From Halalkalibacter oceani (GTDB taxonomy: Bacteria; Bacillota; Bacilli; Bacillales; Bacillaceae_D), in contig NZ_JAMBOL010000013.1 of NCBI RefSeq assembly GCF_023715605.1, positions 1-64,000 of the forward strand: a DNA stretch of 64,000 nucleotides, written 5' to 3'. Positions within the stretch are counted from its first letter, which is position 1, and every line of letters starts with the position of its first letter. Positions 1-64,000 of this stretch are shown piece after piece. The position numbers and the translations under genes are program-made. The notes under the pieces are model-generated. The model was not told the DNA's origin. It saw only the letters and a list, made by a program, of their open reading frames with translations, and did no database searches.

Positions 1-2
1 AC

Positions 3-87
3 GAGTCCTCCTTGGTTACTAATTTAAGGGTCCATTTTTGCTTCGAAGCTTTGGACACCTCGTATAATACCAAGAGGGCTCTTTTTT
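3..87 (+). terminator. Terminator-like long hairpin at window edge
   Basis: Bases 3-15 pair with 70-81 (12 pairs, one G-U, one bulge), followed by six T at 82-87. A second hairpin (GTCCA/TGGAC plus GCTT/AAGC) sits inside the loop. It probably ends a transcript that starts left of the window. No T-box or known riboswitch core is visible in the part shown. Confidence 0.5.
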
Positions 88-360
88 GTTCAATCCTCAA
101 ATTTCTTCATTACAGGAATGCTCCTTTTAATACTTTCACTTCAGTGTATTTACAAACTGATTTTAGGTGCCCGTCTAGGCTCAATTAATGTGAAAAATCG
201 TCGTCAGATAAATTCAGCAGGTTCTCCCCTAAAATATCTGACAAATATTATTGAGTAATCCTGAATAATCCAGTCCCACATATTAAATACTAATTTTCGT
301 ATTACCTTTCTTAAAGGAGAAAAAATGATGAACGTTCAAAAATTAACAAGGAGTGTTGTT
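88..360. other. Upstream region of the DUF3231 gene
   Basis: AT-rich non-coding stretch. Apart from the two ribosome-binding sites near its right end (AAAGGAG at 314-319 and AAGGAG at 348-353), no coding region, repeat or convincing promoter pair could be defined. Confidence 0.4.
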
Positions 361-867
361 ATGGGTATTTTAAGCGGTAATCCTCAAGATGAACCTTTGC
401 ATTATGGAGAAGTATTTACTGTATGGTCAAATGTATTAGGAAATAATGGAATGATTTCTGCGTATCAAGCCTTTTATCACCATGCAGGTGACGAGGATCT
501 AAAGAAATTAATTAAAGAAGGCATTGACGGTTTGCAAACTGAGAATCAGCAACTGCAAGAAATACTTAAAGCAAATGGTGTTGCTCCTCCACCGGCCCAA
601 GCGGATCGCCCTGTCGCCAACTTAGAAGATATTCCAGTCGGGGCAAGATTTATCGATCCTGAAATAGGGGCTGCTCTTTCAAAGGATGCAGCGGCCGGAT
701 TAGTCGCCTGCAGTCAGGCAATGGGGCAATCCATCAGGGAAGATATCGCCATGATGTACGGACAATTTCATACAAGTAAAGCACAATTTGCAGCTAAAGC
801 TTTAAAACTCAGCAAAGAAAAAGGCTGGTTAATACCTCCTCCTTTACATCCAAACAAAGGAGAATAG
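361..867 (+). CDS. DUF3231 family protein
   Basis: A 168-residue soluble protein matching the Bacillus DUF3231 family, recognised by an N-terminal GNPQDEPLHYGEVF stretch, the central NLEDIPVGARF motif, AAGLVACSQAMGQSIRED and a C-terminal KEKGWLIPPPLH. The function of the family is unknown; the fold is probably an all-helical, ferritin-like bundle. An ATG at 325 would add 12 residues, but the ATG at 361 has its own AAGGAG at 7-base spacing and matches the usual family start, so I prefer it. It stands alone. A weak GC hairpin (869-885) follows the stop codon. Confidence 0.85.
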   Translation: MGILSGNPQDEPLHYGEVFTVWSNVLGNNGMISAYQAFYHHAGDEDLKKLIKEGIDGLQTENQQLQEILKANGVAPPPAQADRPVANLEDIPVGARFIDPEIGAALSKDAAAGLVACSQAMGQSIREDIAMMYGQFHTSKAQFAAKALKLSKEKGWLIPPPLHPNKGE

Positions 868-1088
868 CAGGGGCGCTTTGCCCCTTGAATCCCTTTCTTT
901 TCAGATGAAAGCAAAGAACCGAATAATCGGCTTCGAAAACCGATTTAGGAAAAGTCGGCGTCCCCCCTTTTTCACTCAAATCAAATGACCAACAAATGGT
1001 GCGGGCCCTTTTATACTTTACATTCATTTACATCTCTCTTTATCTGCTTTATTGTTAAGAAGAAGAGTGGATAAAGGAGATGTTTGAA

Positions 1089-1229
1089 ATGGACTTATTT
1101 GGTTTGTTAACTTTCATCGGGGTTTTTTGTGTGTTTGACGCGATTCGCAGGTTAAATAATAATGTGCTGAACCAGACCGAAGAAATAAGAAAATTACGGG
1201 AGGACTTGAGACAGGGGAATAAAAATTAG
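1089..1229 (+). CDS. Small single-pass membrane protein (46 aa)
   Basis: A short gene with a strong ribosome-binding site (AAAGGAG at 1073-1079, 9 bases before the ATG). Residues 3-19 form a hydrophobic membrane segment; residues 21-46 are polar and helical (TEEIRKLREDLRQ), suggesting a short coiled coil in the cytoplasm. An in-frame ATG at 1080 lies too close to the ribosome-binding site. No family recognised. Similar tiny membrane anchors with a charged helix are common in Bacillus, usually without known function. Confidence 0.65.
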   Translation: MDLFGLLTFIGVFCVFDAIRRLNNNVLNQTEEIRKLREDLRQGNKN

Positions 1230-1294
1230 CCTTTGAAGCCGTTCTACCGTCACTCTTCATTCATATACTGTTGAATAAGAGTGAGGTGAATGAA

Positions 1295-1687
1295 GTGGAT
1301 TATTGGCAAAACCTTTGTCAGCAATATGCTCACACCGTGAATGGCAAGCCTAAAATGGAACAGGGCGTTTGTTCAGTGGAAATCGGGCGCCATCTTCATG
1401 TCACGATCCAGGGCCGCATAAGCCGGAGTGCGGTTCCGGCCGGGATCACGTTTGAATCACTTGATCATGAAGGCAACGCCCTTAACCTCGGGGAAGTCGC
1501 CGTTCTGCAGGAGGAACTACCTTTATTTATTCATATGCTTGTCAAAAACAATCTGGTCGTCAGCGCGATTCATAATCATTGGATTTTCACCGATCCGCCT
1601 ATTCTGTACGTCCACTTTCAGTCTGTGGAGCCACCACTGTCCTTCGCGCAAAAAACGGCTGAGGCTTTTACAGTATTAAAGCAGTAG
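1295..1687 (+). CDS. DUF1259 domain-containing protein
   Basis: About 130 residues matching DUF1259: an early EIGRHLHVTIQGRISRS segment, then FESLDHEGNALNLGE, then AIHNHWIFTDPPILYVHF near the C-terminus. The family has a conserved His-rich core (HNHW plus VHF) but no established function. Start choice: GTG at 1295 has GAGGTGA (1283-1289) at 5-base spacing; a TTG at 1271 would add eight residues without a comparable site. A strong terminator follows directly, so the gene is probably monocistronic. Confidence 0.85.
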   Translation: MDYWQNLCQQYAHTVNGKPKMEQGVCSVEIGRHLHVTIQGRISRSAVPAGITFESLDHEGNALNLGEVAVLQEELPLFIHMLVKNNLVVSAIHNHWIFTDPPILYVHFQSVEPPLSFAQKTAEAFTVLKQ

Positions 1688-1733
1688 AGCTGTCTCAAGA
1701 AGCGTCCATCCATGCTTCTTGAGACAGCTTTTT
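1688..1733 (+). terminator. Rho-independent terminator
   Basis: A perfect 16-bp stem (1688-1703 with 1714-1729), 10-base loop and a short T-run, beginning right after the DUF1259 stop codon. Confidence 0.9.
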
Positions 1734-1937
1734 GTCTGCCTATCCTTCCTCCATCCTACACTATATTTAAAAAAATAACTCCTTAGTCATTTTTATACAG
1801 TATGATTATACTACTTTAAAACCGCCGAACTGTGAATCATTCCATCGTTAGAAGGATTGGCACGCTTCTTTGTTGAAAGTACAGCATAAGGAAAAAAATG
1901 AGTCGAGAACGAAGCAGGTGAAAAAGGAGCGATAAAC

Positions 1938-2417
1938 ATGAGCAGGTCTGACTTTTCTCAATTCTGTTTGGCACTAAGCTTGCTGCTCCTGTCAGGATGT
2001 GGAGGTGCTCATCATAGCGAGGCAGCTGACTGGGAACGGAGCCAGATTGAAACCGTCAACAGCATAGACGGGGTAACGATGAAGGCGAAGGAAGGAACAC
2101 TCTCCTCTACTGGTTTGACAGTTACATTTGAAAACAGCACCGATAAACAGATGATCTATGGTGAATACTTTTTGCTTGAGAAGAACATCAATGGAAGCTG
2201 GTATGAAGTTCCAGTCTCCATTGGCGACAATTATGGATTTGATGCTATTGGCTATAGGTTAGATTCTACAACTGTCCTCGATTGGCCAGTTGATTGGGAG
2301 TGGCTCTATGGCAGCCTCGATTCGGGCCATTACCGTATTATAAAAAATATACTCGATTTCAGACAGCCAGGAGACTATGACAAATACGATTTGGCAGCGG
2401 AATTCACCATTGAATAG
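1938..2417 (+). CDS. Lipoprotein with bacterial Ig-like domain
   Basis: A 159-residue lipoprotein. Residues 8-20 are a hydrophobic signal ending in a lipobox (LLSGC, lipid-bearing Cys21). The rest resembles a Big-type Ig-like domain found in Bacillus lipoproteins, with the characteristic TVTFENSTDK, YGEYFLLEK, GSWYEVP, WEWLYGSLDSGHYRI and FTIE blocks. It is expected to be anchored on the outer face of the cytoplasmic membrane. The partner or ligand is unknown. AAAGGAG precedes the ATG at good spacing. Confidence 0.8.
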   Translation: MSRSDFSQFCLALSLLLLSGCGGAHHSEAADWERSQIETVNSIDGVTMKAKEGTLSSTGLTVTFENSTDKQMIYGEYFLLEKNINGSWYEVPVSIGDNYGFDAIGYRLDSTTVLDWPVDWEWLYGSLDSGHYRIIKNILDFRQPGDYDKYDLAAEFTIE

Positions 2418-2461
2418 CGAATCAAACTTGATAGCATACAGAGAAGAAAGGGGAATGACTA

Positions 2462-2761
2462 GTGTATTACAATAAAAAGCGTTTAGAAGAGCTGCGAAAA
2501 GAAGGCGAAGAAAAGTTTGAAGAAATGGAAAGAGAAAGAAAACGAAGAGCGATCGGGCAAAAATATAAAGCAAATGAAATCGAGATAAGATGTGTCCACT
2601 GCAAGCATGACAAATTTGAATTAGATGAGACATTACTCAATACAAGAGCCATGACTTTTTTTGATGTAGAGTGGCTTAATGACACAGCAAAAACGTTAAT
2701 CTGTAAAGAATGCGGCTACATTCACTGGTTCGCGAAAGAGGTCGTGGAAGTGAATGAATGA
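2462..2761 (+). CDS. Zinc-ribbon-like small protein
   Basis: A 99-residue protein with a GTG start behind AAAGGGG. Residues 5-33 are a highly charged helix (Lys/Arg/Glu rich). Two CxxC pairs follow, Cys44/Cys47 and Cys81/Cys84 (CKECGY), spaced to bind one zinc ion. No specific family is recognised; nucleic-acid or protein binding is possible. It begins 44 bases after the lipoprotein gene and may be cotranscribed with it. Confidence 0.6.
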   Translation: MYYNKKRLEELRKEGEEKFEEMERERKRRAIGQKYKANEIEIRCVHCKHDKFELDETLLNTRAMTFFDVEWLNDTAKTLICKECGYIHWFAKEVVEVNE

Positions 2762-3317
2762 GTATCGCAAACGGAAAACTCACTCTAACCCTTGCTGATG
2801 TGGGCGGGGTTTTTGTGCTTCCAGTGGCCTCCTAATTATCTGCGCTTCTCTTTTAATAGTTCTACCCATTTTCATCATAATCTGCCACTATCATGTTCAT
2901 CGCCCGATTTACCATAGGAAATAACCCTCTGCTTATATTTTATACTATATTACAGTTCAACCTCATACTCCATCCCCTTCAACTCTGCACCACATATGAA
3001 CTCATTCGTATACCTTAATTTGACTTCCACCCTCAACTGTGGTAATCTTAATCAAATCCTTTAATGAATTTGTAGTCCTCTCGTCAGTGGTCGCCACTTC
3101 TTTTCCACACCAAGAACTCACCTTCATTTTCAGCAGCTTCACAAAGCATTTTCCTTTCGTTATCCTGCTAAGGTAGTAAACATCTGGATTATCTTTTTTC
3201 AAACTTACCTGCCGGATTCATTAAGTCAGTAAGAGGGCAGGGTCGATTTCTTAATTGAATCGATGGAATATTTAACCTTATCCGCCAAATTTTAAGCTCA
3301 CCAAAAGGAGGGATTTA
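2762..3317. other. Intergenic region, one doubtful reading frame
   Basis: AT-rich region with a weak GC-rich hairpin near 2787-2815 that might end the preceding gene. The only sizeable reading frame is the doubtful minus-strand one at 3002-3202. No RNA gene or repeat seen. Confidence 0.4.
3002..3202 (-). CDS. Hypothetical short protein, doubtful
   Basis: A 66-residue frame with a TTG start and a weak upstream GCAGG. The composition (basic, with two Cys and alternating hydrophobics) could be a real small protein, but nothing is recognised and the ribosome-binding site is poor. It may be a decayed gene. Confidence 0.25.
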   Translation of the reverse strand: MKKDNPDVYYLSRITKGKCFVKLLKMKVSSWCGKEVATTDERTTNSLKDLIKITTVEGGSQIKVYE

Positions 3318-3455
3318 ATGGGATTATCTCTAACTCTGATTTCATCCGGTCTTATCATCGGATACATCAACTATGAATACACCGGCGCTTTAATCGGTTT
3401 GTTCGCAGCACTGCTGATCGGCATGTTATTTAACACAAGAAAATCCACAACGTAA
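3318..3455 (+). CDS. Small two-helix membrane protein (45 aa)
   Basis: A short gene with an excellent AAAAGGAGGG just upstream. Two hydrophobic helices (about residues 3-17 and 22-38, the second with GALIGLFAALLIG) flank a short YINYEYT loop; the tail is NTRKSTT. It has the look of a short membrane peptide with Gly-x-x-x-Gly packing. A hairpin terminator candidate lies about 30 bases downstream. No family recognised. Confidence 0.6.
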   Translation: MGLSLTLISSGLIIGYINYEYTGALIGLFAALLIGMLFNTRKSTT

Positions 3456-3487
3456 GCTACAATTGCCACGTGGCTCAAAAGACAAAA

Positions 3488-3531
3488 GAAATAGACTTTC
3501 CTAAGCTTTCGACTTAAGAGGGGTCTATTTC
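3488..3531 (+). terminator. Terminator-like hairpin
   Basis: GAAATAGAC (3488-3496) pairs with GTCTATTTC (3523-3531), with further G-U pairing inward. The 3' arm is U-rich but no long T-run follows. Confidence 0.5.
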
Positions 3532-3699
3532 ATTTCGGTTCACTACACTCATTCCTTTTTCGCGCATCAAAATATGCCATCAGCGAGAAATCGCTTGAAT
3601 TCTCCAGTTTGCTCTCTCAAGCTACCTTTAAGCCAATTTTGAACAGCAAAATAATTTCGATTCGTTCTCAAACGAGTACTAACGGAGAAACTCTATTTG

Positions 3700-4161
3700 C
3701 TAGAAGCAAGTAAATGATTGAATTTGTCGTAAGCTTATACCGAAATACACCCATCTAAATCCATTCCAACGCCACCCGGCAATAGAGTTTCGACCGACAA
3801 AGATTGGATAAAACCAAAATTGCTGAAAGCCTCTTAACCATACGTACGTAAACCGGAATAAACATCTTCTAATGCCCCCCGGATCAACTGCGAAAGCTTC
3901 TATTTGTTGTGTCTGTGCAGGAACGGTTGATGGCGGTGGCGTTTGTGGTGGTCCACCTGCTTGGCCTTGACTCGGCGGTCCAAACGGAGGTTGGAGACCA
4001 GGCAGTCCTGGTGGCAATCCTATTGGAAGAAACCATTGGCCAAATTGTCTTTCATCAACATCTCCGCTGTAAGTCATGTTCTCTTGAAATGGACTTGAAG
4101 AAAAAGAAGCATCCTGACCATAAGGAGCTTGATAATACAGATTTCCATGACTTGGATACAA
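3700..4161 (-). CDS. Proline-rich, spore-surface-like protein
   Basis: A 153-residue protein. The N-terminal third is Tyr/Ser/Gln rich; the middle (about residues 45-80) is a Gly/Pro-rich low-complexity tract (LPPGLPGLQPPFGPPSQG). The C-terminal 65 residues form a Trp/Phe/Arg-rich domain beginning VDPGGIRRCLFRFTYVWLR. I recall this C-terminal domain from uncharacterised Bacillus proteins with Pro-rich leaders. Spore-coat or exosporium location is an inference from composition only. TTG start with AGAGGAAG upstream. Confidence 0.6.
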   Translation of the reverse strand: MYPSHGNLYYQAPYGQDASFSSSPFQENMTYSGDVDERQFGQWFLPIGLPPGLPGLQPPFGPPSQGQAGGPPQTPPPSTVPAQTQQIEAFAVDPGGIRRCLFRFTYVWLRGFQQFWFYPIFVGRNSIAGWRWNGFRWVYFGISLRQIQSFTCF

Positions 4162-4351
4162 AGCTGCACTTCCTCTCTACTTTAAGGTTACCTCATAGTA
4201 TTCTTTAGTCATTTACCTAGCAGCTTGTATTTTCAGAAATGTGTATTTGCCTAACTAAGGATTTCTTCGTCATACACACAGCCCATCCCAATTGTCAGTA
4301 TGATTGTTGTTAAACTCGCCTTAAAAACAAAGCAAAAAACCCTTGAATATC

Positions 4352-4394
4352 GAAGCTGCTGAAAAAGTGGAAATCGTCCTTTTTCAGTGGCCTC
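4352..4394. repeat. 43-bp internally deleted MITE-like element
   Basis: Begins GAAGCTGCTGAAAAA and ends TTTTTCAGTGGCCTC, exactly the two ends of the 175-bp elements at 10.7, 28.1 and 44.3 kb but with the whole middle missing. Flanking octamers TGAATATC and TAACTATC agree at 6 of 8 bases, a possible decayed target duplication. Confidence 0.65.
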
Positions 4395-4442
4395 TAACTA
4401 TCATATTAAAAACCAAGCCTTGCTTAGCTGTTCAAACTCATA

Positions 4443-4985
4443 CTAACACGAATTAGAGCTTAAGTACTCGAGGACACTATTAACTCGTTCCTTCACTGAA
4501 TAATCCCCTTCAATTCTTAAAACTGGACAAGGCAAGTTTGCCATCCAACTTTCATGCAACGTCTTACTTCTAACTTCCATTCCAGCACTGTCATATAAAG
4601 CAGCCCACTCTAAAAATGCCTTATATTGTTCATGTTTGCTGCCACCAGCTACTATTTCATTCCCATAACGCTGAAATTCTCTCTGTTTTAGCCTTTCGAG
4701 TCTTATATCTTGCGGAATCCATAAGAAGACAACAAGGTCAAAATCACTTCTAAAATGATCTCCCCAGCCGCATAATGCACCAGAAAGAATCCAATTTTCA
4801 TTTTGCGATAAATCCTTTTCAAGCATCCTTCTTCTATCAGGAATGTCCCTTTTTTTAGTGAATTTAGTTGCCCAATAGTAATCATCGGTATCAAAATAAG
4901 CATGAGGCAAAACCTCTGCTAATGCAGAACCCAGTGTTGAAGTACCTGCCCCTGAAGCTCCCATAATGTGAATGTTATTTTTCAT
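4443..4985 (-). CDS. P-loop nucleoside kinase-like ATPase
   Basis: A 180-residue P-loop protein with the Walker A motif GASGAGTST at residues 9-17, an FDTDDYYW acidic site near residue 31, and a Walker-B-like FDLVVFLWIP near residue 85 followed by RLERLKQRE. It matches small adenylate-kinase-like AAA proteins often annotated as DNA topology modulation or shikimate-kinase-like; the substrate is unknown. Divergent from the ArsR gene at 5254 with about 270 bases between. It is isolated and has no obvious partner. Confidence 0.8.
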   Translation of the reverse strand: MKNNIHIMGASGAGTSTLGSALAEVLPHAYFDTDDYYWATKFTKKRDIPDRRRMLEKDLSQNENWILSGALCGWGDHFRSDFDLVVFLWIPQDIRLERLKQREFQRYGNEIVAGGSKHEQYKAFLEWAALYDSAGMEVRSKTLHESWMANLPCPVLRIEGDYSVKERVNSVLEYLSSNSC

Positions 4986-5218
4986 AGTTCCTCCTCACTT
5001 CCCTTTTCCACTCTTCTGCATCGTTTGTGTAAGTATATCAACCTTCAGATAAACAGAACAAGTCAACTCACTTTAGGTTTAGTGAAGATGAAACTTTCTT
5101 ATCCGTCATTGGTTAGACTTGTTTTCAAAATACAAATGCCGTCCCCTTCAAATGTAATCATCTATTTAGAATCCACCATTGCTTTTTTAAAAGCTATCTG
5201 CTATATTAAAACAAATAA

Positions 5219-5238
5219 TCAAACACTTAATCATTTGA
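5219..5238. promoter_or_regulatory. Candidate ArsR-type operator upstream of the regulator
   Basis: TCAAACACTTAATCATTTGA, with inverted ends TCAAA/TTTGA, lies just before the ArsR-family gene. A second copy matching 16 of 20 bases precedes the adjacent SDR gene (5666-5685), which suggests one regulator controls both. Confidence 0.55.
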
Positions 5239-5253
5239 TCTAGGGGTGATGGG

Positions 5254-5622
5254 TTGAAGGAGCGAAGCCAAAGCGTATTGTTAGAAAAGAAGCAAGCTCT
5301 GCTAGATGAAATTCGTAAGTCCACAGATATTTTCAAAGCGCTTGCGGATCCCGTAAGACAGGATATTTTAATGATGTTTATGATAGCTAAACGAATGAAC
5401 GTTGCACAAGTTGTGGAGCAATCTCATTTGTCCAGGCCGGCCATATCTCATCATTTAAAAATACTTAAACAAGCAGGCATCTTAGACTCTGTGAAGGAGA
5501 AGACGGAGGTTTATTACAGCTTAACGCTTGAGAACTCAGTGATAGACCAGCTTAAAGCAATCATTCATGCAGCCGAAAGCCTATCGGATGACCCTGCTAA
5601 AGCGTTTGAAGAACATCCATGA
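5254..5622 (+). CDS. ArsR-family winged-helix repressor
   Basis: A 122-residue HTH protein: KALADPVRQDILMMF (helix 1-2), VVEQSHLSRPAISHHLKILKQAGIL (recognition helix) and the wing KEKTEVYYSL. It lacks the CxC metal-binding motif in the usual alpha-3 position, so metal sensing by the classical ArsR site is unlikely. TTG start with AGGGGTGAT upstream. It sits directly upstream of, and in the same direction as, an SDR oxidoreductase; both genes are preceded by a related 20-bp site, pointing to autoregulation and control of the SDR. Confidence 0.85.
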   Translation: MKERSQSVLLEKKQALLDEIRKSTDIFKALADPVRQDILMMFMIAKRMNVAQVVEQSHLSRPAISHHLKILKQAGILDSVKEKTEVYYSLTLENSVIDQLKAIIHAAESLSDDPAKAFEEHP

Positions 5623-5665
5623 CTTTCTCTCCAAAATGAAGAAAGTCTTTTTTTGAAATAAACGT

Positions 5666-5685
5666 TCAAATGTTTAATCATTTAA
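5666..5685. promoter_or_regulatory. Candidate ArsR-type operator upstream of the SDR gene
   Basis: TCAAATGTTTAATCATTTAA shares TCAAA and TTAATCATTT with the site at 5219-5238. It lies 9 bases before the ribosome-binding site of the SDR gene. Confidence 0.55.
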
Positions 5686-5708
5686 AATAATTGTTGGAGG
5701 TAATGCAA

Positions 5709-6497
5709 ATGAATTATTCAAAGAAGACGGCCTTGGTAACAGGTGCATCATCCGGAATAGGGGAGGTTTTCGCAAACGAACTCGCTAAAAAAGGATGTAA
5801 CTTACTATTGGTCGCCCGGTCAGAGGATAAACTTAAACAACTCGCACATAACCTTCAGGACACGTATTTGATCAATGCAATTCCTCTTTCAGTTGACCTT
5901 TCGTCAATTACCGCTGCACAGAAATTAGGTCAGGAAGTTGAAAATTTAGGAATAACAATCGACATTCTTATTAACAATGCGGGGTTTGGAACGATGGGTG
6001 TTTTCAATCAAATCTTGTCCACTCGTATTCATCAAGAAATTCAGCTAAATGTTCTATCCTTAACTGAATTAACTCATCATTTTATTGGCTCCATGATTGA
6101 AAGAAAGGAAGGGATAATTATCAATGTCGCTTCAATGACAGCATTTCAACCGACACCGTATATGGCGGTATATGGTGCGACGAAAGCTTATGTCCTCTCC
6201 TTCACGGAAGCATTATGGGCTGAATACAGAGATAGCGGCATTCAAATCGTTGCATTATGCCCCGGAGAAACGAAGAGTTCATTTCATGCAGTATCCGGTA
6301 CAGATAGCTTGAAAAGTAAGCGCATGGAACCGATAGATGTCGTAAACGCAGCATTTAAGGCTGTAGAAAAGGGTCGTAGCCATACAATCGTTGGGCGAAA
6401 TAATTTTATTATGGCTCAATTGCCACGTTTCCTGCCCCGGAGCACGGTCGTGAAATTCGCTAAAGCTGTATTTCAATCAGCTTTGACCAAAAAGTAG
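5709..6497 (+). CDS. Short-chain dehydrogenase/reductase (SDR)
   Basis: A 262-residue classical SDR: cofactor motif TGASSGIG (11-18), NNAG (89-92), catalytic Ser142, Tyr155 and Lys159 (YGATK), and the PGET segment after the sixth strand. VARSEDK after the second strand suggests NADP(H) preference (Arg37). The substrate cannot be told. Start at ATG 5709, 8 bases after TTGGAGG; upstream in-frame TTG and ATG codons overlap that site. Probably under control of the preceding ArsR repressor. Confidence 0.9.
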   Translation: MNYSKKTALVTGASSGIGEVFANELAKKGCNLLLVARSEDKLKQLAHNLQDTYLINAIPLSVDLSSITAAQKLGQEVENLGITIDILINNAGFGTMGVFNQILSTRIHQEIQLNVLSLTELTHHFIGSMIERKEGIIINVASMTAFQPTPYMAVYGATKAYVLSFTEALWAEYRDSGIQIVALCPGETKSSFHAVSGTDSLKSKRMEPIDVVNAAFKAVEKGRSHTIVGRNNFIMAQLPRFLPRSTVVKFAKAVFQSALTKK

Positions 6498-6731
6498 CAT
6501 CTCTAAAGAGGACGATAACGAAATACCAAACTCAACAAGTCGTTAATCGTTAGCGCAGGAAAACCAACTGCTCATATTGTCGGTTTTACGTCCTTTTAGC
6601 AACAGTAATTTGTTAAGATCTCTCCTGTAGCCTTTCTCTCAAGTTAATTGACCAGAAACACATTCTTGACCAATTCTTGACCACCGAGGGTGAAATCGAC
6701 TAATTTTTCCCATCTGATAATTCCAGACAAA
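6498..6731. other. Intergenic region before tRNA-Val
   Basis: No gene seen. Contains a short direct repeat (ATTCTTGACC twice, at about 6660-6680). Sequences next to tRNA genes are common integration sites, but no integrase or att core can be shown here. Confidence 0.35.
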
Positions 6732-6760
6732 ACAAAAAACCCTTGAATACCAAGGGTTTT
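6732..6760 (-). terminator. Terminator of tRNA-Val
   Basis: On the minus strand AACCCTTG, 5-base loop, CAAGGGTT, then a run of T with one interruption. It lies just after the tRNA 3' end. Confidence 0.85.
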
Positions 6761-6766
6761 GCGGGA

Positions 6767-6839
6767 TGACCTGTACTGGGCTCGAACCAGTGACCTCCAC
6801 CCTGTCAAGGTGGCGCTCTCCCAACTGAGCTAACAGATC
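6767..6839 (-). tRNA. tRNA-Val (GAC)
   Basis: A 73-nt cloverleaf: acceptor GATCTGT/ACAGGTC (one G-U), D-arm with AGCTCAGTTGGGAGAGC, anticodon stem CCACC/GGTGG with loop TTGACAG (anticodon GAC), T-arm GGTTCGAGCCC. Discriminator A; CCA is not encoded. Confidence 0.95.
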
Positions 6840-6945
6840 GCATATGTAATTTGCTTTTGAGGGTGTCTGCCCTGCGACATTTATAAATATACAGCAAATT
6901 CTTCAGGTTGTCAACATTATTTTTTTGTATAGGAGGGACTGGCGG

Positions 6946-7371
6946 TCAACGGGGCTTCGGATCGGCCAGTCCTGATAGTTCGATATGTGGATTGATCGCC
7001 GTAACGGCTTTGATAAATTCGTCTTGCTGCTGGGGCGAGATTTCGACGAGAGAGTAGCCTGCGCCGTAATGAATGATGATTCGTTTCAGGGAGAGCCCTA
7101 AAGAAAAGGTTGTAACAAGCGAGCTAGTTGCTTCTATTCGTCTAATCTCAGCGATCTGGATGCGTTTGCGAAAAGGGCCGCAGCGAATCCGGATTTCGTC
7201 GTGCTTGAGCGTGTAGTCTGTTTGAAACCAGCACCAGAGCAGCAGGGTGCAAATCGGTGCGAGAATGAAAAAGCTAATTAGTTCCCTTGTGAAAAACGGG
7301 ATGATCATCAAGCTGGCGGTCAGCCAAATGGTAACGGTTGTGACGGTGTCTCGTCTCGACTTAAAGTTCAT
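6946..7371 (-). CDS. Membrane-anchored bacterial PH-domain protein
   Basis: About 141 residues. Two hydrophobic helices near the N-terminus (about residues 14-28 and 32-50, the latter FFILAPICTLLLWCWF) are followed by a small beta domain (YTLKHDEIRIRCGPFRKRIQIAEIRRI, then a KRIIIHYG strand and a C-terminal QQDEFIKAVTAINPHI helix) typical of the bPH_4 fold. Function unknown. Start at ATG 7371 behind AGGTG; a TTG at 7389 is possible. It begins 20 bases after the alarmone synthetase gene and is likely cotranscribed with it. Confidence 0.75.
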   Translation of the reverse strand: MNFKSRRDTVTTVTIWLTASLMIIPFFTRELISFFILAPICTLLLWCWFQTDYTLKHDEIRIRCGPFRKRIQIAEIRRIEATSSLVTTFSLGLSLKRIIIHYGAGYSLVEISPQQQDEFIKAVTAINPHIELSGLADPKPR

Positions 7372-7391
7372 TTGTGCACCTGCCGGCAAGA

Positions 7392-8129
7392 TTAATCGTT
7401 AAACAGCGAGGTCAGGAAATTTGACGGGAGATGGATTTTTTCGTTTTTGTTGATCATTTTTTCAATTTCATCGGCGTCGTCCTGATCTTTCAGCTCCCCG
7501 ACTTCCTTATGCAAATCCTCCATTTTTTTATCAAGAACCGCAGCGAGGTCGGCGGCATTTTTCAGTTCCAGGAGGAGGCGCTCTGGGATTTCTTTGTTGT
7601 ATTTGTAATAGATTTTGTGTTCCAGGCTCGCCCAGAAATCCATAGCGATCGTCCGAATTTGGACTTCAACACATACACTGCTTTGGCGGTCGGACATGTA
7701 GACCGGGACCTCGATGATCAAATGGAGGCTGCGGTAGCCGTTTGGCTTCGGGTCGCGCAAATAGTCCTTCACCTCAAGGACTTTGATGTCTCCCTGCTTC
7801 TGGATCATGTCGCTCAGCTGATAAATATCTGTCAGAAACGAGCATGTGATTCGGATGCCGGCAACATCTTTAATGTTGTCCTTAATACTTTCCAGAGTGA
7901 TGGGATAGTTTTTGCGGTGAAGCTTTTTTAAAATACTTTCTGGTGATTTTAAACGCGAGCTGATATGTTCAATCGGATTATAATCATGAATCAGCTGAAA
8001 TTCTTCTTGTAAAATTTTAATTTTCGTATTCATTTCGTCTAAAGCAAACTTATACGTCATCATAAAACGAGTGGCTTCAGTACGATAGGCTTTTAATCGT
8101 TTTAAATCAATTGTTGTGGCGGGATTCAC
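7392..8129 (-). CDS. ywaC: Small alarmone synthetase, RelP/YwaC type
   Basis: About 245 residues with only the (p)ppGpp synthetase domain and no HD hydrolase or TGS domain. It transfers pyrophosphate from ATP to GDP or GTP. Visible motifs: YNPIEHISSRLKSPESI, DVAGIRITCSF, KPNGYRSLHLIIE and VEVQIRTIAMDFWASLEHK. The wording of these motifs is closer to B. subtilis YwaC (RelP/SAS2) than YjbM (RelQ). Longer than YwaC because of an acidic/lysine C-terminal tail. GTG 8129 has GGAGAGG upstream; a TTG at 8201 would add 24 residues with no good site. Confidence 0.85.
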   Translation of the reverse strand: MNPATTIDLKRLKAYRTEATRFMMTYKFALDEMNTKIKILQEEFQLIHDYNPIEHISSRLKSPESILKKLHRKNYPITLESIKDNIKDVAGIRITCSFLTDIYQLSDMIQKQGDIKVLEVKDYLRDPKPNGYRSLHLIIEVPVYMSDRQSSVCVEVQIRTIAMDFWASLEHKIYYKYNKEIPERLLLELKNAADLAAVLDKKMEDLHKEVGELKDQDDADEIEKMINKNEKIHLPSNFLTSLFND

Positions 8130-8319
8130 GTTATTCCTCTCCAGTTCAATATGATAGTAGAACTCACTTCTTATTGTGAGCGATTGCGTAGAGAAAGTCA
8201 ATTTCTAAAAAGGAAGGTTTGATGACCGAAACGCAGCACCGTTCTACTACTACCCGGTTTCTCCCACTGCAAAACACGGCCGACCTTCTGGCGGTATTTG
8301 CATTACTATTAGAAAATAC

Positions 8320-8355
8320 AAAAAAGCCTTTCTTCCAAAAAGGAAAAAGGCTTTA
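8320..8355 (-). terminator. Terminator of tRNA-Arg
   Basis: On the minus strand AAAGCCTTTTTCC and GGAAGAAAGGCTTT form a long stem followed by T residues, just downstream of tRNA-Arg. Confidence 0.85.
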
Positions 8356-8368
8356 TAATATGTACATT

Positions 8369-8443
8369 TGGCACGCCTAGTAGGACTCGAACCTACAACG
8401 CGAGAACCGGAATCTCGTGTGATATCCCTTTCACCATAGGCGC
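8369..8443 (-). tRNA. tRNA-Arg (CCG)
   Basis: A 75-nt gene including an encoded CCA: acceptor GCGCCTA/TAGGCGT (first pair G-U), anticodon stem CGAGA/TCTCG with loop TTCCGGT (anticodon CCG), T-loop GGTTCGAGTCC, discriminator G. Confidence 0.95.
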
Positions 8444-8519
8444 ACAATAGCTAAGCAACATCTTCTATTATAAAGTAAGAAAGAGCAGATGTCAACATCT
8501 TGCTGCTTTCTTACTAGAA

Positions 8520-8882
8520 TTACGATTGATTGACGGGAGCATCTTCTTCAAACATTTTATTGAAGCGTTCGTTAATATTCTCTTCCGTATAGCCGGCTTC
8601 AGCCAGGCGGCCGCCAAAGTTCTTCGCCCATAGCTCTAAACGCTGCGCCATTTTCGCATATTTCTTCGCTTCTGCGCCTTTGCCCTGCTTTGCGCGACCT
8701 TCCGCATTTGACATGACGTTTTCGACGACAAATAAATGCTTCCATACGTCTTCCTCATCAAATGTTTCATGGTTTTGGCCAAGCTCATCAAGCACGCGCT
8801 TGTAATAATCGCTGAATTCCTTAAACGAAATCTCTTCCTCCATGTTTAAATAAACCTGGATTTGATCATATAGTGATAGCAT
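8520..8882 (-). CDS. Conserved hypothetical helical protein
   Basis: A 120-residue soluble, acidic, helical protein (MLSLYDQIQVYLNMEEEIS at the start; repeated aromatic/charged helices; acidic tail). I do not recognise a named family, although it looks like a conserved Bacillus protein. No Cys motif and no membrane segment. ATG at 8882 follows AAAAAGGAGTG at good spacing; a longer frame to 8966 has no ribosome-binding site. Stands alone between the tRNA-Arg and brxB. Confidence 0.65.
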   Translation of the reverse strand: MLSLYDQIQVYLNMEEEISFKEFSDYYKRVLDELGQNHETFDEEDVWKHLFVVENVMSNAEGRAKQGKGAEAKKYAKMAQRLELWAKNFGGRLAEAGYTEENINERFNKMFEEDAPVNQS

Positions 8883-8972
8883 GCGTCTACACTCCTTTTT
8901 CAAACTCTGGGCTATTATAGCATACTTCGATAGTAAGAGTGAATATGCAAAGTGAAATGCAGACATTTGAAA

Positions 8973-9000
8973 TAAGAAACGCCGCTAGCGGCGTTTCTTA
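8973..9000. terminator. Perfect 28-bp palindrome, terminator-like
   Basis: TAAGAAACGCCGCT followed by its exact complement AGCGGCGTTTCTTA, without a loop, in the gap between brxB and the next gene. Could be a terminator acting both ways or a protein-binding site. Confidence 0.5.
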
Positions 9001-9026
9001 TGAGCGTCTTTCCTCGATTATCCTTA

Positions 9027-9062
9027 AAAAAGCCGGGAGCGAAACATATCGCCCCCGGCTTT
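9027..9062 (-). terminator. Terminator of brxB
   Basis: On the minus strand AAAGCCGGGGGCG and CGCTCCCGGCTTT pair around an 8-base loop, followed by T residues, directly after the brxB stop codon. Confidence 0.9.
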
Positions 9063-9069
9063 GAACGTT

Positions 9070-9495
9070 TTATCCGCAATACTCGTCGAATGCTTTTTCG
9101 AGCTTTTGAACGACCTGGATCGGTTCATGGCCTTCAATTTCGTACCGTTCCACCATCGTTTTGATTTCGCCGTCCTTAATTAGCGCAAATGATGGCGATG
9201 ATGGCGCATAGCCTTTGAAATATTCGCGCGCTCTTGCTGTCGCGTCTTTATCCTGCCCGGCGAAAACCGTCACGAAACGGTCAGGCTTTGTTTCATAATT
9301 TTGCATATAAGCTGCAGCCGGACGGGCAATACCGCCGGCACAGCCACAAACTGAGTTGACCATGACAAGCGTTGTCCCTTTTTGTTGAAGCACTTCATCG
9401 ACTTCCTCTGGAGTCGTGAGCTGCTCATAGCCGGCAGCGTCCATTTCCTGACGCGCGACTTTTACGACATCATTCATTAAAAAGTTAAATTCCAT
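9070..9495 (-). CDS. brxB: Bacilliredoxin BrxB (YqiW/YphP family)
   Basis: A 141-residue thioredoxin-like protein with the family CGC active site ([10 protein letters not shown], Cys50 and Cys52). Bacilliredoxins remove bacillithiol from S-bacillithiolated proteins after oxidative stress: Cys50 attacks the mixed disulfide and Cys52 resolves it. Full family length, with [27 protein letters not shown] and EIEGHEP. The early MNDVV and [12 protein letters not shown] wording favours YqiW (BrxB) over YphP (BrxA). ATG behind GGTGAAGAAGG. Monocistronic with its own terminator. Confidence 0.9.
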
Positions 9496-9596
9496 CCTTC
9501 TTCACCTCACTACTCTTTGCTCCTATTGTAACCCGTTTCACGGAGAAAACCAATTCTTTTGCATTGAGCATGACTATCATTGAGGCGATCACCCAT

Positions 9597-10166
9597 TTAA
9601 AAGACTGTCTTTTTATCCCGTTCTTCTTTTAAAATTTCCACCGCTTCACGGAAACGCTGGGAATGGACTACTTCCCGTTCACGTAAAAATTTCAACCCAT
9701 CATTTAAGTCCGGATCATCGGATAGATTGATAATCCATTGATACGTGGCGCGCGCTTTCTCTTCTGCGGCAATATCTTCATATAAATCAGCAATCGGATC
9801 GCCCTTCGCCTGAATATAGGACGCCGTCCACGGCACTCCGCTCGCGTTATGGTAAAAGAGGGCTTCCCCATGATTCACATAATGATCTCCAAGCCCGGCC
9901 GCCTTCAGCTGCTCCGGTGTGGCATCCTTTGTCAGCTTATAGACCATCGTCGCAATCATTTCAAGATGGGCAAACTCCTCTGTACCGATGTCGGTCAGCA
10001 AGCCAATGACTTTATCAGGAATCGTGTAACGTTGGTTCAAATAGCGAAGCGCCGCCGCAAGCTCACCATCCGCCCCGCCGTATTGCTCAATTAAAAATTT
10101 GGCAAGCATCGGATTACATGTGCTCACTTTCACTGGATATTGCAGCTTTTTTTCATAAATCCACAT
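9597..10166 (-). CDS. cotJC: Spore coat protein CotJC, manganese-catalase-like
   Basis: A 189-residue ferritin-like four-helix protein, third gene of cotJABC. Carboxylate and His ligands typical of di-manganese catalases are visible (GGADGELAAALRYLNQRY, IGTEEFAHLEMIA, IAAEEKARATYQWI, REREVVHSQRF). In B. subtilis CotJC is deposited on the spore under sigma-E control; it may protect against peroxide. Start ATG 10166 behind GGGGG. A longer frame to 10247 overlaps cotJB and lacks a site. Confidence 0.95.
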   Translation of the reverse strand: MWIYEKKLQYPVKVSTCNPMLAKFLIEQYGGADGELAAALRYLNQRYTIPDKVIGLLTDIGTEEFAHLEMIATMVYKLTKDATPEQLKAAGLGDHYVNHGEALFYHNASGVPWTASYIQAKGDPIADLYEDIAAEEKARATYQWIINLSDDPDLNDGLKFLREREVVHSQRFREAVEILKEERDKKTVF

Positions 10167-10182
10167 AATGGTCCCCCTTTTT

Positions 10183-10449
10183 TTATAACTGCCACGGCCA
10201 CGGCGCGTCAATCCAGTTCCACGGGTAGCCGCTATAGCTGTTGCCAAATTGCTGCAATGGGCCTAAGTACTGCTCAACCTGGTATTTCACATGGTGCCGG
10301 TATTCGGCCATCTCGTTGAATTGCTGGATTGCGGCCTGATCATTCGGGTGGGTGTCAAGGTACAATGTCAGCTCAACGAGGACAAAATCGACAGCCTGAA
10401 GCTCCTCCATCAATGGATAAAATTCTTCCGGAAGCTGTTTCTGTGCCAT
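10183..10449 (-). CDS. cotJB: Spore coat protein CotJB
   Basis: An 88-residue coat protein, second gene of cotJABC. Features: LPEEFYPLMEELQAVDFVLVELTLYLDTHP near the start, YRHHVKYQVEQYLGPLQQFG, and a Trp/Pro-rich tail (YPWNWIDAPWPW). It works with CotJA and CotJC in coat assembly. ATG 10449 has AAGGGAGT at about 7-8 bases; the GTG at 10458 directly abuts that site. Cotranscribed with its neighbours. Confidence 0.95.
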   Translation of the reverse strand: MAQKQLPEEFYPLMEELQAVDFVLVELTLYLDTHPNDQAAIQQFNEMAEYRHHVKYQVEQYLGPLQQFGNSYSGYPWNWIDAPWPWQL

Positions 10450-10454
10450 TCTTC

Positions 10455-10679
10455 TCACTCCCTTCCTTGCTCATAAGGATTGTCATAAGGAGAATAAAGC
10501 GCCGGCCATAGCGTTCCATAGCGTAACGCTTCCTGTGGAGAAAACTGTGGAAGGCCATATGGCTGAAAGCCTAAATACAATTGCGGCGGTGTCTCATACG
10601 ACTTCACTAAAATCGGCGGGCACGGATCAAATGGACTGACATAAGGGTGGTAATACTTTCGTTGCGAAAACTCCTTCAC
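10455..10679 (-). CDS. cotJA: Spore coat associated protein CotJA
   Basis: A 74-residue Pro/Tyr-rich protein (KYYHPYVSPFDPCPPI, YLGFQPYGLPQFSPQEALRYGTLWPALYSPYDNPY), first gene of cotJABC. Preferred start is GTG 10679, 8 bases after GGAGG; another GTG at 10688 overlaps the site. Only about 20 bases separate the start from a MITE-like insertion (10701-10875), so the operon's natural leader has been interrupted. Confidence 0.9.
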   Translation of the reverse strand: MKEFSQRKYYHPYVSPFDPCPPILVKSYETPPQLYLGFQPYGLPQFSPQEALRYGTLWPALYSPYDNPYEQGRE

Positions 10680-10700
10680 GTTAAACACCTCCAGTTATGT

Positions 10701-10875
10701 GAAGCTGCTGAAAAAGGACGATTTTCACTTTTTTCAGCAGCTTTTTCGTAATGAGCGTAGCCGTTGCCTGATTTTGAAAGCCTTGCTACGAGTGAGTTTG
10801 TCGAAGCAAGGCGCGCAACGCGCGGAGCCATTACTCTTCTTCGAGTTACGAAAAAGGAAGGTTTTCAGTGGCCTC
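10701..10875. mobile_element. MITE-like element, 175 bp, with perfect 8-bp target duplication
   Basis: Starts GAAGCTGCTGAAAAA and ends with the near-complement TTTTTCAGTGGCCTC (12 of 15 positions match as inverted repeats). AGTTATGT flanks it on both sides (10693-10700 and 10876-10883). The left end forms a strong hairpin with a T-run on the plus strand; the interior holds further stem-loops (for example GCGCGCAACGCGCG). No reading frame of its own is credible. Nearly identical elements are at 28117-28290 and 44262-44435. Confidence 0.85.
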
Positions 10876-10905
10876 AGTTATGTCGCGCACTATTTAACCA
10901 TATTC
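10876..10905 (-). promoter_or_regulatory. Possible sigma-E promoter of cotJABC
   Basis: On the minus strand GAATATG (about 10905-10899) and CATAACT (10882-10876), separated by 16 bases, resemble sigma-E -35 and -10 elements (KMATATT and CATACANT), with somewhat long spacing. The -10 lies in the duplicated target of the MITE, so transcription would read through the element into cotJA. Confidence 0.3.
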
Positions 10906-11005
10906 ATCCAACTGTTTTTTTAGAATGACCAAGATCGTAAAAGTGGATTTTTTTTTTTTGCAGCGGCAGACGCCGCCTCCTTACTTGTGCTCCCTTTCTA
11001 TCCAT

Positions 11006-11046
11006 AAAAAAAGCCGCTGCAGCAGGGAAATACCCGATGCAACGAC
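11006..11046 (-). terminator. Terminator of the zinc-binding lipoprotein gene
   Basis: On the minus strand GTCGTTGCATCGGG pairs with CCCTGCTGCAGCGGC (some G-U), followed by seven T residues. Confidence 0.75.
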
Positions 11047-11062
11047 CTCTTTGCGATTTATC

Positions 11063-12136
11063 TTACTGTAGAGCGGTGCGCAATGACTCAATATTTTGTC
11101 TCATTAGACTGAAATAGTCTTCCTCCTGCTGCACATCCTCTTCGACAAGTGCTTCAAGGTTGTGAAGGTAAAGCGGCTCGGCACCAACTTCATTTGTGAC
11201 TACTTCGGCCACCTTGGTGGAAATGTTTTGCTCAAACATGACATGCTGCAGATTGTTTTCCTTCGCGAACTCAATGATCCGTTGCAATTCGCGTTGCGAC
11301 GGCTCACTCGTTGGTGAAATACCCGAGATGCCAACTTGCGTCAAGCCATAACGGCGCTCCCAATAGCCGTAGCCGGCGTGCGAAACAAGAAATGTATCTT
11401 TTTCGGCTTGCTCAACCATCGCCGTAAATTCAGCATCCAATGCTTCGAGCTCGGCCTTCAGCTCTGCAAAATTGCTTGAAAATGTCTCTTCCTGCTCTGG
11501 CATCAGTTCGATCAGGGCATTCTTAATTTCTTCGGCCATTGAGATCGAAAGAATTGGATCAAGCCATACGTGCGGATCCTGATCATGAGAATGACCGTGA
11601 GCATCTTCTCCTTCATGAGCATGCTCTTCCTCGTGCGCGTGAGCATCTTCTCCTTCATGAGCATGCTCTTCCTCGTGCGCATGGGACTCGCCTTCCTCAT
11701 GAGCGTGCCCTTCTTCACTTGGTTCAGTATCGCTCGTATCGATTAGGTCTATATTTTTTGCCGCTTCCACAATGGCGACGGTTTCGCCGTTTATCGTGTC
11801 AATCAGAGCTGCAGCAAAGCCCTCCAGTCCCGCTCCATTATAAATGAAAGCATCTCCTTCTGCGACGCTGATCATATCCCTTGCCGTCGGCTCAAATGTA
11901 TGGGCGTCCGCCCCAACCGGGACAAGATTCGTGACATGAACATACTCTCCCCCGATTTTATTAGCGAAATCCTCAAGCGGAAATATAGTCGTGTAAATCT
12001 CAAGAGCCTCCGTAGCGCCGTCTGTCTCTTCCTCTCCTTGTTCCTGATCGCCCGCCTCGTTTTCATTGTTGCTGCAAGCTACAATTAGAAAGAAAAGCGC
12101 GCTTAGCAGAACAAACCGATATCCATTCTTTTTCAT
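11063..12136 (-). CDS. znuA: Zinc ABC-transporter substrate-binding lipoprotein, ZnuA/AdcA type
   Basis: A 357-residue cluster 9 solute-binding lipoprotein (lipobox ends at Cys21) that captures zinc outside the membrane. Likely metal ligands His79 (GADAHTFEP), His189 (DPHVWLDP) and His253 (VSHAGYGYW) plus a C-terminal acidic ligand are in family positions. Between the first two ligands, residues 144-189 are a His/Glu/Asp-rich loop typical of zinc-specific members. No permease (znuB) or ATPase (znuC) gene is adjacent, so it must use a transporter encoded elsewhere. A Zur-like palindrome overlaps its ribosome-binding site. Confidence 0.9.
   Translation of the reverse strand: MKKNGYRFVLLSALFFLIVACSNNENEAGDQEQGEEETDGATEALEIYTTIFPLEDFANKIGGEYVHVTNLVPVGADAHTFEPTARDMISVAEGDAFIYNGAGLEGFAAALIDTINGETVAIVEAAKNIDLIDTSDTEPSEEGHAHEEGESHAHEEEHAHEGEDAHAHEEEHAHEGEDAHGHSHDQDPHVWLDPILSISMAEEIKNALIELMPEQEETFSSNFAELKAELEALDAEFTAMVEQAEKDTFLVSHAGYGYWERRYGLTQVGISGISPTSEPSQRELQRIIEFAKENNLQHVMFEQNISTKVAEVVTNEVGAEPLYLHNLEALVEEDVQQEEDYFSLMRQNIESLRTALQ
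11599..11682. repeat. 42-bp tandem duplication inside the His-rich loop
   Basis: Two consecutive 42-bp units (11599-11640 and 11641-11682) differ at one base. Each adds 14 residues of His/Glu/Asp-rich loop, so the metal-collecting loop has grown by in-frame duplication. Confidence 0.9.
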
Positions 12137-12148
12137 GGTCTTCCCCTT

Positions 12149-12163
12149 TCGTAACCATTACGC
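12149..12163. promoter_or_regulatory. Zur-like operator
   Basis: TCGTAACCATTACGC fits a 7-1-7 inverted repeat close to the Bacillus Zur consensus (TCGTAAT-N-ATTACGA). It lies 13 bases before the start codon, downstream of the sigma-A promoter and overlapping the AAAGGGGA ribosome-binding site. Confidence 0.7.
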
Positions 12164-12179
12164 TTTATCACAAGTAAGA

Positions 12180-12208
12180 AGTATATCGGAATTCTTCTGA
12201 TCTGTAAA
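12180..12208 (-). promoter_or_regulatory. Sigma-A promoter of the zinc-binding lipoprotein gene
   Basis: On the minus strand TTTACA (12208-12203), 17-base spacer, TATACT (12185-12180): each hexamer matches the consensus at 5 of 6 positions, at ideal spacing. Confidence 0.75.
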
Positions 12209-12223
12209 CCGGCAGCTCTTGCT

Positions 12224-14320
12224 TCATTTTATTCCATCTCGACCGAATAATGACCTCTCTAGCAGCTCCACGACATCTAGTGTCTCTACGGTTTCTTCCA
12301 CCTCTTTCGCCTTCGTGCCGTCGGCCAGCATCGTTAAGCAATACGGACAGCCACTGCTAATAATACTAGGGTCCACGGCGAGAGCCTGCTCCGTCCTGGC
12401 GACATTGATCCGGCTTCCTGTTTCTTCTTCGATCCACATCATTCCGCCGCCGGCTCCGCAGCACATCGCATTCTCCCGATTGCGGCTCATTTCGACCAGT
12501 TCAAGCCCGGGAATTGCTTGTAAAATCTCACGCGGCGGGCTGTAAACATCGTTGTATCTCCCTAAATAGCAGGAATCGTGATAGACGACGGTTTCTTTTA
12601 CTTCATAGGTTGGCGCAAGTCTCCCATCACGAATCAGTTCCGCTAACAGCTCTGTATGATGAAATACTTCCACGCCATTCAGACCAAAATCAGGATATTC
12701 ATGAGTAAATGTATGGTACGCGTGCGGATCAATCGTCACGATTTTTTTCACTTGATAAGCGTTAAATCGTTCAATTGTTGCTGCCGCTAGCTCCTGGAAC
12801 AAAAATTCATTCCCGAGACGGCGCGGTGTATCGCCGGAATTTTTCTCTTCGTTTCCGAGAATCGCAAACGTCACCCCGCTTTTATGCAGCACACGGGCAA
12901 ACGACTGGGCGATTTTTTGGCTCCGTTTATCGAATGATCCCATTGAGCCGACGTAAAATAAATACTCAACCTCGAGCCCTTGCTGTTGGCATTCTTTCAT
13001 CGTCGGGATTTGCAGCTCTTCCACGTCAAGCCGCCACTTTTCCCGTTCCTTCCGATTCAATCCCCACGGATTTCCCTGGCGCTCAATATTCGTCATCGCC
13101 CGTTGCGCTTCCGCAGGTAATTGGCCTTCTGTCAGTACCAAATAGCGTCGCAGATCGATGATTTTATCAACATGCTCATTCATAACCGGACACTGATCTT
13201 CACAGTTACGACAGGTCGTACATGCCCAAATTTCCTCCTCCGTTACAACGTTTCCGATAATCTGGTCGTCATAAGCGACGGCAACTTCCTCTTGTCCGGC
13301 CGCCTGCCGCGCGAGTTGATTGGCTGTAGTCCCAGAAAAGGCATAGCTGGGCAGCCAGGGGGAACGCGAGGTGAGGGCCGCTCCTTTTTCCGTTAAATGA
13401 TCGCGCATATTGACGATTAAATCCATTGGGGAAAGCAGCTTCCCTGTCCCGGTTGCCGGACACATCGACGTACAGCGGCCGCATTCGACACAGGCGTACA
13501 AATCGAGCAGTTGTTTCTGATTAAAGTCCTCGATGTTGTTGACACCAAACGTTTCCTGTGTCTCGTCCGCAAAATCAATCGGAACGAGCTGGCCAACTTG
13601 ATGGGTTTGCCCGAGAAAGACGTTTAACGGTGCGGCGAGCAGGTGGGCATGCTTCGACTGCGGAATATAGACTAAAAAGACGAGTAAAAATAATAAATGC
13701 AACCACCAGAAAAAATAAAAGCCGGCCCCGGCAGCGGCATGTGGCAATTGGGCGGCGACAGAAGCGATCGCGGAAGCCAGCGGTTCAAAGCCTGACAACG
13801 GCTTATCGAGCCACACTTTTTCCATTCCTTTGGCGCCGAGCTTCGATAACATCAAACCAGCTATAAACAATAGTACAAGCCCTGATTTCCAGCCTCGCTT
13901 CAACCGCGCTAGCTTTTCGATATATCGACGGTGAAAAGCCCAAAGCACGGCAAGTAAAATGAGGAAAACGATCACTTCTTGGATGAACGTGAAATAAGGA
14001 TAAAAGCTTCCCAGCGGCAAATGAGCATTCGGCTTCAATCCTTTCATGATAACATCGAGCGCACTGAACTGAACGAGCAGAAATCCGTAAAAAAAGACGA
14101 GATGAATCAACCCGCTTTTTCGATCCTTTAACAGCTTTTTTTGTCCAAAGACATTGACGATCACCGCCCGAATCCGCTCTTTCATTGTCTGTTGGAAGTC
14201 AGGCTTTTTACCGAGCTTGACAAATTGGTACCGTGTTTTGACAAGCGAGGCAAATAAAAAAAGAGCATAGCCCGTTATCATAACAAACAAGATTCTCGTG
14301 ATAACTAGAAAAACGTCCAC
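12224..14320 (-). CDS. fadF: Membrane Fe-S oxidoreductase, FadF/HdrD-like, ETF-linked
   Basis: A 699-residue protein with three parts: an N-terminal membrane domain with about six helices and conserved His (NarI-like, residues 1-230); a ferredoxin domain with two 4Fe-4S motifs (CVECGRCTSMCP from residue 277 and CTTCRNCEDQCP from 367); and a C-terminal pair of CCG domains (HDSCYLGRYND, CCGAGGG, CPYC). It matches B. subtilis FadF (YwjF) and is thought to pass electrons from ETF to menaquinone. It follows etfA by about 110 bases and closes the catabolic cluster. GTG 14320 has AAAGGAG upstream; a longer frame to 14419 is not needed. Confidence 0.9.
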   Translation of the reverse strand: MDVFLVITRILFVMITGYALFLFASLVKTRYQFVKLGKKPDFQQTMKERIRAVIVNVFGQKKLLKDRKSGLIHLVFFYGFLLVQFSALDVIMKGLKPNAHLPLGSFYPYFTFIQEVIVFLILLAVLWAFHRRYIEKLARLKRGWKSGLVLLFIAGLMLSKLGAKGMEKVWLDKPLSGFEPLASAIASVAAQLPHAAAGAGFYFFWWLHLLFLLVFLVYIPQSKHAHLLAAPLNVFLGQTHQVGQLVPIDFADETQETFGVNNIEDFNQKQLLDLYACVECGRCTSMCPATGTGKLLSPMDLIVNMRDHLTEKGAALTSRSPWLPSYAFSGTTANQLARQAAGQEEVAVAYDDQIIGNVVTEEEIWACTTCRNCEDQCPVMNEHVDKIIDLRRYLVLTEGQLPAEAQRAMTNIERQGNPWGLNRKEREKWRLDVEELQIPTMKECQQQGLEVEYLFYVGSMGSFDKRSQKIAQSFARVLHKSGVTFAILGNEEKNSGDTPRRLGNEFLFQELAAATIERFNAYQVKKIVTIDPHAYHTFTHEYPDFGLNGVEVFHHTELLAELIRDGRLAPTYEVKETVVYHDSCYLGRYNDVYSPPREILQAIPGLELVEMSRNRENAMCCGAGGGMMWIEEETGSRINVARTEQALAVDPSIISSGCPYCLTMLADGTKAKEVEETVETLDVVELLERSLFGRDGIK

Positions 14321-14433
14321 CTTTCCCACTCCTTTTCGTGATGACGTTTGTATTAGTGAGAGTGTACGGGTGCCAAATGGGCTGTTTTCCTTTTGGCATT
14401 TCCCGTCTTTTTTAGCCACTCCCTGTCTATGTT

Positions 14434-15414
14434 TTACGCTTTACTAGTGACTACCTTTCTGCATTCTTCCGTTAAAACGGGAAGCACTTCAAAAAGGTCG
14501 CCGACGATGCCGTAATCTGCAATCGAAAAAATCGGTGCTTCTGGATCTTTATTTATCGCGACGATCACTTTCGAGTTTGACATTCCGGCAACATGCTGAA
14601 TCGCTCCTGAAATCCCGCAAGCGATGTAGAGGTCAGGGGTCACGACCTTGCCGGTTTGCCCAATTTGCAAGGAATAATCGCAATAGTCGGCATCGCATGC
14701 TCCGCGGGAGGCACCGACGGCTGCCCCAAGTACATCGGCAAGCTCTTGGAGCGGGTGGAATCCGTCCTTGCTTTTGACACCGCGCCCGCCGGCGACAACA
14801 ATGTTAGCTTCCGTCAGATCGACACCGCTCGTTGTTTTTTCCACAATATCTTTAATCGTAGTGTGAAAATCTTTTATGTCCGGATAAACCGTTTTTATTT
14901 CGCCGCTGCGTGACGGATCGCTTTCTGCCGCCTGGATGTTATTCGGACGAATCGTCGCCATGATCATTCCTTCCTCGATTATCTTTTCTTCAAATGCTTT
15001 TCCAGAATAAATCGGCCTAGTGAATACGACTCGATCATCGACAAGCTCGAGCTTGACAACATCCGAGATTAGACCGCTTTTCAAGCTTGCGGCGATTCTT
15101 GGCGCAAGGTCTCTCCCCTGGGATGTATGGGCAAAAAGGAATCCATCCGGTCTCTCCTCTTCAATAATCTGAAGCAGCGCCTGCTTGTATGCCTCTGGCC
15201 GATAAGCGTCTAAGTCCGGATGCTCAGCGATGATCACACGGTCGGCCCCGTACTGAAACAACAGCTCTGTGAATCTTTCCACCTTTTCCCCAAGCAGCAC
15301 CGCCGTTACTTTGCCGCTTGTGGTCAGTTTTTTTGCCGCCGCAATCGCTTCAAATGAAACGTGGCGCAATGCACCGTGACGAATTTCAGCGAGAACAAAC
15401 ATGTTTTGGCTCAT
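14434..15414 (-). CDS. etfA: Electron transfer flavoprotein, alpha subunit
   Basis: About 326 residues. The N-terminal half has the ETF-alpha fold (FVLAEIRHGALRHVSFEAIAAA); the C-terminal FAD domain carries the family signature GQTGKVVTPDLYIACGISGAIQHVAGM and NKDPEAPIFSIADYGIVGD. It forms a heterodimer with EtfB, takes electrons from the acyl-CoA dehydrogenase and hands them to the membrane Fe-S protein encoded next. ATG 15414 sits behind TAGGAGGAGTGGAGACA. Only 14 bases separate it from etfB. Confidence 0.95.
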   Translation of the reverse strand: MSQNMFVLAEIRHGALRHVSFEAIAAAKKLTTSGKVTAVLLGEKVERFTELLFQYGADRVIIAEHPDLDAYRPEAYKQALLQIIEEERPDGFLFAHTSQGRDLAPRIAASLKSGLISDVVKLELVDDRVVFTRPIYSGKAFEEKIIEEGMIMATIRPNNIQAAESDPSRSGEIKTVYPDIKDFHTTIKDIVEKTTSGVDLTEANIVVAGGRGVKSKDGFHPLQELADVLGAAVGASRGACDADYCDYSLQIGQTGKVVTPDLYIACGISGAIQHVAGMSNSKVIVAINKDPEAPIFSIADYGIVGDLFEVLPVLTEECRKVVTSKA

Positions 15415-15428
15415 TGTCTCCACTCCTC

Positions 15429-16199
15429 CTATAAAATGTTCTTTTCAGTCGTTAAGCGCGAGACTAATTCGGAAACCTGCTGCTGAATGTCTCCGTCAAG
15501 CATCACCCCGGTCTTTTTCTCCGGTGGAAGATAGCGCTTGATTGTTTTCGTTTTTGCTTTTAGCGCTTCGACTGCTACTTCAAGCTCCTCCGGCTCAAGG
15601 ACTGTTAATGGCTTCTTCTTTGCTTTCATGATACCTGGCAGCGACGGGTAGCGCGGCTCGTTCAGTCCTTGCTGGGCGGTAATGAGGGCCGGGAGAGGAA
15701 CTTCAACAATTTCCAGATCTCCTTCGACATCGCGCTCTACCGTCGCCTTGTTTTCGTTGACCGTAAGCTTCGTCGCCGTTGTCACAGCCGGAATCGCCAA
15801 TTCCTCAGCCAAACGGGGACCGACCTGGCCTGATCCGTTGTCAATTGAGACATTTCCGGCTACAATCAGGTCATATTCGCGGTCTTGAAAATAGGCGGCG
15901 AACAGCATGCTTGTCGCCGCAGAATCGAGTTCGGTTTGCTCGTCGACCTCAATCAGATCAGCTTTATCAGCTCCGATGGCTAAAGCGGTTCGCAAGGCGC
16001 TTTCCGCTATACTGCCTCCCACTGTTACAACCGTTACGTCCCCACCGTGCGCTTCTTTTAGTTGCACCGCTTCCTCAATCGCGTATTCATCATACGGATT
16101 AATGATCAGCTCCGCCCCTTCGGTGACAATTTGTTGCTGATCAATCGCGATCCTTTCTTCTGTATCAAGAGTCTGTTTCATGACGACGTAAATGTTCAT
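15429..16199 (-). CDS. etfB: Electron transfer flavoprotein, beta subunit
   Basis: About 256 residues with the ETF-beta fold: MNIYVVMKQTLDTEERIAID, NPYDEYAIEEAVQLKE, VTVGG, and the family stretch DLIVAGNVSIDNGSGQVGPRLAEELAIP, then LPALITAQQGLNEPRYPSLPGIMKAKKK. It binds AMP and docks on acyl-CoA dehydrogenases. ATG 16199 follows GAGTGGAGAAG. A copy of the cluster's palindromic operator (16222-16235) lies immediately upstream, which suggests a separate promoter for etfBA-fadF. Confidence 0.95.
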   Translation of the reverse strand: MNIYVVMKQTLDTEERIAIDQQQIVTEGAELIINPYDEYAIEEAVQLKEAHGGDVTVVTVGGSIAESALRTALAIGADKADLIEVDEQTELDSAATSMLFAAYFQDREYDLIVAGNVSIDNGSGQVGPRLAEELAIPAVTTATKLTVNENKATVERDVEGDLEIVEVPLPALITAQQGLNEPRYPSLPGIMKAKKKPLTVLEPEELEVAVEALKAKTKTIKRYLPPEKKTGVMLDGDIQQQVSELVSRLTTEKNIL

Positions 16200-16221
16200 T
16201 CGCTTCTCCACTCCTCTTTAC

Positions 16222-16235
16222 TGTAATCGTTTACA
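16222..16235. promoter_or_regulatory. Palindromic LacI/CcpA-type operator before etfB
   Basis: TGTAATCGTTTACA, one change from the perfect palindrome TGTAAACGTTTACA at the regulator gene. Positioned between the alcohol dehydrogenase stop codon and etfB. Confidence 0.7.
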
Positions 16236-16265
16236 ATGAAACTTCTGCTTTTCTCTTTTCGGCTT

Positions 16266-17465
16266 TTATAAAGCTTGATATAACACTTCTTCAACCTCTT
16301 TAGCTACTGCTGTTCGCGGATTTAAACGGACGAGACGTTCAAGCGGAAGCGCCTTCGCGACAATCCCGGGAATATGGTCATGCTCAATGCCGATTTCCGA
16401 CAGCTTCGTCGGTAAGCCGAGATCGGCGACGAGCTGAAAAACAGCTGAAATGGCCTGCTCAGCTTTTTGCCCGGCGGTCTCCCCGCCAGTAGTCACCCGA
16501 AGCAGCTCGGCAATTCGCGCAAACTTCTCTGTACAGACGGAAGCATTATATTGCATGACATATGGGAGCAGCAAGGCGATAATCTCGCCATGAGGCCGTT
16601 CACTGTTTTCATAGATCGGATAGGCGAGAGCGTGAATCAGTGATGTCCCCGAGTTTGTAAATGCCAATGCGGAAAAAAGATTGCCTAACATCATGTTCGC
16701 TCTCGCTTCAAGATGACTGCCCTGATGAACAGCAAGCTGAAGATTGCGGCCAATTAATTCAATTGCTTTTTCGGCTAGCTGATCGGAAAGCGGGTTTCCT
16801 CCTTGATAAATGACGTTATCTCCTGCTTCGATATAGCGATGATCCTTGGCGAAGTAAGCTTCAATCGCCTGCGATAACGCGTCCATCCCCGTACATGCTG
16901 TTAAATACGGAGGCAGCTTCAGCGTCAGCTCCGGATCGAGAAGCGAGACAGCGGGTCGCAAATTCTGATCGGAGATGCCGATTTTCAGCTTTGTCTCATC
17001 GTCTGTCACGACCGCGACCGGCGAAACATCGGCGCCTGTCCCGGCTGTCGTTGGAATGGCGATGACTGGACGTATCGCTCCCGGTACACGATTCTCTCCG
17101 TAATAGTCTGAAAGCGGTCCTCCATGGGAAAGCAATAAAGAGGTCATCTTCGCCAAGTCGATGCTTGAACCGCCGCCCAGAGCGATAAACAGCTCCGGGC
17201 TGCTTTTTTTGAGCTCAGTAAAACAGGCTGAAACGGATGCGACAGACGGCTCCGTCGTTTCCTGCTGGTAAACCGCCGGTTGAATGTCCGCCTGCTCAAG
17301 CACAGTTAGTAGCGGTTGAAGCAAACCGGCTTGAATGATTCCCTTGTCGGTTACTACCGCTACGCGCGTCACCTTGAAGCGTTCAACAATTCCCGGAAGC
17401 CGTTGCAATGATCCGTTGCCAAAGACAATTGACCCGGCACTCGTAAATGTCCATACGTTTCTCAC
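16266..17465 (-). CDS. Iron-containing alcohol dehydrogenase (group III)
   Basis: A 399-residue NAD(P)-dependent, metal-dependent dehydrogenase. Nucleotide loop GGGSSID (residues 96-102), PTTAGTGAD, and the metal-binding region (GMDALSQAIEAY, then GTSLIHALAYPIYENSERPHGE with the two His ligands). It could interconvert a hydroxy- or aldehyde-bearing intermediate. Relatives include 4-hydroxybutyrate dehydrogenases and maleylacetate reductases; sequence alone does not decide. GTG start behind AAAGGTGGGGG; begins 16 bases after the MaoC gene, so cotranscribed. Confidence 0.85.
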   Translation of the reverse strand: MRNVWTFTSAGSIVFGNGSLQRLPGIVERFKVTRVAVVTDKGIIQAGLLQPLLTVLEQADIQPAVYQQETTEPSVASVSACFTELKKSSPELFIALGGGSSIDLAKMTSLLLSHGGPLSDYYGENRVPGAIRPVIAIPTTAGTGADVSPVAVVTDDETKLKIGISDQNLRPAVSLLDPELTLKLPPYLTACTGMDALSQAIEAYFAKDHRYIEAGDNVIYQGGNPLSDQLAEKAIELIGRNLQLAVHQGSHLEARANMMLGNLFSALAFTNSGTSLIHALAYPIYENSERPHGEIIALLLPYVMQYNASVCTEKFARIAELLRVTTGGETAGQKAEQAISAVFQLVADLGLPTKLSEIGIEHDHIPGIVAKALPLERLVRLNPRTAVAKEVEEVLYQAL

Positions 17466-17481
17466 TCAAGCCCCCACCTTT

Positions 17482-17928
17482 TTACGAATTCGTTCGCCTC
17501 GTGTATAAATCATCTAGCTCCATCAGAGCGGATCGTCCTTCGACGATAACTTTTTCATCCTGGTTTGTCACAACTGCCTCAAGCACAAGAATCTTCTTTT
17601 TTGGCTTTTTTTCAACGACCGTTAGCGTCACGGTAATCGTATCACCGATAAAAACAGGCGCTTTAAAGTTCAGCTCCTGCCCGACGTACACATAGCCCGG
17701 ATCAGTCAAATTCGTATGGGCTGTCGAAATAATCGCAGCCGTAAACATCCCGTGAACGACGCGCCTTTGAAAAATCGTTTTCGTAGCGAATGCTTCATCC
17801 ATATGAAGCGGATTCAAATCACCGGAAAGCCGGCCGAATGTATTGACATCCTCCTCTGTAATCGTTCTCATCTCAACATGAGTCGTGCCAATCTCCATTT
17901 GGTCAAATGGTTTTCTCGTATGTCCCAT
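17482..17928 (-). CDS. MaoC-like (R)-specific enoyl-CoA hydratase
   Basis: A 148-residue hot-dog-fold protein with the canonical hydratase-2 motif (FGRLSGDLNPLHMDEAFA; catalytic Asp and His in D-x4-H) and VVHGMFTAAIIS, then YVGQELNFKAPVFIGDTITV. It hydrates trans-2-enoyl-CoA to (R)-3-hydroxyacyl-CoA or works on a branched or dicarboxylic enoyl-CoA. It starts 13 bases after the acyl-CoA dehydrogenase stop codon. A second, more divergent MaoC gene lies at 22944-23369 in the same cluster. Confidence 0.9.
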   Translation of the reverse strand: MGHTRKPFDQMEIGTTHVEMRTITEEDVNTFGRLSGDLNPLHMDEAFATKTIFQRRVVHGMFTAAIISTAHTNLTDPGYVYVGQELNFKAPVFIGDTITVTLTVVEKKPKKKILVLEAVVTNQDEKVIVEGRSALMELDDLYTRRTNS

Positions 17929-17941
17929 CGCTGTTCTCTCC

Positions 17942-19093
17942 TCACTTTCCAGCTATAACATGTCGGGAAATAATCAGCCGTTGGATTTCTGATGTCCCTT
18001 CGACAATTTCAAGCACCTTCGCATCACCGAACGCTCGGCTGACCGGATATTCAGACATGATGCCGTAACCCCCATGGAGTTGAATTGCCTGATGCGCAGC
18101 TTCCATCGCCTTTTCTGTTGCGAACAACTTCGCCATTGATGACTCCTGGTCAAATGGCTTGCCTTCATCCTTGAGCATCGCCGCCTGATAGAGCATCAGC
18201 CGTGCCGCATGGGCATTGGTCGCCATGTCCGCCAATGCAAATTGCAACGATTGATAGTCGGTTAACGGCTTGCCGAACGTTTTTCGTTCCTGCATATATT
18301 GCAGACTGCGATCGATCGAACCTTGGATGATTCCAAGCGCCATTGCTCCAATTAAAATCCGCCCTGTGCTGATCGTGGATAATGTTTGCTTCAGTCCCTT
18401 TCCTTCTTCACCTAATAAATGGTCTTTCGGAATGCGCACTTGATCAAAGAACAATTCTCCGGTGCTTGAAGCACGCCAGCCAATTTTGTTCAGCTTTCTG
18501 CCATACGTAAATCCGGCCACCCCATTCGGGATGACAAAGTTCGAGATTTGATTCCGTCCGTCAGGCTTTTTCCCGGTCACAGCAGCAACGACGACAGGCC
18601 CCGTTATGTCATTATCGGAGTTACTGATGAAAATCTTTGAACCGTTGATCACCCACTCGTCCCCTTCAAGCCTGGCTGTTGTTTGAATATTGGCGGCATC
18701 GGAGCCGGCATTCGGTTCGGAAAGGCCGATCGCCCCGACTTGCTCACCGGTCAAAATCGGCGGCAAGTAGCTTTCTTTCAGCTTTTTTGAACCATAGTTG
18801 TTAATCAGGCTAGCGGCCGACGAATTCGCCATAAAGGCATTCGCCACCGCACAATCCACCCGGGCCAGTTCCTCTAAAATAATCGTAAAGGAGAGCCAGT
18901 CACCTCCGGCTCCTCCTACTTCCTCAGGGTACGGAAAGCCGGCCAAGCCAAGCTCCCCGCCCTTTTTCCAGATGTCGTACGGAAAGGTTTGCCCTTCCCA
19001 CAGCTTTTCGGCAACCGGAGCAATTTCCGCTTCCGCAAATTCGCGCACCATTTTACGAATCATCTGCTGCTCTTCTGTTAATTGAATCGCCAT
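17942..19093 (-). CDS. Acyl-CoA dehydrogenase
   Basis: A 383-residue FAD enzyme of the short/medium-chain type. N-terminal helical domain (LTEEQQMIRKMVREFAEAEI), middle beta domain with FAD-contact signatures (AIGLSEPNAGSDAANI and GEEGKGLKQTLSTI), and a C-terminal catalytic region LEIVEGTSEIQRLIISRHV. The Glu of EGT matches the catalytic base of the SCAD/MCAD branch. It forms an alpha-beta double bond in an acyl-CoA and reduces ETF encoded downstream. ATG 19093 follows AAAGGTGGAG; the GTG at 19108 overlaps that site. Confidence 0.95.
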   Translation of the reverse strand: MAIQLTEEQQMIRKMVREFAEAEIAPVAEKLWEGQTFPYDIWKKGGELGLAGFPYPEEVGGAGGDWLSFTIILEELARVDCAVANAFMANSSAASLINNYGSKKLKESYLPPILTGEQVGAIGLSEPNAGSDAANIQTTARLEGDEWVINGSKIFISNSDNDITGPVVVAAVTGKKPDGRNQISNFVIPNGVAGFTYGRKLNKIGWRASSTGELFFDQVRIPKDHLLGEEGKGLKQTLSTISTGRILIGAMALGIIQGSIDRSLQYMQERKTFGKPLTDYQSLQFALADMATNAHAARLMLYQAAMLKDEGKPFDQESSMAKLFATEKAMEAAHQAIQLHGGYGIMSEYPVSRAFGDAKVLEIVEGTSEIQRLIISRHVIAGK

Positions 19094-19130
19094 CGGCCTC
19101 ATCTCCACCTTTCTTCCTCATTCCATACTC

Positions 19131-19144
19131 TGAAATCGTTTACA
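19131..19144. promoter_or_regulatory. Palindromic operator before the acyl-CoA dehydrogenase gene
   Basis: TGAAATCGTTTACA, in the 69-base gap between the CoA-transferase and acyl-CoA dehydrogenase genes. Matches the cluster consensus TGTAAWCGTTTACA at all but one position. Confidence 0.65.
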
Positions 19145-19162
19145 ATCAAAGCCGTGCTTCCC

Positions 19163-20374
19163 CTATTTCGGACGAACCTGCTTGTTCACTTGATCGTGAT
19201 ACGAGGTAATGACGTTTTTCTCCTTGAAGCTGGCAATCTCCTCATCCGAGTACCCGCAGCTTTGTAAAATTTCTGCTGCATGCTCACCTAAACGCGGCGG
19301 ATAGCGCTTGACGGGCGGCGCCTCGCCATCGTAGCGAACTGGATGACTTAATAGCTTTACTGTGCCGACGTCCGGATGCTCCACCTCCATAATCATTTTG
19401 TTCCAGCGGACCTGTGGATCCTGAAAGACGTCCTCATAATCATTAACCGGCGCGTACCAGATCTGATTTTCTTCAAAAATATCAAACCATTCTTCCGTTG
19501 TTTTCTTTTTGATTTCGGCACAAACGCTCTTGTTGATTTCCTCGCGCCTGCTCATTTGCTCCTTATCTGAAAATTGGGCGAGATCCGCGCTGTTACAAAC
19601 CTTTGCCAGCTTTTCAATCGAGGTAAGGGAAATCGCAATCCAACTGTTTGCTGTTTCATAAATGCCGTAAGGAGCCTGGTGAAAGCGGCTGCCTAAGCCT
19701 GTTGGACTGCGTTCATCAAGCGGGCCGGTATTTAAATAATAGGTCAATGGCTCGATTTGTAAATCGAGGGCGGCGTTTAATAAATTGGTCTCGACCTTCC
19801 GTCCTTTCTTTGTCCTTTCACGTTCATAAAGTGCGGCGACGATTCCAAAGGCAGCCAGAACCGCCCCATGCTGATCGACGGCAGCTGTTCCGACCGGCAC
19901 TGGCGCATCGTCTTTTTTACCGCTCAAGCTCGCCAGTCCGCTCATCGCCTGAAGAAGCAAATCCTGTCCCGGACGCTGCTGATAAGGACCATCCGAGCCG
20001 TAACCGGTGCAGGAGCAGTAGACAATCCGTGAATTGATCGCGGCCAGCTTCTGATAGCCGAAGCCGAGTCGCTCCATGACACCCGGTCTAAAATTTTCGA
20101 CGACAACATCGGCATCTTTGACGAGGCGGTAAATAATCTCTTTGCCCTCATCTGTTCGCAAATCAATGCTCAAGCTCCGCTGATTGCGGTTGCCGAGTAA
20201 GAAAAACACGCTTACGTCATCAAGATAAGATTCAGCTCCGGCCCAATGACGTTCAAACGCTCCTTTAGGTGATTCAATTTTAATGACTTCTGCTCCTAAA
20301 TCAGCTAGCATCTGGACAGCTGACGGTCCCTGTAAAAAATGAGTAAAGCTGAGCACCTTGACATTTTCCAGCAT
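19163..20374 (-). CDS. Class III (CaiB/BaiF-family) CoA-transferase
   Basis: A 403-residue CoA-transferase. Family features: MLADLGAEVIKIE at residues 22-34, VVVENFRPGVMERLGFGY, GYGSDGPYQQRPGQD, and the likely nucleophile Asp167 in GTAAVDQHG. It moves CoA from one acyl-CoA to a free acid, activating the imported substrate without ATP. No acyl-CoA ligase gene is present in the cluster, which fits that role. The nearest functional analogues (carnitine, oxalate, benzylsuccinate, mesaconate) cannot be separated from sequence alone. ATG behind a GAGGTTAG site, 19 bases after the crotonase gene. Confidence 0.9.
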   Translation of the reverse strand: MLENVKVLSFTHFLQGPSAVQMLADLGAEVIKIESPKGAFERHWAGAESYLDDVSVFFLLGNRNQRSLSIDLRTDEGKEIIYRLVKDADVVVENFRPGVMERLGFGYQKLAAINSRIVYCSCTGYGSDGPYQQRPGQDLLLQAMSGLASLSGKKDDAPVPVGTAAVDQHGAVLAAFGIVAALYERERTKKGRKVETNLLNAALDLQIEPLTYYLNTGPLDERSPTGLGSRFHQAPYGIYETANSWIAISLTSIEKLAKVCNSADLAQFSDKEQMSRREEINKSVCAEIKKKTTEEWFDIFEENQIWYAPVNDYEDVFQDPQVRWNKMIMEVEHPDVGTVKLLSHPVRYDGEAPPVKRYPPRLGEHAAEILQSCGYSDEEIASFKEKNVITSYHDQVNKQVRPK

Positions 20375-20393
20375 GACCTAACCTCCTCGTATT

Positions 20394-21167
20394 TTATTTC
20401 GTGCGGTTGAGAAATTTCGCAAATCCTTCCTCCGTGTGCGGGGCGCTGTAATTGACAGCATAAGCGTGGGCTTCAAATTGGAAGCCGTCTGAAAGACCGA
20501 GCTCTGCTCCTTTATTGATCGCCTCCTTTGCTATTTTTAAGGGAAATGGCGCTTTTTCAGCGAGCTGATCCGCTAAAGCCATCGTCTCTCTCTCCAGCTG
20601 TTCATGGCGCACGATCCGGTTTATAAAACCAAACTCCGCGCAGACATTTGCCGGGTAATATGCTCCCGTTAAAATCATTTCCTTCGCCCTATTCAAGCCG
20701 AGCTTCTTGGCGGCAAGCTGTGTTCCTCCCCAGCCAGGCATCGTATTTAAGTTAATTTCCGGAAATCCGAACGTCGCTTTTTCAGATGCAACGATCAAGT
20801 CGCAGGAAAGCGCCAGCTCAAAGCCACCTCCGAGCGCGTAGCCATTAACCATCGCGATCACCGGCTTCGGAAATTCATGAATCCGTAAAAAAGTCCGTTG
20901 GCCAAGGCGCATTTGCTCATAGGCTGCTACTGGGTCGAGCTTAGCCAATTGCTCGAGATCATTGCCGACGACAAATGCTTTTTCGCCGGCTCCGGTGATG
21001 ATGACGACCTTGAGCGTCTCGTCCTTCTCAATCCGGTCAAGCACCTGATTCAGCTCACTCAAAACCTCCGGGTTAAACGCATTCAATTTATCAGCGCGGT
21101 TTACCGTGACGGTAAATACCGCATCCTCTCTTTTGGTCAGCAACGTGTTAAGCGTGGACAATGTCAT
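20394..21167 (-). CDS. Enoyl-CoA hydratase/isomerase (crotonase family)
   Basis: A 257-residue crotonase. Oxyanion-hole segments EKAFVVGNDLEQL and GYALGGGFELALSCD are present. Both Glu residues expected of hydratases appear in place (FGFPEINLNTMPGWGGTQ and LNRAKEMILTG). It probably hydrates the enoyl-CoA made by the acyl-CoA dehydrogenase. Its start overlaps the end of the flavoprotein gene by 20 bases, and GGAGGTTCCCGT precedes the ATG, so translation is likely coupled. Confidence 0.9.
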   Translation of the reverse strand: MTLSTLNTLLTKREDAVFTVTVNRADKLNAFNPEVLSELNQVLDRIEKDETLKVVIITGAGEKAFVVGNDLEQLAKLDPVAAYEQMRLGQRTFLRIHEFPKPVIAMVNGYALGGGFELALSCDLIVASEKATFGFPEINLNTMPGWGGTQLAAKKLGLNRAKEMILTGAYYPANVCAEFGFINRIVRHEQLERETMALADQLAEKAPFPLKIAKEAINKGAELGLSDGFQFEAHAYAVNYSAPHTEEGFAKFLNRTK

Positions 21168-22914
21168 ACGGGAACCTCCTTACCGTCTCAGGATCACTGG
21201 CGATTTTCCGGTGCTTGATCTCCTCTCCCTCCAGCCTTGTGGCGATCCGGTATAAGTGCTGCTCATCATCGCGCTTTTGATAATCAACTCTGAAGTGGCT
21301 GCCGCGTGTTTCTTTTCTCATCCGCGCCACCCGTGAAATAATTTCACCGATTAATAGCAAGTTTTCCGCTTCAATCGCGTGCGTCAGCTCTTTGCGATTG
21401 TTGACGACGATATCCGTTTCAAACGTCCTGCGAAGCGCCTGCAGCTTTTCAATCGCTGTCGTTAAGCTTTCCTCGCTGCGCGTCACGAGGACATACTTCC
21501 ACATGATTTCCTGCAATTGCTTTTTAAGATGATGCGGCTTCACCGTTCCTTGTTTGTCAAGAAGCATTTGCAGGCGCTCGGTTTCTCCTGTTACCTGCTC
21601 GGCCGGCACAGGCAGTGCCTCAACCTGTTTGATGAATTCAGCCGCCGCCAGTCCTGCACGCTTCCCGTAAACCTGACAAGTCAGCACCATATTTCCGCCC
21701 AGCCGGTCGGCTCCATGCGGTCCACCCGATGTTTCTCCGGCGGCATACAGGCCTTTGATCGTCGTGCCTCCATGTTCATCAATCAATAAACCGCCATTGA
21801 TCGCATGCCCTAATATCGCCACCTCAACCGGGGTCGTTCGCAAATCGAGATCGCGATTTTCAATCAGCCAGTTTACGGTAATGTTCCATGACTTGCGAAT
21901 CTCCTCGCCGCGGGCATTATGCGGCAGTTTATCCAAATCAATCTTTGTAAAGTCAACGATCACCCCGCCATGCGGGCCACCCCTGCCTTCCTTGATCTCA
22001 GTCTGAATCGAGACATCAATCCATTGCGACCCGTCATAGCTTGAAAATGGATAGTGACCTGAACGTAAATCCATACAGCGTTCAACCGTCATTCCTTCCG
22101 GCAAATAGTTTCGTATAAAATGTTCGCCCCGGCCATTTGTCACCTCTGGATGAAACGCCCACAGCCATGAATTAAACATATTTTTGCACGGATAGATCAA
22201 CCCCGGGCCGGCCTGCATAAATTCCATGTTAATCAGCTCGGCTCCCGCTTTAAACCCAAGTGAATAGCCGTCGCCGGTAATATCGGACGGATTAATGTTA
22301 TAAGAGAATAATTGCCCGGCGCCGCCTGTGCCCATAATAATCGCCTTCGCCTGAAAGACAACGGTTTCCCCCTGGCGATTAAGACCGACCGCCCCGCAAA
22401 CCTGGTTGTTCTCGACGAGAAACTTCGTTAACATCGTCCATTCATATACCGGAATGCCCCGCTTGTAAATCTCCTCCTTTTGCGCATGAACGATCGGTTC
22501 AGCATGCCCGGGAATTAAATGCATTCGCGGCTTCGTCGCAAAGCAGCCTAACACTTCAAAATAACTGCCATCTTCATTTTTATGGAAGGGAATGTTTAAC
22601 CTTTCCAAATCCCGCAGCGTTTCAATTGATTCATCCGTCAACACTTTCGCCAGCTCAGGATCAGCCATTCCGGCCGCCGCCCGCATAACATCGGCGTAAT
22701 GGACTTCCGGTGAGTCTTCAGGGTCGGCTTGCCCATCAGCAACGTTATAACCTAGAATCTCCGCTATTTTGTAGGCACTTGCCCCGCTCGTTCCAAATGC
22801 GCCCTTCATGACAACGGCTACCGAAGCCCCGCCGTCATGCGCGGCAATCGCCGCTTTTCCGGCTGCGGCTCCACCGCCGATGACAAGCACATCGCATTGA
22901 ATATCTTTTCTCAT
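21148..22914 (-). CDS. FAD-dependent oxidoreductase, fumarate reductase/AprA-like
   Basis: A 588-residue flavoprotein of the succinate dehydrogenase/fumarate reductase flavoprotein superfamily. FAD-binding GGGAAAGKAA (residues 13-22), GTSGASAYK, and the second FAD region (GLYAAGETSGGPHGADRLGGN). A helical C-terminal domain follows (about residues 455-560). No signal peptide, heme motifs or partner Fe-S/membrane subunits are nearby, so it is a soluble enzyme that may oxidise or reduce a C=C bond of the pathway's acid or CoA ester. Its electron partner is unknown. Confidence 0.85.
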   Translation of the reverse strand: MRKDIQCDVLVIGGGAAAGKAAIAAHDGGASVAVVMKGAFGTSGASAYKIAEILGYNVADGQADPEDSPEVHYADVMRAAAGMADPELAKVLTDESIETLRDLERLNIPFHKNEDGSYFEVLGCFATKPRMHLIPGHAEPIVHAQKEEIYKRGIPVYEWTMLTKFLVENNQVCGAVGLNRQGETVVFQAKAIIMGTGGAGQLFSYNINPSDITGDGYSLGFKAGAELINMEFMQAGPGLIYPCKNMFNSWLWAFHPEVTNGRGEHFIRNYLPEGMTVERCMDLRSGHYPFSSYDGSQWIDVSIQTEIKEGRGGPHGGVIVDFTKIDLDKLPHNARGEEIRKSWNITVNWLIENRDLDLRTTPVEVAILGHAINGGLLIDEHGGTTIKGLYAAGETSGGPHGADRLGGNMVLTCQVYGKRAGLAAAEFIKQVEALPVPAEQVTGETERLQMLLDKQGTVKPHHLKKQLQEIMWKYVLVTRSEESLTTAIEKLQALRRTFETDIVVNNRKELTHAIEAENLLLIGEIISRVARMRKETRGSHFRVDYQKRDDEQHLYRIATRLEGEEIKHRKIASDPETVRRFPYDIVHA

Positions 22915-22943
22915 TGATCTCCCTCCTCTTCTCTCCTGTTTTC

Positions 22944-23369
22944 CTACAATACTTTCAAATACGTGTTTCCTTTCAGAACGACGGTTCCATCCTGTTTTGT
23001 GACGACCGCATCAAAGATGCACGTGTTTTTTTCCTCGTCTTTTTCTTTTAAATCGAGCCGGGCCGTTACCGTATCACCAATCAGAACGGGCGCGGTAAAG
23101 GTCACGTCATAACGATACGAGACCGCGCCCGGATCCGGAACGCGCTGAGCCATGAACCCCATCACCGTCGCGATATATCCGACGGAAAGCGCTCCTTGGG
23201 CAATCCTTGTGCCGAAACGGGTTTTCTTTGCATATTCCTCATCGACATGCACCCCGTAAAAATCACCGACAATCCCGGCAAACCCATATACATCATATTC
23301 GCTGACCGTTTTCGAAAACTGAGAATTGTCTCCAATTTGAAACACATCCATATTGGCACGCTTAGCCAT
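22944..23369 (-). CDS. MaoC-like dehydratase/hydratase, divergent
   Basis: A 141-residue single hot-dog protein. The catalytic D-x4-H is kept (GDFYGVHVDEEYAKKTRFG), but the usual NP before His is replaced by YG, marking it as a different specificity from the canonical MaoC at 17482. Later IAQGALSVGYIATVMG and FTAPVLIGDTVTARL fit the fold. ATG 23369 lies behind GAAGGAGAG. It is separated from dctP by about 95 bases and is followed by the flavoprotein gene. Confidence 0.85.
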   Translation of the reverse strand: MAKRANMDVFQIGDNSQFSKTVSEYDVYGFAGIVGDFYGVHVDEEYAKKTRFGTRIAQGALSVGYIATVMGFMAQRVPDPGAVSYRYDVTFTAPVLIGDTVTARLDLKEKDEEKNTCIFDAVVTKQDGTVVLKGNTYLKVL

Positions 23370-23465
23370 ATGTTCACTCTCCTTCACTTATGTGGCAGCT
23401 TGCCGCACCTGGATCTTTGGACTGGCTCCAAATGCGGTCAGGCTGCTCCTTTCTAATTGTTGCGG

Positions 23466-24533
23466 TTATTCTTTTTGAGCCTGAATGGCTTCATATAGCT
23501 CCTGTCCATTTGGAATTCCATTTAACAAGTCATCATAGATCGCTGAAGCCTGCTCCTGCATACCTGCGGTGTCACTCTCAATGACGGTGACTCCTGCTTC
23601 CTGCATCTCGGCAATCGATTCATCAAACGACTGATAATAATAATCCATTCCTTCCGCCAATGCTTCCTCCGCAGCTTCCGTTAACGCCTGCTGTTGATTT
23701 TCACTTAATTGCTCCCAGATCGTTTTCGAAATAATTAGCGTTGCTGGTAAATAATGGACTTTTGTGATATTGTAATAATCGGCTACTTCTACAAAACGGT
23801 CCATGACAAATTGGTCCGGAGATGTATCAGCGCCATCAACGACGCCTTGTTGTAATGCTGTATACACTTCTGAATAAGCCATCGCGGTTGGCTGGGCTCC
23901 CAATGCTTCGTATGCTGCCACATACCCGGGAGCCTCCATCACGCGAACGCGAAACCCATTAAAATCATCAGCTGTGTCAAGCGGTTTAGAAGAAAACACA
24001 TTTCGCTCCATCGCCGATAAGAAGCCAAGTCCTATTAAATCGTGCTCCTCAAGCATCTCCAAATATTGATCTCCTACTTCACTTTGTAAAATCGCATTCG
24101 CTTCATCGAGGTTGTCAAACAAGTACGGCAAGTCAAACATCGACCATTCCGGCACCATATTTGTCAACGGAGCCTGCGCTGTAATAAGCATTTCCTGATT
24201 TCCTGCCTGCGCAGCTTGAATCATCGCTACTTCCCCACCAAGCTGTGATTGAGGGAAGACATTCATTGTAATGCTACCGCCTGTCTTTTCCTCGACAAGT
24301 TCAGCCAGTCTTTCCGAGACGACGTGATAATGACTGTCCGGAGCAAGCGTATGTCCGATATTAAATTCAAAGCTTTCTTCTTCCCCGGCTGACGCCTCTC
24401 CATTTTCTCCGCCTCCGGTTCCACCAGACGTATCAAGAGCTGCCGTATCCTCTCCTCCACATGCAGCTAATCCAATGCAAACGGCTGTAAGTAAAGCAAC
24501 TAAGATTAATAATGACTTCTTCACTGTTTTCAC
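23466..24533 (-). CDS. dctP: TRAP transporter substrate-binding lipoprotein (DctP)
   Basis: A 355-residue lipoprotein: signal with lipobox ending LAAC, then a Gly/Glu-rich linker and a DctP domain (GHTLAPDSHYHVVSERLAELV, SQLGGEVAMIQAAQAG, ERNVFSSKPL, FNGFRVRVMEAPGYVAAYEALGAQPTAMAYSEVYTALQQGVVDG). The Arg in GFRVRV is the usual carboxylate-binding residue, so the ligand is an organic acid. In a Gram-positive cell it is lipid-anchored outside the membrane. A palindromic operator at 24606-24619 precedes it, suggesting a promoter of its own. Confidence 0.95.
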   Translation of the reverse strand: MKTVKKSLLILVALLTAVCIGLAACGGEDTAALDTSGGTGGGENGEASAGEEESFEFNIGHTLAPDSHYHVVSERLAELVEEKTGGSITMNVFPQSQLGGEVAMIQAAQAGNQEMLITAQAPLTNMVPEWSMFDLPYLFDNLDEANAILQSEVGDQYLEMLEEHDLIGLGFLSAMERNVFSSKPLDTADDFNGFRVRVMEAPGYVAAYEALGAQPTAMAYSEVYTALQQGVVDGADTSPDQFVMDRFVEVADYYNITKVHYLPATLIISKTIWEQLSENQQQALTEAAEEALAEGMDYYYQSFDESIAEMQEAGVTVIESDTAGMQEQASAIYDDLLNGIPNGQELYEAIQAQKE

Positions 24534-24605
24534 TCTCCTCTTTTGATTCTTATGATAACTTTCAACCAGCGACCGGCTTCCTGTGTAAAATCCCCCCTTT
24601 TAACC

Positions 24606-24619
24606 TGTAATCCTTTACA
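24606..24619. promoter_or_regulatory. Palindromic operator before dctP
   Basis: TGTAATCCTTTACA, a one-base variant of the cluster operator. It overlaps the last codons of dctM (stop at 24615) and lies about 75 bases before dctP. Confidence 0.6.
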
Positions 24620-25892
24620 GATTCGGAAGCCACAATGTCAAAAATGGTAGATAAGTTATTAACAATACATTCGTAATCAAAACCGCTAAAAAGATCGCCA
24701 ACGGCCTGAAAAGCTGATCGATTCTCAGCTTCGCAATCTGACAAGCAACAAACAGATTGACCCCTACAGGCGGTGTAACCATTCCGATTGCCAGGTTGAC
24801 AATCATCACAATCCCGAAATGAATCGGATCGATGCCAAACTGGACAGCAATCGGTGCAAGAATCGGCCCTAAAATAATAATCGCCGCCAAGGTTTCCATG
24901 AACATCCCTGTTATAAACAGGAGGATATTAACGAGAATGAGAAAGACGATCGGGCTGTCTGAGATTTGCGCTATTGTTTCTGCAACCATATGAGGCACTT
25001 GATTAATCGTCAGGATATAACCGAAAATCGAGGCAAACCCGACGAGCAGAAGAATAATCCCGGTCGTGACCGCCGCCTTACCAAGGATGTCGCCGATATC
25101 TTTCATTGTAATTTCGCGGTAAATAAAATAGCCGACGATAAAACCATAGACAACCGCTACAACTGCCGCCTCTGTCGGAGTAAAGAGGCCAAAGTAAATT
25201 CCGCCAAGAATTATGATCGGCATCAAGAGCGCCCAGAAAGCATCCTTAAACGCTTTCCACAGCTCTTTAAACCAGCTGCCTTTGTCAATTTGCGTGACTT
25301 CATCAAAGCCTTTTATTTTAGCTACAATTGAAACCGTTATCATTAATGACAAGCCGATTAAAATGCCGGGAACGATGCCGGCAAGAAACAAGCCACCGAT
25401 TGAAACATTGGCTACCAGTCCATAGACGATCATCGAAATAGAAGGAGGAATAATAACGCCCAATTCACCGGATGACGCCGTCAAAGCGGTCGCGAAATTT
25501 CGCGGATAGCCTTTTTTCTCCATTGATGGGATCATGACCGAGCCAATTGCCGCAGTTGTTGCCGACGAAGAACCTGACATTGTTGAAAAAAACATCGTCG
25601 TCAGAACCGAGGCAGCCCCCAGCCCCCCTCTGAACCAGCCGACAAGCACATTCGCCAAAGCGAGCAGCCGTTTGGCAATGCCGCCTTTCTGCATCAACGC
25701 ACCTGCGAGAATGAAAAACGGAACAGCCATTAATGAAAACTTATCCAGTCCTTCGAAAACCTTTTGGGCAACAACGCCAATCGCTTTGCCTTCCAGCTGC
25801 AACAGCAAAATCGATGAAAGCCCGAGCGAGATCGCGATCGGCACCCCGATTATAAATAAAACACCAAGTAACAAAAACAATTTCAAAGTCAT
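24615..25892 (-). CDS. dctM: TRAP transporter large permease (DctM)
   Basis: A 425-residue integral membrane protein with about 12 helices, the ion-coupled permease of a TRAP system. Signatures: PFFILAGALMQKGGI, SGSSSATTAAIGSVMIPSMEKKGYP, GELGVIIPPSISMIVYGLVA and GIVMIVNLAIGMVTPPVGVNLFV. Known TRAP systems are usually driven by sodium. ATG behind AAAGGAGGGG. Gene order is Q-M-P, with dctQ upstream by 26 bases. Confidence 0.95.
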   Translation of the reverse strand: MTLKLFLLLGVLFIIGVPIAISLGLSSILLLQLEGKAIGVVAQKVFEGLDKFSLMAVPFFILAGALMQKGGIAKRLLALANVLVGWFRGGLGAASVLTTMFFSTMSGSSSATTAAIGSVMIPSMEKKGYPRNFATALTASSGELGVIIPPSISMIVYGLVANVSIGGLFLAGIVPGILIGLSLMITVSIVAKIKGFDEVTQIDKGSWFKELWKAFKDAFWALLMPIIILGGIYFGLFTPTEAAVVAVVYGFIVGYFIYREITMKDIGDILGKAAVTTGIILLLVGFASIFGYILTINQVPHMVAETIAQISDSPIVFLILVNILLFITGMFMETLAAIIILGPILAPIAVQFGIDPIHFGIVMIVNLAIGMVTPPVGVNLFVACQIAKLRIDQLFRPLAIFLAVLITNVLLITYLPFLTLWLPNL

Positions 25893-25918
25893 TAATCTAC
25901 CCCTCCTTTACACTTTCT

Positions 25919-26458
25919 TTAATCTAAAGATTCGTAGGCTTCATCTTCCATTGAAACAAATCGGATATCGCCTTTTTTGAGGAAGACATTAATGAATAAT
26001 GTGATCAAATTCAACGTTCCTAATAAAGCGCCAATCGGCATCGAAAGATAGACAGCCAGCATCGGAATCCCCATAACAGGTGACGTCTGTCTCCCGCCCT
26101 GATTCAGCGCAAACTCAAAGCCTAAGTAAAGTAAATATCCAAAGAAGACCATCGTCAGCAAATGAGCACCGGTTTTCAGCGCCTTGCCTAAGCTCGCCGG
26201 CAAGGAATGAATCAGCACCTCGAGTGCGATCAGCTTATCTGTCCTGACGGCGACAGCTCCTCCGATAAAAACAGACCAAATCATTAAATACCTTGCCAGT
26301 TCCTCCGTCCACGGCACAGACAGGCGAATATCCATCGCCGTGAAGACAAAACGAACGAGCACCTGTAAAAAGATCGATAAAGTCATCACCGCGAACGCCG
26401 CACTAAGAGAGATGACAGCGAAGCGGTTTAAACGATCAACCAATCTGACGAACCCCAT
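25919..26458 (-). CDS. dctQ: TRAP transporter small permease (DctQ)
   Basis: A 179-residue protein with four membrane helices and the family pattern RLNRFAVISLSAAFAVMTLSIFLQVLVRFV, then the PWTEELARYLMIWSVFIGGAVAVR block and GFEFALNQGGRQTSPVMGIPM. It pairs with DctM. ATG 26458 follows AGGAGGGAAAGT; the longer frame to 26500 would overlap the lacI-type gene. Confidence 0.9.
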   Translation of the reverse strand: MGFVRLVDRLNRFAVISLSAAFAVMTLSIFLQVLVRFVFTAMDIRLSVPWTEELARYLMIWSVFIGGAVAVRTDKLIALEVLIHSLPASLGKALKTGAHLLTMVFFGYLLYLGFEFALNQGGRQTSPVMGIPMLAVYLSMPIGALLGTLNLITLFINVFLKKGDIRFVSMEDEAYESLD

Positions 26459-26472
26459 ACTTTCCCTCCTCC

Positions 26473-27519
26473 TTATTTTTCCTGAACAGTAGCGCCACAT
26501 GTTTTTCGGATAATTAACTGTGGGCTTAATTTAATTTGCCATGAATTCAATTCAGAAGGCGGCAAATTATTTTCCTGTTCATCAATTTTCTGCATCAGCC
26601 TTTCCACTGCCAGCTTTGACATTTCCTCTACGGCCTGATTAACCGTCGTCAGACCGATAAAGCTGTGACCAGACAGGCGAATGTTATCAAAGCCGACAAT
26701 TGCTACTTCTTCAGGAACGCGATAGCCGAGCTCCGACAAGCATTCCATTGCCTCCATTGCGATGAAATCGGCCGAAGTAAAGATCGCAGTCGGCTTGATT
26801 TTATCGCTGTACATCACCCGGATCGCCTCTCTAACTTTCGTTTCGATGTTTTTAAAGCCCACCTCGTGCATTAAATGGGGATAGACTTTCAATCCATTGA
26901 CCGCGAGCGCCTTATGATAGCCTTCAAGCCGGCTCTCGACCGTCTCGGATTCACTTGAGCCGTAAACCATACTAATCCGTTTATGGCCGAGCCGAATTAA
27001 GTGACTCACTGCTTCAAAGGCACCTTTATAGTTGTCCTGGACGATATAATCCACTTGCTTCCGCTTGTTCTTCCGGTTGTACAGCACATATGGAATCTGA
27101 CTGTGATCCAGCTGCTCTATGAGCCTATGATCATCCTTGTACATCGAGCCGATGATGATCCCATCGACCCGTTTCGCAATCAGAAAGGCGATATATTCTG
27201 CCATCTTGCTCGACTTTTCTTCGTTGACATACAGCATGACATGACTATCAAACTTTGAAGCTTCTTTTACAATACATTCTGCGCTTTCAGCAAAAAACGG
27301 ATTATCTAGCCCGCCGACTATGAGACCAATTGTAAACGTTCTTTTTTTAATCATGCTTCTCGCGATAAGATCAGGGTAGTACTTGTACTGATCGATCACC
27401 TCCTGAACTTTCTTTTTCGTCCTTTCCTTCACAAAAGGATAGTTGTTAATCACACGGGACACCGTAGCTGTCGATACGCCTGCTTTTTTGGCAATGTCTT
27501 TCATCGTTGGTTTATGCAT
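26473..27519 (-). CDS. LacI-family transcriptional regulator
   Basis: A 348-residue regulator. HTH at residues 6-25 (MKDIAKKAGVSTATVSRVIN), hinge region, then a periplasmic-binding-protein-like ligand domain (TIGLIVGGLDNPFFAE, RVDGIIIGSMY, AIFTSADFIAMEAMECL, EEVAIVGFDNI). First gene of the minus-strand catabolic cluster and almost certainly its local regulator; inducer presumably the TRAP substrate or a pathway intermediate. Three palindromes of LacI type lie within about 170 bases upstream, pointing to autoregulation. Confidence 0.95.
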   Translation of the reverse strand: MHKPTMKDIAKKAGVSTATVSRVINNYPFVKERTKKKVQEVIDQYKYYPDLIARSMIKKRTFTIGLIVGGLDNPFFAESAECIVKEASKFDSHVMLYVNEEKSSKMAEYIAFLIAKRVDGIIIGSMYKDDHRLIEQLDHSQIPYVLYNRKNKRKQVDYIVQDNYKGAFEAVSHLIRLGHKRISMVYGSSESETVESRLEGYHKALAVNGLKVYPHLMHEVGFKNIETKVREAIRVMYSDKIKPTAIFTSADFIAMEAMECLSELGYRVPEEVAIVGFDNIRLSGHSFIGLTTVNQAVEEMSKLAVERLMQKIDEQENNLPPSELNSWQIKLSPQLIIRKTCGATVQEK

Positions 27520-27554
27520 CGGGACACACTCACTTTTTTGTTTTTTCTACTATT

Positions 27555-27570
27555 TTGTAATCGTTTACAA
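27555..27570. promoter_or_regulatory. Palindromic LacI-type operator O1
   Basis: TTGTAATCGTTTACAA, about 36 bases before the regulator start codon. Fits the LacI/CcpA pattern with a central CG. Confidence 0.75.
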
Positions 27571-27582
27571 TTATCCATTTAC

Positions 27583-27598
27583 TTGTAAACGTTTACAA
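27583..27598. promoter_or_regulatory. Palindromic LacI-type operator O2, perfect
   Basis: TTGTAAACGTTTACAA is a perfect 16-bp palindrome. Its centre is 28 bases from that of O1, so two dimers could bind side by side and block transcription of the regulator and the operon. Confidence 0.8.
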
Positions 27599-27672
27599 AT
27601 AAACTGTTGTTCTTTCCTCCTTCGCCTCCTTTTCTTTCTCAAAGAAAGATTGTGTTTGCCTTCTTTTCATCT

Positions 27673-27688
27673 TTGTAATCGTTTGCAA
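27673..27688. promoter_or_regulatory. Palindromic LacI-type operator O3
   Basis: TTGTAATCGTTTGCAA, 90 bases upstream of O2 by centre distance; could support looping with O2. Confidence 0.65.
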
Positions 27689-27886
27689 AAACAGGCTTCT
27701 TTTTCGTAAATTCAGAATATTATAAGATGGCGTAATAGTCAAGTTCTTTTTTTAAAGGGCTGGAAAAAAGGAAAAAAAAAGCTTTTATCCCAGTCAAGCA
27801 CCTTTTCGTACCTTCTTTTAACGCTTATGAAGGGGAGACTCCCCGCAGCTGAAATAGACTTCGCTTTCCACGGGAAGCTGGTGAGC

Positions 27887-27928
27887 TTCTTCTTCGAGTT
27901 ACGAAAAAGGAAGGGGTTCAGTGGCTCC
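27887..27928. repeat. Relic of the MITE-like right end
   Basis: The segment CTTCTTCGAGTTACGAAAAA and the following bases through GTTCAGTGGCTCC match the right end of the 10.7-kb element. The left part is replaced by unrelated or diverged sequence. Confidence 0.5.
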
Positions 27929-28017
27929 ATACGTAACGGATTCAAGAGTGTGAAGTTGGTCTGTTTTACATATCGATTTTACATGATCCAAGCGGCTCGT
28001 CGCCCCCCTTCCTACGA

Positions 28018-28068
28018 TAAAAAAGAGGCGGGATAAAAGGTTGTTTTTTACCTTTTATCCCCGCCTCT
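28018..28068 (-). terminator. Strong hairpin terminator
   Basis: AGAGGCGGG-ATAAAAGG (28024-28040) pairs with CCTTTTATCCCCGCCTCT (28051-28068), one bulged G; a run of T follows on the minus strand. Ends transcription from the 28.4-kb gene. Confidence 0.75.
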
Positions 28069-28372
28069 AAGCAATGAGCGGAACCACCCCGATCTTTTTT
28101 AAAAACCCGCTGTGAGGAAGCTGCTGAAAAAGTGAAAATCGTACTTTTTCAGCAGCTTTTTAGTAATGAGCGTAGCCGTTGCCTGATTTTGAAAGCCTTG
28201 CTACGAGTGGGTTTTTCGTAGTAAGGCGCGCAACGCGCGGAGCCATTACTCTTCTTCGAGTTACGGAAAAAGAGGTTTTTCAGTGGCCTCGTTGTGAGTG
28301 GGTTTCTCACAACGGGCTTGTGGCGTGTGAAGCCATTGCCAGTAGGTCCAAAGCTAGTTTTGTCTCAAGCTC
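28039..28372. repeat. 334-bp composite repeat, copy A
   Basis: Nearly identical, in inverted orientation, to 44180-44513. It consists of an outer palindromic unit whose hairpin (AAGCCCGTTGTGAG / CTCACAACGGGCTT type) is split by a 174-bp MITE-like element at 28117-28290. Confidence 0.85.
28117..28290. mobile_element. MITE-like element, 174 bp
   Basis: Same ends as the 10.7-kb element (GAAGCTGCTGAAAAA ... TTTTTCAGTGGCCTC). Flanking octamers GCTGTGAG and GTTGTGAG match at 7 of 8, a slightly decayed target duplication. Reading frames that cross it are not credible genes. Confidence 0.85.
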
Positions 28373-28427
28373 AATGTTACGATGTTTTTGACGTTTTCAT
28401 TTTTCAAATAGAAGAATGGCAAGGCGG

Positions 28428-28886
28428 CTATTCGCTTTCGACGACTTTTTCCTTTAGCAGCTTGTTTCTCAGCTCATATTGCGCAAAAAGTTCGGTCAGC
28501 AATTGACTGATTTGTTCCTCATCCCGTTTCTTCACCGCTTCAAGAAACGCCTTCTGCAGCTTCTCATGTTGAGCCGCCCATTCTTTTTCCTGCTTTGATT
28601 CGGCGAGCAGCTCCCGCTTTTGCGCTTCATTGATCGCTTTCAGCAAAAGATCGCGCTCTTTTTTGATATTCTGCCAGCGCTCCACCTCATGCGGCCGATT
28701 TTTTTCAGCAAGCAGCTCGTAATAATAATCGATGTGATCATTGATTCCTTCCGCGCATGGCCATGGTCTTTCCTCTTCGCTCTCCGCTTGCTCCGCCTGA
28801 ACAAAATCAGACAAGCTGACAGCGGTCAGCGCTGCGGTGATACCGACTATTTGCAGCACGAGAAACAACCTCCAAAACTGTTTCAC
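28428..28886 (-). CDS. Secreted or membrane-anchored helical protein, unknown
   Basis: A 152-residue protein. Residues 1-31 look like a signal peptide or anchor (two basic residues, then LFLVLQIVGITAALTAVSL, possible cleavage after VQA). The remainder is highly charged (Glu/Lys/Gln) and predicted helical or coiled coil, with a single Cys at about residue 44. No family recognised. Located between bkdB and the catabolic cluster, with its own terminator beyond the repeat. Probably outside the cytoplasm. Confidence 0.6.
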   Translation of the reverse strand: MKQFWRLFLVLQIVGITAALTAVSLSDFVQAEQAESEEERPWPCAEGINDHIDYYYELLAEKNRPHEVERWQNIKKERDLLLKAINEAQKRELLAESKQEKEWAAQHEKLQKAFLEAVKKRDEEQISQLLTELFAQYELRNKLLKEKVVESE

Positions 28887-28974
28887 AGATGATCATTCCT
28901 TCCACGTTTTAGTAGTAGAATAACCATCATTGTTAAAAACATGCATCCGTTACAAGCAGCCCTCGCCGCTCCTC

Positions 28975-30234
28975 TTAATAAAGCGAAATCGTCTCGGCAT
29001 TCATCTGCTCGAGCCGTTGCTTCACACTTGCCAGAAATCTGCCGCACACTAAGCCGTCAAGGACGCGGTGATCGAGCGAAAGGCAGAGATTGACCATGCT
29101 TCTGATCGCAATCATATCTCCGCTCTCCGACTCAATTACGACGGGACGTTTAACGATTGATTCAACGGACAAAATCGCCGCCTGTGGATGGTTAATAATC
29201 GGCGTTGACAAAATCGAACCAAATGAGCCGGTGTTATTAATCGTAAACGTGCCGCCCTGCATATCGGTCTGCGCCAGCTTACCGGAACGGACCTTCATCG
29301 CCAGCTCGTTCACCTCACGCGCCAGACCTTTGATTGACTTCTCGTCAGCGTGCTTGATTACCGGTACAAATAACGCATCTTCTGTCGCTACGGCCAGAGA
29401 AATATGAATATCCTTTTTCTGAATGATTTTATCTTCTGCCCACATTGCATTCAGCTGTGGGTACTCTTTCAGAGCTTCCACTGCCGCTTTAATAAAAAAC
29501 GGGAGAAAGGTCAGGCTGTGCCCTTCTTTTTCTTTGAATGCCGCTTTTTGTTGATCGCGATAACGGACAAGATTTGTCACGTCGACTTCAACCGTCATCC
29601 AGGCATGTGGTGTTTCCCGCTTGCTTTTCACCATGTTGGCGGCGATCGCTTTGCGCACGCCGGAAATTGGAATCTCCAGATCACCCTCGGTGCTTTGGAT
29701 CGGCTCAGCTGTGCGCGACTTCGGCTCAGTTCCCGTTTCTGACCGAGCTGGTGCTTCCGCATTAGCCACCGGGACCGTTCCTTCATCAATCAGCTTTTGG
29801 ATATCCTTGCGGGTAATCCGCCCGCCTTTTCCAGAGCCGGTTACTTGTGTCAGATCAATCCCGTGCTCCTGCGACATTTTTAACACGGCAGGTGAATAGC
29901 GATGCTTCTGTGACGGTGCCGCCGAATCGCTTTCCGGCTTTGTCGGCTCGGGCTGCGGCACGGCAGCGTCTTGCTGTTCGCCCTTTGGCTCTGTGCCTTC
30001 GACGTCAATTGTGCAGATGACGACGCCAACCTCTACCGTCTCGTCCTCCTGGACAAGCAATTCTTTAATAATCCCTGTGTAGGAGGAAGGTACCTCGGCA
30101 TTGACTTTATCTGTCATGACTTCAGCAATGGGATCATACTTGTTCACATGGTCTCCCGGACTAACGAGCCATTTGCTGATCGTTCCTTCCGTTACACTTT
30201 CCCCAAGCTGAGGCATTTTCATTTCAGTTGCCAC
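28975..30234 (-). CDS. bkdB: Branched-chain 2-oxoacid dehydrogenase E2 (dihydrolipoyl acyltransferase)
   Basis: A 419-residue E2. Lipoyl domain (residues 1-80, lipoyl Lys43 in MTDKVNAE), Pro/Glu/Ser-rich linker, peripheral-subunit-binding domain (HRYSPAVLKMSQEHGIDLTQ then GRITRKDI, about 115-150), and a C-terminal catalytic domain ending with the DHRVLDG active-site motif. It moves the branched acyl group from E1 to CoA. GTG 30234 follows GAGGTGA; the longer ATG frame to 30270 overlaps bkdAB. Last gene of the bkd operon. Confidence 0.95.
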   Translation of the reverse strand: MATEMKMPQLGESVTEGTISKWLVSPGDHVNKYDPIAEVMTDKVNAEVPSSYTGIIKELLVQEDETVEVGVVICTIDVEGTEPKGEQQDAAVPQPEPTKPESDSAAPSQKHRYSPAVLKMSQEHGIDLTQVTGSGKGGRITRKDIQKLIDEGTVPVANAEAPARSETGTEPKSRTAEPIQSTEGDLEIPISGVRKAIAANMVKSKRETPHAWMTVEVDVTNLVRYRDQQKAAFKEKEGHSLTFLPFFIKAAVEALKEYPQLNAMWAEDKIIQKKDIHISLAVATEDALFVPVIKHADEKSIKGLAREVNELAMKVRSGKLAQTDMQGGTFTINNTGSFGSILSTPIINHPQAAILSVESIVKRPVVIESESGDMIAIRSMVNLCLSLDHRVLDGLVCGRFLASVKQRLEQMNAETISLY

Positions 30235-30250
30235 GTATCTCACCTCATTT

Positions 30251-31234
30251 CTAAAATTCAGCCAGTTCACGCATTGCTTTTTCTACTTTATCCGGATTGA
30301 TCATAAAAAATTTCTCCATCGTCGGCGCATACGGCATCGCCGGAATATCCGGACCAGCTAACCGCTGAATCGGCGCATCAAGATCGAACAAACAATGCTC
30401 GGCGATAACCGCGGCCACTTCACTCATAATGCTGCCTTCCTTATTGGCCTCTGTGACGAGCAGCACTTTCCCGGTCTTGCGTGCCGCTTCGATCACCGCC
30501 TCCTGATCAAGCGGATAGACCGTACGTAAATCGAGAATATGCGCCTGAATACCGTCCTTTTCAAGCCGTTCCGCCGCCTGCAGGGCAAAATGCACCGCCA
30601 GGCCGTATGTGATGACGGTAATATCGTCGCCTTCCCGCTTTACATCAGCTTTTCCAATTGGCAGTGTGTATTCTTCTGCCGGAACTTCGCCTTTAATCAA
30701 ACGGTAGGCCCGCTTATGCTCAAAAAACAAAACGGGGTCATCGGAACGAATCGCCGCTTTCAGTAGTCCTTTCACATCATAAGGAGTTGACGGCATGACA
30801 ATTTTCAAGCCCGGTACATTGGCAAAAATCGCTTCGACTGATTGCGAATGATACAGGGCGCCATGCACGCCACCCCCATATGGAGCGCGGATCGTGATCG
30901 GACATTGCCAATCATTATTGGAACGATAACGGACTTTAGCCGCTTCAGAGATAATTTGGTTGACAGCCGGCATAATAAAATCGGCAAATTGCATTTCGGC
31001 CACCGGGCGCATACCGTACATCGCCGCGCCGACCCCGACGCCGGCAATCGCCGATTCAGCTAGCGGCGTATCGATTACTCGCTCTTCGCCAAACTGCTCG
31101 TACAAGCCATTCGTCGCACGGAAAACACCGCCGCGTGCTCCGACATCCTCCCCTAAAATGAATACATCCTGATCGCGTTCCATCTCCTCGCGGAGAGCTT
31201 GCGTCACTGCTTCGATATATGAAATTACTGGCAT
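30251..31234 (-). CDS. bkdAB: Branched-chain 2-oxoacid dehydrogenase E1 beta
   Basis: A 327-residue transketolase-like beta subunit: SYIEAVTQALREEMERD, LGEDVGARGGVFRATNGL, DTPLAESAIAGVGVGAAMYGMRPVAE, and IRAPYGGGVHGALYHSQSVEA, with a C-terminal transketolase C domain (DLRTVYPLDQEAV). It forms the E1 heterotetramer with BkdAA, decarboxylating 2-oxo acids from Val, Leu and Ile. 18 bases from bkdAA. Confidence 0.95.
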   Translation of the reverse strand: MPVISYIEAVTQALREEMERDQDVFILGEDVGARGGVFRATNGLYEQFGEERVIDTPLAESAIAGVGVGAAMYGMRPVAEMQFADFIMPAVNQIISEAAKVRYRSNNDWQCPITIRAPYGGGVHGALYHSQSVEAIFANVPGLKIVMPSTPYDVKGLLKAAIRSDDPVLFFEHKRAYRLIKGEVPAEEYTLPIGKADVKREGDDITVITYGLAVHFALQAAERLEKDGIQAHILDLRTVYPLDQEAVIEAARKTGKVLLVTEANKEGSIMSEVAAVIAEHCLFDLDAPIQRLAGPDIPAMPYAPTMEKFFMINPDKVEKAMRELAEF

Positions 31235-31252
31235 TGCCTCATTTCCCCCTTC

Positions 31253-32245
31253 CTAATCTGCATAGACGTAGCGCAGCGCATCTTCCGGATCAGCATACGG
31301 CGCCTGCTCGGCGTACTCCGTTGCCTCGTCGATCACCTTCGCCATCCGCGCCTCCATCTCGTTCTTCAGCTCATCTGTCAGCAGGCCAACCTCGCGCAAA
31401 TACGTCTCAAAGGTAAAAATCGAATCAAGCTTCTTCGCTTCTTCAACTTCATCCTGGTCGCGGTAGGCACGGTCATCATCATCGCTGGAATGAGGCGTCA
31501 AGCGGTACGAAACGGTCTCGATCAACGTCGGCCCCTCGCCGTTTCTTGCCCGGTCAGCTGCCGCTTTGACAGCTTCATAGACTGCTAATGGGTCATTCCC
31601 GTCGACTGTAAAGCCGGGCATTCCATAGCCAATTGCACGGTCCGACACCTGCTTGCAGGCGAGCTGCTTTTCAATCGGGACGGAAATCGCGTATTTATTA
31701 TTTTCGCACATAAAGATGACCGGCAGTTTGTGAACACCGGCAAAATTAGCCCCTTCATGGAAATCTCCCTGATTGGAAGAGCCTTCCCCAAAGGTCGTGA
31801 AGGTGATAAAATCCTCGCCCTTCATTTTTCCGGCAAGCGCGATGCCTACAGCATGAGGGACTTGCGTCGTCACCGGGGAAGAGCCTGTGACGATCCGATT
31901 TTTTCTTTGGCCAAAATGGCCTGGCATTTGCCGCCCACCCGAATTCGGGTCTTCTGCTTTGGCAAAGCCTGACAACATTAAATCACGGGCCGTCATGCCA
32001 AATGTCAACACGACACCCATGTCGCGGTAATATGGCAAAATATAGTCCTTCTCGCGATCAAGCGCAAAGGCAGCCCCGACTTGGGCCGCTTCCTGCCCTT
32101 GACATGAGATGACGAAGGGAATCTTACCAGCGCGGTTTAAGAGCCACATCCGCTCATCGATGCGGCGCGCCAGCAGCATTGTCTCAAACATTTCCAGTAC
32201 CTTTTCATCGCTAAGTCCTAAAGCATTATGGCGATTATCAGTCAT
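31253..32245 (-). CDS. bkdAA: Branched-chain 2-oxoacid dehydrogenase E1 alpha
   Basis: A 330-residue thiamine-diphosphate subunit. TPP/Mg motif GEGSSNQGDFHEGANFAG ... CENNKYAIS (the family variant of GDG-NN), ARRIDERMWLLNRAGKIPF, CQGQEAAQVGAAFAL and phosphorylation-loop-like YRLTPHSSDDDDRAYR. Cytosolic E1 component with BkdAB. 27 bases after lpdV; cotranscribed. Confidence 0.95.
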   Translation of the reverse strand: MTDNRHNALGLSDEKVLEMFETMLLARRIDERMWLLNRAGKIPFVISCQGQEAAQVGAAFALDREKDYILPYYRDMGVVLTFGMTARDLMLSGFAKAEDPNSGGRQMPGHFGQRKNRIVTGSSPVTTQVPHAVGIALAGKMKGEDFITFTTFGEGSSNQGDFHEGANFAGVHKLPVIFMCENNKYAISVPIEKQLACKQVSDRAIGYGMPGFTVDGNDPLAVYEAVKAAADRARNGEGPTLIETVSYRLTPHSSDDDDRAYRDQDEVEEAKKLDSIFTFETYLREVGLLTDELKNEMEARMAKVIDEATEYAEQAPYADPEDALRYVYAD

Positions 32246-32272
32246 GCTTGTGTCCTCCTTTTGCTTACTCCT

Positions 32273-33694
32273 TTATAAATGAATGGCCTTTCCTTCGACG
32301 GCGAGCGCCGCCTCGCCGACTATTTCAGAAAGCGTTGGGTGAGGGTGAATCATATCGGCGATTTCAAGGTGGGACGCATCGACCACCTTCGCCAATGCCG
32401 CCTCCGAAATCATATCGGTCACATGCGGCCCGATCATATGAATCCCAAGGACGTCGTCATTGGACGCATCAACGATCATTTTGGCGAAGCCGTCTGTTTC
32501 GCCGTAGACGAGCGCTTTTCCAATTGCCTTAAACGGAAACGTCGCTGTTTTGATCGTGTGGCCTTGCCGCACCGCTTCGGCTTCTGTCAAGCCGACACTC
32601 GCCATTTCAGGCTGGCTGTAGATACATTTAGCAACGGTCTGATAGTTCAGTGCCTCCGGCTGTTTTCCCGCTAGATGATCGACAGCGATGATTCCTTCAT
32701 GCGAAGCGACATGGGCCAGCTGCAGGCCGCCGATGACATCACCGATCGCATAAATATGCGACTCTTTCGTTTGATACCATTCATTGACGGCAATTCCCCC
32801 ATTTTCAACGGCGATTTCGGTGTTTTCCAGCCCGAGATCATTCACATTTGCCGCCCGTCCGACTGAGACAAGCAACTGGTCGGCGGTCAGCCTGATTTCC
32901 TCTCCTTGATGATCGGCCTTTATTTGAACGCCCGCGCCCTTTTTCAAGGTTTCCGGCATGATTTTCGCGTTGGTGTAAAGCTTAATCCCCTTTTTTTGCA
33001 TCAATCTCGCCGCTTCGTTGGCAATATCAGCATCCTCGGTTGGCAATATTTGCTTGGCATATTCGACGACGGTCACTTCTACTCCGAAGTCATGCAAGAG
33101 GGAGGCCCACTCCATTCCAATCACTCCTCCCCCGACAATGATGATCGAAGAAGGCAGCTCCGTCAACGCGAGCGCCTCATCTGAAGTGAGAACATACGTC
33201 CCGTCCGGCTCCAGTCCTGGTAAGATTTTTGGCGCGGAGCCTGTTGCGATGATCACGTTTTTCGGGATAAGCATCGTATTTTCCTGCCCGTCCGTCCGTT
33301 CAACTGAAATCGTCCCCGGGGTTGGCGAGAAAATCGAAGGACCTAAAATCCGCCCTTTCCCTTCGTAAACGGCAATTTTTCCTTTTTTCATCAAGTGCTG
33401 GACACCGCGGTACAGCTGATCGACAATCTGCTGTTTGCGCTTCTGGACATTCGCAAAATTAAACGTCACTTCGCCCGTTTCCACGCCAAATTCGCCGGCC
33501 CGTTTGGCAGTTGTGAGCACTTCTGCGCTTCTTAGCAGCGCTTTGCTTGGAATACAGCCTTTATGGAGACATGTGCCGCCCAGTTTTTCTTTTTCGACAA
33601 CAGCGACTTTCAAACCGTGCTGCGCCGCCCTGATGGCCGCCACATAGCCTCCCGTTCCTGCTCCTAACACGACAAGATCATATTCTTCAGCCAC
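32273..33694 (-). CDS. lpdV: Dihydrolipoamide dehydrogenase E3 of the bkd complex
   Basis: A 473-residue flavoprotein disulfide reductase. FAD motif GAGTGGYVAA (11-20), redox-active CLHKGC (Cys42 and Cys47), NAD motif GGGVIGMEWA, and a C-terminal dimerisation domain with the catalytic HPHPTLSE. It reoxidises dihydrolipoamide on BkdB with NAD. Next to bcd, 18 bases away. Confidence 0.95.
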   Translation of the reverse strand: MAEEYDLVVLGAGTGGYVAAIRAAQHGLKVAVVEKEKLGGTCLHKGCIPSKALLRSAEVLTTAKRAGEFGVETGEVTFNFANVQKRKQQIVDQLYRGVQHLMKKGKIAVYEGKGRILGPSIFSPTPGTISVERTDGQENTMLIPKNVIIATGSAPKILPGLEPDGTYVLTSDEALALTELPSSIIIVGGGVIGMEWASLLHDFGVEVTVVEYAKQILPTEDADIANEAARLMQKKGIKLYTNAKIMPETLKKGAGVQIKADHQGEEIRLTADQLLVSVGRAANVNDLGLENTEIAVENGGIAVNEWYQTKESHIYAIGDVIGGLQLAHVASHEGIIAVDHLAGKQPEALNYQTVAKCIYSQPEMASVGLTEAEAVRQGHTIKTATFPFKAIGKALVYGETDGFAKMIVDASNDDVLGIHMIGPHVTDMISEAALAKVVDASHLEIADMIHPHPTLSEIVGEAALAVEGKAIHL

Positions 33695-33712
33695 TTGCTT
33701 CCCCTCCTGCTC

Positions 33713-34810
33713 CTAATCACGTCTTGATAAAATATGGTGTTCCTGCTGCAAAAATTGTCTGCGCGACCGTCTCAGCCGAGCAATCCGCTCTTCAGCCATG
33801 CGATCAGCCGCCTGATACGTCGGAATCGCATCGCGGTTAGAGATCTCAAATACTTTCGCAACATTTTGGTAAATACCTTCAACTTTTTTCATCGCACGTT
33901 CACGGTTATAGCCGTTCAATTCATCCGCGACATTAATCACCCCGCCGGCATTAATCACATAGTCGGGCACATATAAAATCCCCATCTCATGGACCACATT
34001 ACCGTGCCGGTCTTCTTTAAGCTGATTATTGGCGGCACCGGCAATGACTTTTGCTTTCAGTTGCGGAATTGTTTGATCATTGATTACGGCTCCTAAGGCG
34101 CAGGGGGCAAAAATGTCACAATCGACTTGATAAATGTCATCAATGTCCACTGCCTTTGCACCAAACTCGTTGACCGCCCGCTTCACTGCTTCCCGATTAA
34201 TATCGGTCACAATCAGCTGTGCCCCCTCTTCATGAAGATGCTTGCATAAATGATAGGCGACATTTCCAACGCCTTGCACCGCGACAGTTTTGCCGCTCAG
34301 CTGATCAGAGCCAAACGCCTCCTTCGCCGCGGCCTTCATCCCGACATAGACGCCGTACGCTGTCACAGGTGATGGATTCCCGGAAGCACCGAATGCTGGT
34401 GAGATGCCGGTTACATAGTCCGTTTCCTCATGAATCGTATCCATATCCTCGACGGTCGTACCGACATCCTCCGCCGTAATGTAGCGTCCATTTAGCCCCT
34501 GGATATAACGGCCAAAAGCGCGAAACATCTCTTCGTTCTTATCAGTACGCGGATCACCGATGATCACCGTCTTGCCGCCGCCGAGATTCAAGCCCGCAGC
34601 GGCATTTTTATAGGTCATTCCCTTTGCCAGACGCAGCGCATCTTCCAAGGCTTCCTCCTCGCTCTGATAGTTCCACATCCGCGTACCTCCGAGCGCCGGG
34701 CCGAGCGTCGTATCATGTATGGCAATGATTGCTTTCAATCCGGATAATTGGTCCTGACAAATGACAACTTGCTCATAATCATATTTTTCCATATAAGAGA
34801 ATAGCTTCAT
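33713..34810 (-). CDS. bcd: Leucine dehydrogenase (branched-chain amino acid dehydrogenase)
   Basis: A 365-residue Glu/Leu/Phe/Val dehydrogenase. Catalytic region [24 protein letters not shown], then the dinucleotide motif [15 protein letters not shown] and [14 protein letters not shown]. It deaminates Leu, Ile and Val to the keto acids used by the BKDH complex. First gene of the sigma-54-dependent operon; a -24/-12 promoter lies about 45 bases upstream. The ptb and buk genes that flank bcd in B. subtilis are absent. Confidence 0.95.
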
Positions 34811-34852
34811 GCTTTTTCCTCCTTAAAGTGAACCATTGTTGCTTTTCATCAC

Positions 34853-34868
34853 GCAAGTTCTATGCCAA
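34853..34868 (-). promoter_or_regulatory. Sigma-54 (SigL) promoter of the bkd operon
   Basis: On the minus strand TTGGCATAGAACTTGC matches the sigma-54 consensus TTGGCAC-N5-TTGC with both invariant GG and GC. It sits 43 bases before bcd, directly downstream of the sigma-54 activator gene bkdR. Confidence 0.85.
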
Positions 34869-34933
34869 CCTACTATCCGCTTCGGAAATTGCCATTTCTT
34901 CACATATCTCGTTCCAATCTCACATTCTCACCA

Positions 34934-34980
34934 TGCAAAATTTTGCACATCACGCAACAAATTGCATGCACATTTATGCA
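34934..34980. promoter_or_regulatory. Candidate BkdR enhancer sites
   Basis: Contains the perfect palindrome TGCAAAATTTTGCA (34934-34947), GCAACAAATTGCATGC, and TGCACATTTATGCA (34967-34980, overlapping the end of bkdR). Repeated TGCA half-sites 70-120 bases upstream of the sigma-54 promoter are where an activator of this type would bind. Confidence 0.6.
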
Positions 34981-37019
34981 AGGTCATACTTGTGAAGCTT
35001 GTAATATAAGTTTCGTAAGGAAATGCCAAGCTCCTTCGCCGTCCTCGTCCGGTTGCCGTCACACTGCTTTAAGGAGTGCAGAATAATTTGCTTTTCATGC
35101 TGCGCCATTTTCTCTTCCAGCGTGCTGCCATCCGCTTTGCTTTTCAATCGTCTGGCCGCTTCCACCGGCTGCTCATACAATGGCGGAAGATCCTCCCGTT
35201 CAATGATTTGCCGTGATGGTTCCATATAAATCATCGTTCTGCCTAGCACATTCTCAAGCTCCCGGACATTTCCCGGCCAATGATAAGCCTTCCATTCAGC
35301 AAGTGCTTCATCCGAGACAGATTGGACAAAACGGCCGTAATCGTGATTGAGCTTCGCCAGCAAATGGGCGACAAGCTGCTCCAGATCCTCGATCCGCTCC
35401 CGCAAAGGCGGAATATGGATTGGCATTTTATTAATGCGATAGTACAAGTCTTCACGAAAACGCTGCTCGGCAACCGCTTTTTCTACATTCATATTTGTCG
35501 CAGCAATCACCCGGACATCAATCGCAATCGGCTTCGTCCCCCCTACGCGCACAATTTCCTGTTCCTGCAGGACGCGGAGCAGTTTGGCCTGCATCGCCGC
35601 TGACAGCTCACCGAGTTCATCAAGAAAGATGCTGCCTTGATCTGCTTCTTCAAACAATCCCCGCTTGCCACCGCGTTTCGCCCCCGAAAACGCTCCTTCT
35701 TCATAGCCAAACAACTCGCTTTCAAGCAGCTGTTCCGATAAGGCCGCACAGTTGACCCTGACAAAAGAATGCCTTCTTCTCTCGCTTTGATTATGTATCG
35801 CATGGGCAAAAAGCTCCTTGCCAGTGCCGGATTCCCCGCGCAGCAAAATCGTCACAGGGGTCGCCGCTGCCAGCTTCGCCTGATTAATGGCGAGCTGCAT
35901 TTCAGCTGACGTGCCGACAATATCAGCAAAGGAATATTTCGCTTCGAGTGTCCGAATTCGCCGTTTCGCTTTTTCCAGCTGGGCATGGAGGGAATTCAGC
36001 TCCGAGACATCGTGAATGACACCGACGCTTCCACGCGTCTTTTGATCAACGATGATCGGCGCTACGTTAACAATCACATCTCTTTTTTTCGGACCAACCT
36101 TCAAAGGGACTCCCCGTACCGGCTGGCCTGTTTTCAGCACTTGAAAATGCATGCTCTCCCCTTCGGAAATATCCGCTGTCGCCGGATGACCGATCACCTC
36201 CTCCGGCAAAAGACCGGTTAAGCGCGTATAAGCCGGATTAATCATTAAGCCGTTCCCATTTTCATCAACGACCGAGATCGCATCATCCGAAGATTGAATA
36301 ATTGCTTCAAGCATCGTCTGGATTTCTTTCAAATTGCTTACTTGATCCGTCATCGCCACGAGATCGGTGACATCCTTGAATACGCCAAGGGCTCCGATAC
36401 AGTGACGCCCTTCAAATAAAGGCACCCGAGTCGTCACAATCACCGTCCCATTGCTAAGCTGCTGGCGGCGGTTATATTCAACCTCCATCGTCTGTACGAC
36501 CCGTGGCAATCCGCTTGACGGAAGGACGGCAGTGATCGGCCGGCCGATTGCTTGCTCCGCGTCGACACCGACGATTTTTGCCGCGGCTTGATTACAGATC
36601 AGTATCCGTTCATTGCGGTCAATCGCAATCATCCCGTCATGAGTCGCATTTAAGATCGTTTCCTGCAGAGAGGTCTGCTGATTCAATTGCTGGATCAATG
36701 TATCCTTTTCCCTCAATAGCGAAAAAAACAAACGCGACAGTTCTGACGGAACGACAAGTGTCCGCTCCGTAAAATCAGCCTGTAAGGATGCAGCAACATC
36801 CGGATCACCCGTCACTTCAAAAACAAAATCAAACTGTTCTCCAATCAGGTTGTGCCACGTCGCCGCGGTCACAAGCTGATGCTGCCGGGCCAGCGCCAGG
36901 CCGGGCGCTTCTGGATCACGGTCGACAACCGCCGCGACATGAATATGCTCCATCTTCATCAGCATTTGAAAGAGGGCCACCCCTCCTCGTCCTGCGCCAA
37001 CAATCATTGCTCGCTGCAT
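34974..37019 (-). CDS. bkdR: Sigma-54-dependent activator BkdR
   Basis: A 681-residue activator: N-terminal Rossmann-like domain ([13 protein letters not shown], residues 1-100), two PAS domains (about 120-230 and 240-350), an AAA+ domain with Walker A GESGTGKE and the sigma-54 contact loop GAFSGA (Thr of the usual GAFTGA replaced by Ser), and a Fis-type HTH at the C-terminus ([21 protein letters not shown]). It drives bcd-lpdV-bkdAA-bkdAB-bkdB from the downstream -24/-12 promoter. The Rossmann domain may sense a nucleotide or metabolite. Confidence 0.95.
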
Positions 37020-37272
37020 GAAAAGAATCCCCTCCTAAAAAATTAAGACCGGGTCCTAATTGCTGCTAATAATTTCTCTCTCTTCACTATTACGCAAATG
37101 TCACAAAGATGCAACTCCTAAGATTGTACATCAGCAAAAAAATCCGCTAAACTGATACTAAACAAGAAAAATTCCGGATCATAAATTTTATTTTTATCAC
37201 CTGATTTTTATGAGTTATCTCGTTCAAGCGAAGCACACTGAGATGGAATTCATACATGAAAGAGGAATGAAG

Positions 37273-37515
37273 ATGGGACGTTTTATCGCATTGATGATTA
37301 TGATCATTCCGATCATTGTCGCCGGCTATGGCATTAAGCAAATGAGAGATACGATTTTTCAAATCAGCAATTCTCCTTACCCTAATTTAACGCTGCAATT
37401 CGCAGCAGGATTTGTCCTGTTTCTTGCAGGGCTCAGCTTTATCGGCGGGTTCATTTTTTATCGCGATCGAAAAAACGGGAAAATCGCCCCCCGGTTTCAA
37501 AAAAGAAACAAGTAG
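37273..37515 (+). CDS. DUF2627 family membrane protein (YqzF-like)
   Basis: An 80-residue protein with two membrane helices (about 2-18 and 40-61) joined by GIKQMRDTIFQISNSPYPNLTLQF, and a basic tail (RDRKNGKIAPRFQKRNK). It matches the DUF2627 family found next to bkdR in Bacillus genomes; function unknown. ATG 37273 has AGAGG at 8 bases; earlier ATGs lack spacing. Divergent from bkdR. Confidence 0.8.
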   Translation: MGRFIALMIMIIPIIVAGYGIKQMRDTIFQISNSPYPNLTLQFAAGFVLFLAGLSFIGGFIFYRDRKNGKIAPRFQKRNK

Positions 37516-37546
37516 CTGCTTACACAGCCATCGCTTTACCCTCGAC

Positions 37547-37597
37547 AAGGGGTTGGGCAAAAGGATTAACAGCCTTTTTCCCAACCCCTTTTATTTT
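37547..37597. terminator. Bidirectional terminator
   Basis: AAGGGGTTGGG (37547-37557) pairs with CCCAACCCCTT (37580-37590), followed by a T-rich run on the plus strand. It lies between two convergent genes and overlaps the stop codon of the PNPT gene. Confidence 0.85.
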
Positions 37598-38385
37598 TTG
37601 GAAACTCCAAGCTGGTCGAGTCTTTTGAGCACTGTCCAGCGCTCAATCACGGCCGAGAGTGAGATTTTCTCAGCAAGGATCATCATCACGAAAACAAAGA
37701 GCAGCACGCCGGACTGAACGGACACTTCACTATGATGAATCAAAATAACAGCGAAAATCGCTCCGGTAACTGTTGCCCCATTATCGCCAAGCATCACTTT
37801 CCGATGCCCTTCAAGGACAAATGAAATATAGAAGACCGCCAGCACCGTTACGACAAATAGCAGCGGAGGTAAAGGAAGAAGGTAAAATAAAAGAACGGTA
37901 AAACAAAGCGCTACTTTCCAGACACGCAATGGCCTTGTGTCAAACAGGTTCATCACATGCGGAAGACCGGTCAGTAAAAAAAACGCCAGCAGATTTTGCA
38001 TGAAGGTCATCGGCTGCTTTGACCAGAGATAAAGCAGGGCGACGATGATCGTTCCTCCTGCTTTTAACAGCCCTGTCGTTACTTTGCGGTGCTCCCTTGC
38101 AAAAACGAGATGGCCTTTTAATCCTTTAGGATAGCTTGTTCCAAGACGATCATCAATAAAGCCAAGCAGCCAGACACTAAAAATAAAAAGAAAGGCTTGA
38201 AACGAAAACACTTCATCCTGGAAAGGAGGAAAAGAATAGAGAACGCAATAGCTGTAAAAAATCACGACACCGAGACTGTAAGGAACAAGCTGACATTGAT
38301 AATTTCGCACGGCGAGCTGCATCGACTGAAAGGCAATCATGCTCAAATAAGCAATGAGCGGCAATGTTAGTAATAAAATAATCAT
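37591..38385 (-). CDS. MraY/WecA-like membrane glycosyl-1-phosphate transferase (PNPT family)
   Basis: A 264-residue protein with about eight membrane helices. Diagnostic motifs: GFIDDRLGTSYPKGLKGH near residue 75 (the DDR of MraY/WecA) and VMLGDNGATVTGA near residue 205 (the GDN/S motif). It is shorter than typical MraY or WecA (about 320-350). It probably transfers a sugar-phosphate to a polyprenyl phosphate, or is a degenerate relative. It directly follows a GT2 gene and a steA homologue, so a cell-envelope role is likely. Confidence 0.75.
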   Translation of the reverse strand: MIILLLTLPLIAYLSMIAFQSMQLAVRNYQCQLVPYSLGVVIFYSYCVLYSFPPFQDEVFSFQAFLFIFSVWLLGFIDDRLGTSYPKGLKGHLVFAREHRKVTTGLLKAGGTIIVALLYLWSKQPMTFMQNLLAFFLLTGLPHVMNLFDTRPLRVWKVALCFTVLLFYLLPLPPLLFVVTVLAVFYISFVLEGHRKVMLGDNGATVTGAIFAVILIHHSEVSVQSGVLLFVFVMMILAEKISLSAVIERWTVLKRLDQLGVSKK

Positions 38386-38387
38386 GG

Positions 38388-39050
38388 CTACTGAGCCTCA
38401 CGCAGCTGTCGTTCAATTTCAAGCCATTGCTTCAGCCGATGGAGAAATCCCCGGATATTTTTTCCCATTTCCCGGTGCGTCATCCGCGTCACCATCTCTT
38501 GGCAAGTCGCCCCGGCGCGAAGCAAATCGAGTGTCATCTGCGCCTCCACGCCAAAACGTTTATAGTCCTTTTCCAGCAAAACAGGGAGCCATTTCCTCCG
38601 AAAAACCCGCTGGCCTGAAAGCGGAGAAGCAAGCTTCACCCCCGTTTTCCGGTAAATCATCGCCTGAACTCTACGTTTTACCAGTCCGAAGCCAGCCCGC
38701 TTCCCGGGTTTCATGACTGAAATGACGAGGTCGGCCTCTTCCCTTTCCAACGCCTCGATCAACGCTCCGATTTCCTCGGCGCTTTCCCCAAGGTCGGCAT
38801 CAAGACAAATAATGATGTCACCTCTAGCCTCTTTCCAGCCTGCCTGAAGGGCAAAGCCTTTGCCCATGTTTTCTGGAAAAGTAATCAGCTTGTCTGCATA
38901 GCGCTCGGCAATCAGTTTTGTGTTGTCCTGACTGCCGTCATCGATGACTATGATTTCCGCTCGTTCCGTAAAACGCTGAATGGCAAGAAGCGTCTTTTCA
39001 AGGTAGCTCTCTTCATTATAGGCAGGAATGATAAAGGATTGTTTAATCAT
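38388..39050 (-). CDS. Family 2 glycosyltransferase
   Basis: A 220-residue GT-A enzyme: IIPAYNEESYLEKTLLAI, IVIDDGSQDNT, the DxD motif LDADLGE near residue 84, and SPLSGQRVFRR (QxxRW-like). No membrane segment of its own. It resembles dolichyl-phosphate-mannose-synthase-like GT2s acting on polyprenyl phosphates. Its start overlaps the end of steA by 8 bases; the PNPT gene follows 2 bases later, so all three are translated together. Confidence 0.85.
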   Translation of the reverse strand: MIKQSFIIPAYNEESYLEKTLLAIQRFTERAEIIVIDDGSQDNTKLIAERYADKLITFPENMGKGFALQAGWKEARGDIIICLDADLGESAEEIGALIEALEREEADLVISVMKPGKRAGFGLVKRRVQAMIYRKTGVKLASPLSGQRVFRRKWLPVLLEKDYKRFGVEAQMTLDLLRAGATCQEMVTRMTHREMGKNIRGFLHRLKQWLEIERQLREAQ

Positions 39051-40167
39051 GATGAAGAGCCTCCTTCTTTTTCCATTCGTTAAACCGTTCCTGAATTAAT
39101 TGATACAAGCTTCTGCTATAAGTCTGCAGCTTTGCCTGCAACAAATTCGGAAATACGCCCTCCGCTTTGCCGTAAAGAGTATGAATGCCTTTTAAGTCTG
39201 TAATTTTTTCTCCGGCTTGAATGCGCGCCAGCCAGGTTGCCCCCATCCCGGCCCGTCCTTTTTCCAGAAATTCGATCATTCCGATTCGACAGCCGATCAA
39301 ATACATATGATCTGCTCCGGCCCAGAATGCGGCTGAAATCGCCACATCTTCACTTGTACCGACAAAGCAGATTGTCTCGGCTGTTAATCCTAATGCCTCG
39401 AGACGGGATTTTCCGGGCGAATGGCCGTCAGGATGCTGATGACAGAGCAGAGTCGCCCCACATGTTAATGCCTCACCGCTTACTGAATCCATATCGCCGA
39501 TGATGAAATGCGGACATATTCCTTGTCGCAGCAGACCATCCGCTGCCCCGTCCACAGCCATAATGACCGCCGATTTCTTAAGCAACTTTGAGCGAACGAC
39601 ACGAATATCCTTCTCATAATTCGTATTGCGGGCGACGATGAAAACAGGCCTCCCCTTAATGGATTGAAGAACGGGCGGCAAGTGAAATGCCGATTGAAAC
39701 CAGCCGCTCTCTCTCTCTGCATAGTGAAGGGTATTTTCCACAAACCCGGCAAAAGCGGTGGAAAAATGTCGTTCAGCCTGGCGCAGCTTTTCCTGCAGCA
39801 TTCGCTCATTGTACCGTAGCAGCTTTGCCGCCAAAACAGGGCGGGTATTAACGGATATAAACAACTCATCACCGATAATCACCGCCGCTTCTCCATTGAA
39901 CGGGAGCGCTCTTTTTTCCTGCTGCAGCACATCATATACAGCGATCCCGGCTGCAAGCAAGGTCATCACATGCTTTTGACGGTACTTTCCACTCATCGAC
40001 GGCTTGCCGTTAATAACCGCTTTTACGTTCGCTTTCACCAGGCTGTCGGCGGCGACGCCATCTAAATCCTCATGCCATAAAAAAACAATCGTCTGCTGTG
40101 GAACATAGTGGAGCAATTCTTTTGTTTTTTCATGCTCATAAATCGGCCCTTTAATGATTTCTGCCAT
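39043..40167 (-). CDS. steA: SteA-like protein (putative cytokinetic ring protein)
   Basis: A 374-residue protein with a central thiamin-pyrophosphokinase-like fold (VDGAADGLLRQGICPHFIIGDMDSVSGEAL; LCHQHPDGHSPGKSRLEALGL; FVGTSEDVAISAAFWAGAD). It matches the SteA family, whose Corynebacterium member acts in cell separation. A C-terminal helix (LIQERFNEWKKKEAL) may contact a partner. Together with the GT2 and PNPT genes it forms an envelope or division module of unknown product. Confidence 0.8.
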   Translation of the reverse strand: MAEIIKGPIYEHEKTKELLHYVPQQTIVFLWHEDLDGVAADSLVKANVKAVINGKPSMSGKYRQKHVMTLLAAGIAVYDVLQQEKRALPFNGEAAVIIGDELFISVNTRPVLAAKLLRYNERMLQEKLRQAERHFSTAFAGFVENTLHYAERESGWFQSAFHLPPVLQSIKGRPVFIVARNTNYEKDIRVVRSKLLKKSAVIMAVDGAADGLLRQGICPHFIIGDMDSVSGEALTCGATLLCHQHPDGHSPGKSRLEALGLTAETICFVGTSEDVAISAAFWAGADHMYLIGCRIGMIEFLEKGRAGMGATWLARIQAGEKITDLKGIHTLYGKAEGVFPNLLQAKLQTYSRSLYQLIQERFNEWKKKEALHHD

Positions 40168-40348
40168 CGTGATCCCTCTTTACATCGTTTGTTCATAATA
40201 TAAGCAGTTTCAGCAGAATTATTAGCTTCAAAGAAAAAGACCCTTGTTGCCCAAGGATCTCCAGGGTTTGGCTCTTCAACCTCGCTACCGGGATGGGAGG
40301 CACGCTTTCGGCAGGCGGGCGCGTTGAATAGTTTCCTTCCTGCGCCAT

Positions 40349-40387
40349 AAGCCTGTTGTGAGACATTCACTCGCAACGGGCTTTTTT
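40349..40387 (+). terminator. Hairpin related to the composite repeat (uninterrupted form)
   Basis: AAGCCTGTTGTGAG (40349-40362) pairs with CTCGCAACGGGCTT (40370-40383), ending in T residues on the plus strand. It matches the hairpin that is split by the MITE at 28 and 44 kb, so it is the best model of the empty target. Confidence 0.7.
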
Positions 40388-41042
40388 ACTCAATCACGAC
40401 CGCCCGGGCCGGCGCTCCTTCAAACCCTTCAAGCTTTAACGGCAAGCAGATAAACTGAACACGTTCCTTCGTCACTTGTGAAAGGTTGCACAAATACTCA
40501 ATTAAGAGGATGCCGTTCTTTAAAAGCAGTTCATGCGTCGGCATATCTTTCACTTGAAAAGGGTTTTTACTGTCTATCAGCTTCAGTGGATAGTCCTGCG
40601 GAAAATCAAACGCCACAGCTTCCGGCTTTTTCTCAAGCAGCCACTGAGCCGCTTCCATCGTCACATAAGGAGCCTTTGACCAGAATTCACGCGTCTCATA
40701 CCCATACGTTTTATCCCAGCATGTTTTTAAAATGATAATTTTTTCATGATCTTTGATACCGGCATTTTGAAGATCTTCAACCGTAATGGCTTCGTCAGCT
40801 TTTTTCGAGGACAGATCTACCACTACCGCTTCCCCGCTGTAGGCATCGGCAGCCATTTCCTCCATCGTGTTCTCACCTTGCTTGCAGTGCAGCGGTGTAT
40901 CTACATGAGTAAAGGCATGAGCGCTGAGTTGCACACGGGATGAGCGAAAATCAGAGTCTTCCCCGAAGTCACTTGTAATATCATGGGTCACTTTCCAACG
41001 CCAGTGATCGCGGGCTGTCATAGAGACATCAATCATTTTCAT
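40386..41042 (-). CDS. Cyclase-family hydrolase (kynurenine-formamidase-like)
   Basis: A 218-residue metal-dependent hydrolase of the PF04199 cyclase family. The metal-binding motif appears as HAFTHVDTPLH (residues 42-52), a variant of HxGTHxDxPxH with Gly replaced by Phe; later HKIIILKT-like strand and a MPTHELLL segment. Relatives hydrolyse formamides or cyclic amides/esters. ATG 41042 is behind an excellent ACAGGAGGT; the frame to 41111 adds residues without a site. Divergent from a TRAP operon 226 bases away. Confidence 0.85.
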   Translation of the reverse strand: MKMIDVSMTARDHWRWKVTHDITSDFGEDSDFRSSRVQLSAHAFTHVDTPLHCKQGENTMEEMAADAYSGEAVVVDLSSKKADEAITVEDLQNAGIKDHEKIIILKTCWDKTYGYETREFWSKAPYVTMEAAQWLLEKKPEAVAFDFPQDYPLKLIDSKNPFQVKDMPTHELLLKNGILLIEYLCNLSQVTKERVQFICLPLKLEGFEGAPARAVVIE

Positions 41043-41267
41043 GGATAACCTCCTGTAATGGTTTCTCTTTTCTCGTTCAGAAAAAGGAAAATCACTAAAC
41101 ATACACAACAACCTTCACTATTGTAAGATTATTCAACTAAGCCGTCAATAATATTCAAATTATTTAGATTGTTCTATTTTTTAATGGATAATTATAGATT
41201 TATACTGTCTGGGGTGTCATCGCACCGACGATTTTAAAGTTCCAGAATGAAAGGTAGGTGATTTATT

Positions 41268-41750
41268 TTGAGTACGATTCCTTTTTTGAAAAAAGCACAA
41301 AACTATGTTTTTGGGTTAACGATTTTGTTTACTGTTCTTCTTGCCAATTATGCGGTTTTCAACAGATATATCTTGAAACAATCCCTTCCCTGGAGCGATG
41401 AATTGCTGAGATATATGTTTGTTTGGATTGTATTCATTGGGGCGGCAATCGTTTACAAGAAAGATCAGTTGGTCGATTTAACGTTAGTGACTGATTTTGC
41501 TAAAGGAAAATTTGCGTTACTTCTTGATTTATTGCGGCACCTGTTAACTTTTCTATTTATCGTTATGATTTCTTATCAAAGTTTTATCATTATGCGCGGA
41601 CAAATGAGCACAGGCGAAATATCAACAGCTATGGAAATCCCTGTTTGGATCATGACAGCAGGACTTCTGATTGGCGGTTGTTTATGGGCCGTTTTTGCCA
41701 TCTTTAAAATCTTAGCAGCGCTCAGACGTGTATTTACATCTTACGATTAG
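41268..41750 (+). CDS. dctQ: TRAP transporter small permease (DctQ), second system
   Basis: A 160-residue four-helix protein: FGLTILFTVLLANYAVFNRYI, the PWSDELLRYMFVWIVFIGAAIVYKKDQLVDL block, and TAMEIPVWIMTAGLLIGG. TTG start behind GGTAGGTGA. First of three TRAP genes on the plus strand, divergent from the cyclase-family gene. Confidence 0.9.
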   Translation: MSTIPFLKKAQNYVFGLTILFTVLLANYAVFNRYILKQSLPWSDELLRYMFVWIVFIGAAIVYKKDQLVDLTLVTDFAKGKFALLLDLLRHLLTFLFIVMISYQSFIIMRGQMSTGEISTAMEIPVWIMTAGLLIGGCLWAVFAIFKILAALRRVFTSYD

Positions 41751-41763
41751 AGGGAGATATTTT

Positions 41764-43029
41764 ATGGCCTTAATGATACTTGTTTTTTTCCTTCTTTTTT
41801 TAGTCCTGCGAGTCCCTGTCGTCATTGCTTTAGGGCTTTCCTCTTTAGTTTATATGGTCCTATTTATGGACATTTCGGTAATTGTGATTTCCCAACAAAT
41901 GATTAGTACGGTCAATACGTATGCCCTGTTGGCTATCCCTTTCTTTATTATTGCCGGTGGCTTGATGGAGGCAGGTGGTATTTCCAATAAGATTATTAAT
42001 TTTGCTAATGCTGCTGTAGGTTTTTTCCCTGGTGGACTTGCTCTTGTGATGATCGTTTCCAGCATGCTTTTTGCAAGTATGTCCGGATCAGGTGTTGCTA
42101 CCGCGGCCGCCTTGGGAAGCATTTTAATCCCGGCGATGGTTCGTTCGGGCTATGACCGCGATTTTTCCAGTGCGCTCCAGGCTTCATCAGCTATTGTGGG
42201 GCCGTTAATTCCACCAAGTATTCTGGCCGTCTTATACGCTGTGAGTGTAGGGGTGTCTGTTGGAGATTTACTTTTGGCGGGGCTGATTCCCGGCCTGATC
42301 ATGGTTTTATGTTTTATGATTCTCACGATTATTATTTCTGTAAAAAGAGGCTATAAAAGCGATATTACCTTTAGCTTCAGCAGGTTATGGAAAACATTTT
42401 TAGAAGCGATCTGGGCGTTGCTAATGCCGGTTATCATGATCGGAGGCATTTACAGCGGCATCTTCACTCCGACTGAAGCCGCCGCCGTCGGCTGTCTTTA
42501 TAGTCTGCTTGTCGGGCTGTTCATTTATAAGGGCTTTTCCATTTCTGAAATTCCTAACGTCCTCTATAAGTCCGGTTTGCTCGCGGCGGGTGTGATGGCG
42601 ATTGTCGCTACTTCTGCCGCCTTTAGCTGGGTGATTACGAGAGAAGGCTTGCCGCAGCTGCTTGCTGAATTTTTTACGGGAATCAGCTCTAACCAAATGG
42701 TCTTCTTATTTACCGCGGCCATTCTTTTACTACTAGTCGGTTGCTTTTTAGATTCTGCTCCGGCGGTGTTGATCATGGGACCAATCTTGGCTCCGGTCGC
42801 GCTTGAGTTTGGCGTCGACCCTGTTCACTTCGGTGTGATCGTTTTGGCCAGCATGTGTATCGGCTTAATCACTCCGCCAATCGGACTGAATTTGTTTGTC
42901 GTTTCAGGTGTTGCCAATCGGCCGATTCATAAAATCATTCCTGAAATTGGCTTGTTTTTCCTTGCTGCTATCATTTCACTGATCCTGATTATATTGTTCC
43001 CAGCGCTATCACTTGTTTTACTTAATTAA
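41764..43029 (+). CDS. dctM: TRAP transporter large permease (DctM), second system
   Basis: A 421-residue membrane protein with about 12 helices and the family motifs IPFFIIAGGLMEAGGI, SGSGVATAAALGSILIPAM, GPLIPPSILAVLYAV, and VILASMCIGLITPPIGLNLFV. ATG 41764 lies behind AGAGGGAG; the longer frame from 41728 overlaps dctQ. Energised by an ion gradient. Confidence 0.95.
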   Translation: MALMILVFFLLFLVLRVPVVIALGLSSLVYMVLFMDISVIVISQQMISTVNTYALLAIPFFIIAGGLMEAGGISNKIINFANAAVGFFPGGLALVMIVSSMLFASMSGSGVATAAALGSILIPAMVRSGYDRDFSSALQASSAIVGPLIPPSILAVLYAVSVGVSVGDLLLAGLIPGLIMVLCFMILTIIISVKRGYKSDITFSFSRLWKTFLEAIWALLMPVIMIGGIYSGIFTPTEAAAVGCLYSLLVGLFIYKGFSISEIPNVLYKSGLLAAGVMAIVATSAAFSWVITREGLPQLLAEFFTGISSNQMVFLFTAAILLLLVGCFLDSAPAVLIMGPILAPVALEFGVDPVHFGVIVLASMCIGLITPPIGLNLFVVSGVANRPIHKIIPEIGLFFLAAIISLILIILFPALSLVLLN

Positions 43030-43092
43030 CGATGTTTGCTTCGGCAAAGAAAGGTGAGGGAGAGAATATAAATTTATTTGGAGGTATCGTCG

Positions 43093-44115
43093 ATGAACTG
43101 TTCCGTTAAACCATTTACTTTGGTCCTACTGCTCATGATGCTGCTTGTCGCCTGTGGAGATTCCGAAAGCGCTTCAACGGAAGAGGAAGCAGCTTCAGGT
43201 AACGGTGAAAGCATTACTCTATCTGCGTCTTCAGGGTTGCCTGCCTCTAACCCGGCCAGTCAGGCGATGGATCTGATGGCCGAGAAAATCGCTGAATATA
43301 CGAACGGTACTGTCGAGGTCGATGTATTTTATGATAATCAGCTGGGAGATCCGACAACATTAGTCAGCAATGTCGCTCAAGGAACGGTAGACATCGTCGT
43401 GACTGGTAACAGCTATTTTTCCGGCATTGTTCCTGAGCTTCAGGTGTTTGAGCTTCCGTTTTTGTTTGATTCCTATGAAGCAGCCAGGGCCTCCGTTGAT
43501 GGACCCGTCGGTGAGAAATTGATCGCCATGTTTGAAGGAACGGGCCTTAAACCGATGTATTTCTGGGAGATCGGATTCAGACATTTAGCCAACACCGTCC
43601 GTCCGGTAAAAGAGCCGAGCGACCTTGAAGGAATCGTCTTACGCACTTTGCCTGCTCCCGTCCAAGTTAAAACATGGGAACTGCTAGGTGCCCAGCCGAC
43701 ACCGATGGACTTCAGTGAATTATATACAGCATTACAGCAAGGCGTCGTAGACGGAACAGAAAACCCTTTCAGTGACATTACAAGTGCCAATTTATACGAA
43801 GTGTTAGACTATATCAGTTTAACGGCTCATGTCTACACACCAATGACGTTAGCGATCAGTGAGCAAACATGGGAAAAATTAGACGAAAGCCAGAGAGAAG
43901 GCATGATGAGAGCAGCCGAAGAAGCAAAGGAGTTTCAGCGCCATTTAAATGATGAGGAAGAAGCTGTCAGTATAGAATTACTGAAAGAGAACGGAGTCAC
44001 CGTTGAAGAAAATCCGAATGTGGAAGCCTTTGCAGAAATTGCTGTCGACGCCTATGATGAATTTATCAAGAGCCACGGCGATGAACTTATTGAAGAGATT
44101 CGTTCCGCGCAATAG
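43093..44115 (+). CDS. dctP: TRAP transporter substrate-binding lipoprotein (DctP), second system
   Basis: A 340-residue lipoprotein: signal ending in lipobox LLVAC, acidic Ser/Glu linker, then a DctP domain (GLPASNPASQAMDLMAEKIAEYT, FYDNQLGDPTTLVSNVAQG, GIVLRTLPAPVQVKTWELLGAQPTPMDFSELYTALQQGVVDG). The Arg of VLRT is in the usual carboxylate-contact position. The ligand is unknown; it may be the substrate or product of the divergent cyclase-family hydrolase. Followed by the composite repeat. Confidence 0.9.
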   Translation: MNCSVKPFTLVLLLMMLLVACGDSESASTEEEAASGNGESITLSASSGLPASNPASQAMDLMAEKIAEYTNGTVEVDVFYDNQLGDPTTLVSNVAQGTVDIVVTGNSYFSGIVPELQVFELPFLFDSYEAARASVDGPVGEKLIAMFEGTGLKPMYFWEIGFRHLANTVRPVKEPSDLEGIVLRTLPAPVQVKTWELLGAQPTPMDFSELYTALQQGVVDGTENPFSDITSANLYEVLDYISLTAHVYTPMTLAISEQTWEKLDESQREGMMRAAEEAKEFQRHLNDEEEAVSIELLKENGVTVEENPNVEAFAEIAVDAYDEFIKSHGDELIEEIRSAQ

Positions 44116-44179
44116 CCTCATTTCTCTAAGGGCGTTAAAAAAATGTGAGCTGTTTCCGCGTTATGCTGTTTTTTTGAAA

Positions 44180-44513
44180 GAGCTTGAGACAAAACTAGCT
44201 TTGGACCTACTGGCAATGGCTTCACACGCCACAAGCCCGTTGTGAGAAACCCACTCACAACGAGGCCACTGAAAAACCTCTTTTTCCGTAACTCGAAGAA
44301 GAGTAATGGCTCCGCGCGTTGCGCGCCTTACTACGAAAAACCCACTCGTAGCAAGGCTTTCAAAATCAGGAAACGGCTACGCTCATTACGAAAAAGCTGC
44401 TGAAAAAGTACGATTTTCACTTTTTCAGCAGCTTCCTCACAACGGGCTTTAAAAGATCGTGGCGGTTCCGCTCATTGCTTAGAGAGGCTGGGAAAAAGGT
44501 AAAAAAAACAACC
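44180..44513. repeat. 334-bp composite repeat, copy B (inverted to copy A)
   Basis: Reverse complement of 28039-28372 with few differences. The outer unit has long inverted arms (GCAATGGCTTCACACGCCAC against GTGGCGGTTCCGCTCATTGC) and an inner hairpin interrupted by the MITE-like element at 44262-44435. Confidence 0.85.
44262..44435. mobile_element. MITE-like element, 174 bp, perfect 8-bp target duplication
   Basis: Same terminal sequences as the other copies, in opposite orientation. CTCACAAC flanks it on both sides (44254-44261 and 44436-44443). Removing one octamer and the element restores a perfect 14-bp hairpin, AAGCCCGTTGTGAG with CTCACAACGGGCTT. Confidence 0.9.
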
Positions 44514-44774
44514 TCCTCAGCAAATTTTTTCCTTCTCATTGCCTAAGTAACTGTTTCAACAGAGAAAGTTATCTTGCAAATTTATTGCTATTGAGGCTGC
44601 GCTAAAAAATAGCAAAATTGCTTAGATAAACAAAACCTCCCCCATACTATGTGTAGATGGGTCGCAATACACCATAAAATTATCCAATTGCAAATCCCTC
44701 TCTCTAACCAACACAAAAAGCACCTCCTATTTATAGAGAGTCCCCTTAAAATAGAAGATGCTAATCGATTACTG

Positions 44775-45581
44775 TTAAGACACTTTATGTTCAATCCGCA
44801 GCTTGTCAGCCACCATCGCAATGAATTCGCTGTTTGTCGGTTTGGCTTTTGAATGGCTTACCGTGTAGCCGAACAGGCTGGAAATCGAGTCAATATTTCC
44901 ACGGCTCCATGCGACTTCGATCGCATGCCGAATAGCCCTTTCCACCCGACTCGCAGTAGTGTTGAATTTCTTCGCAATATCCGGATAAAGAATTTTTGTA
45001 ATGGAGCCAAGCAATTCAATATTGTTATACACCATCGTAATGGCTTCGCGTAAATACATATACCCTTTAATGTGCGCCGGAACGCCGATTTCATGAATAA
45101 TGCTCGTAATACTGGCATCCAAATTAAAGGAACCGCCACGGTTATCCGTTGATACCTGTGCGTGGACGGAAGGTGAGGAATGCTGATTTTGGATAAAGCT
45201 CCGTTTTTGCCCGCTTATGTCACGAATATTCGTAATCAGCACTTCCATATCAAACGGCTTTAATACATAATAGGAAGCCCCCAAGTCAACAGCCCGCTTT
45301 GTGACATCCTCCTGACCAAATGCCGTCAGCATAATAATATTCGGTTTTTTGCTCATTTTCATTTGTCCCATTCTTTCTAAAACGGCCAAACCGTCTAAAT
45401 GAGGCATAATAATATCCAAAATTAAGACATCAGGCTCTTTCTCCTCAATTAAGCTCAGGCATTCCTGCCCGTTAAATGCTGTTCCAATGACTTGCATGTC
45501 ATTTTGAGCCGAAATGTATTCATTCAATAAATTTACTAACTCCCGATTATCGTCCGCTATACAAACATTTACTTTTTGCAC
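44775..45581 (-). CDS. spo0A: Sporulation master regulator Spo0A
   Basis: A 268-residue response regulator. Receiver domain with acidic pocket Asp10/Asp11 and phosphoacceptor Asp56 (LILDIIMP), Thr and Lys of the signalling switch (MLTAFG, YVLKPFD), a hinge, then the Spo0A-C effector domain ([43 protein letters not shown]). Phosphorylated Spo0A starts sporulation. GTG start behind AAGGAGG, as in B. subtilis. Own promoter region with sigma-H and 0A sites; spoIVB lies upstream. Confidence 0.98.
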
Positions 45582-45625
45582 AAAAAAGTCCTCCTTGTTT
45601 CCCTATGATATGGCATAGTGTACGA

Positions 45626-45652
45626 ATTCGACAGTGGCATGTAATTTCCTTC
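45626..45652 (-). promoter_or_regulatory. Sigma-H promoter (Ps) of spo0A with overlapping 0A box
   Basis: On the minus strand GAAGGAAAT (45652-45644), 11-base spacer, GTCGAAT (45632-45626) match the sigma-H consensus RnAGGAWWW/RnnGAAT at every defined position. The 0A box TGTCGAA (45633-45627) lies inside the -10. Confidence 0.85.
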
Positions 45653-45756
45653 TAATTATTTGAATTTATTTGTTTTTTTCACATTTCCTAATGAATTCTA
45701 CGTTTTACTTCGATTTTCGACTTCATTCGATATTTGACAATCGTTACTGAAGCGTT

Positions 45757-45766
45757 TTTGTCGAAT
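45757..45766 (+). promoter_or_regulatory. Upstream 0A box
   Basis: TTTGTCGAAT contains the exact 0A-box core TGTCGAA (45759-45765), about 130 bases upstream of the sigma-H promoter, consistent with feedback control of spo0A. Confidence 0.65.
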
Positions 45767-45793
45767 TTTCTTTATTATAACATAAAAAGCTGC

Positions 45794-45834
45794 CTGAAAA
45801 AGCCAAAGCGATTAACTCGCTTTGGCTTTTTCAG
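45794..45834 (-). terminator. Terminator overlapping the end of spoIVB
   Basis: A perfect 18-bp stem (45794-45811 with 45817-45834), 5-base loop. On the minus strand it includes the last codons and stop of spoIVB (45812-45814); CTTTTTCAG and a later T5 supply the T-rich 3' side. Confidence 0.8.
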
Positions 45835-47089
45835 TAGATAATTCCGTGATCCCGGCTTCTTCCAGCATCCAGCTAATATGACAACCGTAACCTGAGGTTG
45901 GATCATTGACAAATACGTGGGTAACAGCACCAATTATTTTTCCATCCTGAATAATTGGACTTCCACTCATTCCCTGGACAATTCCGCCTGTTTCTTCCAA
46001 CAGTTTAGGATCAGTGACCTTAATAACCATTCCTTTTGTAGCCGGCTGCTTCTGAGGTACTGAGCTGACAATTTCAATATCAAATTCTTCCACATCTTCT
46101 CCATTGACGACTGTCAAAATCTTAGCCGGTCCCTCTTTCACATGCGTTGATAAGGCTACAGGCATTTTTTCATCATGATGATGATTTTTTAAGTTCGTTT
46201 TTTTCAATGTCCCAAAAATACCGAAAGAGCTGTTTTTCTCAATATTGCCTAAAATATCACGCTGCCCGGTGAAACTGGCCAGCTTCTCTCCCGGATCCCC
46301 ATTGCTGCCCTTTTCAATGGATGTCACTGAGGAACGGATGATGTGTCCATCATGAACAATGATTGGCTGATGAGTATCTACATCAGAAATGACGTGACCG
46401 AGCGCCCCGTATTTTTGTGATTCAGGTTCATAAAATGTCAAGGTTCCGACTCCGGCGGCTGAATCCCGAATATAGAGACCCATCCGGTAAAAATGCTCTC
46501 CGTCCGCCTTAACCGGCTTTAATTCTTTGTGAATCGTTTGCTTATCTCTTTTTATTTCGAGCTTTACATGACGACCAGCTTCCCCGGCGGCCTGAACATA
46601 TTCCCCAACCTCGCTCATTCGCTGGATTGGATGATCGTCAATTTTTGTGATCATATCGCCGACTTCGATGCCCGCCTCTTCTCCAGGTGAACGCTCGTCC
46701 TGTCCGGTTTGGATCAGGTGATGACCAACAATGAGGACACCTTCCGTATTCAGCTTTACCCCGATTGACTGCCCTCCTGGAATGACTTCTATTTTTGGCA
46801 AAACCGAGACATCGATATTTTTAACTGGAAATCCTGCTACTTCTAAGGATATCTGCTTGTCGAATCCGGCGTTGTTGCCATCCGGATTCACATTCGTTTC
46901 CGCCATAGTAGCTGCAGTGACAGCTTCAAATGACTCGACAGCGTCTGTAATCGGGCTGTCATCCCCTTCAAACACAACCATGCTGGTTGGAATGCTGATC
47001 CACTCACGTACTCCGGCGGAGAAGCCCAAGCCTACGACAACCGTTAGAAGGATTACACCTATTGTCTTTCTTACCACTTCACCTTTCAC
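45812..47089 (-). CDS. spoIVB: Sporulation serine peptidase SpoIVB
   Basis: A 425-residue peptidase made in the forespore that cleaves SpoIVFA to trigger pro-sigma-K processing. N-terminal membrane anchor (residues 10-27), PDZ domain (about 105-190), and an SA-clan serine peptidase domain with His232 (GALGHVISD), Asp360 and nucleophile Ser377 in the GMSGSP motif. GTG start behind AGGAGA. Upstream of spo0A as in Bacillus. Its final codons lie inside a terminator hairpin. Confidence 0.97.
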
Positions 47090-47212
47090 TCACTTCACTC
47101 TCCTAGCTCCTTGCCCACACCTCCATAATTGGCTGTAATACTAATGTTGCCTTGCAGCGTTACATTTATAACTGCGGCGACAGAAAAAAGCTAACCACTA
47201 TTGGCTAGCTTT

Positions 47213-48934
47213 TCAAACTTGCTTATGCTGACCCGCTAATTCCAGCAGCTCTCTGGCATGCTCTCTCGTCAGCTCCGTCACTTCCACGCCGGAAATCATT
47301 CTGGCGATTTCTTCAACCTGCTCGTCTTTCGTTAATGGCGTCACAGACGTCACGACTCTTTGGTTTGTTTCATGCTTTTCAATGAACAAATGCGTATCAG
47401 CCATTGCAGCGACCTGCGGCAGATGCGTAATGCAAAGGACTTGCGAGCCGCTTGAAATGCCGTGAATTTTTTCGGCAATCGCCTGGGCGACACGACCGCT
47501 TACGCCTGTATCGACCTCATCAAAAATAACCGACGTAATGCCCTGCTGGTCGGAGAAAATCGATTTCAACGCAAGCATAATTCTGGAAATTTCGCCGCCG
47601 GAAGCAATTTTCGCCAATGGCTTCATTGGCTCTCCCGGGTTCGTCGAAAGATAAAATTCAACCGAATCCGCTCCATCCGGGCCAAAAGCCATTTCCTCGC
47701 CCTGAATGACAGCTGTATGTTTACTGCTTTCAAGCTGCTCGATTTGGACGGCAAAGGATGTCTTCTCCATGTAAAGCGAGCGCAATTCATGATGAATGGC
47801 CTCCGTTAAGGCAAGGGCCGCTTCCTTTCGAATCGTCCGTAACGCGTTAGCCTCGACATATAAATCATTCCAGATCGTCTGCAGCTGCTCCTGCAGCTTG
47901 ATCAGGCGGTCATCCTTATGAATAATCGAGTCAAGCTCTTCTTCAATTTTAGCGGCATATTCTAAAATGTCATCAACGGTCGAGCCGTACTTCCGCTTCA
48001 GCTGCTGAATCTCATGAAGCCGGCTTTCAATGTATTCAAGCCGGTTAGGATCGAACTCGATTTGTTCTATATAATCCCTCAGCGAAAAGGCCGCCTCCTC
48101 AAGCAGGTAATAACTGTTGCTGACGGTTTCCTGAACGTCCTTCAGCTCTTTGTCAATCGTCGCTGCTTCCTCCAGATGGGCAACGGTATTGCTTAGAAAG
48201 TCGAGCCCGCTTCCTTCACCGTACAGACTGCGGTAGCTGTTCTCCAATAGGGAGAACAGCCGTTCAAGATGAGACAGCTTATGACGCTCCTCACTCAGTT
48301 CCACATCTTCATTCGGCTTAAGCCCGGCTTTTTCAATTTCCTCAAGCTGGTATTTGAATAAGTCGATCTTTTGCGCCATTTCCTGTTCATTTTCGCTTAA
48401 GCTGCGCACCTGCTTCTGGAGCTGCATTGCCCGACGGTAAAGCGCCTGGTATTCAAGCTGCGTCTGGCGCAGCTCCTGATAGGCAAAGCCGTCAAGCATC
48501 CCGAGATGCTGCTCAGCCTGGAGCAATGATTGATGCTCGTGCTGGCCGTGAATATCGACGAGAGCCTGTCCAATTTCCCGCAGGACGGCGATCGTAACGA
48601 GCTTGCCGTTAATCCGGCAAATGCTTTTTCCTTGCGACGTAATATCACGCCGTAAAATAAACATCGAGTCGCGCCCGTCAATCCCGAGCTCTTCCGCCTT
48701 TTTCATCACCGGATGAGCGTCCTCGACGATAAACAGCCCCTCGATTTCAGCCCGTTTTTCACCATATCTGACATATTCAGCCGAGCCCCGGCCGCCTAAT
48801 AAAAGACCAATCGCGTCAATAATAATCGATTTTCCGGCTCCGGTCTCCCCGGTTAGAACAGTTAACCCTTTCTCAAATGGAATTGTCAGCTCTTCGATAA
48901 TCGCGAAATGTTTGATCGATAATTCGATTAGCAT
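47213..48934 (-). CDS. recN: DNA repair protein RecN
   Basis: A 573-residue SMC-like ATPase for double-strand-break repair. Walker A GETGAGKS (29-36) with AIIEEL-type N-terminus, QHEHQSLL, long coiled coil (about 160-380), then the ABC signature LASGGEISRIMLALKSI and Walker B SVIFDEVDTGVSGRVA. Usual length for the family (576 in B. subtilis). Directly downstream of argR, 13 bases apart. Confidence 0.97.
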   Translation of the reverse strand: MLIELSIKHFAIIEELTIPFEKGLTVLTGETGAGKSIIIDAIGLLLGGRGSAEYVRYGEKRAEIEGLFIVEDAHPVMKKAEELGIDGRDSMFILRRDITSQGKSICRINGKLVTIAVLREIGQALVDIHGQHEHQSLLQAEQHLGMLDGFAYQELRQTQLEYQALYRRAMQLQKQVRSLSENEQEMAQKIDLFKYQLEEIEKAGLKPNEDVELSEERHKLSHLERLFSLLENSYRSLYGEGSGLDFLSNTVAHLEEAATIDKELKDVQETVSNSYYLLEEAAFSLRDYIEQIEFDPNRLEYIESRLHEIQQLKRKYGSTVDDILEYAAKIEEELDSIIHKDDRLIKLQEQLQTIWNDLYVEANALRTIRKEAALALTEAIHHELRSLYMEKTSFAVQIEQLESSKHTAVIQGEEMAFGPDGADSVEFYLSTNPGEPMKPLAKIASGGEISRIMLALKSIFSDQQGITSVIFDEVDTGVSGRVAQAIAEKIHGISSGSQVLCITHLPQVAAMADTHLFIEKHETNQRVVTSVTPLTKDEQVEEIARMISGVEVTELTREHARELLELAGQHKQV

Positions 48935-48947
48935 ATACCCTCCACCT

Positions 48948-49397
48948 TTATAGCATCTCTAAAAAACGGTCCGTTATTTTCGGACCTGCTTCCTTCGTGC
49001 GGCAAATAATCAAAATCGTATCATCGCCGCATATTGTCCCGATGACGTCCTCCCAATCGAGGTTGTCAATTAAGACTGCAATCGCATTCCCGTTTCCTGG
49101 GAGCGTTTTGATCACGACAAGATTTTCTGCACAGTCAATGCTGACAAAGCTGTCCATTAACGCCCGCTTTAATTTTTGCAATGGATTAAAGCGCTGGTCG
49201 GCCGGCAGACTGTATTTGTAACGGCCGTCGAGCATTGGCACTTTCACTAAATGAAGCTCTTTAATATCCCGTGAAACAGTCGCTTGTGTGACATTATAGC
49301 CGGAGCGTCGCAGCTGCTCAACAAGCTCGTCCTGTGTTTCCACTTCATGATTGGAAATAATTTCGCGAATTTTAATATGTCGTTGTCCCTTATTCAT
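48948..49397 (-). CDS. argR: Arginine repressor/activator ArgR (AhrC)
   Basis: A 149-residue regulator, the same length as AhrC. N-terminal winged helix ([43 protein letters not shown]) and C-terminal arginine-binding, hexamer-forming domain ([34 protein letters not shown]). It represses arginine synthesis and activates catabolism. ATG 49397 gives the family length; an ATG at 49412 is possible but abuts GGGAGGA. Confidence 0.95.
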
Positions 49398-49412
49398 AAC
49401 CTTTCCACCCAT

Positions 49413-49658
49413 TCCTCCCTTATCTTACCTACTATTATCTACATATTCGTTTCCTAATACAACTACGAAAAATAAGAAAACCGCTACGCGTTTTTTTTAG
49501 AAGCGGCGTGCGGAGCTGTGACAATCTTTAAAGAGCGGCTGAAAACGGGCTTTTTTCAGCCATTCGCGTAACTTACGAAGCAGCCGCCTCCCTTGAATTA
49601 GTGCAAAAATGTTTCTATTTTCTAAAAAGACCCATATGGAGCTGTGTCGATCAAGCCC
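49413..49658. other. Intergenic region between tlyA and argR
   Basis: No gene. Contains a hairpin (GGCTGAAAA 49537-49545 with TTTTCAGCC 49553-49561) and other GC-rich inverted repeats. The promoter of argR should lie near 49400-49470 but no clear pair was identified. Confidence 0.4.
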
Positions 49659-49706
49659 TAAAAAAAGGCTTTCTTGAAATGATTGCTTCACTTTCAAGAA
49701 AGCCTT
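49659..49706 (-). terminator. Terminator of tlyA
   Basis: On the minus strand AAGGCTTTCTTGAAA and TTTCAAGAAAGCCTT form a perfect 15-bp stem followed by a T-run, a few bases after the tlyA stop codon. Confidence 0.95.
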
Positions 49707-49710
49707 GTCC

Positions 49711-50529
49711 TCATGTTAATTCCCGGTGAGCCTGCTCAACCAGCTCGGCAAACGACGTCTTTTCGAGCAGTCGTCCTTCACCATCCCGCTGACGCAAGCG
49801 CAAATGCATCAGAAACTCAATGTTTCCCTCGCCTCCTGTAATCGGGGAATAGCTTAGGGCGCACACATCGAAGCCTTCCTGAAGAGCGAAGCCGGAGATG
49901 TGTTCAAGAACGTCAAGATGGACCTTCTTATCACGAACGATCCCCTTTTTGCCAACCTGCTCCCGCCCCGCTTCAAACTGTGGCTTTACAAGTGCAAGGA
50001 CATCGCCGCCTTCGACAAGAATCGTCTTTAGCACTGGCAAAATCAGCTTGAGGGAAATAAAGGACACATCAATCGTCGCAAACTGCGGTAAGCCGTTAAC
50101 AAAATCAGCAGGTTTGACATAACGGAAATTCGTCCGTTCCATGACGACGACCCGCTCATCCTGCCTCAATTTCCAGGCGAGCTGGTTATAGCCGACATCG
50201 AGCGCATACACCGTTGCCGCTCCATTTTGCAACGAACAATCGGTAAATCCGCCGGTCGAAGCGCCGATGTCAAGGACGACTTTATCAGCAAGGTCCAAAT
50301 CAAACTGCTGCAGCGCTTTTTCAAGCTTCAAGCCACCACGGCTGACATAGGGCAGCGGATTTCCTTTAATCTCCAGCGGGAGATCACGCTCCACCTTCAA
50401 CCCCGGCTTGTCTATTCTCTCTGTTCCTGTAAAAACGAGTCCAGCCATAATCGAGCGCTTCGCCTTTTCGCGTGTCTCTGCCAGCCCCCGTTCCACAAGC
50501 AGTACATCAATTCGTTCTTTCTTCGCCAT
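49711..50529 (-). CDS. tlyA: TlyA-family rRNA 2'-O-methyltransferase
   Basis: A 272-residue protein (B. subtilis YqxC). N-terminal S4 RNA-binding domain (residues 5-65, RIDVLLVERGLAETREKAKRSIMAGLV) and FtsJ-like SAM-binding domain (VLDIGASTGGFTDCSLQNGAATVYALDVG, then FATIDVSFISLKLILP and ALVKPQFEAGR). Methylates ribose in rRNA in characterised homologues. Five bases after dxs. Confidence 0.9.
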   Translation of the reverse strand: MAKKERIDVLLVERGLAETREKAKRSIMAGLVFTGTERIDKPGLKVERDLPLEIKGNPLPYVSRGGLKLEKALQQFDLDLADKVVLDIGASTGGFTDCSLQNGAATVYALDVGYNQLAWKLRQDERVVVMERTNFRYVKPADFVNGLPQFATIDVSFISLKLILPVLKTILVEGGDVLALVKPQFEAGREQVGKKGIVRDKKVHLDVLEHISGFALQEGFDVCALSYSPITGGEGNIEFLMHLRLRQRDGEGRLLEKTSFAELVEQAHRELT

Positions 50530-50534
50530 CGCCC

Positions 50535-52424
50535 TTACGCCCTCTGTCTTTTTTGCGGAAGCATCGAGCGCATCTGCTCAGTAATCGCCGCTGAGGTTAA
50601 GCCGATCTCCTCCAACAGTTGGGAGACGTTGCCGTGCTCGATAAATTGATCCGGGATCCCCATCCGCTTCACTTCCATATGATGATAATTATGATCGTGG
50701 AAAAATTCGAGTACGGCGCTGCCGAAACCGCCTTGTAATGCAGCTTCTTCAACCGTCAGCACGGGAATTTGTTCCTTCGCGAGACTATGAAGCAGGTCTT
50801 CATCAAGCGGCTTTGCTGAATTGGCGTTGACGAGACGAATCGAATAGCCTTGCGCCCGCAGCTGGGCAATCGCTTCCTCGGCGACCGGCAGCATCGTACC
50901 AAATGTCAAAATGCAGGCATCCGTTCCTTCCTCAAGCTGCTCCCATTTGCCAATCGGCAGCCGTTGCAGCTCTTCATCCATCTTAACGCCATAGCCGTTC
51001 CCGCGCGGGTAGCGGACGGCGATCGGGCCATCGTCATATTGCGTTGCGGTGAAAATCATATGCTGAAGCTCGTTTTCATCCTTCGGCATTAAAATTTTCA
51101 TATTTGGCAAATGACGGAGATAAGCGATATCAAAGACACCCTGATGCGTCTCTCCATCAGCTCCGACCAAACCAGCGCGGTCAATCGCAAAGACGACGTT
51201 CAAATTTTGCCGGCATACATCGTGGACAAGCTGGTCATAGCCGCGCTGCAGAAATGTCGAATAAACAGCAAAGACAGGCTTCATCCCTTGCGTTGCCAAT
51301 CCACCGGCCATCGTCGTCGCATGCTGTTCGGCAATCCCGACATCAAACATCCGCTCCGGGAACTCCTTCGCAAAAACGTCCAGCTTTGTCCCGCCAGGCA
51401 TCGCTGCTGTTAGGGCGACAATCCGCTTGTCCTCGCGGGCAATTTTCTTGAGCGTTTCAGCAAAAACACCACTGTAGCTCGGCGGCCCAGGCTTTTTCAC
51501 AACTTCCCCTGATTCAATTTTGTACGGCCCGAGACCATGCCATGTCCCTTTCGCATCATTCTCCGCCGGTTCGTAGCCTTTTCCTTTTTTCGTCAGAACA
51601 TGGACGAGTACTGGTCCCTTCGTCTTCTTCGCAAAGGTCAGGTTCTCCGCCAGGTCGTCAAGATCATGTCCATCAACCGGCCCTAAATAAGTAAAGCCAA
51701 GTTCTTCAAAGAAAATACCGGAAACGAGCAAGTATTTCAGGCTGTCCTTCACGCGTTCAGCCGTCGAAGCAATCTTACCGCCAAAAGCCGGGATTTTCTT
51801 GATTAATTGCTCAAGCTCTTCTTTCGCCTTTTTATATTTTCCGGCCGTGCGCAGCCGTCCGAGAACGTTATGCAACGCCCCGACATTCGGCGCAATCGAC
51901 ATTTCGTTATCATTCAAGACAACAATTAAATTCGTCTGTTCATGGCCGATATGGTTGAGCGCCTCTAATGCCATTCCGCCGGTCAGCGCGCCATCGCCGA
52001 TAATCGCGACAACATGGTCGTCCGTTCCTTTTAAATCACGCGCTGTCGCCATCCCCATTGCCGCGGAAAGCGATGTTGAGCTGTGCCCCGTTTCCCACAC
52101 ATCATGCTCGCTTTCGTTGCGCTTTGGAAAGCCGCACAATCCTTTATATTGGCGAAGCTTGTCAAACTGGTCAGCCCGTCCTGTTAAGATTTTGTGAACA
52201 TAAGCCTGATGTCCGACATCCCAAATGAATTTATCCTTTGGACTGTCAAACAGCTGATGTAGAATCAAGGTTAGTTCCACGACTCCTAAATTAGGACCGA
52301 GATGACCGCCAGTGACGGAGAGCTTTTCAATAAGGAAATGGCGTATTTCCTCACCGAGCTCCTCCAATTGCTTCTTCGAATAGTTCTTCAGCTCGCTTGG
52401 GTCTTTCCAATCCTCTAGCTTCAC
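50535..52424 (-). CDS. dxs: 1-Deoxy-D-xylulose-5-phosphate synthase
   Basis: A 629-residue TPP enzyme making DXP from pyruvate and glyceraldehyde-3-phosphate, first step of the MEP isoprenoid pathway. [20 protein letters not shown], catalytic His region, TPP motif [19 protein letters not shown] ... [27 protein letters not shown], and [18 protein letters not shown]. Placed between oapA and tlyA, with ispA further upstream, so one operon supplies isoprenoids. Confidence 0.97.
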
Positions 52425-52434
52425 GTGAGAACCC

Positions 52435-53043
52435 TCACTTTCGTGTCAATTTGTCTTTTTTCTTCCCTTTTCCATTTGTTGCAAACACTTTTATTTTCAA
52501 GTTTACCTCTAAAATGTACAATAATCTACCGACTTGATAAATGATCGAAGTCGAATAGTGGATCGCTAACGTTTTTCCAAGCGCTTTTCCTCCGACTGTC
52601 AAAGCGGCAACGACGCTTGTAAACAAAATCGATATCGCAAACTGCTGAACCGACGTCTCCCCGTAGCCGAGCTGCAAAGAGAGCTGGAGCACGACATAAG
52701 CGGAAGCGGTTCCACTTACAATCCCTGAAATATCGCCGATGACGTCGTTACAGAAATTCGCAAACCGGTCTGCATTTCTCGTAATGAGCACAGCATGCTT
52801 TGCGCCATGGAGCCGCTCAGAGGCCATCGCATGAAAGGGCTTCTCATCAGCCGCCGTCGCTGCGACTCCTATTGTATCAAAAAACACCCCGATAAAGACA
52901 ATCAAAAGGACAATAAGCATCCCGAGCGCCCATGTAACGCCGCTTAATATAAACGTTGAAATAACTGAAAAAATAGCCGCTAGCACCAGAGTGATAACGG
53001 CAATTCCCAAGCTCCACTGTATTGATTTCTGAAGAGGTTTCAT
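52435..53043 (-). CDS. oapA: OLE-associated membrane protein OapA (DUF21/CNNM-like)
   Basis: About 202 residues with four membrane helices (roughly 10-30, 35-57, 115-140, 155-175) and a cytoplasmic loop between helices 2 and 3 containing [41 protein letters not shown], which resembles the DUF21/CNNM core. It lies directly after the OLE RNA and before dxs, the conserved position of OapA, which binds OLE and carries it to the membrane. Basic tail ([11 protein letters not shown]) suits RNA contact. ATG 53043 with GAGAAG is favoured; ATG 53103 lacks a site. Confidence 0.85.
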
Positions 53044-53107
53044 AAGCGCTTCTCTATCACCTTTTTTTATAAAGTCCCCGTACCTATGTAATGGAGTGGT
53101 CATTTAA

Positions 53108-53693
53108 AGAGTAAACTCTGTAGCTTAGGTCCAGTAGGATTTCCCAATTCAGCACCGCTGCGTCGCCGCAACGGCGGTTTCCCTTTATGCTGAATTTGAC
53201 GCTGTCGCCAGACGCCAGACTGGATTACCACTTAGTCTACACTGTAATCCTCTTTAAATGTCAATCGAACAGTCTAGGAGATTTCCTCAGCGGTCCCGTG
53301 CCGTTCTTTTATCCTCTTTTGCAGAGTAGATTTCATATGGGTAAAATTTAGAAGCAGTTGGCCGACTGCCGCTAAATCCTCTATCCATAATCCCCTCTTC
53401 CTCCACTCAAGGCAGGCTACGCTGCAGACAAGCTCCCTAGCTTGCCGTTGCAGGTTCATACCCTTTACCCTGGTAAAATACACGCGTATCCACCGGGTAA
53501 AAGGCCTCCACGGTAACAGGGTCATCGCCCACATGCCTTTGCGGATCGCCCTCCTACCTTATCTCCCAGCTTCGACCCAAGGCTGGGCGCCTCAAGCCGA
53601 AACAAGGAGCTTCATCGATGTGCCCTTTGGCGGATTTTTAGCCCCGCCTTCAAGAACGGAGAACCGACTAGAATACTGCACCACTCTCGTTTA
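53108..53693 (-). ncRNA. ole: OLE RNA (ornate, large, extremophilic)
   Basis: A roughly 585-nt non-coding, GC-rich, highly structured stretch between ispA and oapA, exactly the known OLE locus. Visible stems: AATTCAGCA/TGCTGAATT (53146-53154 with 53188-53196) enclosing CGCCG-CAA-CGGCG (53164-53176); GGATTAC/GTAATCC (53222-53228 with 53244-53250); CTTTACCC against GGGTAAAAG (about 53463-53503); and a 3' hairpin AGAGT/ACTCT (53108-53119). A sigma-A promoter sits just upstream. OLE forms a membrane ribonucleoprotein with OapA; its biochemical role is not settled. Ends are estimates. Confidence 0.9.
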
Positions 53694-53699
53694 CTATTC

Positions 53700-53728
53700 A
53701 TTATAACATGTGTAGGGGTGTTGCTCAA
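53700..53728 (-). promoter_or_regulatory. Sigma-A promoter of OLE RNA/oapA
   Basis: On the minus strand TTGAGC (53728-53723), 17-base spacer, TATAAT (53705-53700) with an extended-10 TG one base upstream. It overlaps the short gap after ispA, so OLE can be transcribed on its own as well as in the operon. Confidence 0.75.
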
Positions 53729-53743
53729 TGGAAAAGCCAGGCA

Positions 53744-54634
53744 CTAGTGATCCCGGTCTGCCACATAATCGGTAAAAGCGTCCAAAAGCTTGTGATCCAT
53801 CTTTACTTTATATAAATATTCCTTTGCTTTTCTCTTATGCGCTTCAATTTCCCGTTTTGCCCCGTCCATCCCCAGCAAACTCGGATAGGTGCTCTTATTA
53901 TTGTCGTGATCGCTTCCAACAGGCTTGCCGATCATCGCGGCGTCGCCTTCGACATCAAGAATGTCATCCTTGATTTGAAACAATAAGCCGAGTTCTTTCG
54001 CAAACAGGCGGAGACATTCCGTATCCTCCCGGTCTGCTCCGGCAATAATCGCTCCGGAAACAATCGCACTCGTAAGCAGGTCACCCGTTTTATGATGGTG
54101 AATATAGGTGAGCTCCTCGAGCGTTAATTGCCGGTTTTCCCCTTCGATGTCGGCAACCTGTCCACCGACCATTCCTTCAGGGCCGGAAGCTTTAGCGATT
54201 TCGGCGACGATCCGCAACTTCTGTTCAGGCGTCAGCTCTCCTTTTTCAGAGCCGGCGACAAGCTCAAAGCTGAACGTCAGCAGGGCATCGCCAGCTAAAA
54301 TCGCGACAGCGTCGCCGTAAATCTTGTGATTCGTCGGCTTTCCCCTTCTCATATCATCATCATCCATCGCCGGAAGATCATCATGAATCAAGGAATAGGT
54401 ATGGATCATTTCAATCGCACAGGCGACATCAAGGCCCGCTTCAGTCGGTTTGCCGAAGCTGTGCAGCGTCGCCAACAACAGCGCCGGACGAATCCGTTTT
54501 CCGCCGGCATGCAAGGAGTAGAGCATCGACTCCTTTAACGTTTCCGGCGCCTGAAGCCGTTCAAGGTAGGTTGGCAGCTTTTGTTCAATGACTTCCCTTT
54601 GCTTCTGCAAAAATTCATGTAGCTGTTTATCCAC
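53744..54634 (-). CDS. ispA: Polyprenyl/farnesyl diphosphate synthase IspA
   Basis: A 296-residue trans-prenyltransferase. First Asp-rich motif DDLPAMDDDDMRRGK, second Asp-rich motif QIKDDILDVEGD, and HAGGKRIRPALLL. It condenses IPP with DMAPP/GPP to farnesyl diphosphate. Four bases after xseB and directly upstream of OLE RNA, linking OLE to isoprenoid genes. Confidence 0.95.
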   Translation of the reverse strand: MDKQLHEFLQKQREVIEQKLPTYLERLQAPETLKESMLYSLHAGGKRIRPALLLATLHSFGKPTEAGLDVACAIEMIHTYSLIHDDLPAMDDDDMRRGKPTNHKIYGDAVAILAGDALLTFSFELVAGSEKGELTPEQKLRIVAEIAKASGPEGMVGGQVADIEGENRQLTLEELTYIHHHKTGDLLTSAIVSGAIIAGADREDTECLRLFAKELGLLFQIKDDILDVEGDAAMIGKPVGSDHDNNKSTYPSLLGMDGAKREIEAHKRKAKEYLYKVKMDHKLLDAFTDYVADRDH

Positions 54635-54637
54635 GTT

Positions 54638-54871
54638 TTACTCTTCCTCCCGGAAAGTTAGTTCTTCAATCTCTCCATCCGGGTGAAGAATCTGATCCAT
54701 CTGCTTTTCAACTTTCATCAGCTTCTCATGGCATTGCTTCGAGAGTGCCATCCCTACCTGAAACATCGAGATCGCTTCTTCCAGTGGAACATCCCCTTCT
54801 TCGAGCTTCTCGACAACCTCTTCCAGCTCACTCAGCGCCTCTTCAAAGCTGCGTTCTTTTTCCTCTGTCAT
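54638..54871 (-). CDS. xseB: Exodeoxyribonuclease VII small subunit
   Basis: A 77-residue helical protein with the family pattern [34 protein letters not shown]. Several copies bind one XseA to form exonuclease VII, degrading single-stranded DNA. Its start overlaps the xseA stop codon by four bases (ATGA type), showing translational coupling. Confidence 0.95.
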
Positions 54872-56229
54872 TTCTTCTCCCCCCTGGCAATGAATTGTTT
54901 ATCCTCGACGCGGCAGGTCACTTCCCCGTCCTGAAATTGAATTTGGACCGGTTGATCAAGCTCGACCTGCGCGACTGATTTAAGCAATCTGTTTTGTTCA
55001 TCGTACACAAGACTGTAGCCCCGATCCATTAAGCGCAATGGACTGAGCAGCTGTAATTCGCCGATCTTCTGCTGGAAAGCCTGCTGACTGTTTGTAAGCC
55101 GGGCCTGCATGCTTTTGATCAGAGCCTGCTCAAGCCGCTGCGTCCGTTCCTTCGCCTGATTCAGCTGTTGTTCAGGATGAAGCCGCTTTAAGCGTGCCCT
55201 CGTTGCATTCAGCCGGTTAACCGGTTCGGTGACTCGGTATTTCATCGCCCGCTTCAGCCGTTCGATCAGGCCGTCCAGCTCCTGTTCCTTCTGCCTCACT
55301 AACTGGCCTGGATAACGGAAAGCATAGGAGCGCTGAAACCGGTTCAGCTTGTTCGCTTCTCGGTCAAGGCGTTCCTTCATTCCGCGGATAAGCTGCCGTT
55401 CCAACGAGCGGATCGTTCTTGTCAGCTCCTGTTGATCCGGCACCGCCAGCTCAGCGGCGGCTGTCGGGGTCGGGGCGCGCAAATCAGCGACAAAATCGCT
55501 GATCGTATAGTCCGTTTCGTGTCCGACAGCCGAGATGACAGGCACGGTTGCTTGGGCAATCGCCCTTGCCACCCGTTCATCATTGAATGCCCAAAGCTCC
55601 TCAATCGAGCCGCCACCACGGCCGACAATGATCACATCGAAGCAATCGGCGGCTGTCGCCTGTTCAAGCGCCGCGACGATTGATCCCGGTGCCTGCTCTC
55701 CTTGGACGAGGACAGGAAATAACGTCAGCTGGGCCAACTGATAGCGGCGCTTCAGCGTCGTATAAATATCCTGGATCGCCGCCCCTGTTGGCGAGGTAAT
55801 TATCGCGATTCGCTTAGGATGGACGGGAATCGCCCGTTTCCGTTCAGCGTCAAACAGCCCTTCAGCCTGCAGCTTTTCTTTCAGCTCTTCATAAGCGAGA
55901 TAGAGGCTGCCGATTCCATCTGGCTGCATTTCTTTTGCATAAAACTGATACTGGCCATAGGGCTCGTACACATTGATTTCTCCGCGCAGAAGGACCTTCA
56001 TGCCGTTCTCAGGCCTGAAGGCTAAGTAACGATTATGTCCGGCAAACATCACTGCCTGCATTCTGGATTGATCGTCTTTGATCGTGAAGTACAGATGACC
56101 ACGGCTATGCCATTTTACATTTGACAGCTCTCCACGAAGCCAAATGTCCTGAAGAAGAATATCCTCTTCAATCAAAGCCTTTATGTATCTCGTCGCTTCT
56201 GAGATCGTATAGATGTCTTGCGCTTTCAT
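54868..56229 (-). CDS. xseA: Exodeoxyribonuclease VII large subunit
   Basis: A 453-residue nuclease: N-terminal OB fold ([25 protein letters not shown]), then the catalytic core [70 protein letters not shown], and a C-terminal coiled coil that docks XseB. Follows folD by 8 bases within the nusB-folD-xseAB-ispA operon. Confidence 0.95.
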
Positions 56230-56237
56230 CCAACCAC

Positions 56238-57083
56238 CTATACGCGCTTCCTGGCGGATTGAACGGTATTTTCAAGCAGCATCGTAATCGTCATCGGACC
56301 AACTCCGCCTGGTACCGGAGTAAGATGCGAAGCGACTTCTTTGACTCCTTCAAAATCAACATCTCCGCAAAGCTTGCCGTCAACACGGTTAATGCCGACA
56401 TCGACGACGACAGCACCCGGCTTTACATCCGCGGCTTCAATGAAGTTCGGACGTCCGATCGCGACGATCAGAATATCGGCCTGCTTTGTCATCTCTCTTA
56501 AATTTTTTGTGCGGGAGTGACAATATGTAACGGTCGCATTTTCATTAAGCAGTAGCTGGCCAACCGGCTTTCCGACGATATTGCTTCGGCCAACGATGAC
56601 GGCGTGCTTTCCGGCAATCTCGATTTTCGCTTCCTTTAACATTTCAACAACACCGTATGGCGTGCAAGGTAAAAAGGTTTCTTCCCCGGTCATCATTTTC
56701 CCGATATTGATCGGATGAAAACCATCGACATCTTTGTCCGGATGAATCCGTTCGATCACCGCCTGCTCGGAAATATGCTTCGGAATCGGGAGCTGGACGA
56801 GGATTCCATCAATTTTCGGATCTTCATTCAGGCGGTCAATTTCAGCAAGCAGCTCTTCTTCTGAAATCGTATCATCCTTCTTGATCAATACGGAATAAAT
56901 GCCGGCCTGTTCACAGGCCTTTTGCTTCGAACGAACATACGTCGTTGATGCCGGGTCTTCCCCGACAAGAATAACAGCCAGTCCAGGCTGGCGATGATGC
57001 TCTGTCAATGCTTCGACATCACTTTTCAATTGCTCTCTCTTTTTCTGGGCAAGTTCTTTTCCGTTCAACAACTTTGCGGTCAT
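56238..57083 (-). CDS. folD: Methylene-THF dehydrogenase/cyclohydrolase FolD
   Basis: A 281-residue bifunctional enzyme of one-carbon metabolism. Substrate site LAVILVGEDPASTTYVRSKQKACEQAGI with catalytic Lys, GILVQLPIPKHI, NADP motif VIVGRSNIVGKPVGQLLL, and the C-terminal TPVPGGVGPMTITML. ATG 57083 follows GAAGGAG; a longer frame to 57206 overlaps nusB and has no site. Confidence 0.97.
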   Translation of the reverse strand: MTAKLLNGKELAQKKREQLKSDVEALTEHHRQPGLAVILVGEDPASTTYVRSKQKACEQAGIYSVLIKKDDTISEEELLAEIDRLNEDPKIDGILVQLPIPKHISEQAVIERIHPDKDVDGFHPINIGKMMTGEETFLPCTPYGVVEMLKEAKIEIAGKHAVIVGRSNIVGKPVGQLLLNENATVTYCHSRTKNLREMTKQADILIVAIGRPNFIEAADVKPGAVVVDVGINRVDGKLCGDVDFEGVKEVASHLTPVPGGVGPMTITMLLENTVQSARKRV

Positions 57084-57096
57084 GCTCTCCACTCCT

Positions 57097-57504
57097 TCAC
57101 TTTTGCACATCTTCCTGAATTGTTTCCATTGCTTTTGAAAGGACTCCGTTAATAAAACGTCCCGACTCTTCCCCGCCAAATGCCTTGGCCAGTTCAATCC
57201 CTTCATTAAACGTAACGCTTAGAGGAACATCATGAATGTATTTCATCTCATAAAAAGACATCCGTACAATGGCTCTGTCAACCAATCCCATTCTCTCCAG
57301 ACTCCAGCCTTGAAGACTTGAAGAAATAACAGGATCAATTACTTGCAGATGCTCAAGCGTCCCACGAATGAGCTCGATCATAAAAGGGCTTGGCTCTTCT
57401 CCCTCTTCAAGCACGCTTTCAATCGCTTCCTCCACAGAGCTTTCTGCTAAATCAATTTGATAGAGCGCTTGAGCAGCTCTTAGTCTTGCTAGTCTTCGGT
57501 TCAT
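57097..57504 (-). CDS. nusB: Transcription antitermination factor NusB
   Basis: A 135-residue helical RNA-binding protein: RRLARLRAAQALYQIDLAE at the start, VDRAIVRMSFYEMKYIHDVPLSVTFNEGIELAKAFGGEESGRFINGVL at the end. With NusE (S10) it binds boxA of rRNA operons. ATG 57504 follows AAAGGAG; a TTG at 57510 is less well placed. First gene of the operon leading to ispA. Confidence 0.95.
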   Translation of the reverse strand: MNRRLARLRAAQALYQIDLAESSVEEAIESVLEEGEEPSPFMIELIRGTLEHLQVIDPVISSSLQGWSLERMGLVDRAIVRMSFYEMKYIHDVPLSVTFNEGIELAKAFGGEESGRFINGVLSKAMETIQEDVQK

Positions 57505-57554
57505 TGTCAAACTCCTTTAAGCATGCGTTTTTGCACAGTTATTATGTTGATAAT

Positions 57555-57584
57555 AGCATAACATGTTTCGTGAAAACAGAACAA
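57555..57584 (-). promoter_or_regulatory. Candidate sigma-A promoter of nusB
   Basis: On the minus strand TTGTTC (57584-57579), 18-base spacer, TATGCT (57560-57555), preceded by an extended-10-like TG. About 50 bases upstream of nusB. Confidence 0.55.
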
Positions 57585-57693
57585 TTTAGTTTTCAAATGT
57601 GACAAAGCGTAGGCTCGGGCAAAACGGTTCAACGCTTCATTTTCGATCTTTTACAAGCCTTTGGCGATTTCTTCTAATGGTATAGTTTACCCA

Positions 57694-57746
57694 GAAAAAA
57701 GAGGATATTTCCAAAGGGAAGCAAATTTCTCTTTGGAAACATCCTC
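57694..57746 (-). terminator. Terminator after yqhY
   Basis: On the minus strand GAGGATGTTTCCAAAG pairs with CTTTGGAAATATCCTC (one G-U and one mismatch), followed by six T residues. Confidence 0.9.
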
Positions 57747-57761
57747 AAACCGGATTACTTA

Positions 57762-58160
57762 TTATTCATCGGCTTCTGCTTCAGTAGATTCAAACTGAAC
57801 GCCGACGACATGGACGTTCACAGCCTGAAGCTCGATTGCGGTCATCGTTTGCAGCGCCTGCTTAATGTTCGATTGAATAAATTTCGCCACCTCAGGGACG
57901 GCCACGCCGTATGTGATCACGACCGATACATCGACGGTAATGCCATCCTCGCCAAGCTCGACCTTGACGCCTTTGCCGTGATTTTTGCGGCCAAGCTTTT
58001 CAGCGACATCCGTCGCAAAGTTGCCGCGCATCGTGGCGACGCCTTCGACTTCCGAAGCGGCAATGCCGGCAATAACTTCGATGACTTCCGGTGAAATTTC
58101 AACTTTTCCCAGCTCTGATTTTTGCTCTTCAAGCTCTAAAATATGATTCTCGTTCATCAT
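57762..58160 (-). CDS. yqhY: Asp23/Gls24 family protein YqhY
   Basis: A 132-residue Asp23 protein (GKVEISPEVIEVIAGIAASEVEGVATMRG, then VKVELGEDGITVDVSVVITYGVAVPEVAKFIQSNIKQAL). Always linked to accB-accC in Firmicutes; in B. subtilis its loss perturbs acetyl-CoA carboxylase activity, so a regulatory role in fatty-acid synthesis is likely. Two consecutive ATG codons; the first overlaps the accC stop (TAATG). Confidence 0.95.
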   Translation of the reverse strand: MMNENHILELEEQKSELGKVEISPEVIEVIAGIAASEVEGVATMRGNFATDVAEKLGRKNHGKGVKVELGEDGITVDVSVVITYGVAVPEVAKFIQSNIKQALQTMTAIELQAVNVHVVGVQFESTEAEADE

Positions 58161-59548
58161 TATTCCTCCATTTTTGCACTGTTGGATTTTAGTTGGACGG
58201 ACATCACATCATGCTGTTCAAGAAATTTCGTATTGAAATCACCTGAGAGAAACGTATCATGATGCAGAAGACGAAGATGGAAAGGAATCGTCGTTTCTAC
58301 CCCTTCGATTTCAAATTCTTCAAGCGCTCTTCTCATTTTCGCCACGGCCTCTTCACGCGTCGCCCCATGCGTAATCACTTTGGCTACCATCGAATCGTAG
58401 AATGGCGAGATGACGTAGCCGGGATAAACAGCTGAATCAACGCGAACTCCGTAGCCTCCCGGCGCTAAATAATTCGTGATCTTACCTGGAGACGGCATGA
58501 AATTTTTCCGCGGGTTCTCCGCGTTAATCCGGCATTCCATCGCCCAGCCCTGGAAGGTAACCTCCTCCTGCCTCAAAGAAAGCACCTCTCCACTTGCGAC
58601 GCGAAGCTGCTCTTTAATTAAATCGATCCCCGTCACCATTTCTGTTACAGGATGCTCAACTTGAATCCGTGTATTCATTTCCATAAAATAGAAGTTTCCA
58701 TTTGTATGGTCGTAAATGAATTCCACTGTCCCTGCTCCTGAATAGTTGACGGCCTTCGCTGCGTTTACCGCTGCCAGACCCATTTCCGCCCGCTTTTCCG
58801 GTGTCAGGGCCGGAGAAGGCGTTTCCTCGACCAGCTTCTGCAGCCGGCGCTGAATGCTGCAATCACGCTCGCCAAGATGAATGACGTTTCCGTGATTGTC
58901 TGCCAGCACCTGAATTTCAACGTGCCGGAAGTCCTCGATGAATTTTTCCAGGTAAACGCCGGGATTCCCGAAATTCGTTGCCGCTTCCTGCTGAGTGACA
59001 TTCATTCCTTTTTTCAGTTCCTCTTCGTTGCGCGCCACGCGAATTCCTTTTCCGCCGCCGCCGGCTGTCGCTTTAATAATGACCGGATAGCCGATCTCCT
59101 CCGCTATTTTCACAGCCTCTTCCGTATTGGCGACAATTCCGTCAGATCCCGGGACAATCGGCACGCCGGCTTTCTCCATCGTTTTCCGGGCAACATCCTT
59201 CGTTCCCATTTGATTAATCGCAAAAGGGCTCGGCCCGACAAACGTAATATTGCAGGCGCCGCAAATTTCAGCGAAATCAGCGTTCTCAGCTAAAAAGCCA
59301 TAGCCCGGGTGAATCGCGTCAACCTCTGTCAATGTGGCAACGCTCATAATATTTGTGATATTAAGATAGCTCTTATTGGATGCTGTCGGTCCGATGCAAT
59401 AAGCTTCGTCAGCCAGGCGGACGTGAAGCGAATCCTTATCTGCTTCTGAGTAGATCGCGACTGTTTCGATGTTAAGCTCCCGGCAGGCGCGGATAATCCG
59501 GACAGCAATTTCTCCTCGATTTGCAACTAATACCTTTTTTATCATCAT
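58160..59548 (-). CDS. accC: Biotin carboxylase subunit of acetyl-CoA carboxylase
   Basis: A 462-residue ATP-grasp enzyme that carboxylates biotin on Acc[21 protein letters not shown], the glycine-rich ATP loop [15 protein letters not shown], and biotin carboxylase motifs [24 protein letters not shown] and [14 protein letters not shown]. Two ATGs are possible (59548 and 59545); the second matches the usual start. Eleven bases from accB. Confidence 0.97.
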
Positions 59549-59559
59549 ATCTCTCCTAA

Positions 59560-60057
59560 TTAGCTAAGCTCCACAACAAACAGGGGTTGTCCATACTCAA
59601 CAAGCTCCCCATTCTCAGCAAGAATATCGACGATTTTTCCGTTTACTTCTGCTTCGATTTCATTCATCAGCTTCATCGCTTCGACGATGCAGACAACGCT
59701 TTCTTCTTTGACTTGGTCTCCTTTAGCGACATACGGATCGGCATCAGGCGAAGGTGCTGCATAAAATGTTCCAACCATTGGTGATGTAATCGTGTGAAGC
59801 TTGTCATCATTGGCCTTGCTTTCTGAACCCGCTTCTTTTTCTGCAGCAGGTGCTTCTGACACGGCGTTTTCCACCTGTTTCAGCGGCGGCTGGCTTACCA
59901 CGGCAGGAGCAGGTGAAGCTGGTGCTTGTACTTGTACAGGTATTGCCTGCTGCTTTTTCAAAACGAGCTTTGTTCCATCCTGCTCAAACTTCAGCTCATC
60001 TACATCCGATTGATCAAGCGCTCTGATTAACTCTTTTATTTCTTGCACTTTCAACAT
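59560..60057 (-). CDS. accB: Biotin carboxyl carrier protein of acetyl-CoA carboxylase
   Basis: A 165-residue carrier: N-terminal helical part (residues 1-35), Pro/Ala-rich linker, and biotinyl domain (about 88-165) with target Lys129 in EAMKLMN. It shuttles carboxyl groups from AccC to the transferase AccAD, which is not in this window. ATG behind AGGAG. Confidence 0.97.
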
Positions 60058-60191
60058 ATATGTACACTCCTAATCTTATTTTTTCATATTATATCATACA
60101 ATTCGGCTGACCCTATTTATCTTCGTCAGGAAATTTCATATCCCTTTTTTCGATTGACATTCGTCAAACAAAAAAACATGACAGAAAGAAG

Positions 60192-60233
60192 GAGGTGCGT
60201 TAAAAGGTCGTCTCTCCTTTTTAACACACCTCT
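60192..60233. terminator. Terminator-like hairpin
   Basis: GAGGTGCGTTAAAAGG (60192-60207) pairs with CCTTTTTAACACACCTC (60217-60233, minor mismatches). It separates the unknown 60.3-kb gene from accB and may work in either direction. Confidence 0.65.
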
Positions 60234-60291
60234 TTATGACAGCGGGCGGAGTCGCCTCTGCTTCTGGCGGCCTCCCTCTTCCCCTTTTTGA

Positions 60292-60663
60292 TTATTCTTC
60301 GCTGTCGACAGTGATTTCCTTCTCTTCCTCTGCTTTTACGAGCGCGTCCTTTTTGTATTGACGAAACACGGGAAACTCAGATAAGTTATCCGGAATCTTC
60401 CCATCCTCCAACAAAATGATTTTGACGATATTCTTATTGCGGGCCATATGGTATTTATCACCATATTCATTTTCCTGCGTGTAACGCTTTAAATTCTCAT
60501 AATCCTCTTCTTGGATGGAAACCTTGTAGGTGTCTTGATCCCCGGCTTCAAATTCCTGTTCAAATCCAATTTCAAATTCGACGATTTGAATATTATCATT
60601 TTTCATATTGCGTGTTTGCTCAAGTACTGCCTTCGCACCTTCCGTTAAATCCGTCCATTCCAT
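60292..60663 (-). CDS. Hypothetical protein between spoIIIA and acc genes
   Basis: A 123-residue acidic soluble protein, not recognised. It begins MEWTDLTEGAKAVLEQTRNMKN, has a central alternating-charge region (YKVSIQEEDYENLKRY) and ends in a Glu/Lys-rich tail. No membrane segment or Cys. ATG behind AGGAGAG. Set apart from spoIIIAH by about 170 bases and from accB by a hairpin, so probably its own transcript. It breaks the usual spoIIIAH-accB adjacency. Confidence 0.6.
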   Translation of the reverse strand: MEWTDLTEGAKAVLEQTRNMKNDNIQIVEFEIGFEQEFEAGDQDTYKVSIQEEDYENLKRYTQENEYGDKYHMARNKNIVKIILLEDGKIPDNLSEFPVFRQYKKDALVKAEEEKEITVDSEE

Positions 60664-60832
60664 GGCAATCTCTCCTCACGAGTAAGTTACGTTGCGTATT
60701 ATATCATAGACAAATAAGGAGATGCACCTTCTGACGAAAGATCCGGCTAAAAGAAGGGTCGAAATGAGCAAGGCGGCTTCGCGGCGGAGACCCGCTCCAC
60801 AGCAAAACCGCTTTTTTTTCAATCGGGCTTTA

Positions 60833-61498
60833 TTATTGAGCTGCCGCCTGGTGCGTTACCGCGACATCCATCCCTGCGCCAAGCTGATCAAAGGTCATAT
60901 GATAAATTTCATTCGCTTCAGCCCGTGATAATTCATCCGTCTGGACGATCACGCGGACTCTGTCTTCCTCTGTCATAACGAGGACATCCTCATAGCCTTT
61001 CGCTTTGATCAGCGTCTCTAATGTCGCTTCGTTTTGCGCCAGTCGCTGGAGCTCCATCCGCTTATCATGGGCTTCACTCTTCATCAGAGCCGAAGCATCA
61101 GCGGAAGCGACGATTTGCGTCAGCTCCTCAGCCATCCGGTCTCTTGATGCCTGAAGATCCATGCGAATGGTCGAGAACGTGTCATTGCCGGCCGCATTTG
61201 AGAGTGTCTCACTTGCTGCTTCTTCTTCACTTCCCGCTGCTTCTTCTTCGCTTCCCGCTGCCTCTCCTTCTTCATTTTCCCCTTCCATTGCTTCTGCAAG
61301 CTCTTCTTCCATATCGACGACAGATCCCTGATCATCATGCGGCATCTGCTCCAGTGTCATCTCGCCATTTTCTTCATCCCCCACATACGCGACCTCATCA
61401 CCCGGAATTTGATCAGGAGACGTGACGTAATAGACAGAAAGCACGACAATTAAGCTCAACATTGTTAACAACCAAACCGTTTGTTTCTTCAAGACCAT
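60833..61498 (-). CDS. spoIIIAH: Stage III sporulation protein SpoIIIAH
   Basis: A 221-residue protein (218 in B. subtilis). Single membrane helix (about 8-27), then an acidic linker with a short repeat (AAGSEEEAAGSEEEAASE, residues about 79-96), and a C-terminal EscJ/PrgK-like ring-forming domain (about 110-215). It joins forespore SpoIIQ to form the channel between mother cell and forespore. Last gene of the sigma-E spoIIIA operon; abuts spoIIIAG. Confidence 0.95.
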   Translation of the reverse strand: MVLKKQTVWLLTMLSLIVVLSVYYVTSPDQIPGDEVAYVGDEENGEMTLEQMPHDDQGSVVDMEEELAEAMEGENEEGEAAGSEEEAAGSEEEAASETLSNAAGNDTFSTIRMDLQASRDRMAEELTQIVASADASALMKSEAHDKRMELQRLAQNEATLETLIKAKGYEDVLVMTEEDRVRVIVQTDELSRAEANEIYHMTFDQLGAGMDVAVTHQAAAQ

Positions 61499-62160
61499 TA
61501 TGAATCCTCCCTTGTTTTTTTCGGCATGACCGATACTCGATGAGACGGAACGTCCAGCACCCGACTAACGGCTTCTACGACCCAGCTTTTAATCTGAGCA
61601 TTTTCAACGCCTTTGGCGACGATCAGCACTCCCCGGACTTCCGGTTTTTCTTTTTGAATGAGAAGCGGCTCCTCTTTATCGCCATTTCGGATAATCACAA
61701 CCTGCTCCTCCCTGCTGTGATCCTCCACCTGTCGTGTTCCCCCTTCACGATCCGTTTCATCGGTGTTTTGAACCTTTGTATTCGTATCCTTTTCGTAAAC
61801 ATAACGTTCCGTCTCGGCCAAGTTGATCATGACGGAAACATCCGATAAGCCAACCACTTGCTCAAGCGCCTCCTTCAGCTGATTTTCATATTGAATCTCA
61901 TAATCTTCCATTGAATTCGGCTCAGCTGAGGATCTTGATCCAAAGACTGCTTCATCCTCCTGATCTTCCTGATAGACGGGCAAGGATGGTTCTTCTTCAT
62001 CTGTAGTGTTTGTCAGAAGGTTGCCTGTGATCATCAGCGCGACTCCAATGCAGCCTACAAGCAGCACATAGTGGAGAGGCCATTTCCGGCCTTTGCCGTT
62101 ATCCGTCTTTTTGAATAACGCCGTCAGCCATTGGCGATCCTTCTGTTCATCCTGATTCAT
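61498..62160 (-). CDS. spoIIIAG: Stage III sporulation protein SpoIIIAG
   Basis: A 220-residue protein with one membrane helix (about 28-46, YVLLVGCIGVALMITGNLL) and an extracytoplasmic secretin-ring-like domain (YENQLKEALEQVVGLSDVSVMINLAET ... VVIIRNGDKEEPLLIQKEKPEVRGVLIVAKGV). It forms a large ring in the feeding-tube complex. ATG 62160 overlaps the spoIIIAF stop; a longer frame from 62184 is unlikely. Confidence 0.95.
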   Translation of the reverse strand: MNQDEQKDRQWLTALFKKTDNGKGRKWPLHYVLLVGCIGVALMITGNLLTNTTDEEEPSLPVYQEDQEDEAVFGSRSSAEPNSMEDYEIQYENQLKEALEQVVGLSDVSVMINLAETERYVYEKDTNTKVQNTDETDREGGTRQVEDHSREEQVVIIRNGDKEEPLLIQKEKPEVRGVLIVAKGVENAQIKSWVVEAVSRVLDVPSHRVSVMPKKTREDS

Positions 62161-62813
62161 TCGGCTCGTTTCCCCCCTTCCCACGCGATTGAAATCATTT
62201 CTTCAGGGATGTCCCAATATTCGGAGAGCAGCGGCACGATGTTACTAAGCTCGTCGGTGCGGGGCGAAGCTTGACTTTCCACTGACAGAGATGTGTCAAT
62301 CCGAACAACTTCCACAGCATCAACCGCGTCGGACGGCTCAAGCTCATCCTCCCGCTCGCGCTCCTGCACCTCGACATGGACCGCTTTGATCTGCTGTTCT
62401 GTGAAAGGCTCCTCTGCACCGGCATCCTCCGCCAGTTCCACCTCGACCTGCGCAATATTCAAGTGATGCTCCTCTTCCAGCATGTCTTCCACCTGACTCT
62501 CTAATTGGACAGCCACCTGTTCAGAAATATATGCACGCTGTCCGAGCTCTATTTCTCTTTTTTGCAAATTTATCGAATTCGTGACGTTCTGCTCGGCACG
62601 ATTTGTCTCCTCGGTTGTTAAAGCAAAGAGCCAGCTGTCGACATCGTCCTGAAAAATCGAGAGAAGCGGCTGGAGCATGACGACAAGAAGCATAAGGCCG
62701 ACGACCATTTTGACATAGCGCTGCATCGCTGAATTCGGGATCATCAGCTCCAGTACGGTCGCAAACAAAATGAGCAAAATAATCGTCGTTAGCCATTCCG
62801 TGATATATTCCAT
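62157..62813 (-). CDS. spoIIIAF: Stage III sporulation protein SpoIIIAF
   Basis: A 218-residue protein: two N-terminal membrane helices (about 8-25 and 33-52: YVKMVVGLMLLVVMLQPLL) and a C-terminal domain with an EscJ/FliF-like alpha/beta pattern (NIAQVEVELAED ... VEVVRIDTSL). Part of the SpoIIIA-SpoIIQ channel. Overlaps spoIIIAG by four bases and follows spoIIIAE by 13. Confidence 0.95.
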   Translation of the reverse strand: MEYITEWLTTIILLILFATVLELMIPNSAMQRYVKMVVGLMLLVVMLQPLLSIFQDDVDSWLFALTTEETNRAEQNVTNSINLQKREIELGQRAYISEQVAVQLESQVEDMLEEEHHLNIAQVEVELAEDAGAEEPFTEQQIKAVHVEVQEREREDELEPSDAVDAVEVVRIDTSLSVESQASPRTDELSNIVPLLSEYWDIPEEMISIAWEGGKRAE

Positions 62814-62826
62814 CCCCTTATCCTCC

Positions 62827-64000
62827 TCACCTGATCATTAACGAGACATTTCCCGCAGCAATCATAATCGTCACCGCCAGAAAGAACATCAGACAAACGA
62901 CGGCCATTGCGCCAAAGACAAACATCATTGATTTGCCGATGATGCTTAAACAATCGATAATCGGCCCCCCGCCAAGCGGCTGCAGCACGGCTGAGGAAAT
63001 CGAAAAAATCAGCGCCAGTGAGAGGACCTTCATCGCCGGGAACGCGCAAAGCAATAAAAGAATCGCAAGCCCGGCGACGCCGATTGTATTTTTTAACAGC
63101 AGCGAGGCGCTCAGTACCGTATCGGCGGCATCGGTAAACATCCGGCCAACGACAGGCACCAGATTTCCGGCGAGAAACTTAGCCGTACGTACCGTGATGC
63201 CATCCGTGACCGCCGTCGATGCTCCCTGGACCGAGATAACCCCTAGGAAAATCGTCAGAAAAACACCGAGAATGCCGACCGCCAAATTGCGGAGAAAAGT
63301 CGCCAGCTTCGTCACCTTGTAATGATCGGTCAACGTGCTGACAATACTCAGAATCGTTGACAGAAACAATAGCGGCAGCACAAGATGCTGAATAAGGAGG
63401 CCGCTCGTATTGACGAAAAAAATAATCAGCGGATGAAACAAAGCGGCCGATGTAATCGAGCCGATCGAAGCCATGATCGCCAGCAGCAAAGGGAGGAGCG
63501 CGATCATAAAATGAATCATGCTGCTGATCGCGTCAGAGGCATAGCTGATCGCGACATGAAAGCTGTTTAACGCAATAATCATCAGCACGAGATACGTAAC
63601 CGCATAGGCGACCTTACTGATCGTATGCTGTTCAAAAGCGTTTTGCAGCGATTGGAGAATCATGCAGAACACCGTCAGCAAAATAAGCGAACCGAGCAGC
63701 TTGCCGCTGACTAACAGCTCATGCAGCAAAAACTTTACTGCGCCAACGCCCCATTCTTTGGGCGAGAATTGCTTTTCACCGCGGACGAATTCCAGAAATG
63801 AACCCTTTTGGCTCTCCGGCAAAAAACCACCATATTCGTTCGAAATTTGCTCCCAATAGCTTCTTACTTCGTCAAGCTGAAGCTGCTCAAGCTGCTGCTC
63901 GACAAAGCCATTCTCGTCCATTCTCTCTTCCTCGGCTGCCGCCGGCTGACATACGATAAAGAGCAGGAGCGTAAAGCTCAGTATAAAGATGATTTTCTTC
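62827..64000 (-). CDS. spoIIIAE: Stage III sporulation protein SpoIIIAE, 5' end beyond the window
   Basis: At least 390 residues, with about eight membrane helices (LLVSGKLLGSLILLTVFCMILQSLQNAF; VISVQGASTAVTDGITVRTAKFL; LKNTIGVAGLAILLLLCAFPAMKVLSL). An ATG at 63921 is not the true start: the frame stays open to the edge at 64000 and encodes a signal peptide (KKIIFILSFTLLLFIVCQPAAAEEE) like that of B. subtilis SpoIIIAE (399 aa). The start codon should be at, or within a few bases beyond, the edge. Membrane core of the SpoIIIA complex. Confidence 0.95.
   Translation of the reverse strand, partial: KKIIFILSFTLLLFIVCQPAAAEEERMDENGFVEQQLEQLQLDEVRSYWEQISNEYGGFLPESQKGSFLEFVRGEKQFSPKEWGVGAVKFLLHELLVSGKLLGSLILLTVFCMILQSLQNAFEQHTISKVAYAVTYLVLMIIALNSFHVAISYASDAISSMIHFMIALLPLLLAIMASIGSITSAALFHPLIIFFVNTSGLLIQHLVLPLLFLSTILSIVSTLTDHYKVTKLATFLRNLAVGILGVFLTIFLGVISVQGASTAVTDGITVRTAKFLAGNLVPVVGRMFTDAADTVLSASLLLKNTIGVAGLAILLLLCAFPAMKVLSLALIFSISSAVLQPLGGGPIIDCLSIIGKSMMFVFGAMAVVCLMFFLAVTIMIAAGNVSLMIR

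Follow-up and report, generated by a model that had tools for sequence, protein, structure and literature searches.

A conserved operon of Halalkalibacter oceani, possibly for the opening of alpha-alkoxy carboxylic acids with coenzyme A as a recycled handle

The window analysed here, a stretch of 64,000 nucleotides from Halalkalibacter oceani (contig NZ_JAMBOL010000013.1), holds fourteen neighbouring genes that raise the question of which compound they serve to degrade. The first-pass annotation had described them as a same-strand, unassigned CoA-dependent system with TRAP uptake and an electron exit from ETF to quinone. Our ORF check and Pfam scan agree with this description: all fourteen ORFs are open and lie on the minus strand at 12224-27519 with the coordinates first assigned to them, neighbouring genes are spaced by -28 to 81 nt, and every family name is backed by Pfam. 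The answer we favour, held tentatively and at less than even confidence, is that the fourteen genes represent, in its Bacillota form, a conserved and uncharacterised pathway in which CoA, used as a recycled handle, opens an alpha-alkoxy carboxylic acid.

The first gene encodes a LacI-family regulator (26473..27519; LacI/Peripla_BP). It is followed by the TRAP small permease DctQ (25919..26500; DctQ), the large permease DctM (24615..25892; DctM, and TIGR00786 with 472 bits, above its cut-off) and the binding protein DctP (23466..24533; DctP, motif table and PDB relatives). The enzymes begin with MaoC1 (22944..23387; MaoC), a variant hydratase with the motif GDFYGVH, and a flavoprotein of the SdhA/FrdA fold, called FRD below (21148..22914; FAD_binding_2 and Succ_DH_flav_C, and alignment with E. 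coli FrdA, SdhA and NadB). Then come a crotonase/enoyl-CoA hydratase (ECH, 20394..21167; ECH_1) that keeps both hydratase glutamates, which we take to be catalytic; a class III CoA-transferase of the CaiB family (19163..20374; CoA_transf_3, 373 bits); an acyl-CoA dehydrogenase (ACAD, 17942..19108; Pfam, PDB relatives) retaining the presumably functional glutamate of its EGTSE motif; MaoC2 (17482..17928; Pfam), whose GDLNPLH we take to be the canonical hydratase motif; and an iron-type alcohol dehydrogenase (Fe-ADH, 16266..17465; Fe-ADH, top NCBIfam score 278 of 550). The operon closes with EtfB (15429..16211; ETF), EtfA (14434..15423; ETF and ETF_alpha) and a FadF-like iron-sulfur ETF:quinone oxidoreductase, putative in name and role (12224..14419; CCG and Fer4). 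This last protein meets no NCBIfam cut-off and has the CCG and 4Fe-4S domains alone; judged from sequence, it is likely that electrons leave ETF through it to quinone.

Among the NCBIfam models listed, only the DctP and DctM subfamily models pass in the operon, and the enzymes stay below the cut-offs (the models listed being the best 25 of 73 for ECH and the best 25 of 43 for the flavoprotein). Several identities were rejected on these scores. For the itaconate and mesaconate CoA pathways, the mesaconate CoA-transferase model reached 214 of 700 and no CitE-type or other lyase family occurs among the fourteen genes; for carnitine, the models of crotonobetainyl-CoA dehydrogenase, the hydratase and carnitine CoA-transferase reached 165 of 540, 138 of 500 and 125 of 413, respectively. 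AcrCAB failed likewise, ACAD, EtfA and EtfB all missing the equivalog cut-offs. In a related reading, an acrylate/3-hydroxypropionate route, CaiB and ECH would work between acrylyl-CoA and 3-hydroxypropionyl-CoA in both directions, Fe-ADH would yield malonate semialdehyde and ACAD-ETF would act as acryloyl-CoA reductase, which is indeed the top model listed for ACAD (411 bits) and EtfA (259 bits). We consider it very unlikely: the scores are all under cut-off (411.1 of 640 for ACAD, 258.7 of 600 for EtfA, 159.5 of 475 for EtfB), neither FRD nor two MaoCs would be needed, and an alpha-ketoglutarate semialdehyde (alpha-KGSA) dehydrogenase lies behind the related operon of genome G072. Nor is ordinary beta-oxidation, carnitine-like or of short-chain fatty acids, combined with a transporter at all probable. 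CaiB, ACAD, crotonase and ETF are alike in kind to the cai/fix layout, and short-chain and butyryl-CoA dehydrogenases are among the nearest PDB relatives of ACAD; however, the E. coli proteins CaiB, CaiA and CaiD are matched at only 25, 26 and 34% identity, Pfam assigns none of the fourteen genes to a 3-hydroxyacyl-CoA dehydrogenase or thiolase family, and the GH88 and FAA partners described below would not be predicted.

We then asked whether the gene set recurs, a synteny check that had been called for. In H. oceani P106 (L023, a contig that L008 also represents) all fourteen genes are present in identical order at 88-100% identity. G072 has eleven of them and Ammoniphilus resinae ten, at 47-79% identity over the two genomes, and their order is that of the window save that CaiB and ACAD are exchanged. 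A core in the order DctQ-DctM-DctP-MaoC1-ECH-ACAD-CaiB-MaoC2 is common to G072, Ammoniphilus, Paracandidimonas (G843), Castellaniella (G871) and Pseudomonas daroniae (G860), so that it is distributed over Bacillota, Betaproteobacteria and Gammaproteobacteria. A search of plasmids with MaoC1 gave no match. Taken together, the gene set is real and is conserved beyond chance. A Bacillota metagenome-assembled genome (L069) with part of the core has a class I CoA-transferase and no GH88, which counts against our preferred explanation.

LacI relatives of 96, 61 and 56% identity also stand first in the operons of H. oceani P106, G072 and Ammoniphilus, respectively. A whole-genome word search found TGTAAACGWTTACA at three places in the 4.47-Mb genome, every one within the operon. 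The operator-like sites, to which no strand is assigned, are the perfect palindrome TGTAAACGTTTACA at 27584..27597, a second site TGTAAACGATTACA at 27556..27569, another TGTAAACGATTACA closely upstream of etfB at 16222..16235 and the near-variant TGTAAACGATTTCA closely upstream of ACAD at 19131..19144. The word at 27584..27597 recurs 5' of lacI in G072, and that of TGTAAACGATTTCA upstream of the P106 ACAD and of the Ammoniphilus lacI; TGTAAACGATTACA is absent from the place upstream of etfB in P106. In the window, the site before etfB would tie the ETF/FadF end to the regulon. The palindromes fit a cre-like consensus; control by CcpA is disfavoured, as the rest of the genome is free of TGTAAACGWTTACA.

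The flavoprotein had been termed soluble and fumarate-reductase-like. As to the fold, which is clear from sequence, this stands: FRD has it in common with the flavoproteins of fumarate reductase and succinate dehydrogenase, as well as a His/Arg pair equivalent to H355/R390 of FrdA (Met1 not counted), at 24-25% identity to E. coli FrdA and SdhA, and fumarate reductase is the nearest family model among the NCBIfam models listed. The FrdA active site, which we take to comprise His232, Thr244 and Arg287, with His44 carrying covalent FAD, is in contrast largely gone. Gly replaces H232 in all eight family rows, the covalent-FAD His is Tyr in the window protein and Tyr or Trp in the eight rows, Thr244 falls in a gap and Arg287 is Tyr, though Arg in 3/8 rows, the last two columns being near gaps. 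No FrdB/SdhB iron-sulfur partner is found among the fourteen genes. With FrdB missing and these residues lost, we ruled out that FRD is a fumarate reductase or succinate dehydrogenase.

One scan gave 53 loci of the FRD family, which one plasmid record names simply 'FAD-binding protein'. The counts below refer to 52 of them (L023-L075 without L051, too short for ORF labelling), which include both Ammoniphilus entries and two loci without any ORF labelled FRD; L008/L023, L017/L024, L018/L033 and L020/L028 are redundant, and short copies make up L001-L006 and L009-L015. Of the 52, 21 carry one or more of DHDPS, FAA, KDPG aldolase, PfkB, IlvD/EDD and GH88, and CoA-transferase was not seen in ten, which again counts against the preferred explanation. 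The partner families agree with a sugar-acid route, in which the flavoprotein would oxidise the alpha-hydroxyl of a 3-deoxyaldonate to a 2-keto-3-deoxy acid, with the CoA enzymes serving to dehydrate or epimerise further hydroxy acids that feed into it. Examples of 3-deoxyaldonates are the saccharinic acids that arise from hemicellulose in alkali, Halalkalibacter is an alkaliphilic genus, and the His/Arg pair kept in FRD is, we presume, the one that binds carboxylate in FrdA. We nevertheless think this route unlikely, as it leaves ACAD/ETF and the GH88 partner unaccounted for and CoA is unnecessary for a plain 2-hydroxyacid.

The Bacillota form has FRD inside the core, where the proteobacterial form has GH88 beside it. 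GH88 adjoins the core in all eight extendable Burkholderiales genomes that had been identified independently of GH88; it also does so in G843, G871 and G860, but these three were picked through GH88, and FRD is absent from the stretches read. Overall, 11/12 proteobacterial core genomes have the adjoining gene, and the stretch of the twelfth (L030, Burkholderiales) ends before the place. The GH88 profile was positive in 12 of the 13 genomes already known to bear the core and in 12 of the 36 other FRD-positive genomes, three of which later proved core-bearing. As a control, relatives of CoA-transferase, MaoC, ECH, ACAD, FRD or DHDPS were found within about 1.5 kb on each side in none of 28 other Bacilli GH88 loci (excluding our own and Ammoniphilus, and obtained for part of 42 GH88-positive genomes). 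Two clusters sharing nine gene pairs at 57-75% identity have FRD in one and GH88 in the other. However, each of the four Bacillota genomes whose core contains FRD, Ammoniphilus included, codes a GH88 elsewhere as well; this weakens the view of FRD as a simple substitute, and the two may be two needed steps rather than alternatives.

The GH88 of the source genome, in the C58 cluster, is related to PDB 1vd5/2ahf (E 1.4e-50), as is that of L077 (E 2e-37). The Cupriavidus GH88 had no Pfam family at 1e-6 and was for this reason assigned by phmmer against PDB. The equivalent of D149 of unsaturated glucuronyl hydrolase (UGL) is present in 9/9 aligned rows; that of D88 is kept in three and missing from six, including Cupriavidus and G072, a point against our explanation. 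Both are kept in L064, the sole Burkholderiales core-locus row aligned. This fits a substrate of two parts, FRD/GH88/CaiB/ECH freeing a uronic acid from a conjugate and ACAD/MaoC2/Fe-ADH degrading an acidic aglycone, as do the two CaiBs, one set per strand, in L032 and similar Burkholderiales loci. G843, G871 and G860 speak against it, since the stretches read show a single CaiB set next to their core and GH88, and we regard it as improbable.

The first-pass view of the operon as self-contained did not hold. GH88 and FAA genes lie in the core loci of relatives, an alpha-KGSA dehydrogenase directly behind one of them, and the source genome codes such genes on other contigs; GH88, FAA and KGSADH are absent from the window operon itself, which counts against the preferred explanation. 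In G072 the operon is followed by SDR, EamA, FAA and an ALDH scoring 913.5 against the alpha-KGSA dehydrogenase cut-off of 770, and then by a GH88-ACAD-FeADH-ETF-ALDH cluster whose ALDH reaches 919.2. The ALDHs of contig C11 of the source genome (920.6) and of Ammoniphilus (884.9) also pass this model (NF042993). Six other ALDHs scanned failed to pass; KGSADH is nearest for L076 and L083 (555.8 and 551.4 of 770) and succinate-semialdehyde dehydrogenase for L084, and those of L077 and L034 had no NCBIfam match at 1e-60. The window ACAD is 66-69% identical to Cupriavidus and Azospirillum ACADs adjoining GH88, and the Cupriavidus clusters with GH88 and the 69%-identical ACAD end 4-5 kb from genes arranged like a furoate set. 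Between the Fe-ADHs of Cupriavidus and the window identity is as low as 33%, which counts against our explanation. According to PMC2842291, tetrahydrofurfuryl alcohol is degraded by Cupriavidus strain JMP134; this concerns the strain and not the GH88 cluster.

While the gene set, its synteny, the operator-like words and the gene partners are observed, the reactions and the substrate are inferred. The substrate would be either a uronide or a cyclic ether acid resembling tetrahydrofuran-2-carboxylate. TRAP would bring the acid into the cell and CaiB would transfer CoA to it from product. ACAD could then form the alpha,beta-unsaturated enol-ether acyl-CoA, passing electrons to ETF, FadF and quinone, or, where a beta-hydroxyl is present, MaoC1, MaoC2 and ECH might make the same intermediate. 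After retrieval of CoA by CaiB, the free enol-ether acid would be hydrated and collapse to a 2-oxo acid and an alcohol; in the form of the Proteobacteria GH88 would be the opening enzyme, in that of the window the flavoprotein or a GH88 coded elsewhere. A primary alcohol set free in this way may be oxidised by Fe-ADH. The 2-oxo acid would proceed through 2-oxoglutarate semialdehyde to 2-oxoglutarate by an FAA-family enzyme and KGSADH, which this genome codes on a different contig. The first annotation rightly noted that ligase, thiolase and lyase are missing from the fourteen genes; it had proposed a usable acyl-CoA as a possible end product, and a recycled CoA handle would explain their absence better. 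Why ACAD, ECH and two MaoCs are all needed in one pathway is left unexplained. A 4-O-methylglucuronate substrate with Fe-ADH as a methanol dehydrogenase, considered because the PDB matches include methanol dehydrogenases, was dropped for lack of evidence.

If the preferred reading is true, these would be genes for a kind of degradation, of ethers or uronides, that has no gene set in the parts of the literature searched, GH88 would gain a role outside polysaccharide-lyase systems and the FRD family a predicted function. It is a rather doubtful further step that this is a new pathway class, with desaturation or dehydration of the CoA ester, CoA passed on, and the enol ether opened by GH88 or, in Bacillota, by redox-neutral hydration on an SdhA-fold flavoprotein; flavoprotein and glycoside hydrolase would then be non-homologous solutions to one step. 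The preferred reading would also caution that operons with CoA-transferase and ACAD but no thiolase are not necessarily for beta-oxidation.

The set had been said to match no nameable pathway, and in the openly accessible literature, judged mostly by titles and abstracts, we likewise found neither a matching characterised pathway nor synteny with one. D-glucuronate TRAP binding proteins have two conserved Arg and a conserved Asn (PMC7660916). Both Arg are present in the window's DctP, and the Asn is exchanged in its group (DTSP; DTSPD in the window), positions being matched by motif, not structure (the L030 row was not aligned at the motifs, and G843, G871 and G860 were left out). The E. coli caiABCDE/fixABCX system shares class III CoA-transferase, ACAD, crotonase and ETF with the operon; in contrast, it lacks TRAP, FRD, MaoC, Fe-ADH and GH88, is 25-34% identical, and has FixC where the window has the FadF-type protein. 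In the carnitine system, CoA is handed from product to substrate, as we propose for the operon. Tetrahydrofurfuryl alcohol and tetrahydrofuran-2-carboxylate are degraded by a pathway of Cupriavidus (Ralstonia) eutropha, for which the literature passages and listings searched named no genes; it would require CoA activation, desaturation of the cyclic ether acid, ring opening and an end at 2-oxoglutarate. The Cupriavidus GH88 cluster has the 69%-identical ACAD, whereas TRAP, FRD, ECH and MaoC2 belong to the window's operon, which is devoid of GH88. Finally, GH88 occurs in the proteobacterial form and in the C58 cluster, and all rows aligned keep D149 of unsaturated glucuronyl hydrolase (PDB 1vd5, 2ahf). 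Known UGLs serve polysaccharide-lyase systems, whereas the GH88 found here stands with a CoA-transferase, MaoC and ECH.

The 14 minus-strand ORFs of the first-pass annotation (12224-27519) proved right in every family and coordinate when checked by ORF reading and Pfam. From 5' to 3' they encode LacI, DctQ, DctM, DctP, MaoC1, the fumarate reductase-like flavoprotein FRD, ECH, CaiB, ACAD, MaoC2, Fe-ADH, EtfB, EtfA and a FadF-like protein, with intergenic distances of −28 to 81 nt. All 14 are found in unchanged order in H. oceani P106 (88-100% identity), where, as in the window, ZnuA (11063-12136) directly follows on the same strand. A search of the gap before ZnuA showed a promoter-like site (0.5 expected in shuffled sequence) and no terminator-like site. 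Beyond, a Mn-catalase ORF (9597-10247) covers only positions 1-200 of the 284 of its Pfam profile and may be shortened. On the other side, the operon is separated from 2-oxoacid dehydrogenase genes (E2, E1 beta) by a 152-aa ORF (28428-28886) without Pfam or NCBIfam match at 0.001. The Fe-ADH (16266-17465) reads GMDALSQAIEA, with Gln in place of the His metal ligand of the usual family motif.

Palindromes are located 5' of lacI (27584-27597 and 27556-27569) and in the gap ahead of etfB (16222-16235), with a variant ahead of ACAD (19131-19144). In the complete 4.47-Mb assembly the word TGTAAACGWTTACA is found three times, each time in this operon, and its reversed control pattern not at all. It is also present ahead of lacI in G072, another genome with the operon, and the ACAD-upstream variant stands ahead of lacI in Ammoniphilus; the etfB-upstream palindrome was not found in H. 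oceani P106. We read these palindromes as the putative operator of the operon's own LacI. Since one of them precedes etfB and the word is confined to the operon, we also read ETF and the FadF-like protein as members of the same predicted regulon.

Ammoniphilus resinae, G072 and Burkholderiales each combine relatives of MaoC1 (22944-23387), ACAD, CaiB and MaoC2 (17482-17928) at 54-79% identity; the Burkholderiales rows are related and not independent counts. The core order DctQ-DctM-DctP-MaoC1-ECH-ACAD-CaiB-MaoC2 is found in Paracandidimonas, Castellaniella and Pseudomonas daroniae and, FRD aside, in G072 and Ammoniphilus, whereas in the window CaiB precedes ACAD. At core loci MaoC1 carries GDFY(G/A)VH (likewise in loci L062, L069 and L074), MaoC2 carries GDLNPLH, and the alignable DctPs share the ligand-site motif R..R..DTSP. 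In contrast, the other FRD loci mostly have Glu-Asn at this site. Two papers describe a ligand-site Asn for glucuronate, pantoate and erythronate TRAP binders (PMC7660916, PMC11668362); by our motif-based mapping it is the Asn of this Glu-Asn, from which the core-locus DctPs differ.

A GH88 gene adjoins the core in 8/8 Burkholderiales genomes that were found without GH88 and could be extended (3.3 kb from MaoC2 in L178, on the opposite strand in L179), and in three further genomes selected through GH88; at the twelfth core locus, L030, the stretch stops short of this place. An FAA-family gene is also present in 8 of these 11 genomes. The GH88 profile matched 24 of 49 FRD-positive genomes (those of L030 and L044 left out): 12 of the 13 genomes already recognised as core-bearing, the exception being the L069 MAG with a partial core, and 12 of the remaining 36, three of which later turned out to have the core as well. 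Among 28 control GH88 loci of other Bacilli, none had CoA-transferase, MaoC, ECH, ACAD, FRD or DHDPS relatives within about 1.5 kb on each side.

The window's own genome has a separate, unassigned CoA/GH88 cluster on contig C58 (5747-17116 of L098; TRAP-SDR-GFO/IDH-MaoC-SDR-GH88-CoA-transferase-DHDPS-SDR-ECH), whose GH88 matches unsaturated glucuronyl hydrolase (UGL) at E 1.4e-50 and retains D88 and D149. Its Ammoniphilus counterpart (nine gene pairs, 57-75%) has FRD instead of GH88. As Ammoniphilus also carries GH88 on two other contigs, FRD and GH88 may be used either as alternatives or jointly. GH88 proteins near CoA genes form two groups, with UGL D88 present (L098, L135, L064) or absent (the other six rows), which suggests different substrates. 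On an Agrobacterium pusense plasmid (L083), IS66 genes lie between ACAD-FeADH-CaiB and CoA-transferase-GH88-ABC-ETF-ETF:QO genes.

Downstream of the G072 operon come SDR, EamA, FAA and an ALDH exceeding the alpha-ketoglutarate semialdehyde (alpha-KGSA) dehydrogenase cut-off, and further on by a second cluster, GH88-ACAD(50%)-FeADH-ETF-ALDH, whose ALDH also exceeds it. The FAA-ALDH pair that follows the G072 operon has its counterpart (72 and 79%) on contig C11 of the window genome, next to an IlvD/EDD-type dehydratase (ALDH 920.6, cut-off 770), and a similar pair lies on the operon's contig in Ammoniphilus (884.9). Six other ALDHs from GH88 or FRD loci fell below this cut-off or gave no match. 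Given these alpha-KGSA dehydrogenase-type ALDHs with FAA, 2-oxoglutarate semialdehyde is the likely exit of the pathway as judged from sequence, with direct support next to the operon in G072 only.

FRD (21148-22914) is 24% identical to E. coli FrdA, 25% to SdhA and 27% to NadB. In an alignment numbered after FrdA, the covalent-FAD His is replaced by Tyr or Trp and His232 by Gly in 8/8 family rows. The window FRD has Tyr where FrdA has its acid/base Arg, which 3/8 rows keep, and the carboxylate pair H355/R390 is retained in 8/8. No FrdB partner was found among the 14 operon genes. One genome scan gave 53 loci with FRD relatives (30-99%) in Bacillota, Proteobacteria, NC10, Spirochaetes and others; sampling began from FRD-positive genomes, so that FRD presence there carries no information. 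In the available stretches of the 52 loci with ORFs called we found CoA-transferase in 42 (none seen in 10), MaoC in 32, ECH in 25, ACAD in 22 and DctM in 21. At least one of DHDPS, FAA, KDPG aldolase, PfkB, IlvD/EDD and GH88 was present in 21/52; for scale, the 4.47-Mb window genome encodes four DHDPS and a single KDPG aldolase that exceeds its cut-off. That genome has a second FRD paralog (42%, L007 on contig C59), beside a class I CoA-transferase, two tripartite tricarboxylate transporters, MaoC and a D-2-hydroxyacid dehydrogenase.

Among the open-access matches listed, represented in part by titles and abstract openings, there was no matching characterised pathway; one match concerned lignin degradation. 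GH88 enzymes hydrate an enol ether adjacent to a carboxylate, as established for UGL. On Cupriavidus plasmids (L103, L104), an ACAD 69% identical to that of the window is clustered with GH88, MaoC, CoA-transferase, Fe-ADH, acyl-CoA synthetase, NADP aldehyde dehydrogenase and an ABC transporter. This cluster ends 4-5 kb from molybdenum, FAD and 2Fe-2S subunits, an AMP-binding protein and ECH (in strain NH9 additionally GMC oxidoreductase, UbiD and UbiX), a set whose layout resembles that of furoate/HMF genes. The L103 and L104 clusters are candidates for tetrahydrofuran-2-carboxylate degradation. A cyclic ether acid would be activated, desaturated by ACAD and released from CoA; GH88 would open the free acid to 5-hydroxy-2-oxopentanoate, and Fe-ADH and ALDH would oxidise this to 2-oxoglutarate. 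If this route holds, most genes of the Cupriavidus cluster would be used once each. Strain JMP134 is reported to degrade tetrahydrofurfuryl alcohol (PMC2842291), a statement about the strain and not about the GH88-ACAD cluster. For the window operon, the ether-acid route is argued by analogy and not proven, the links being ACAD, MaoC1, Fe-ADH and the association of the core with GH88; the substrate may here be a uronide or a ring acid bearing hydroxyl groups.
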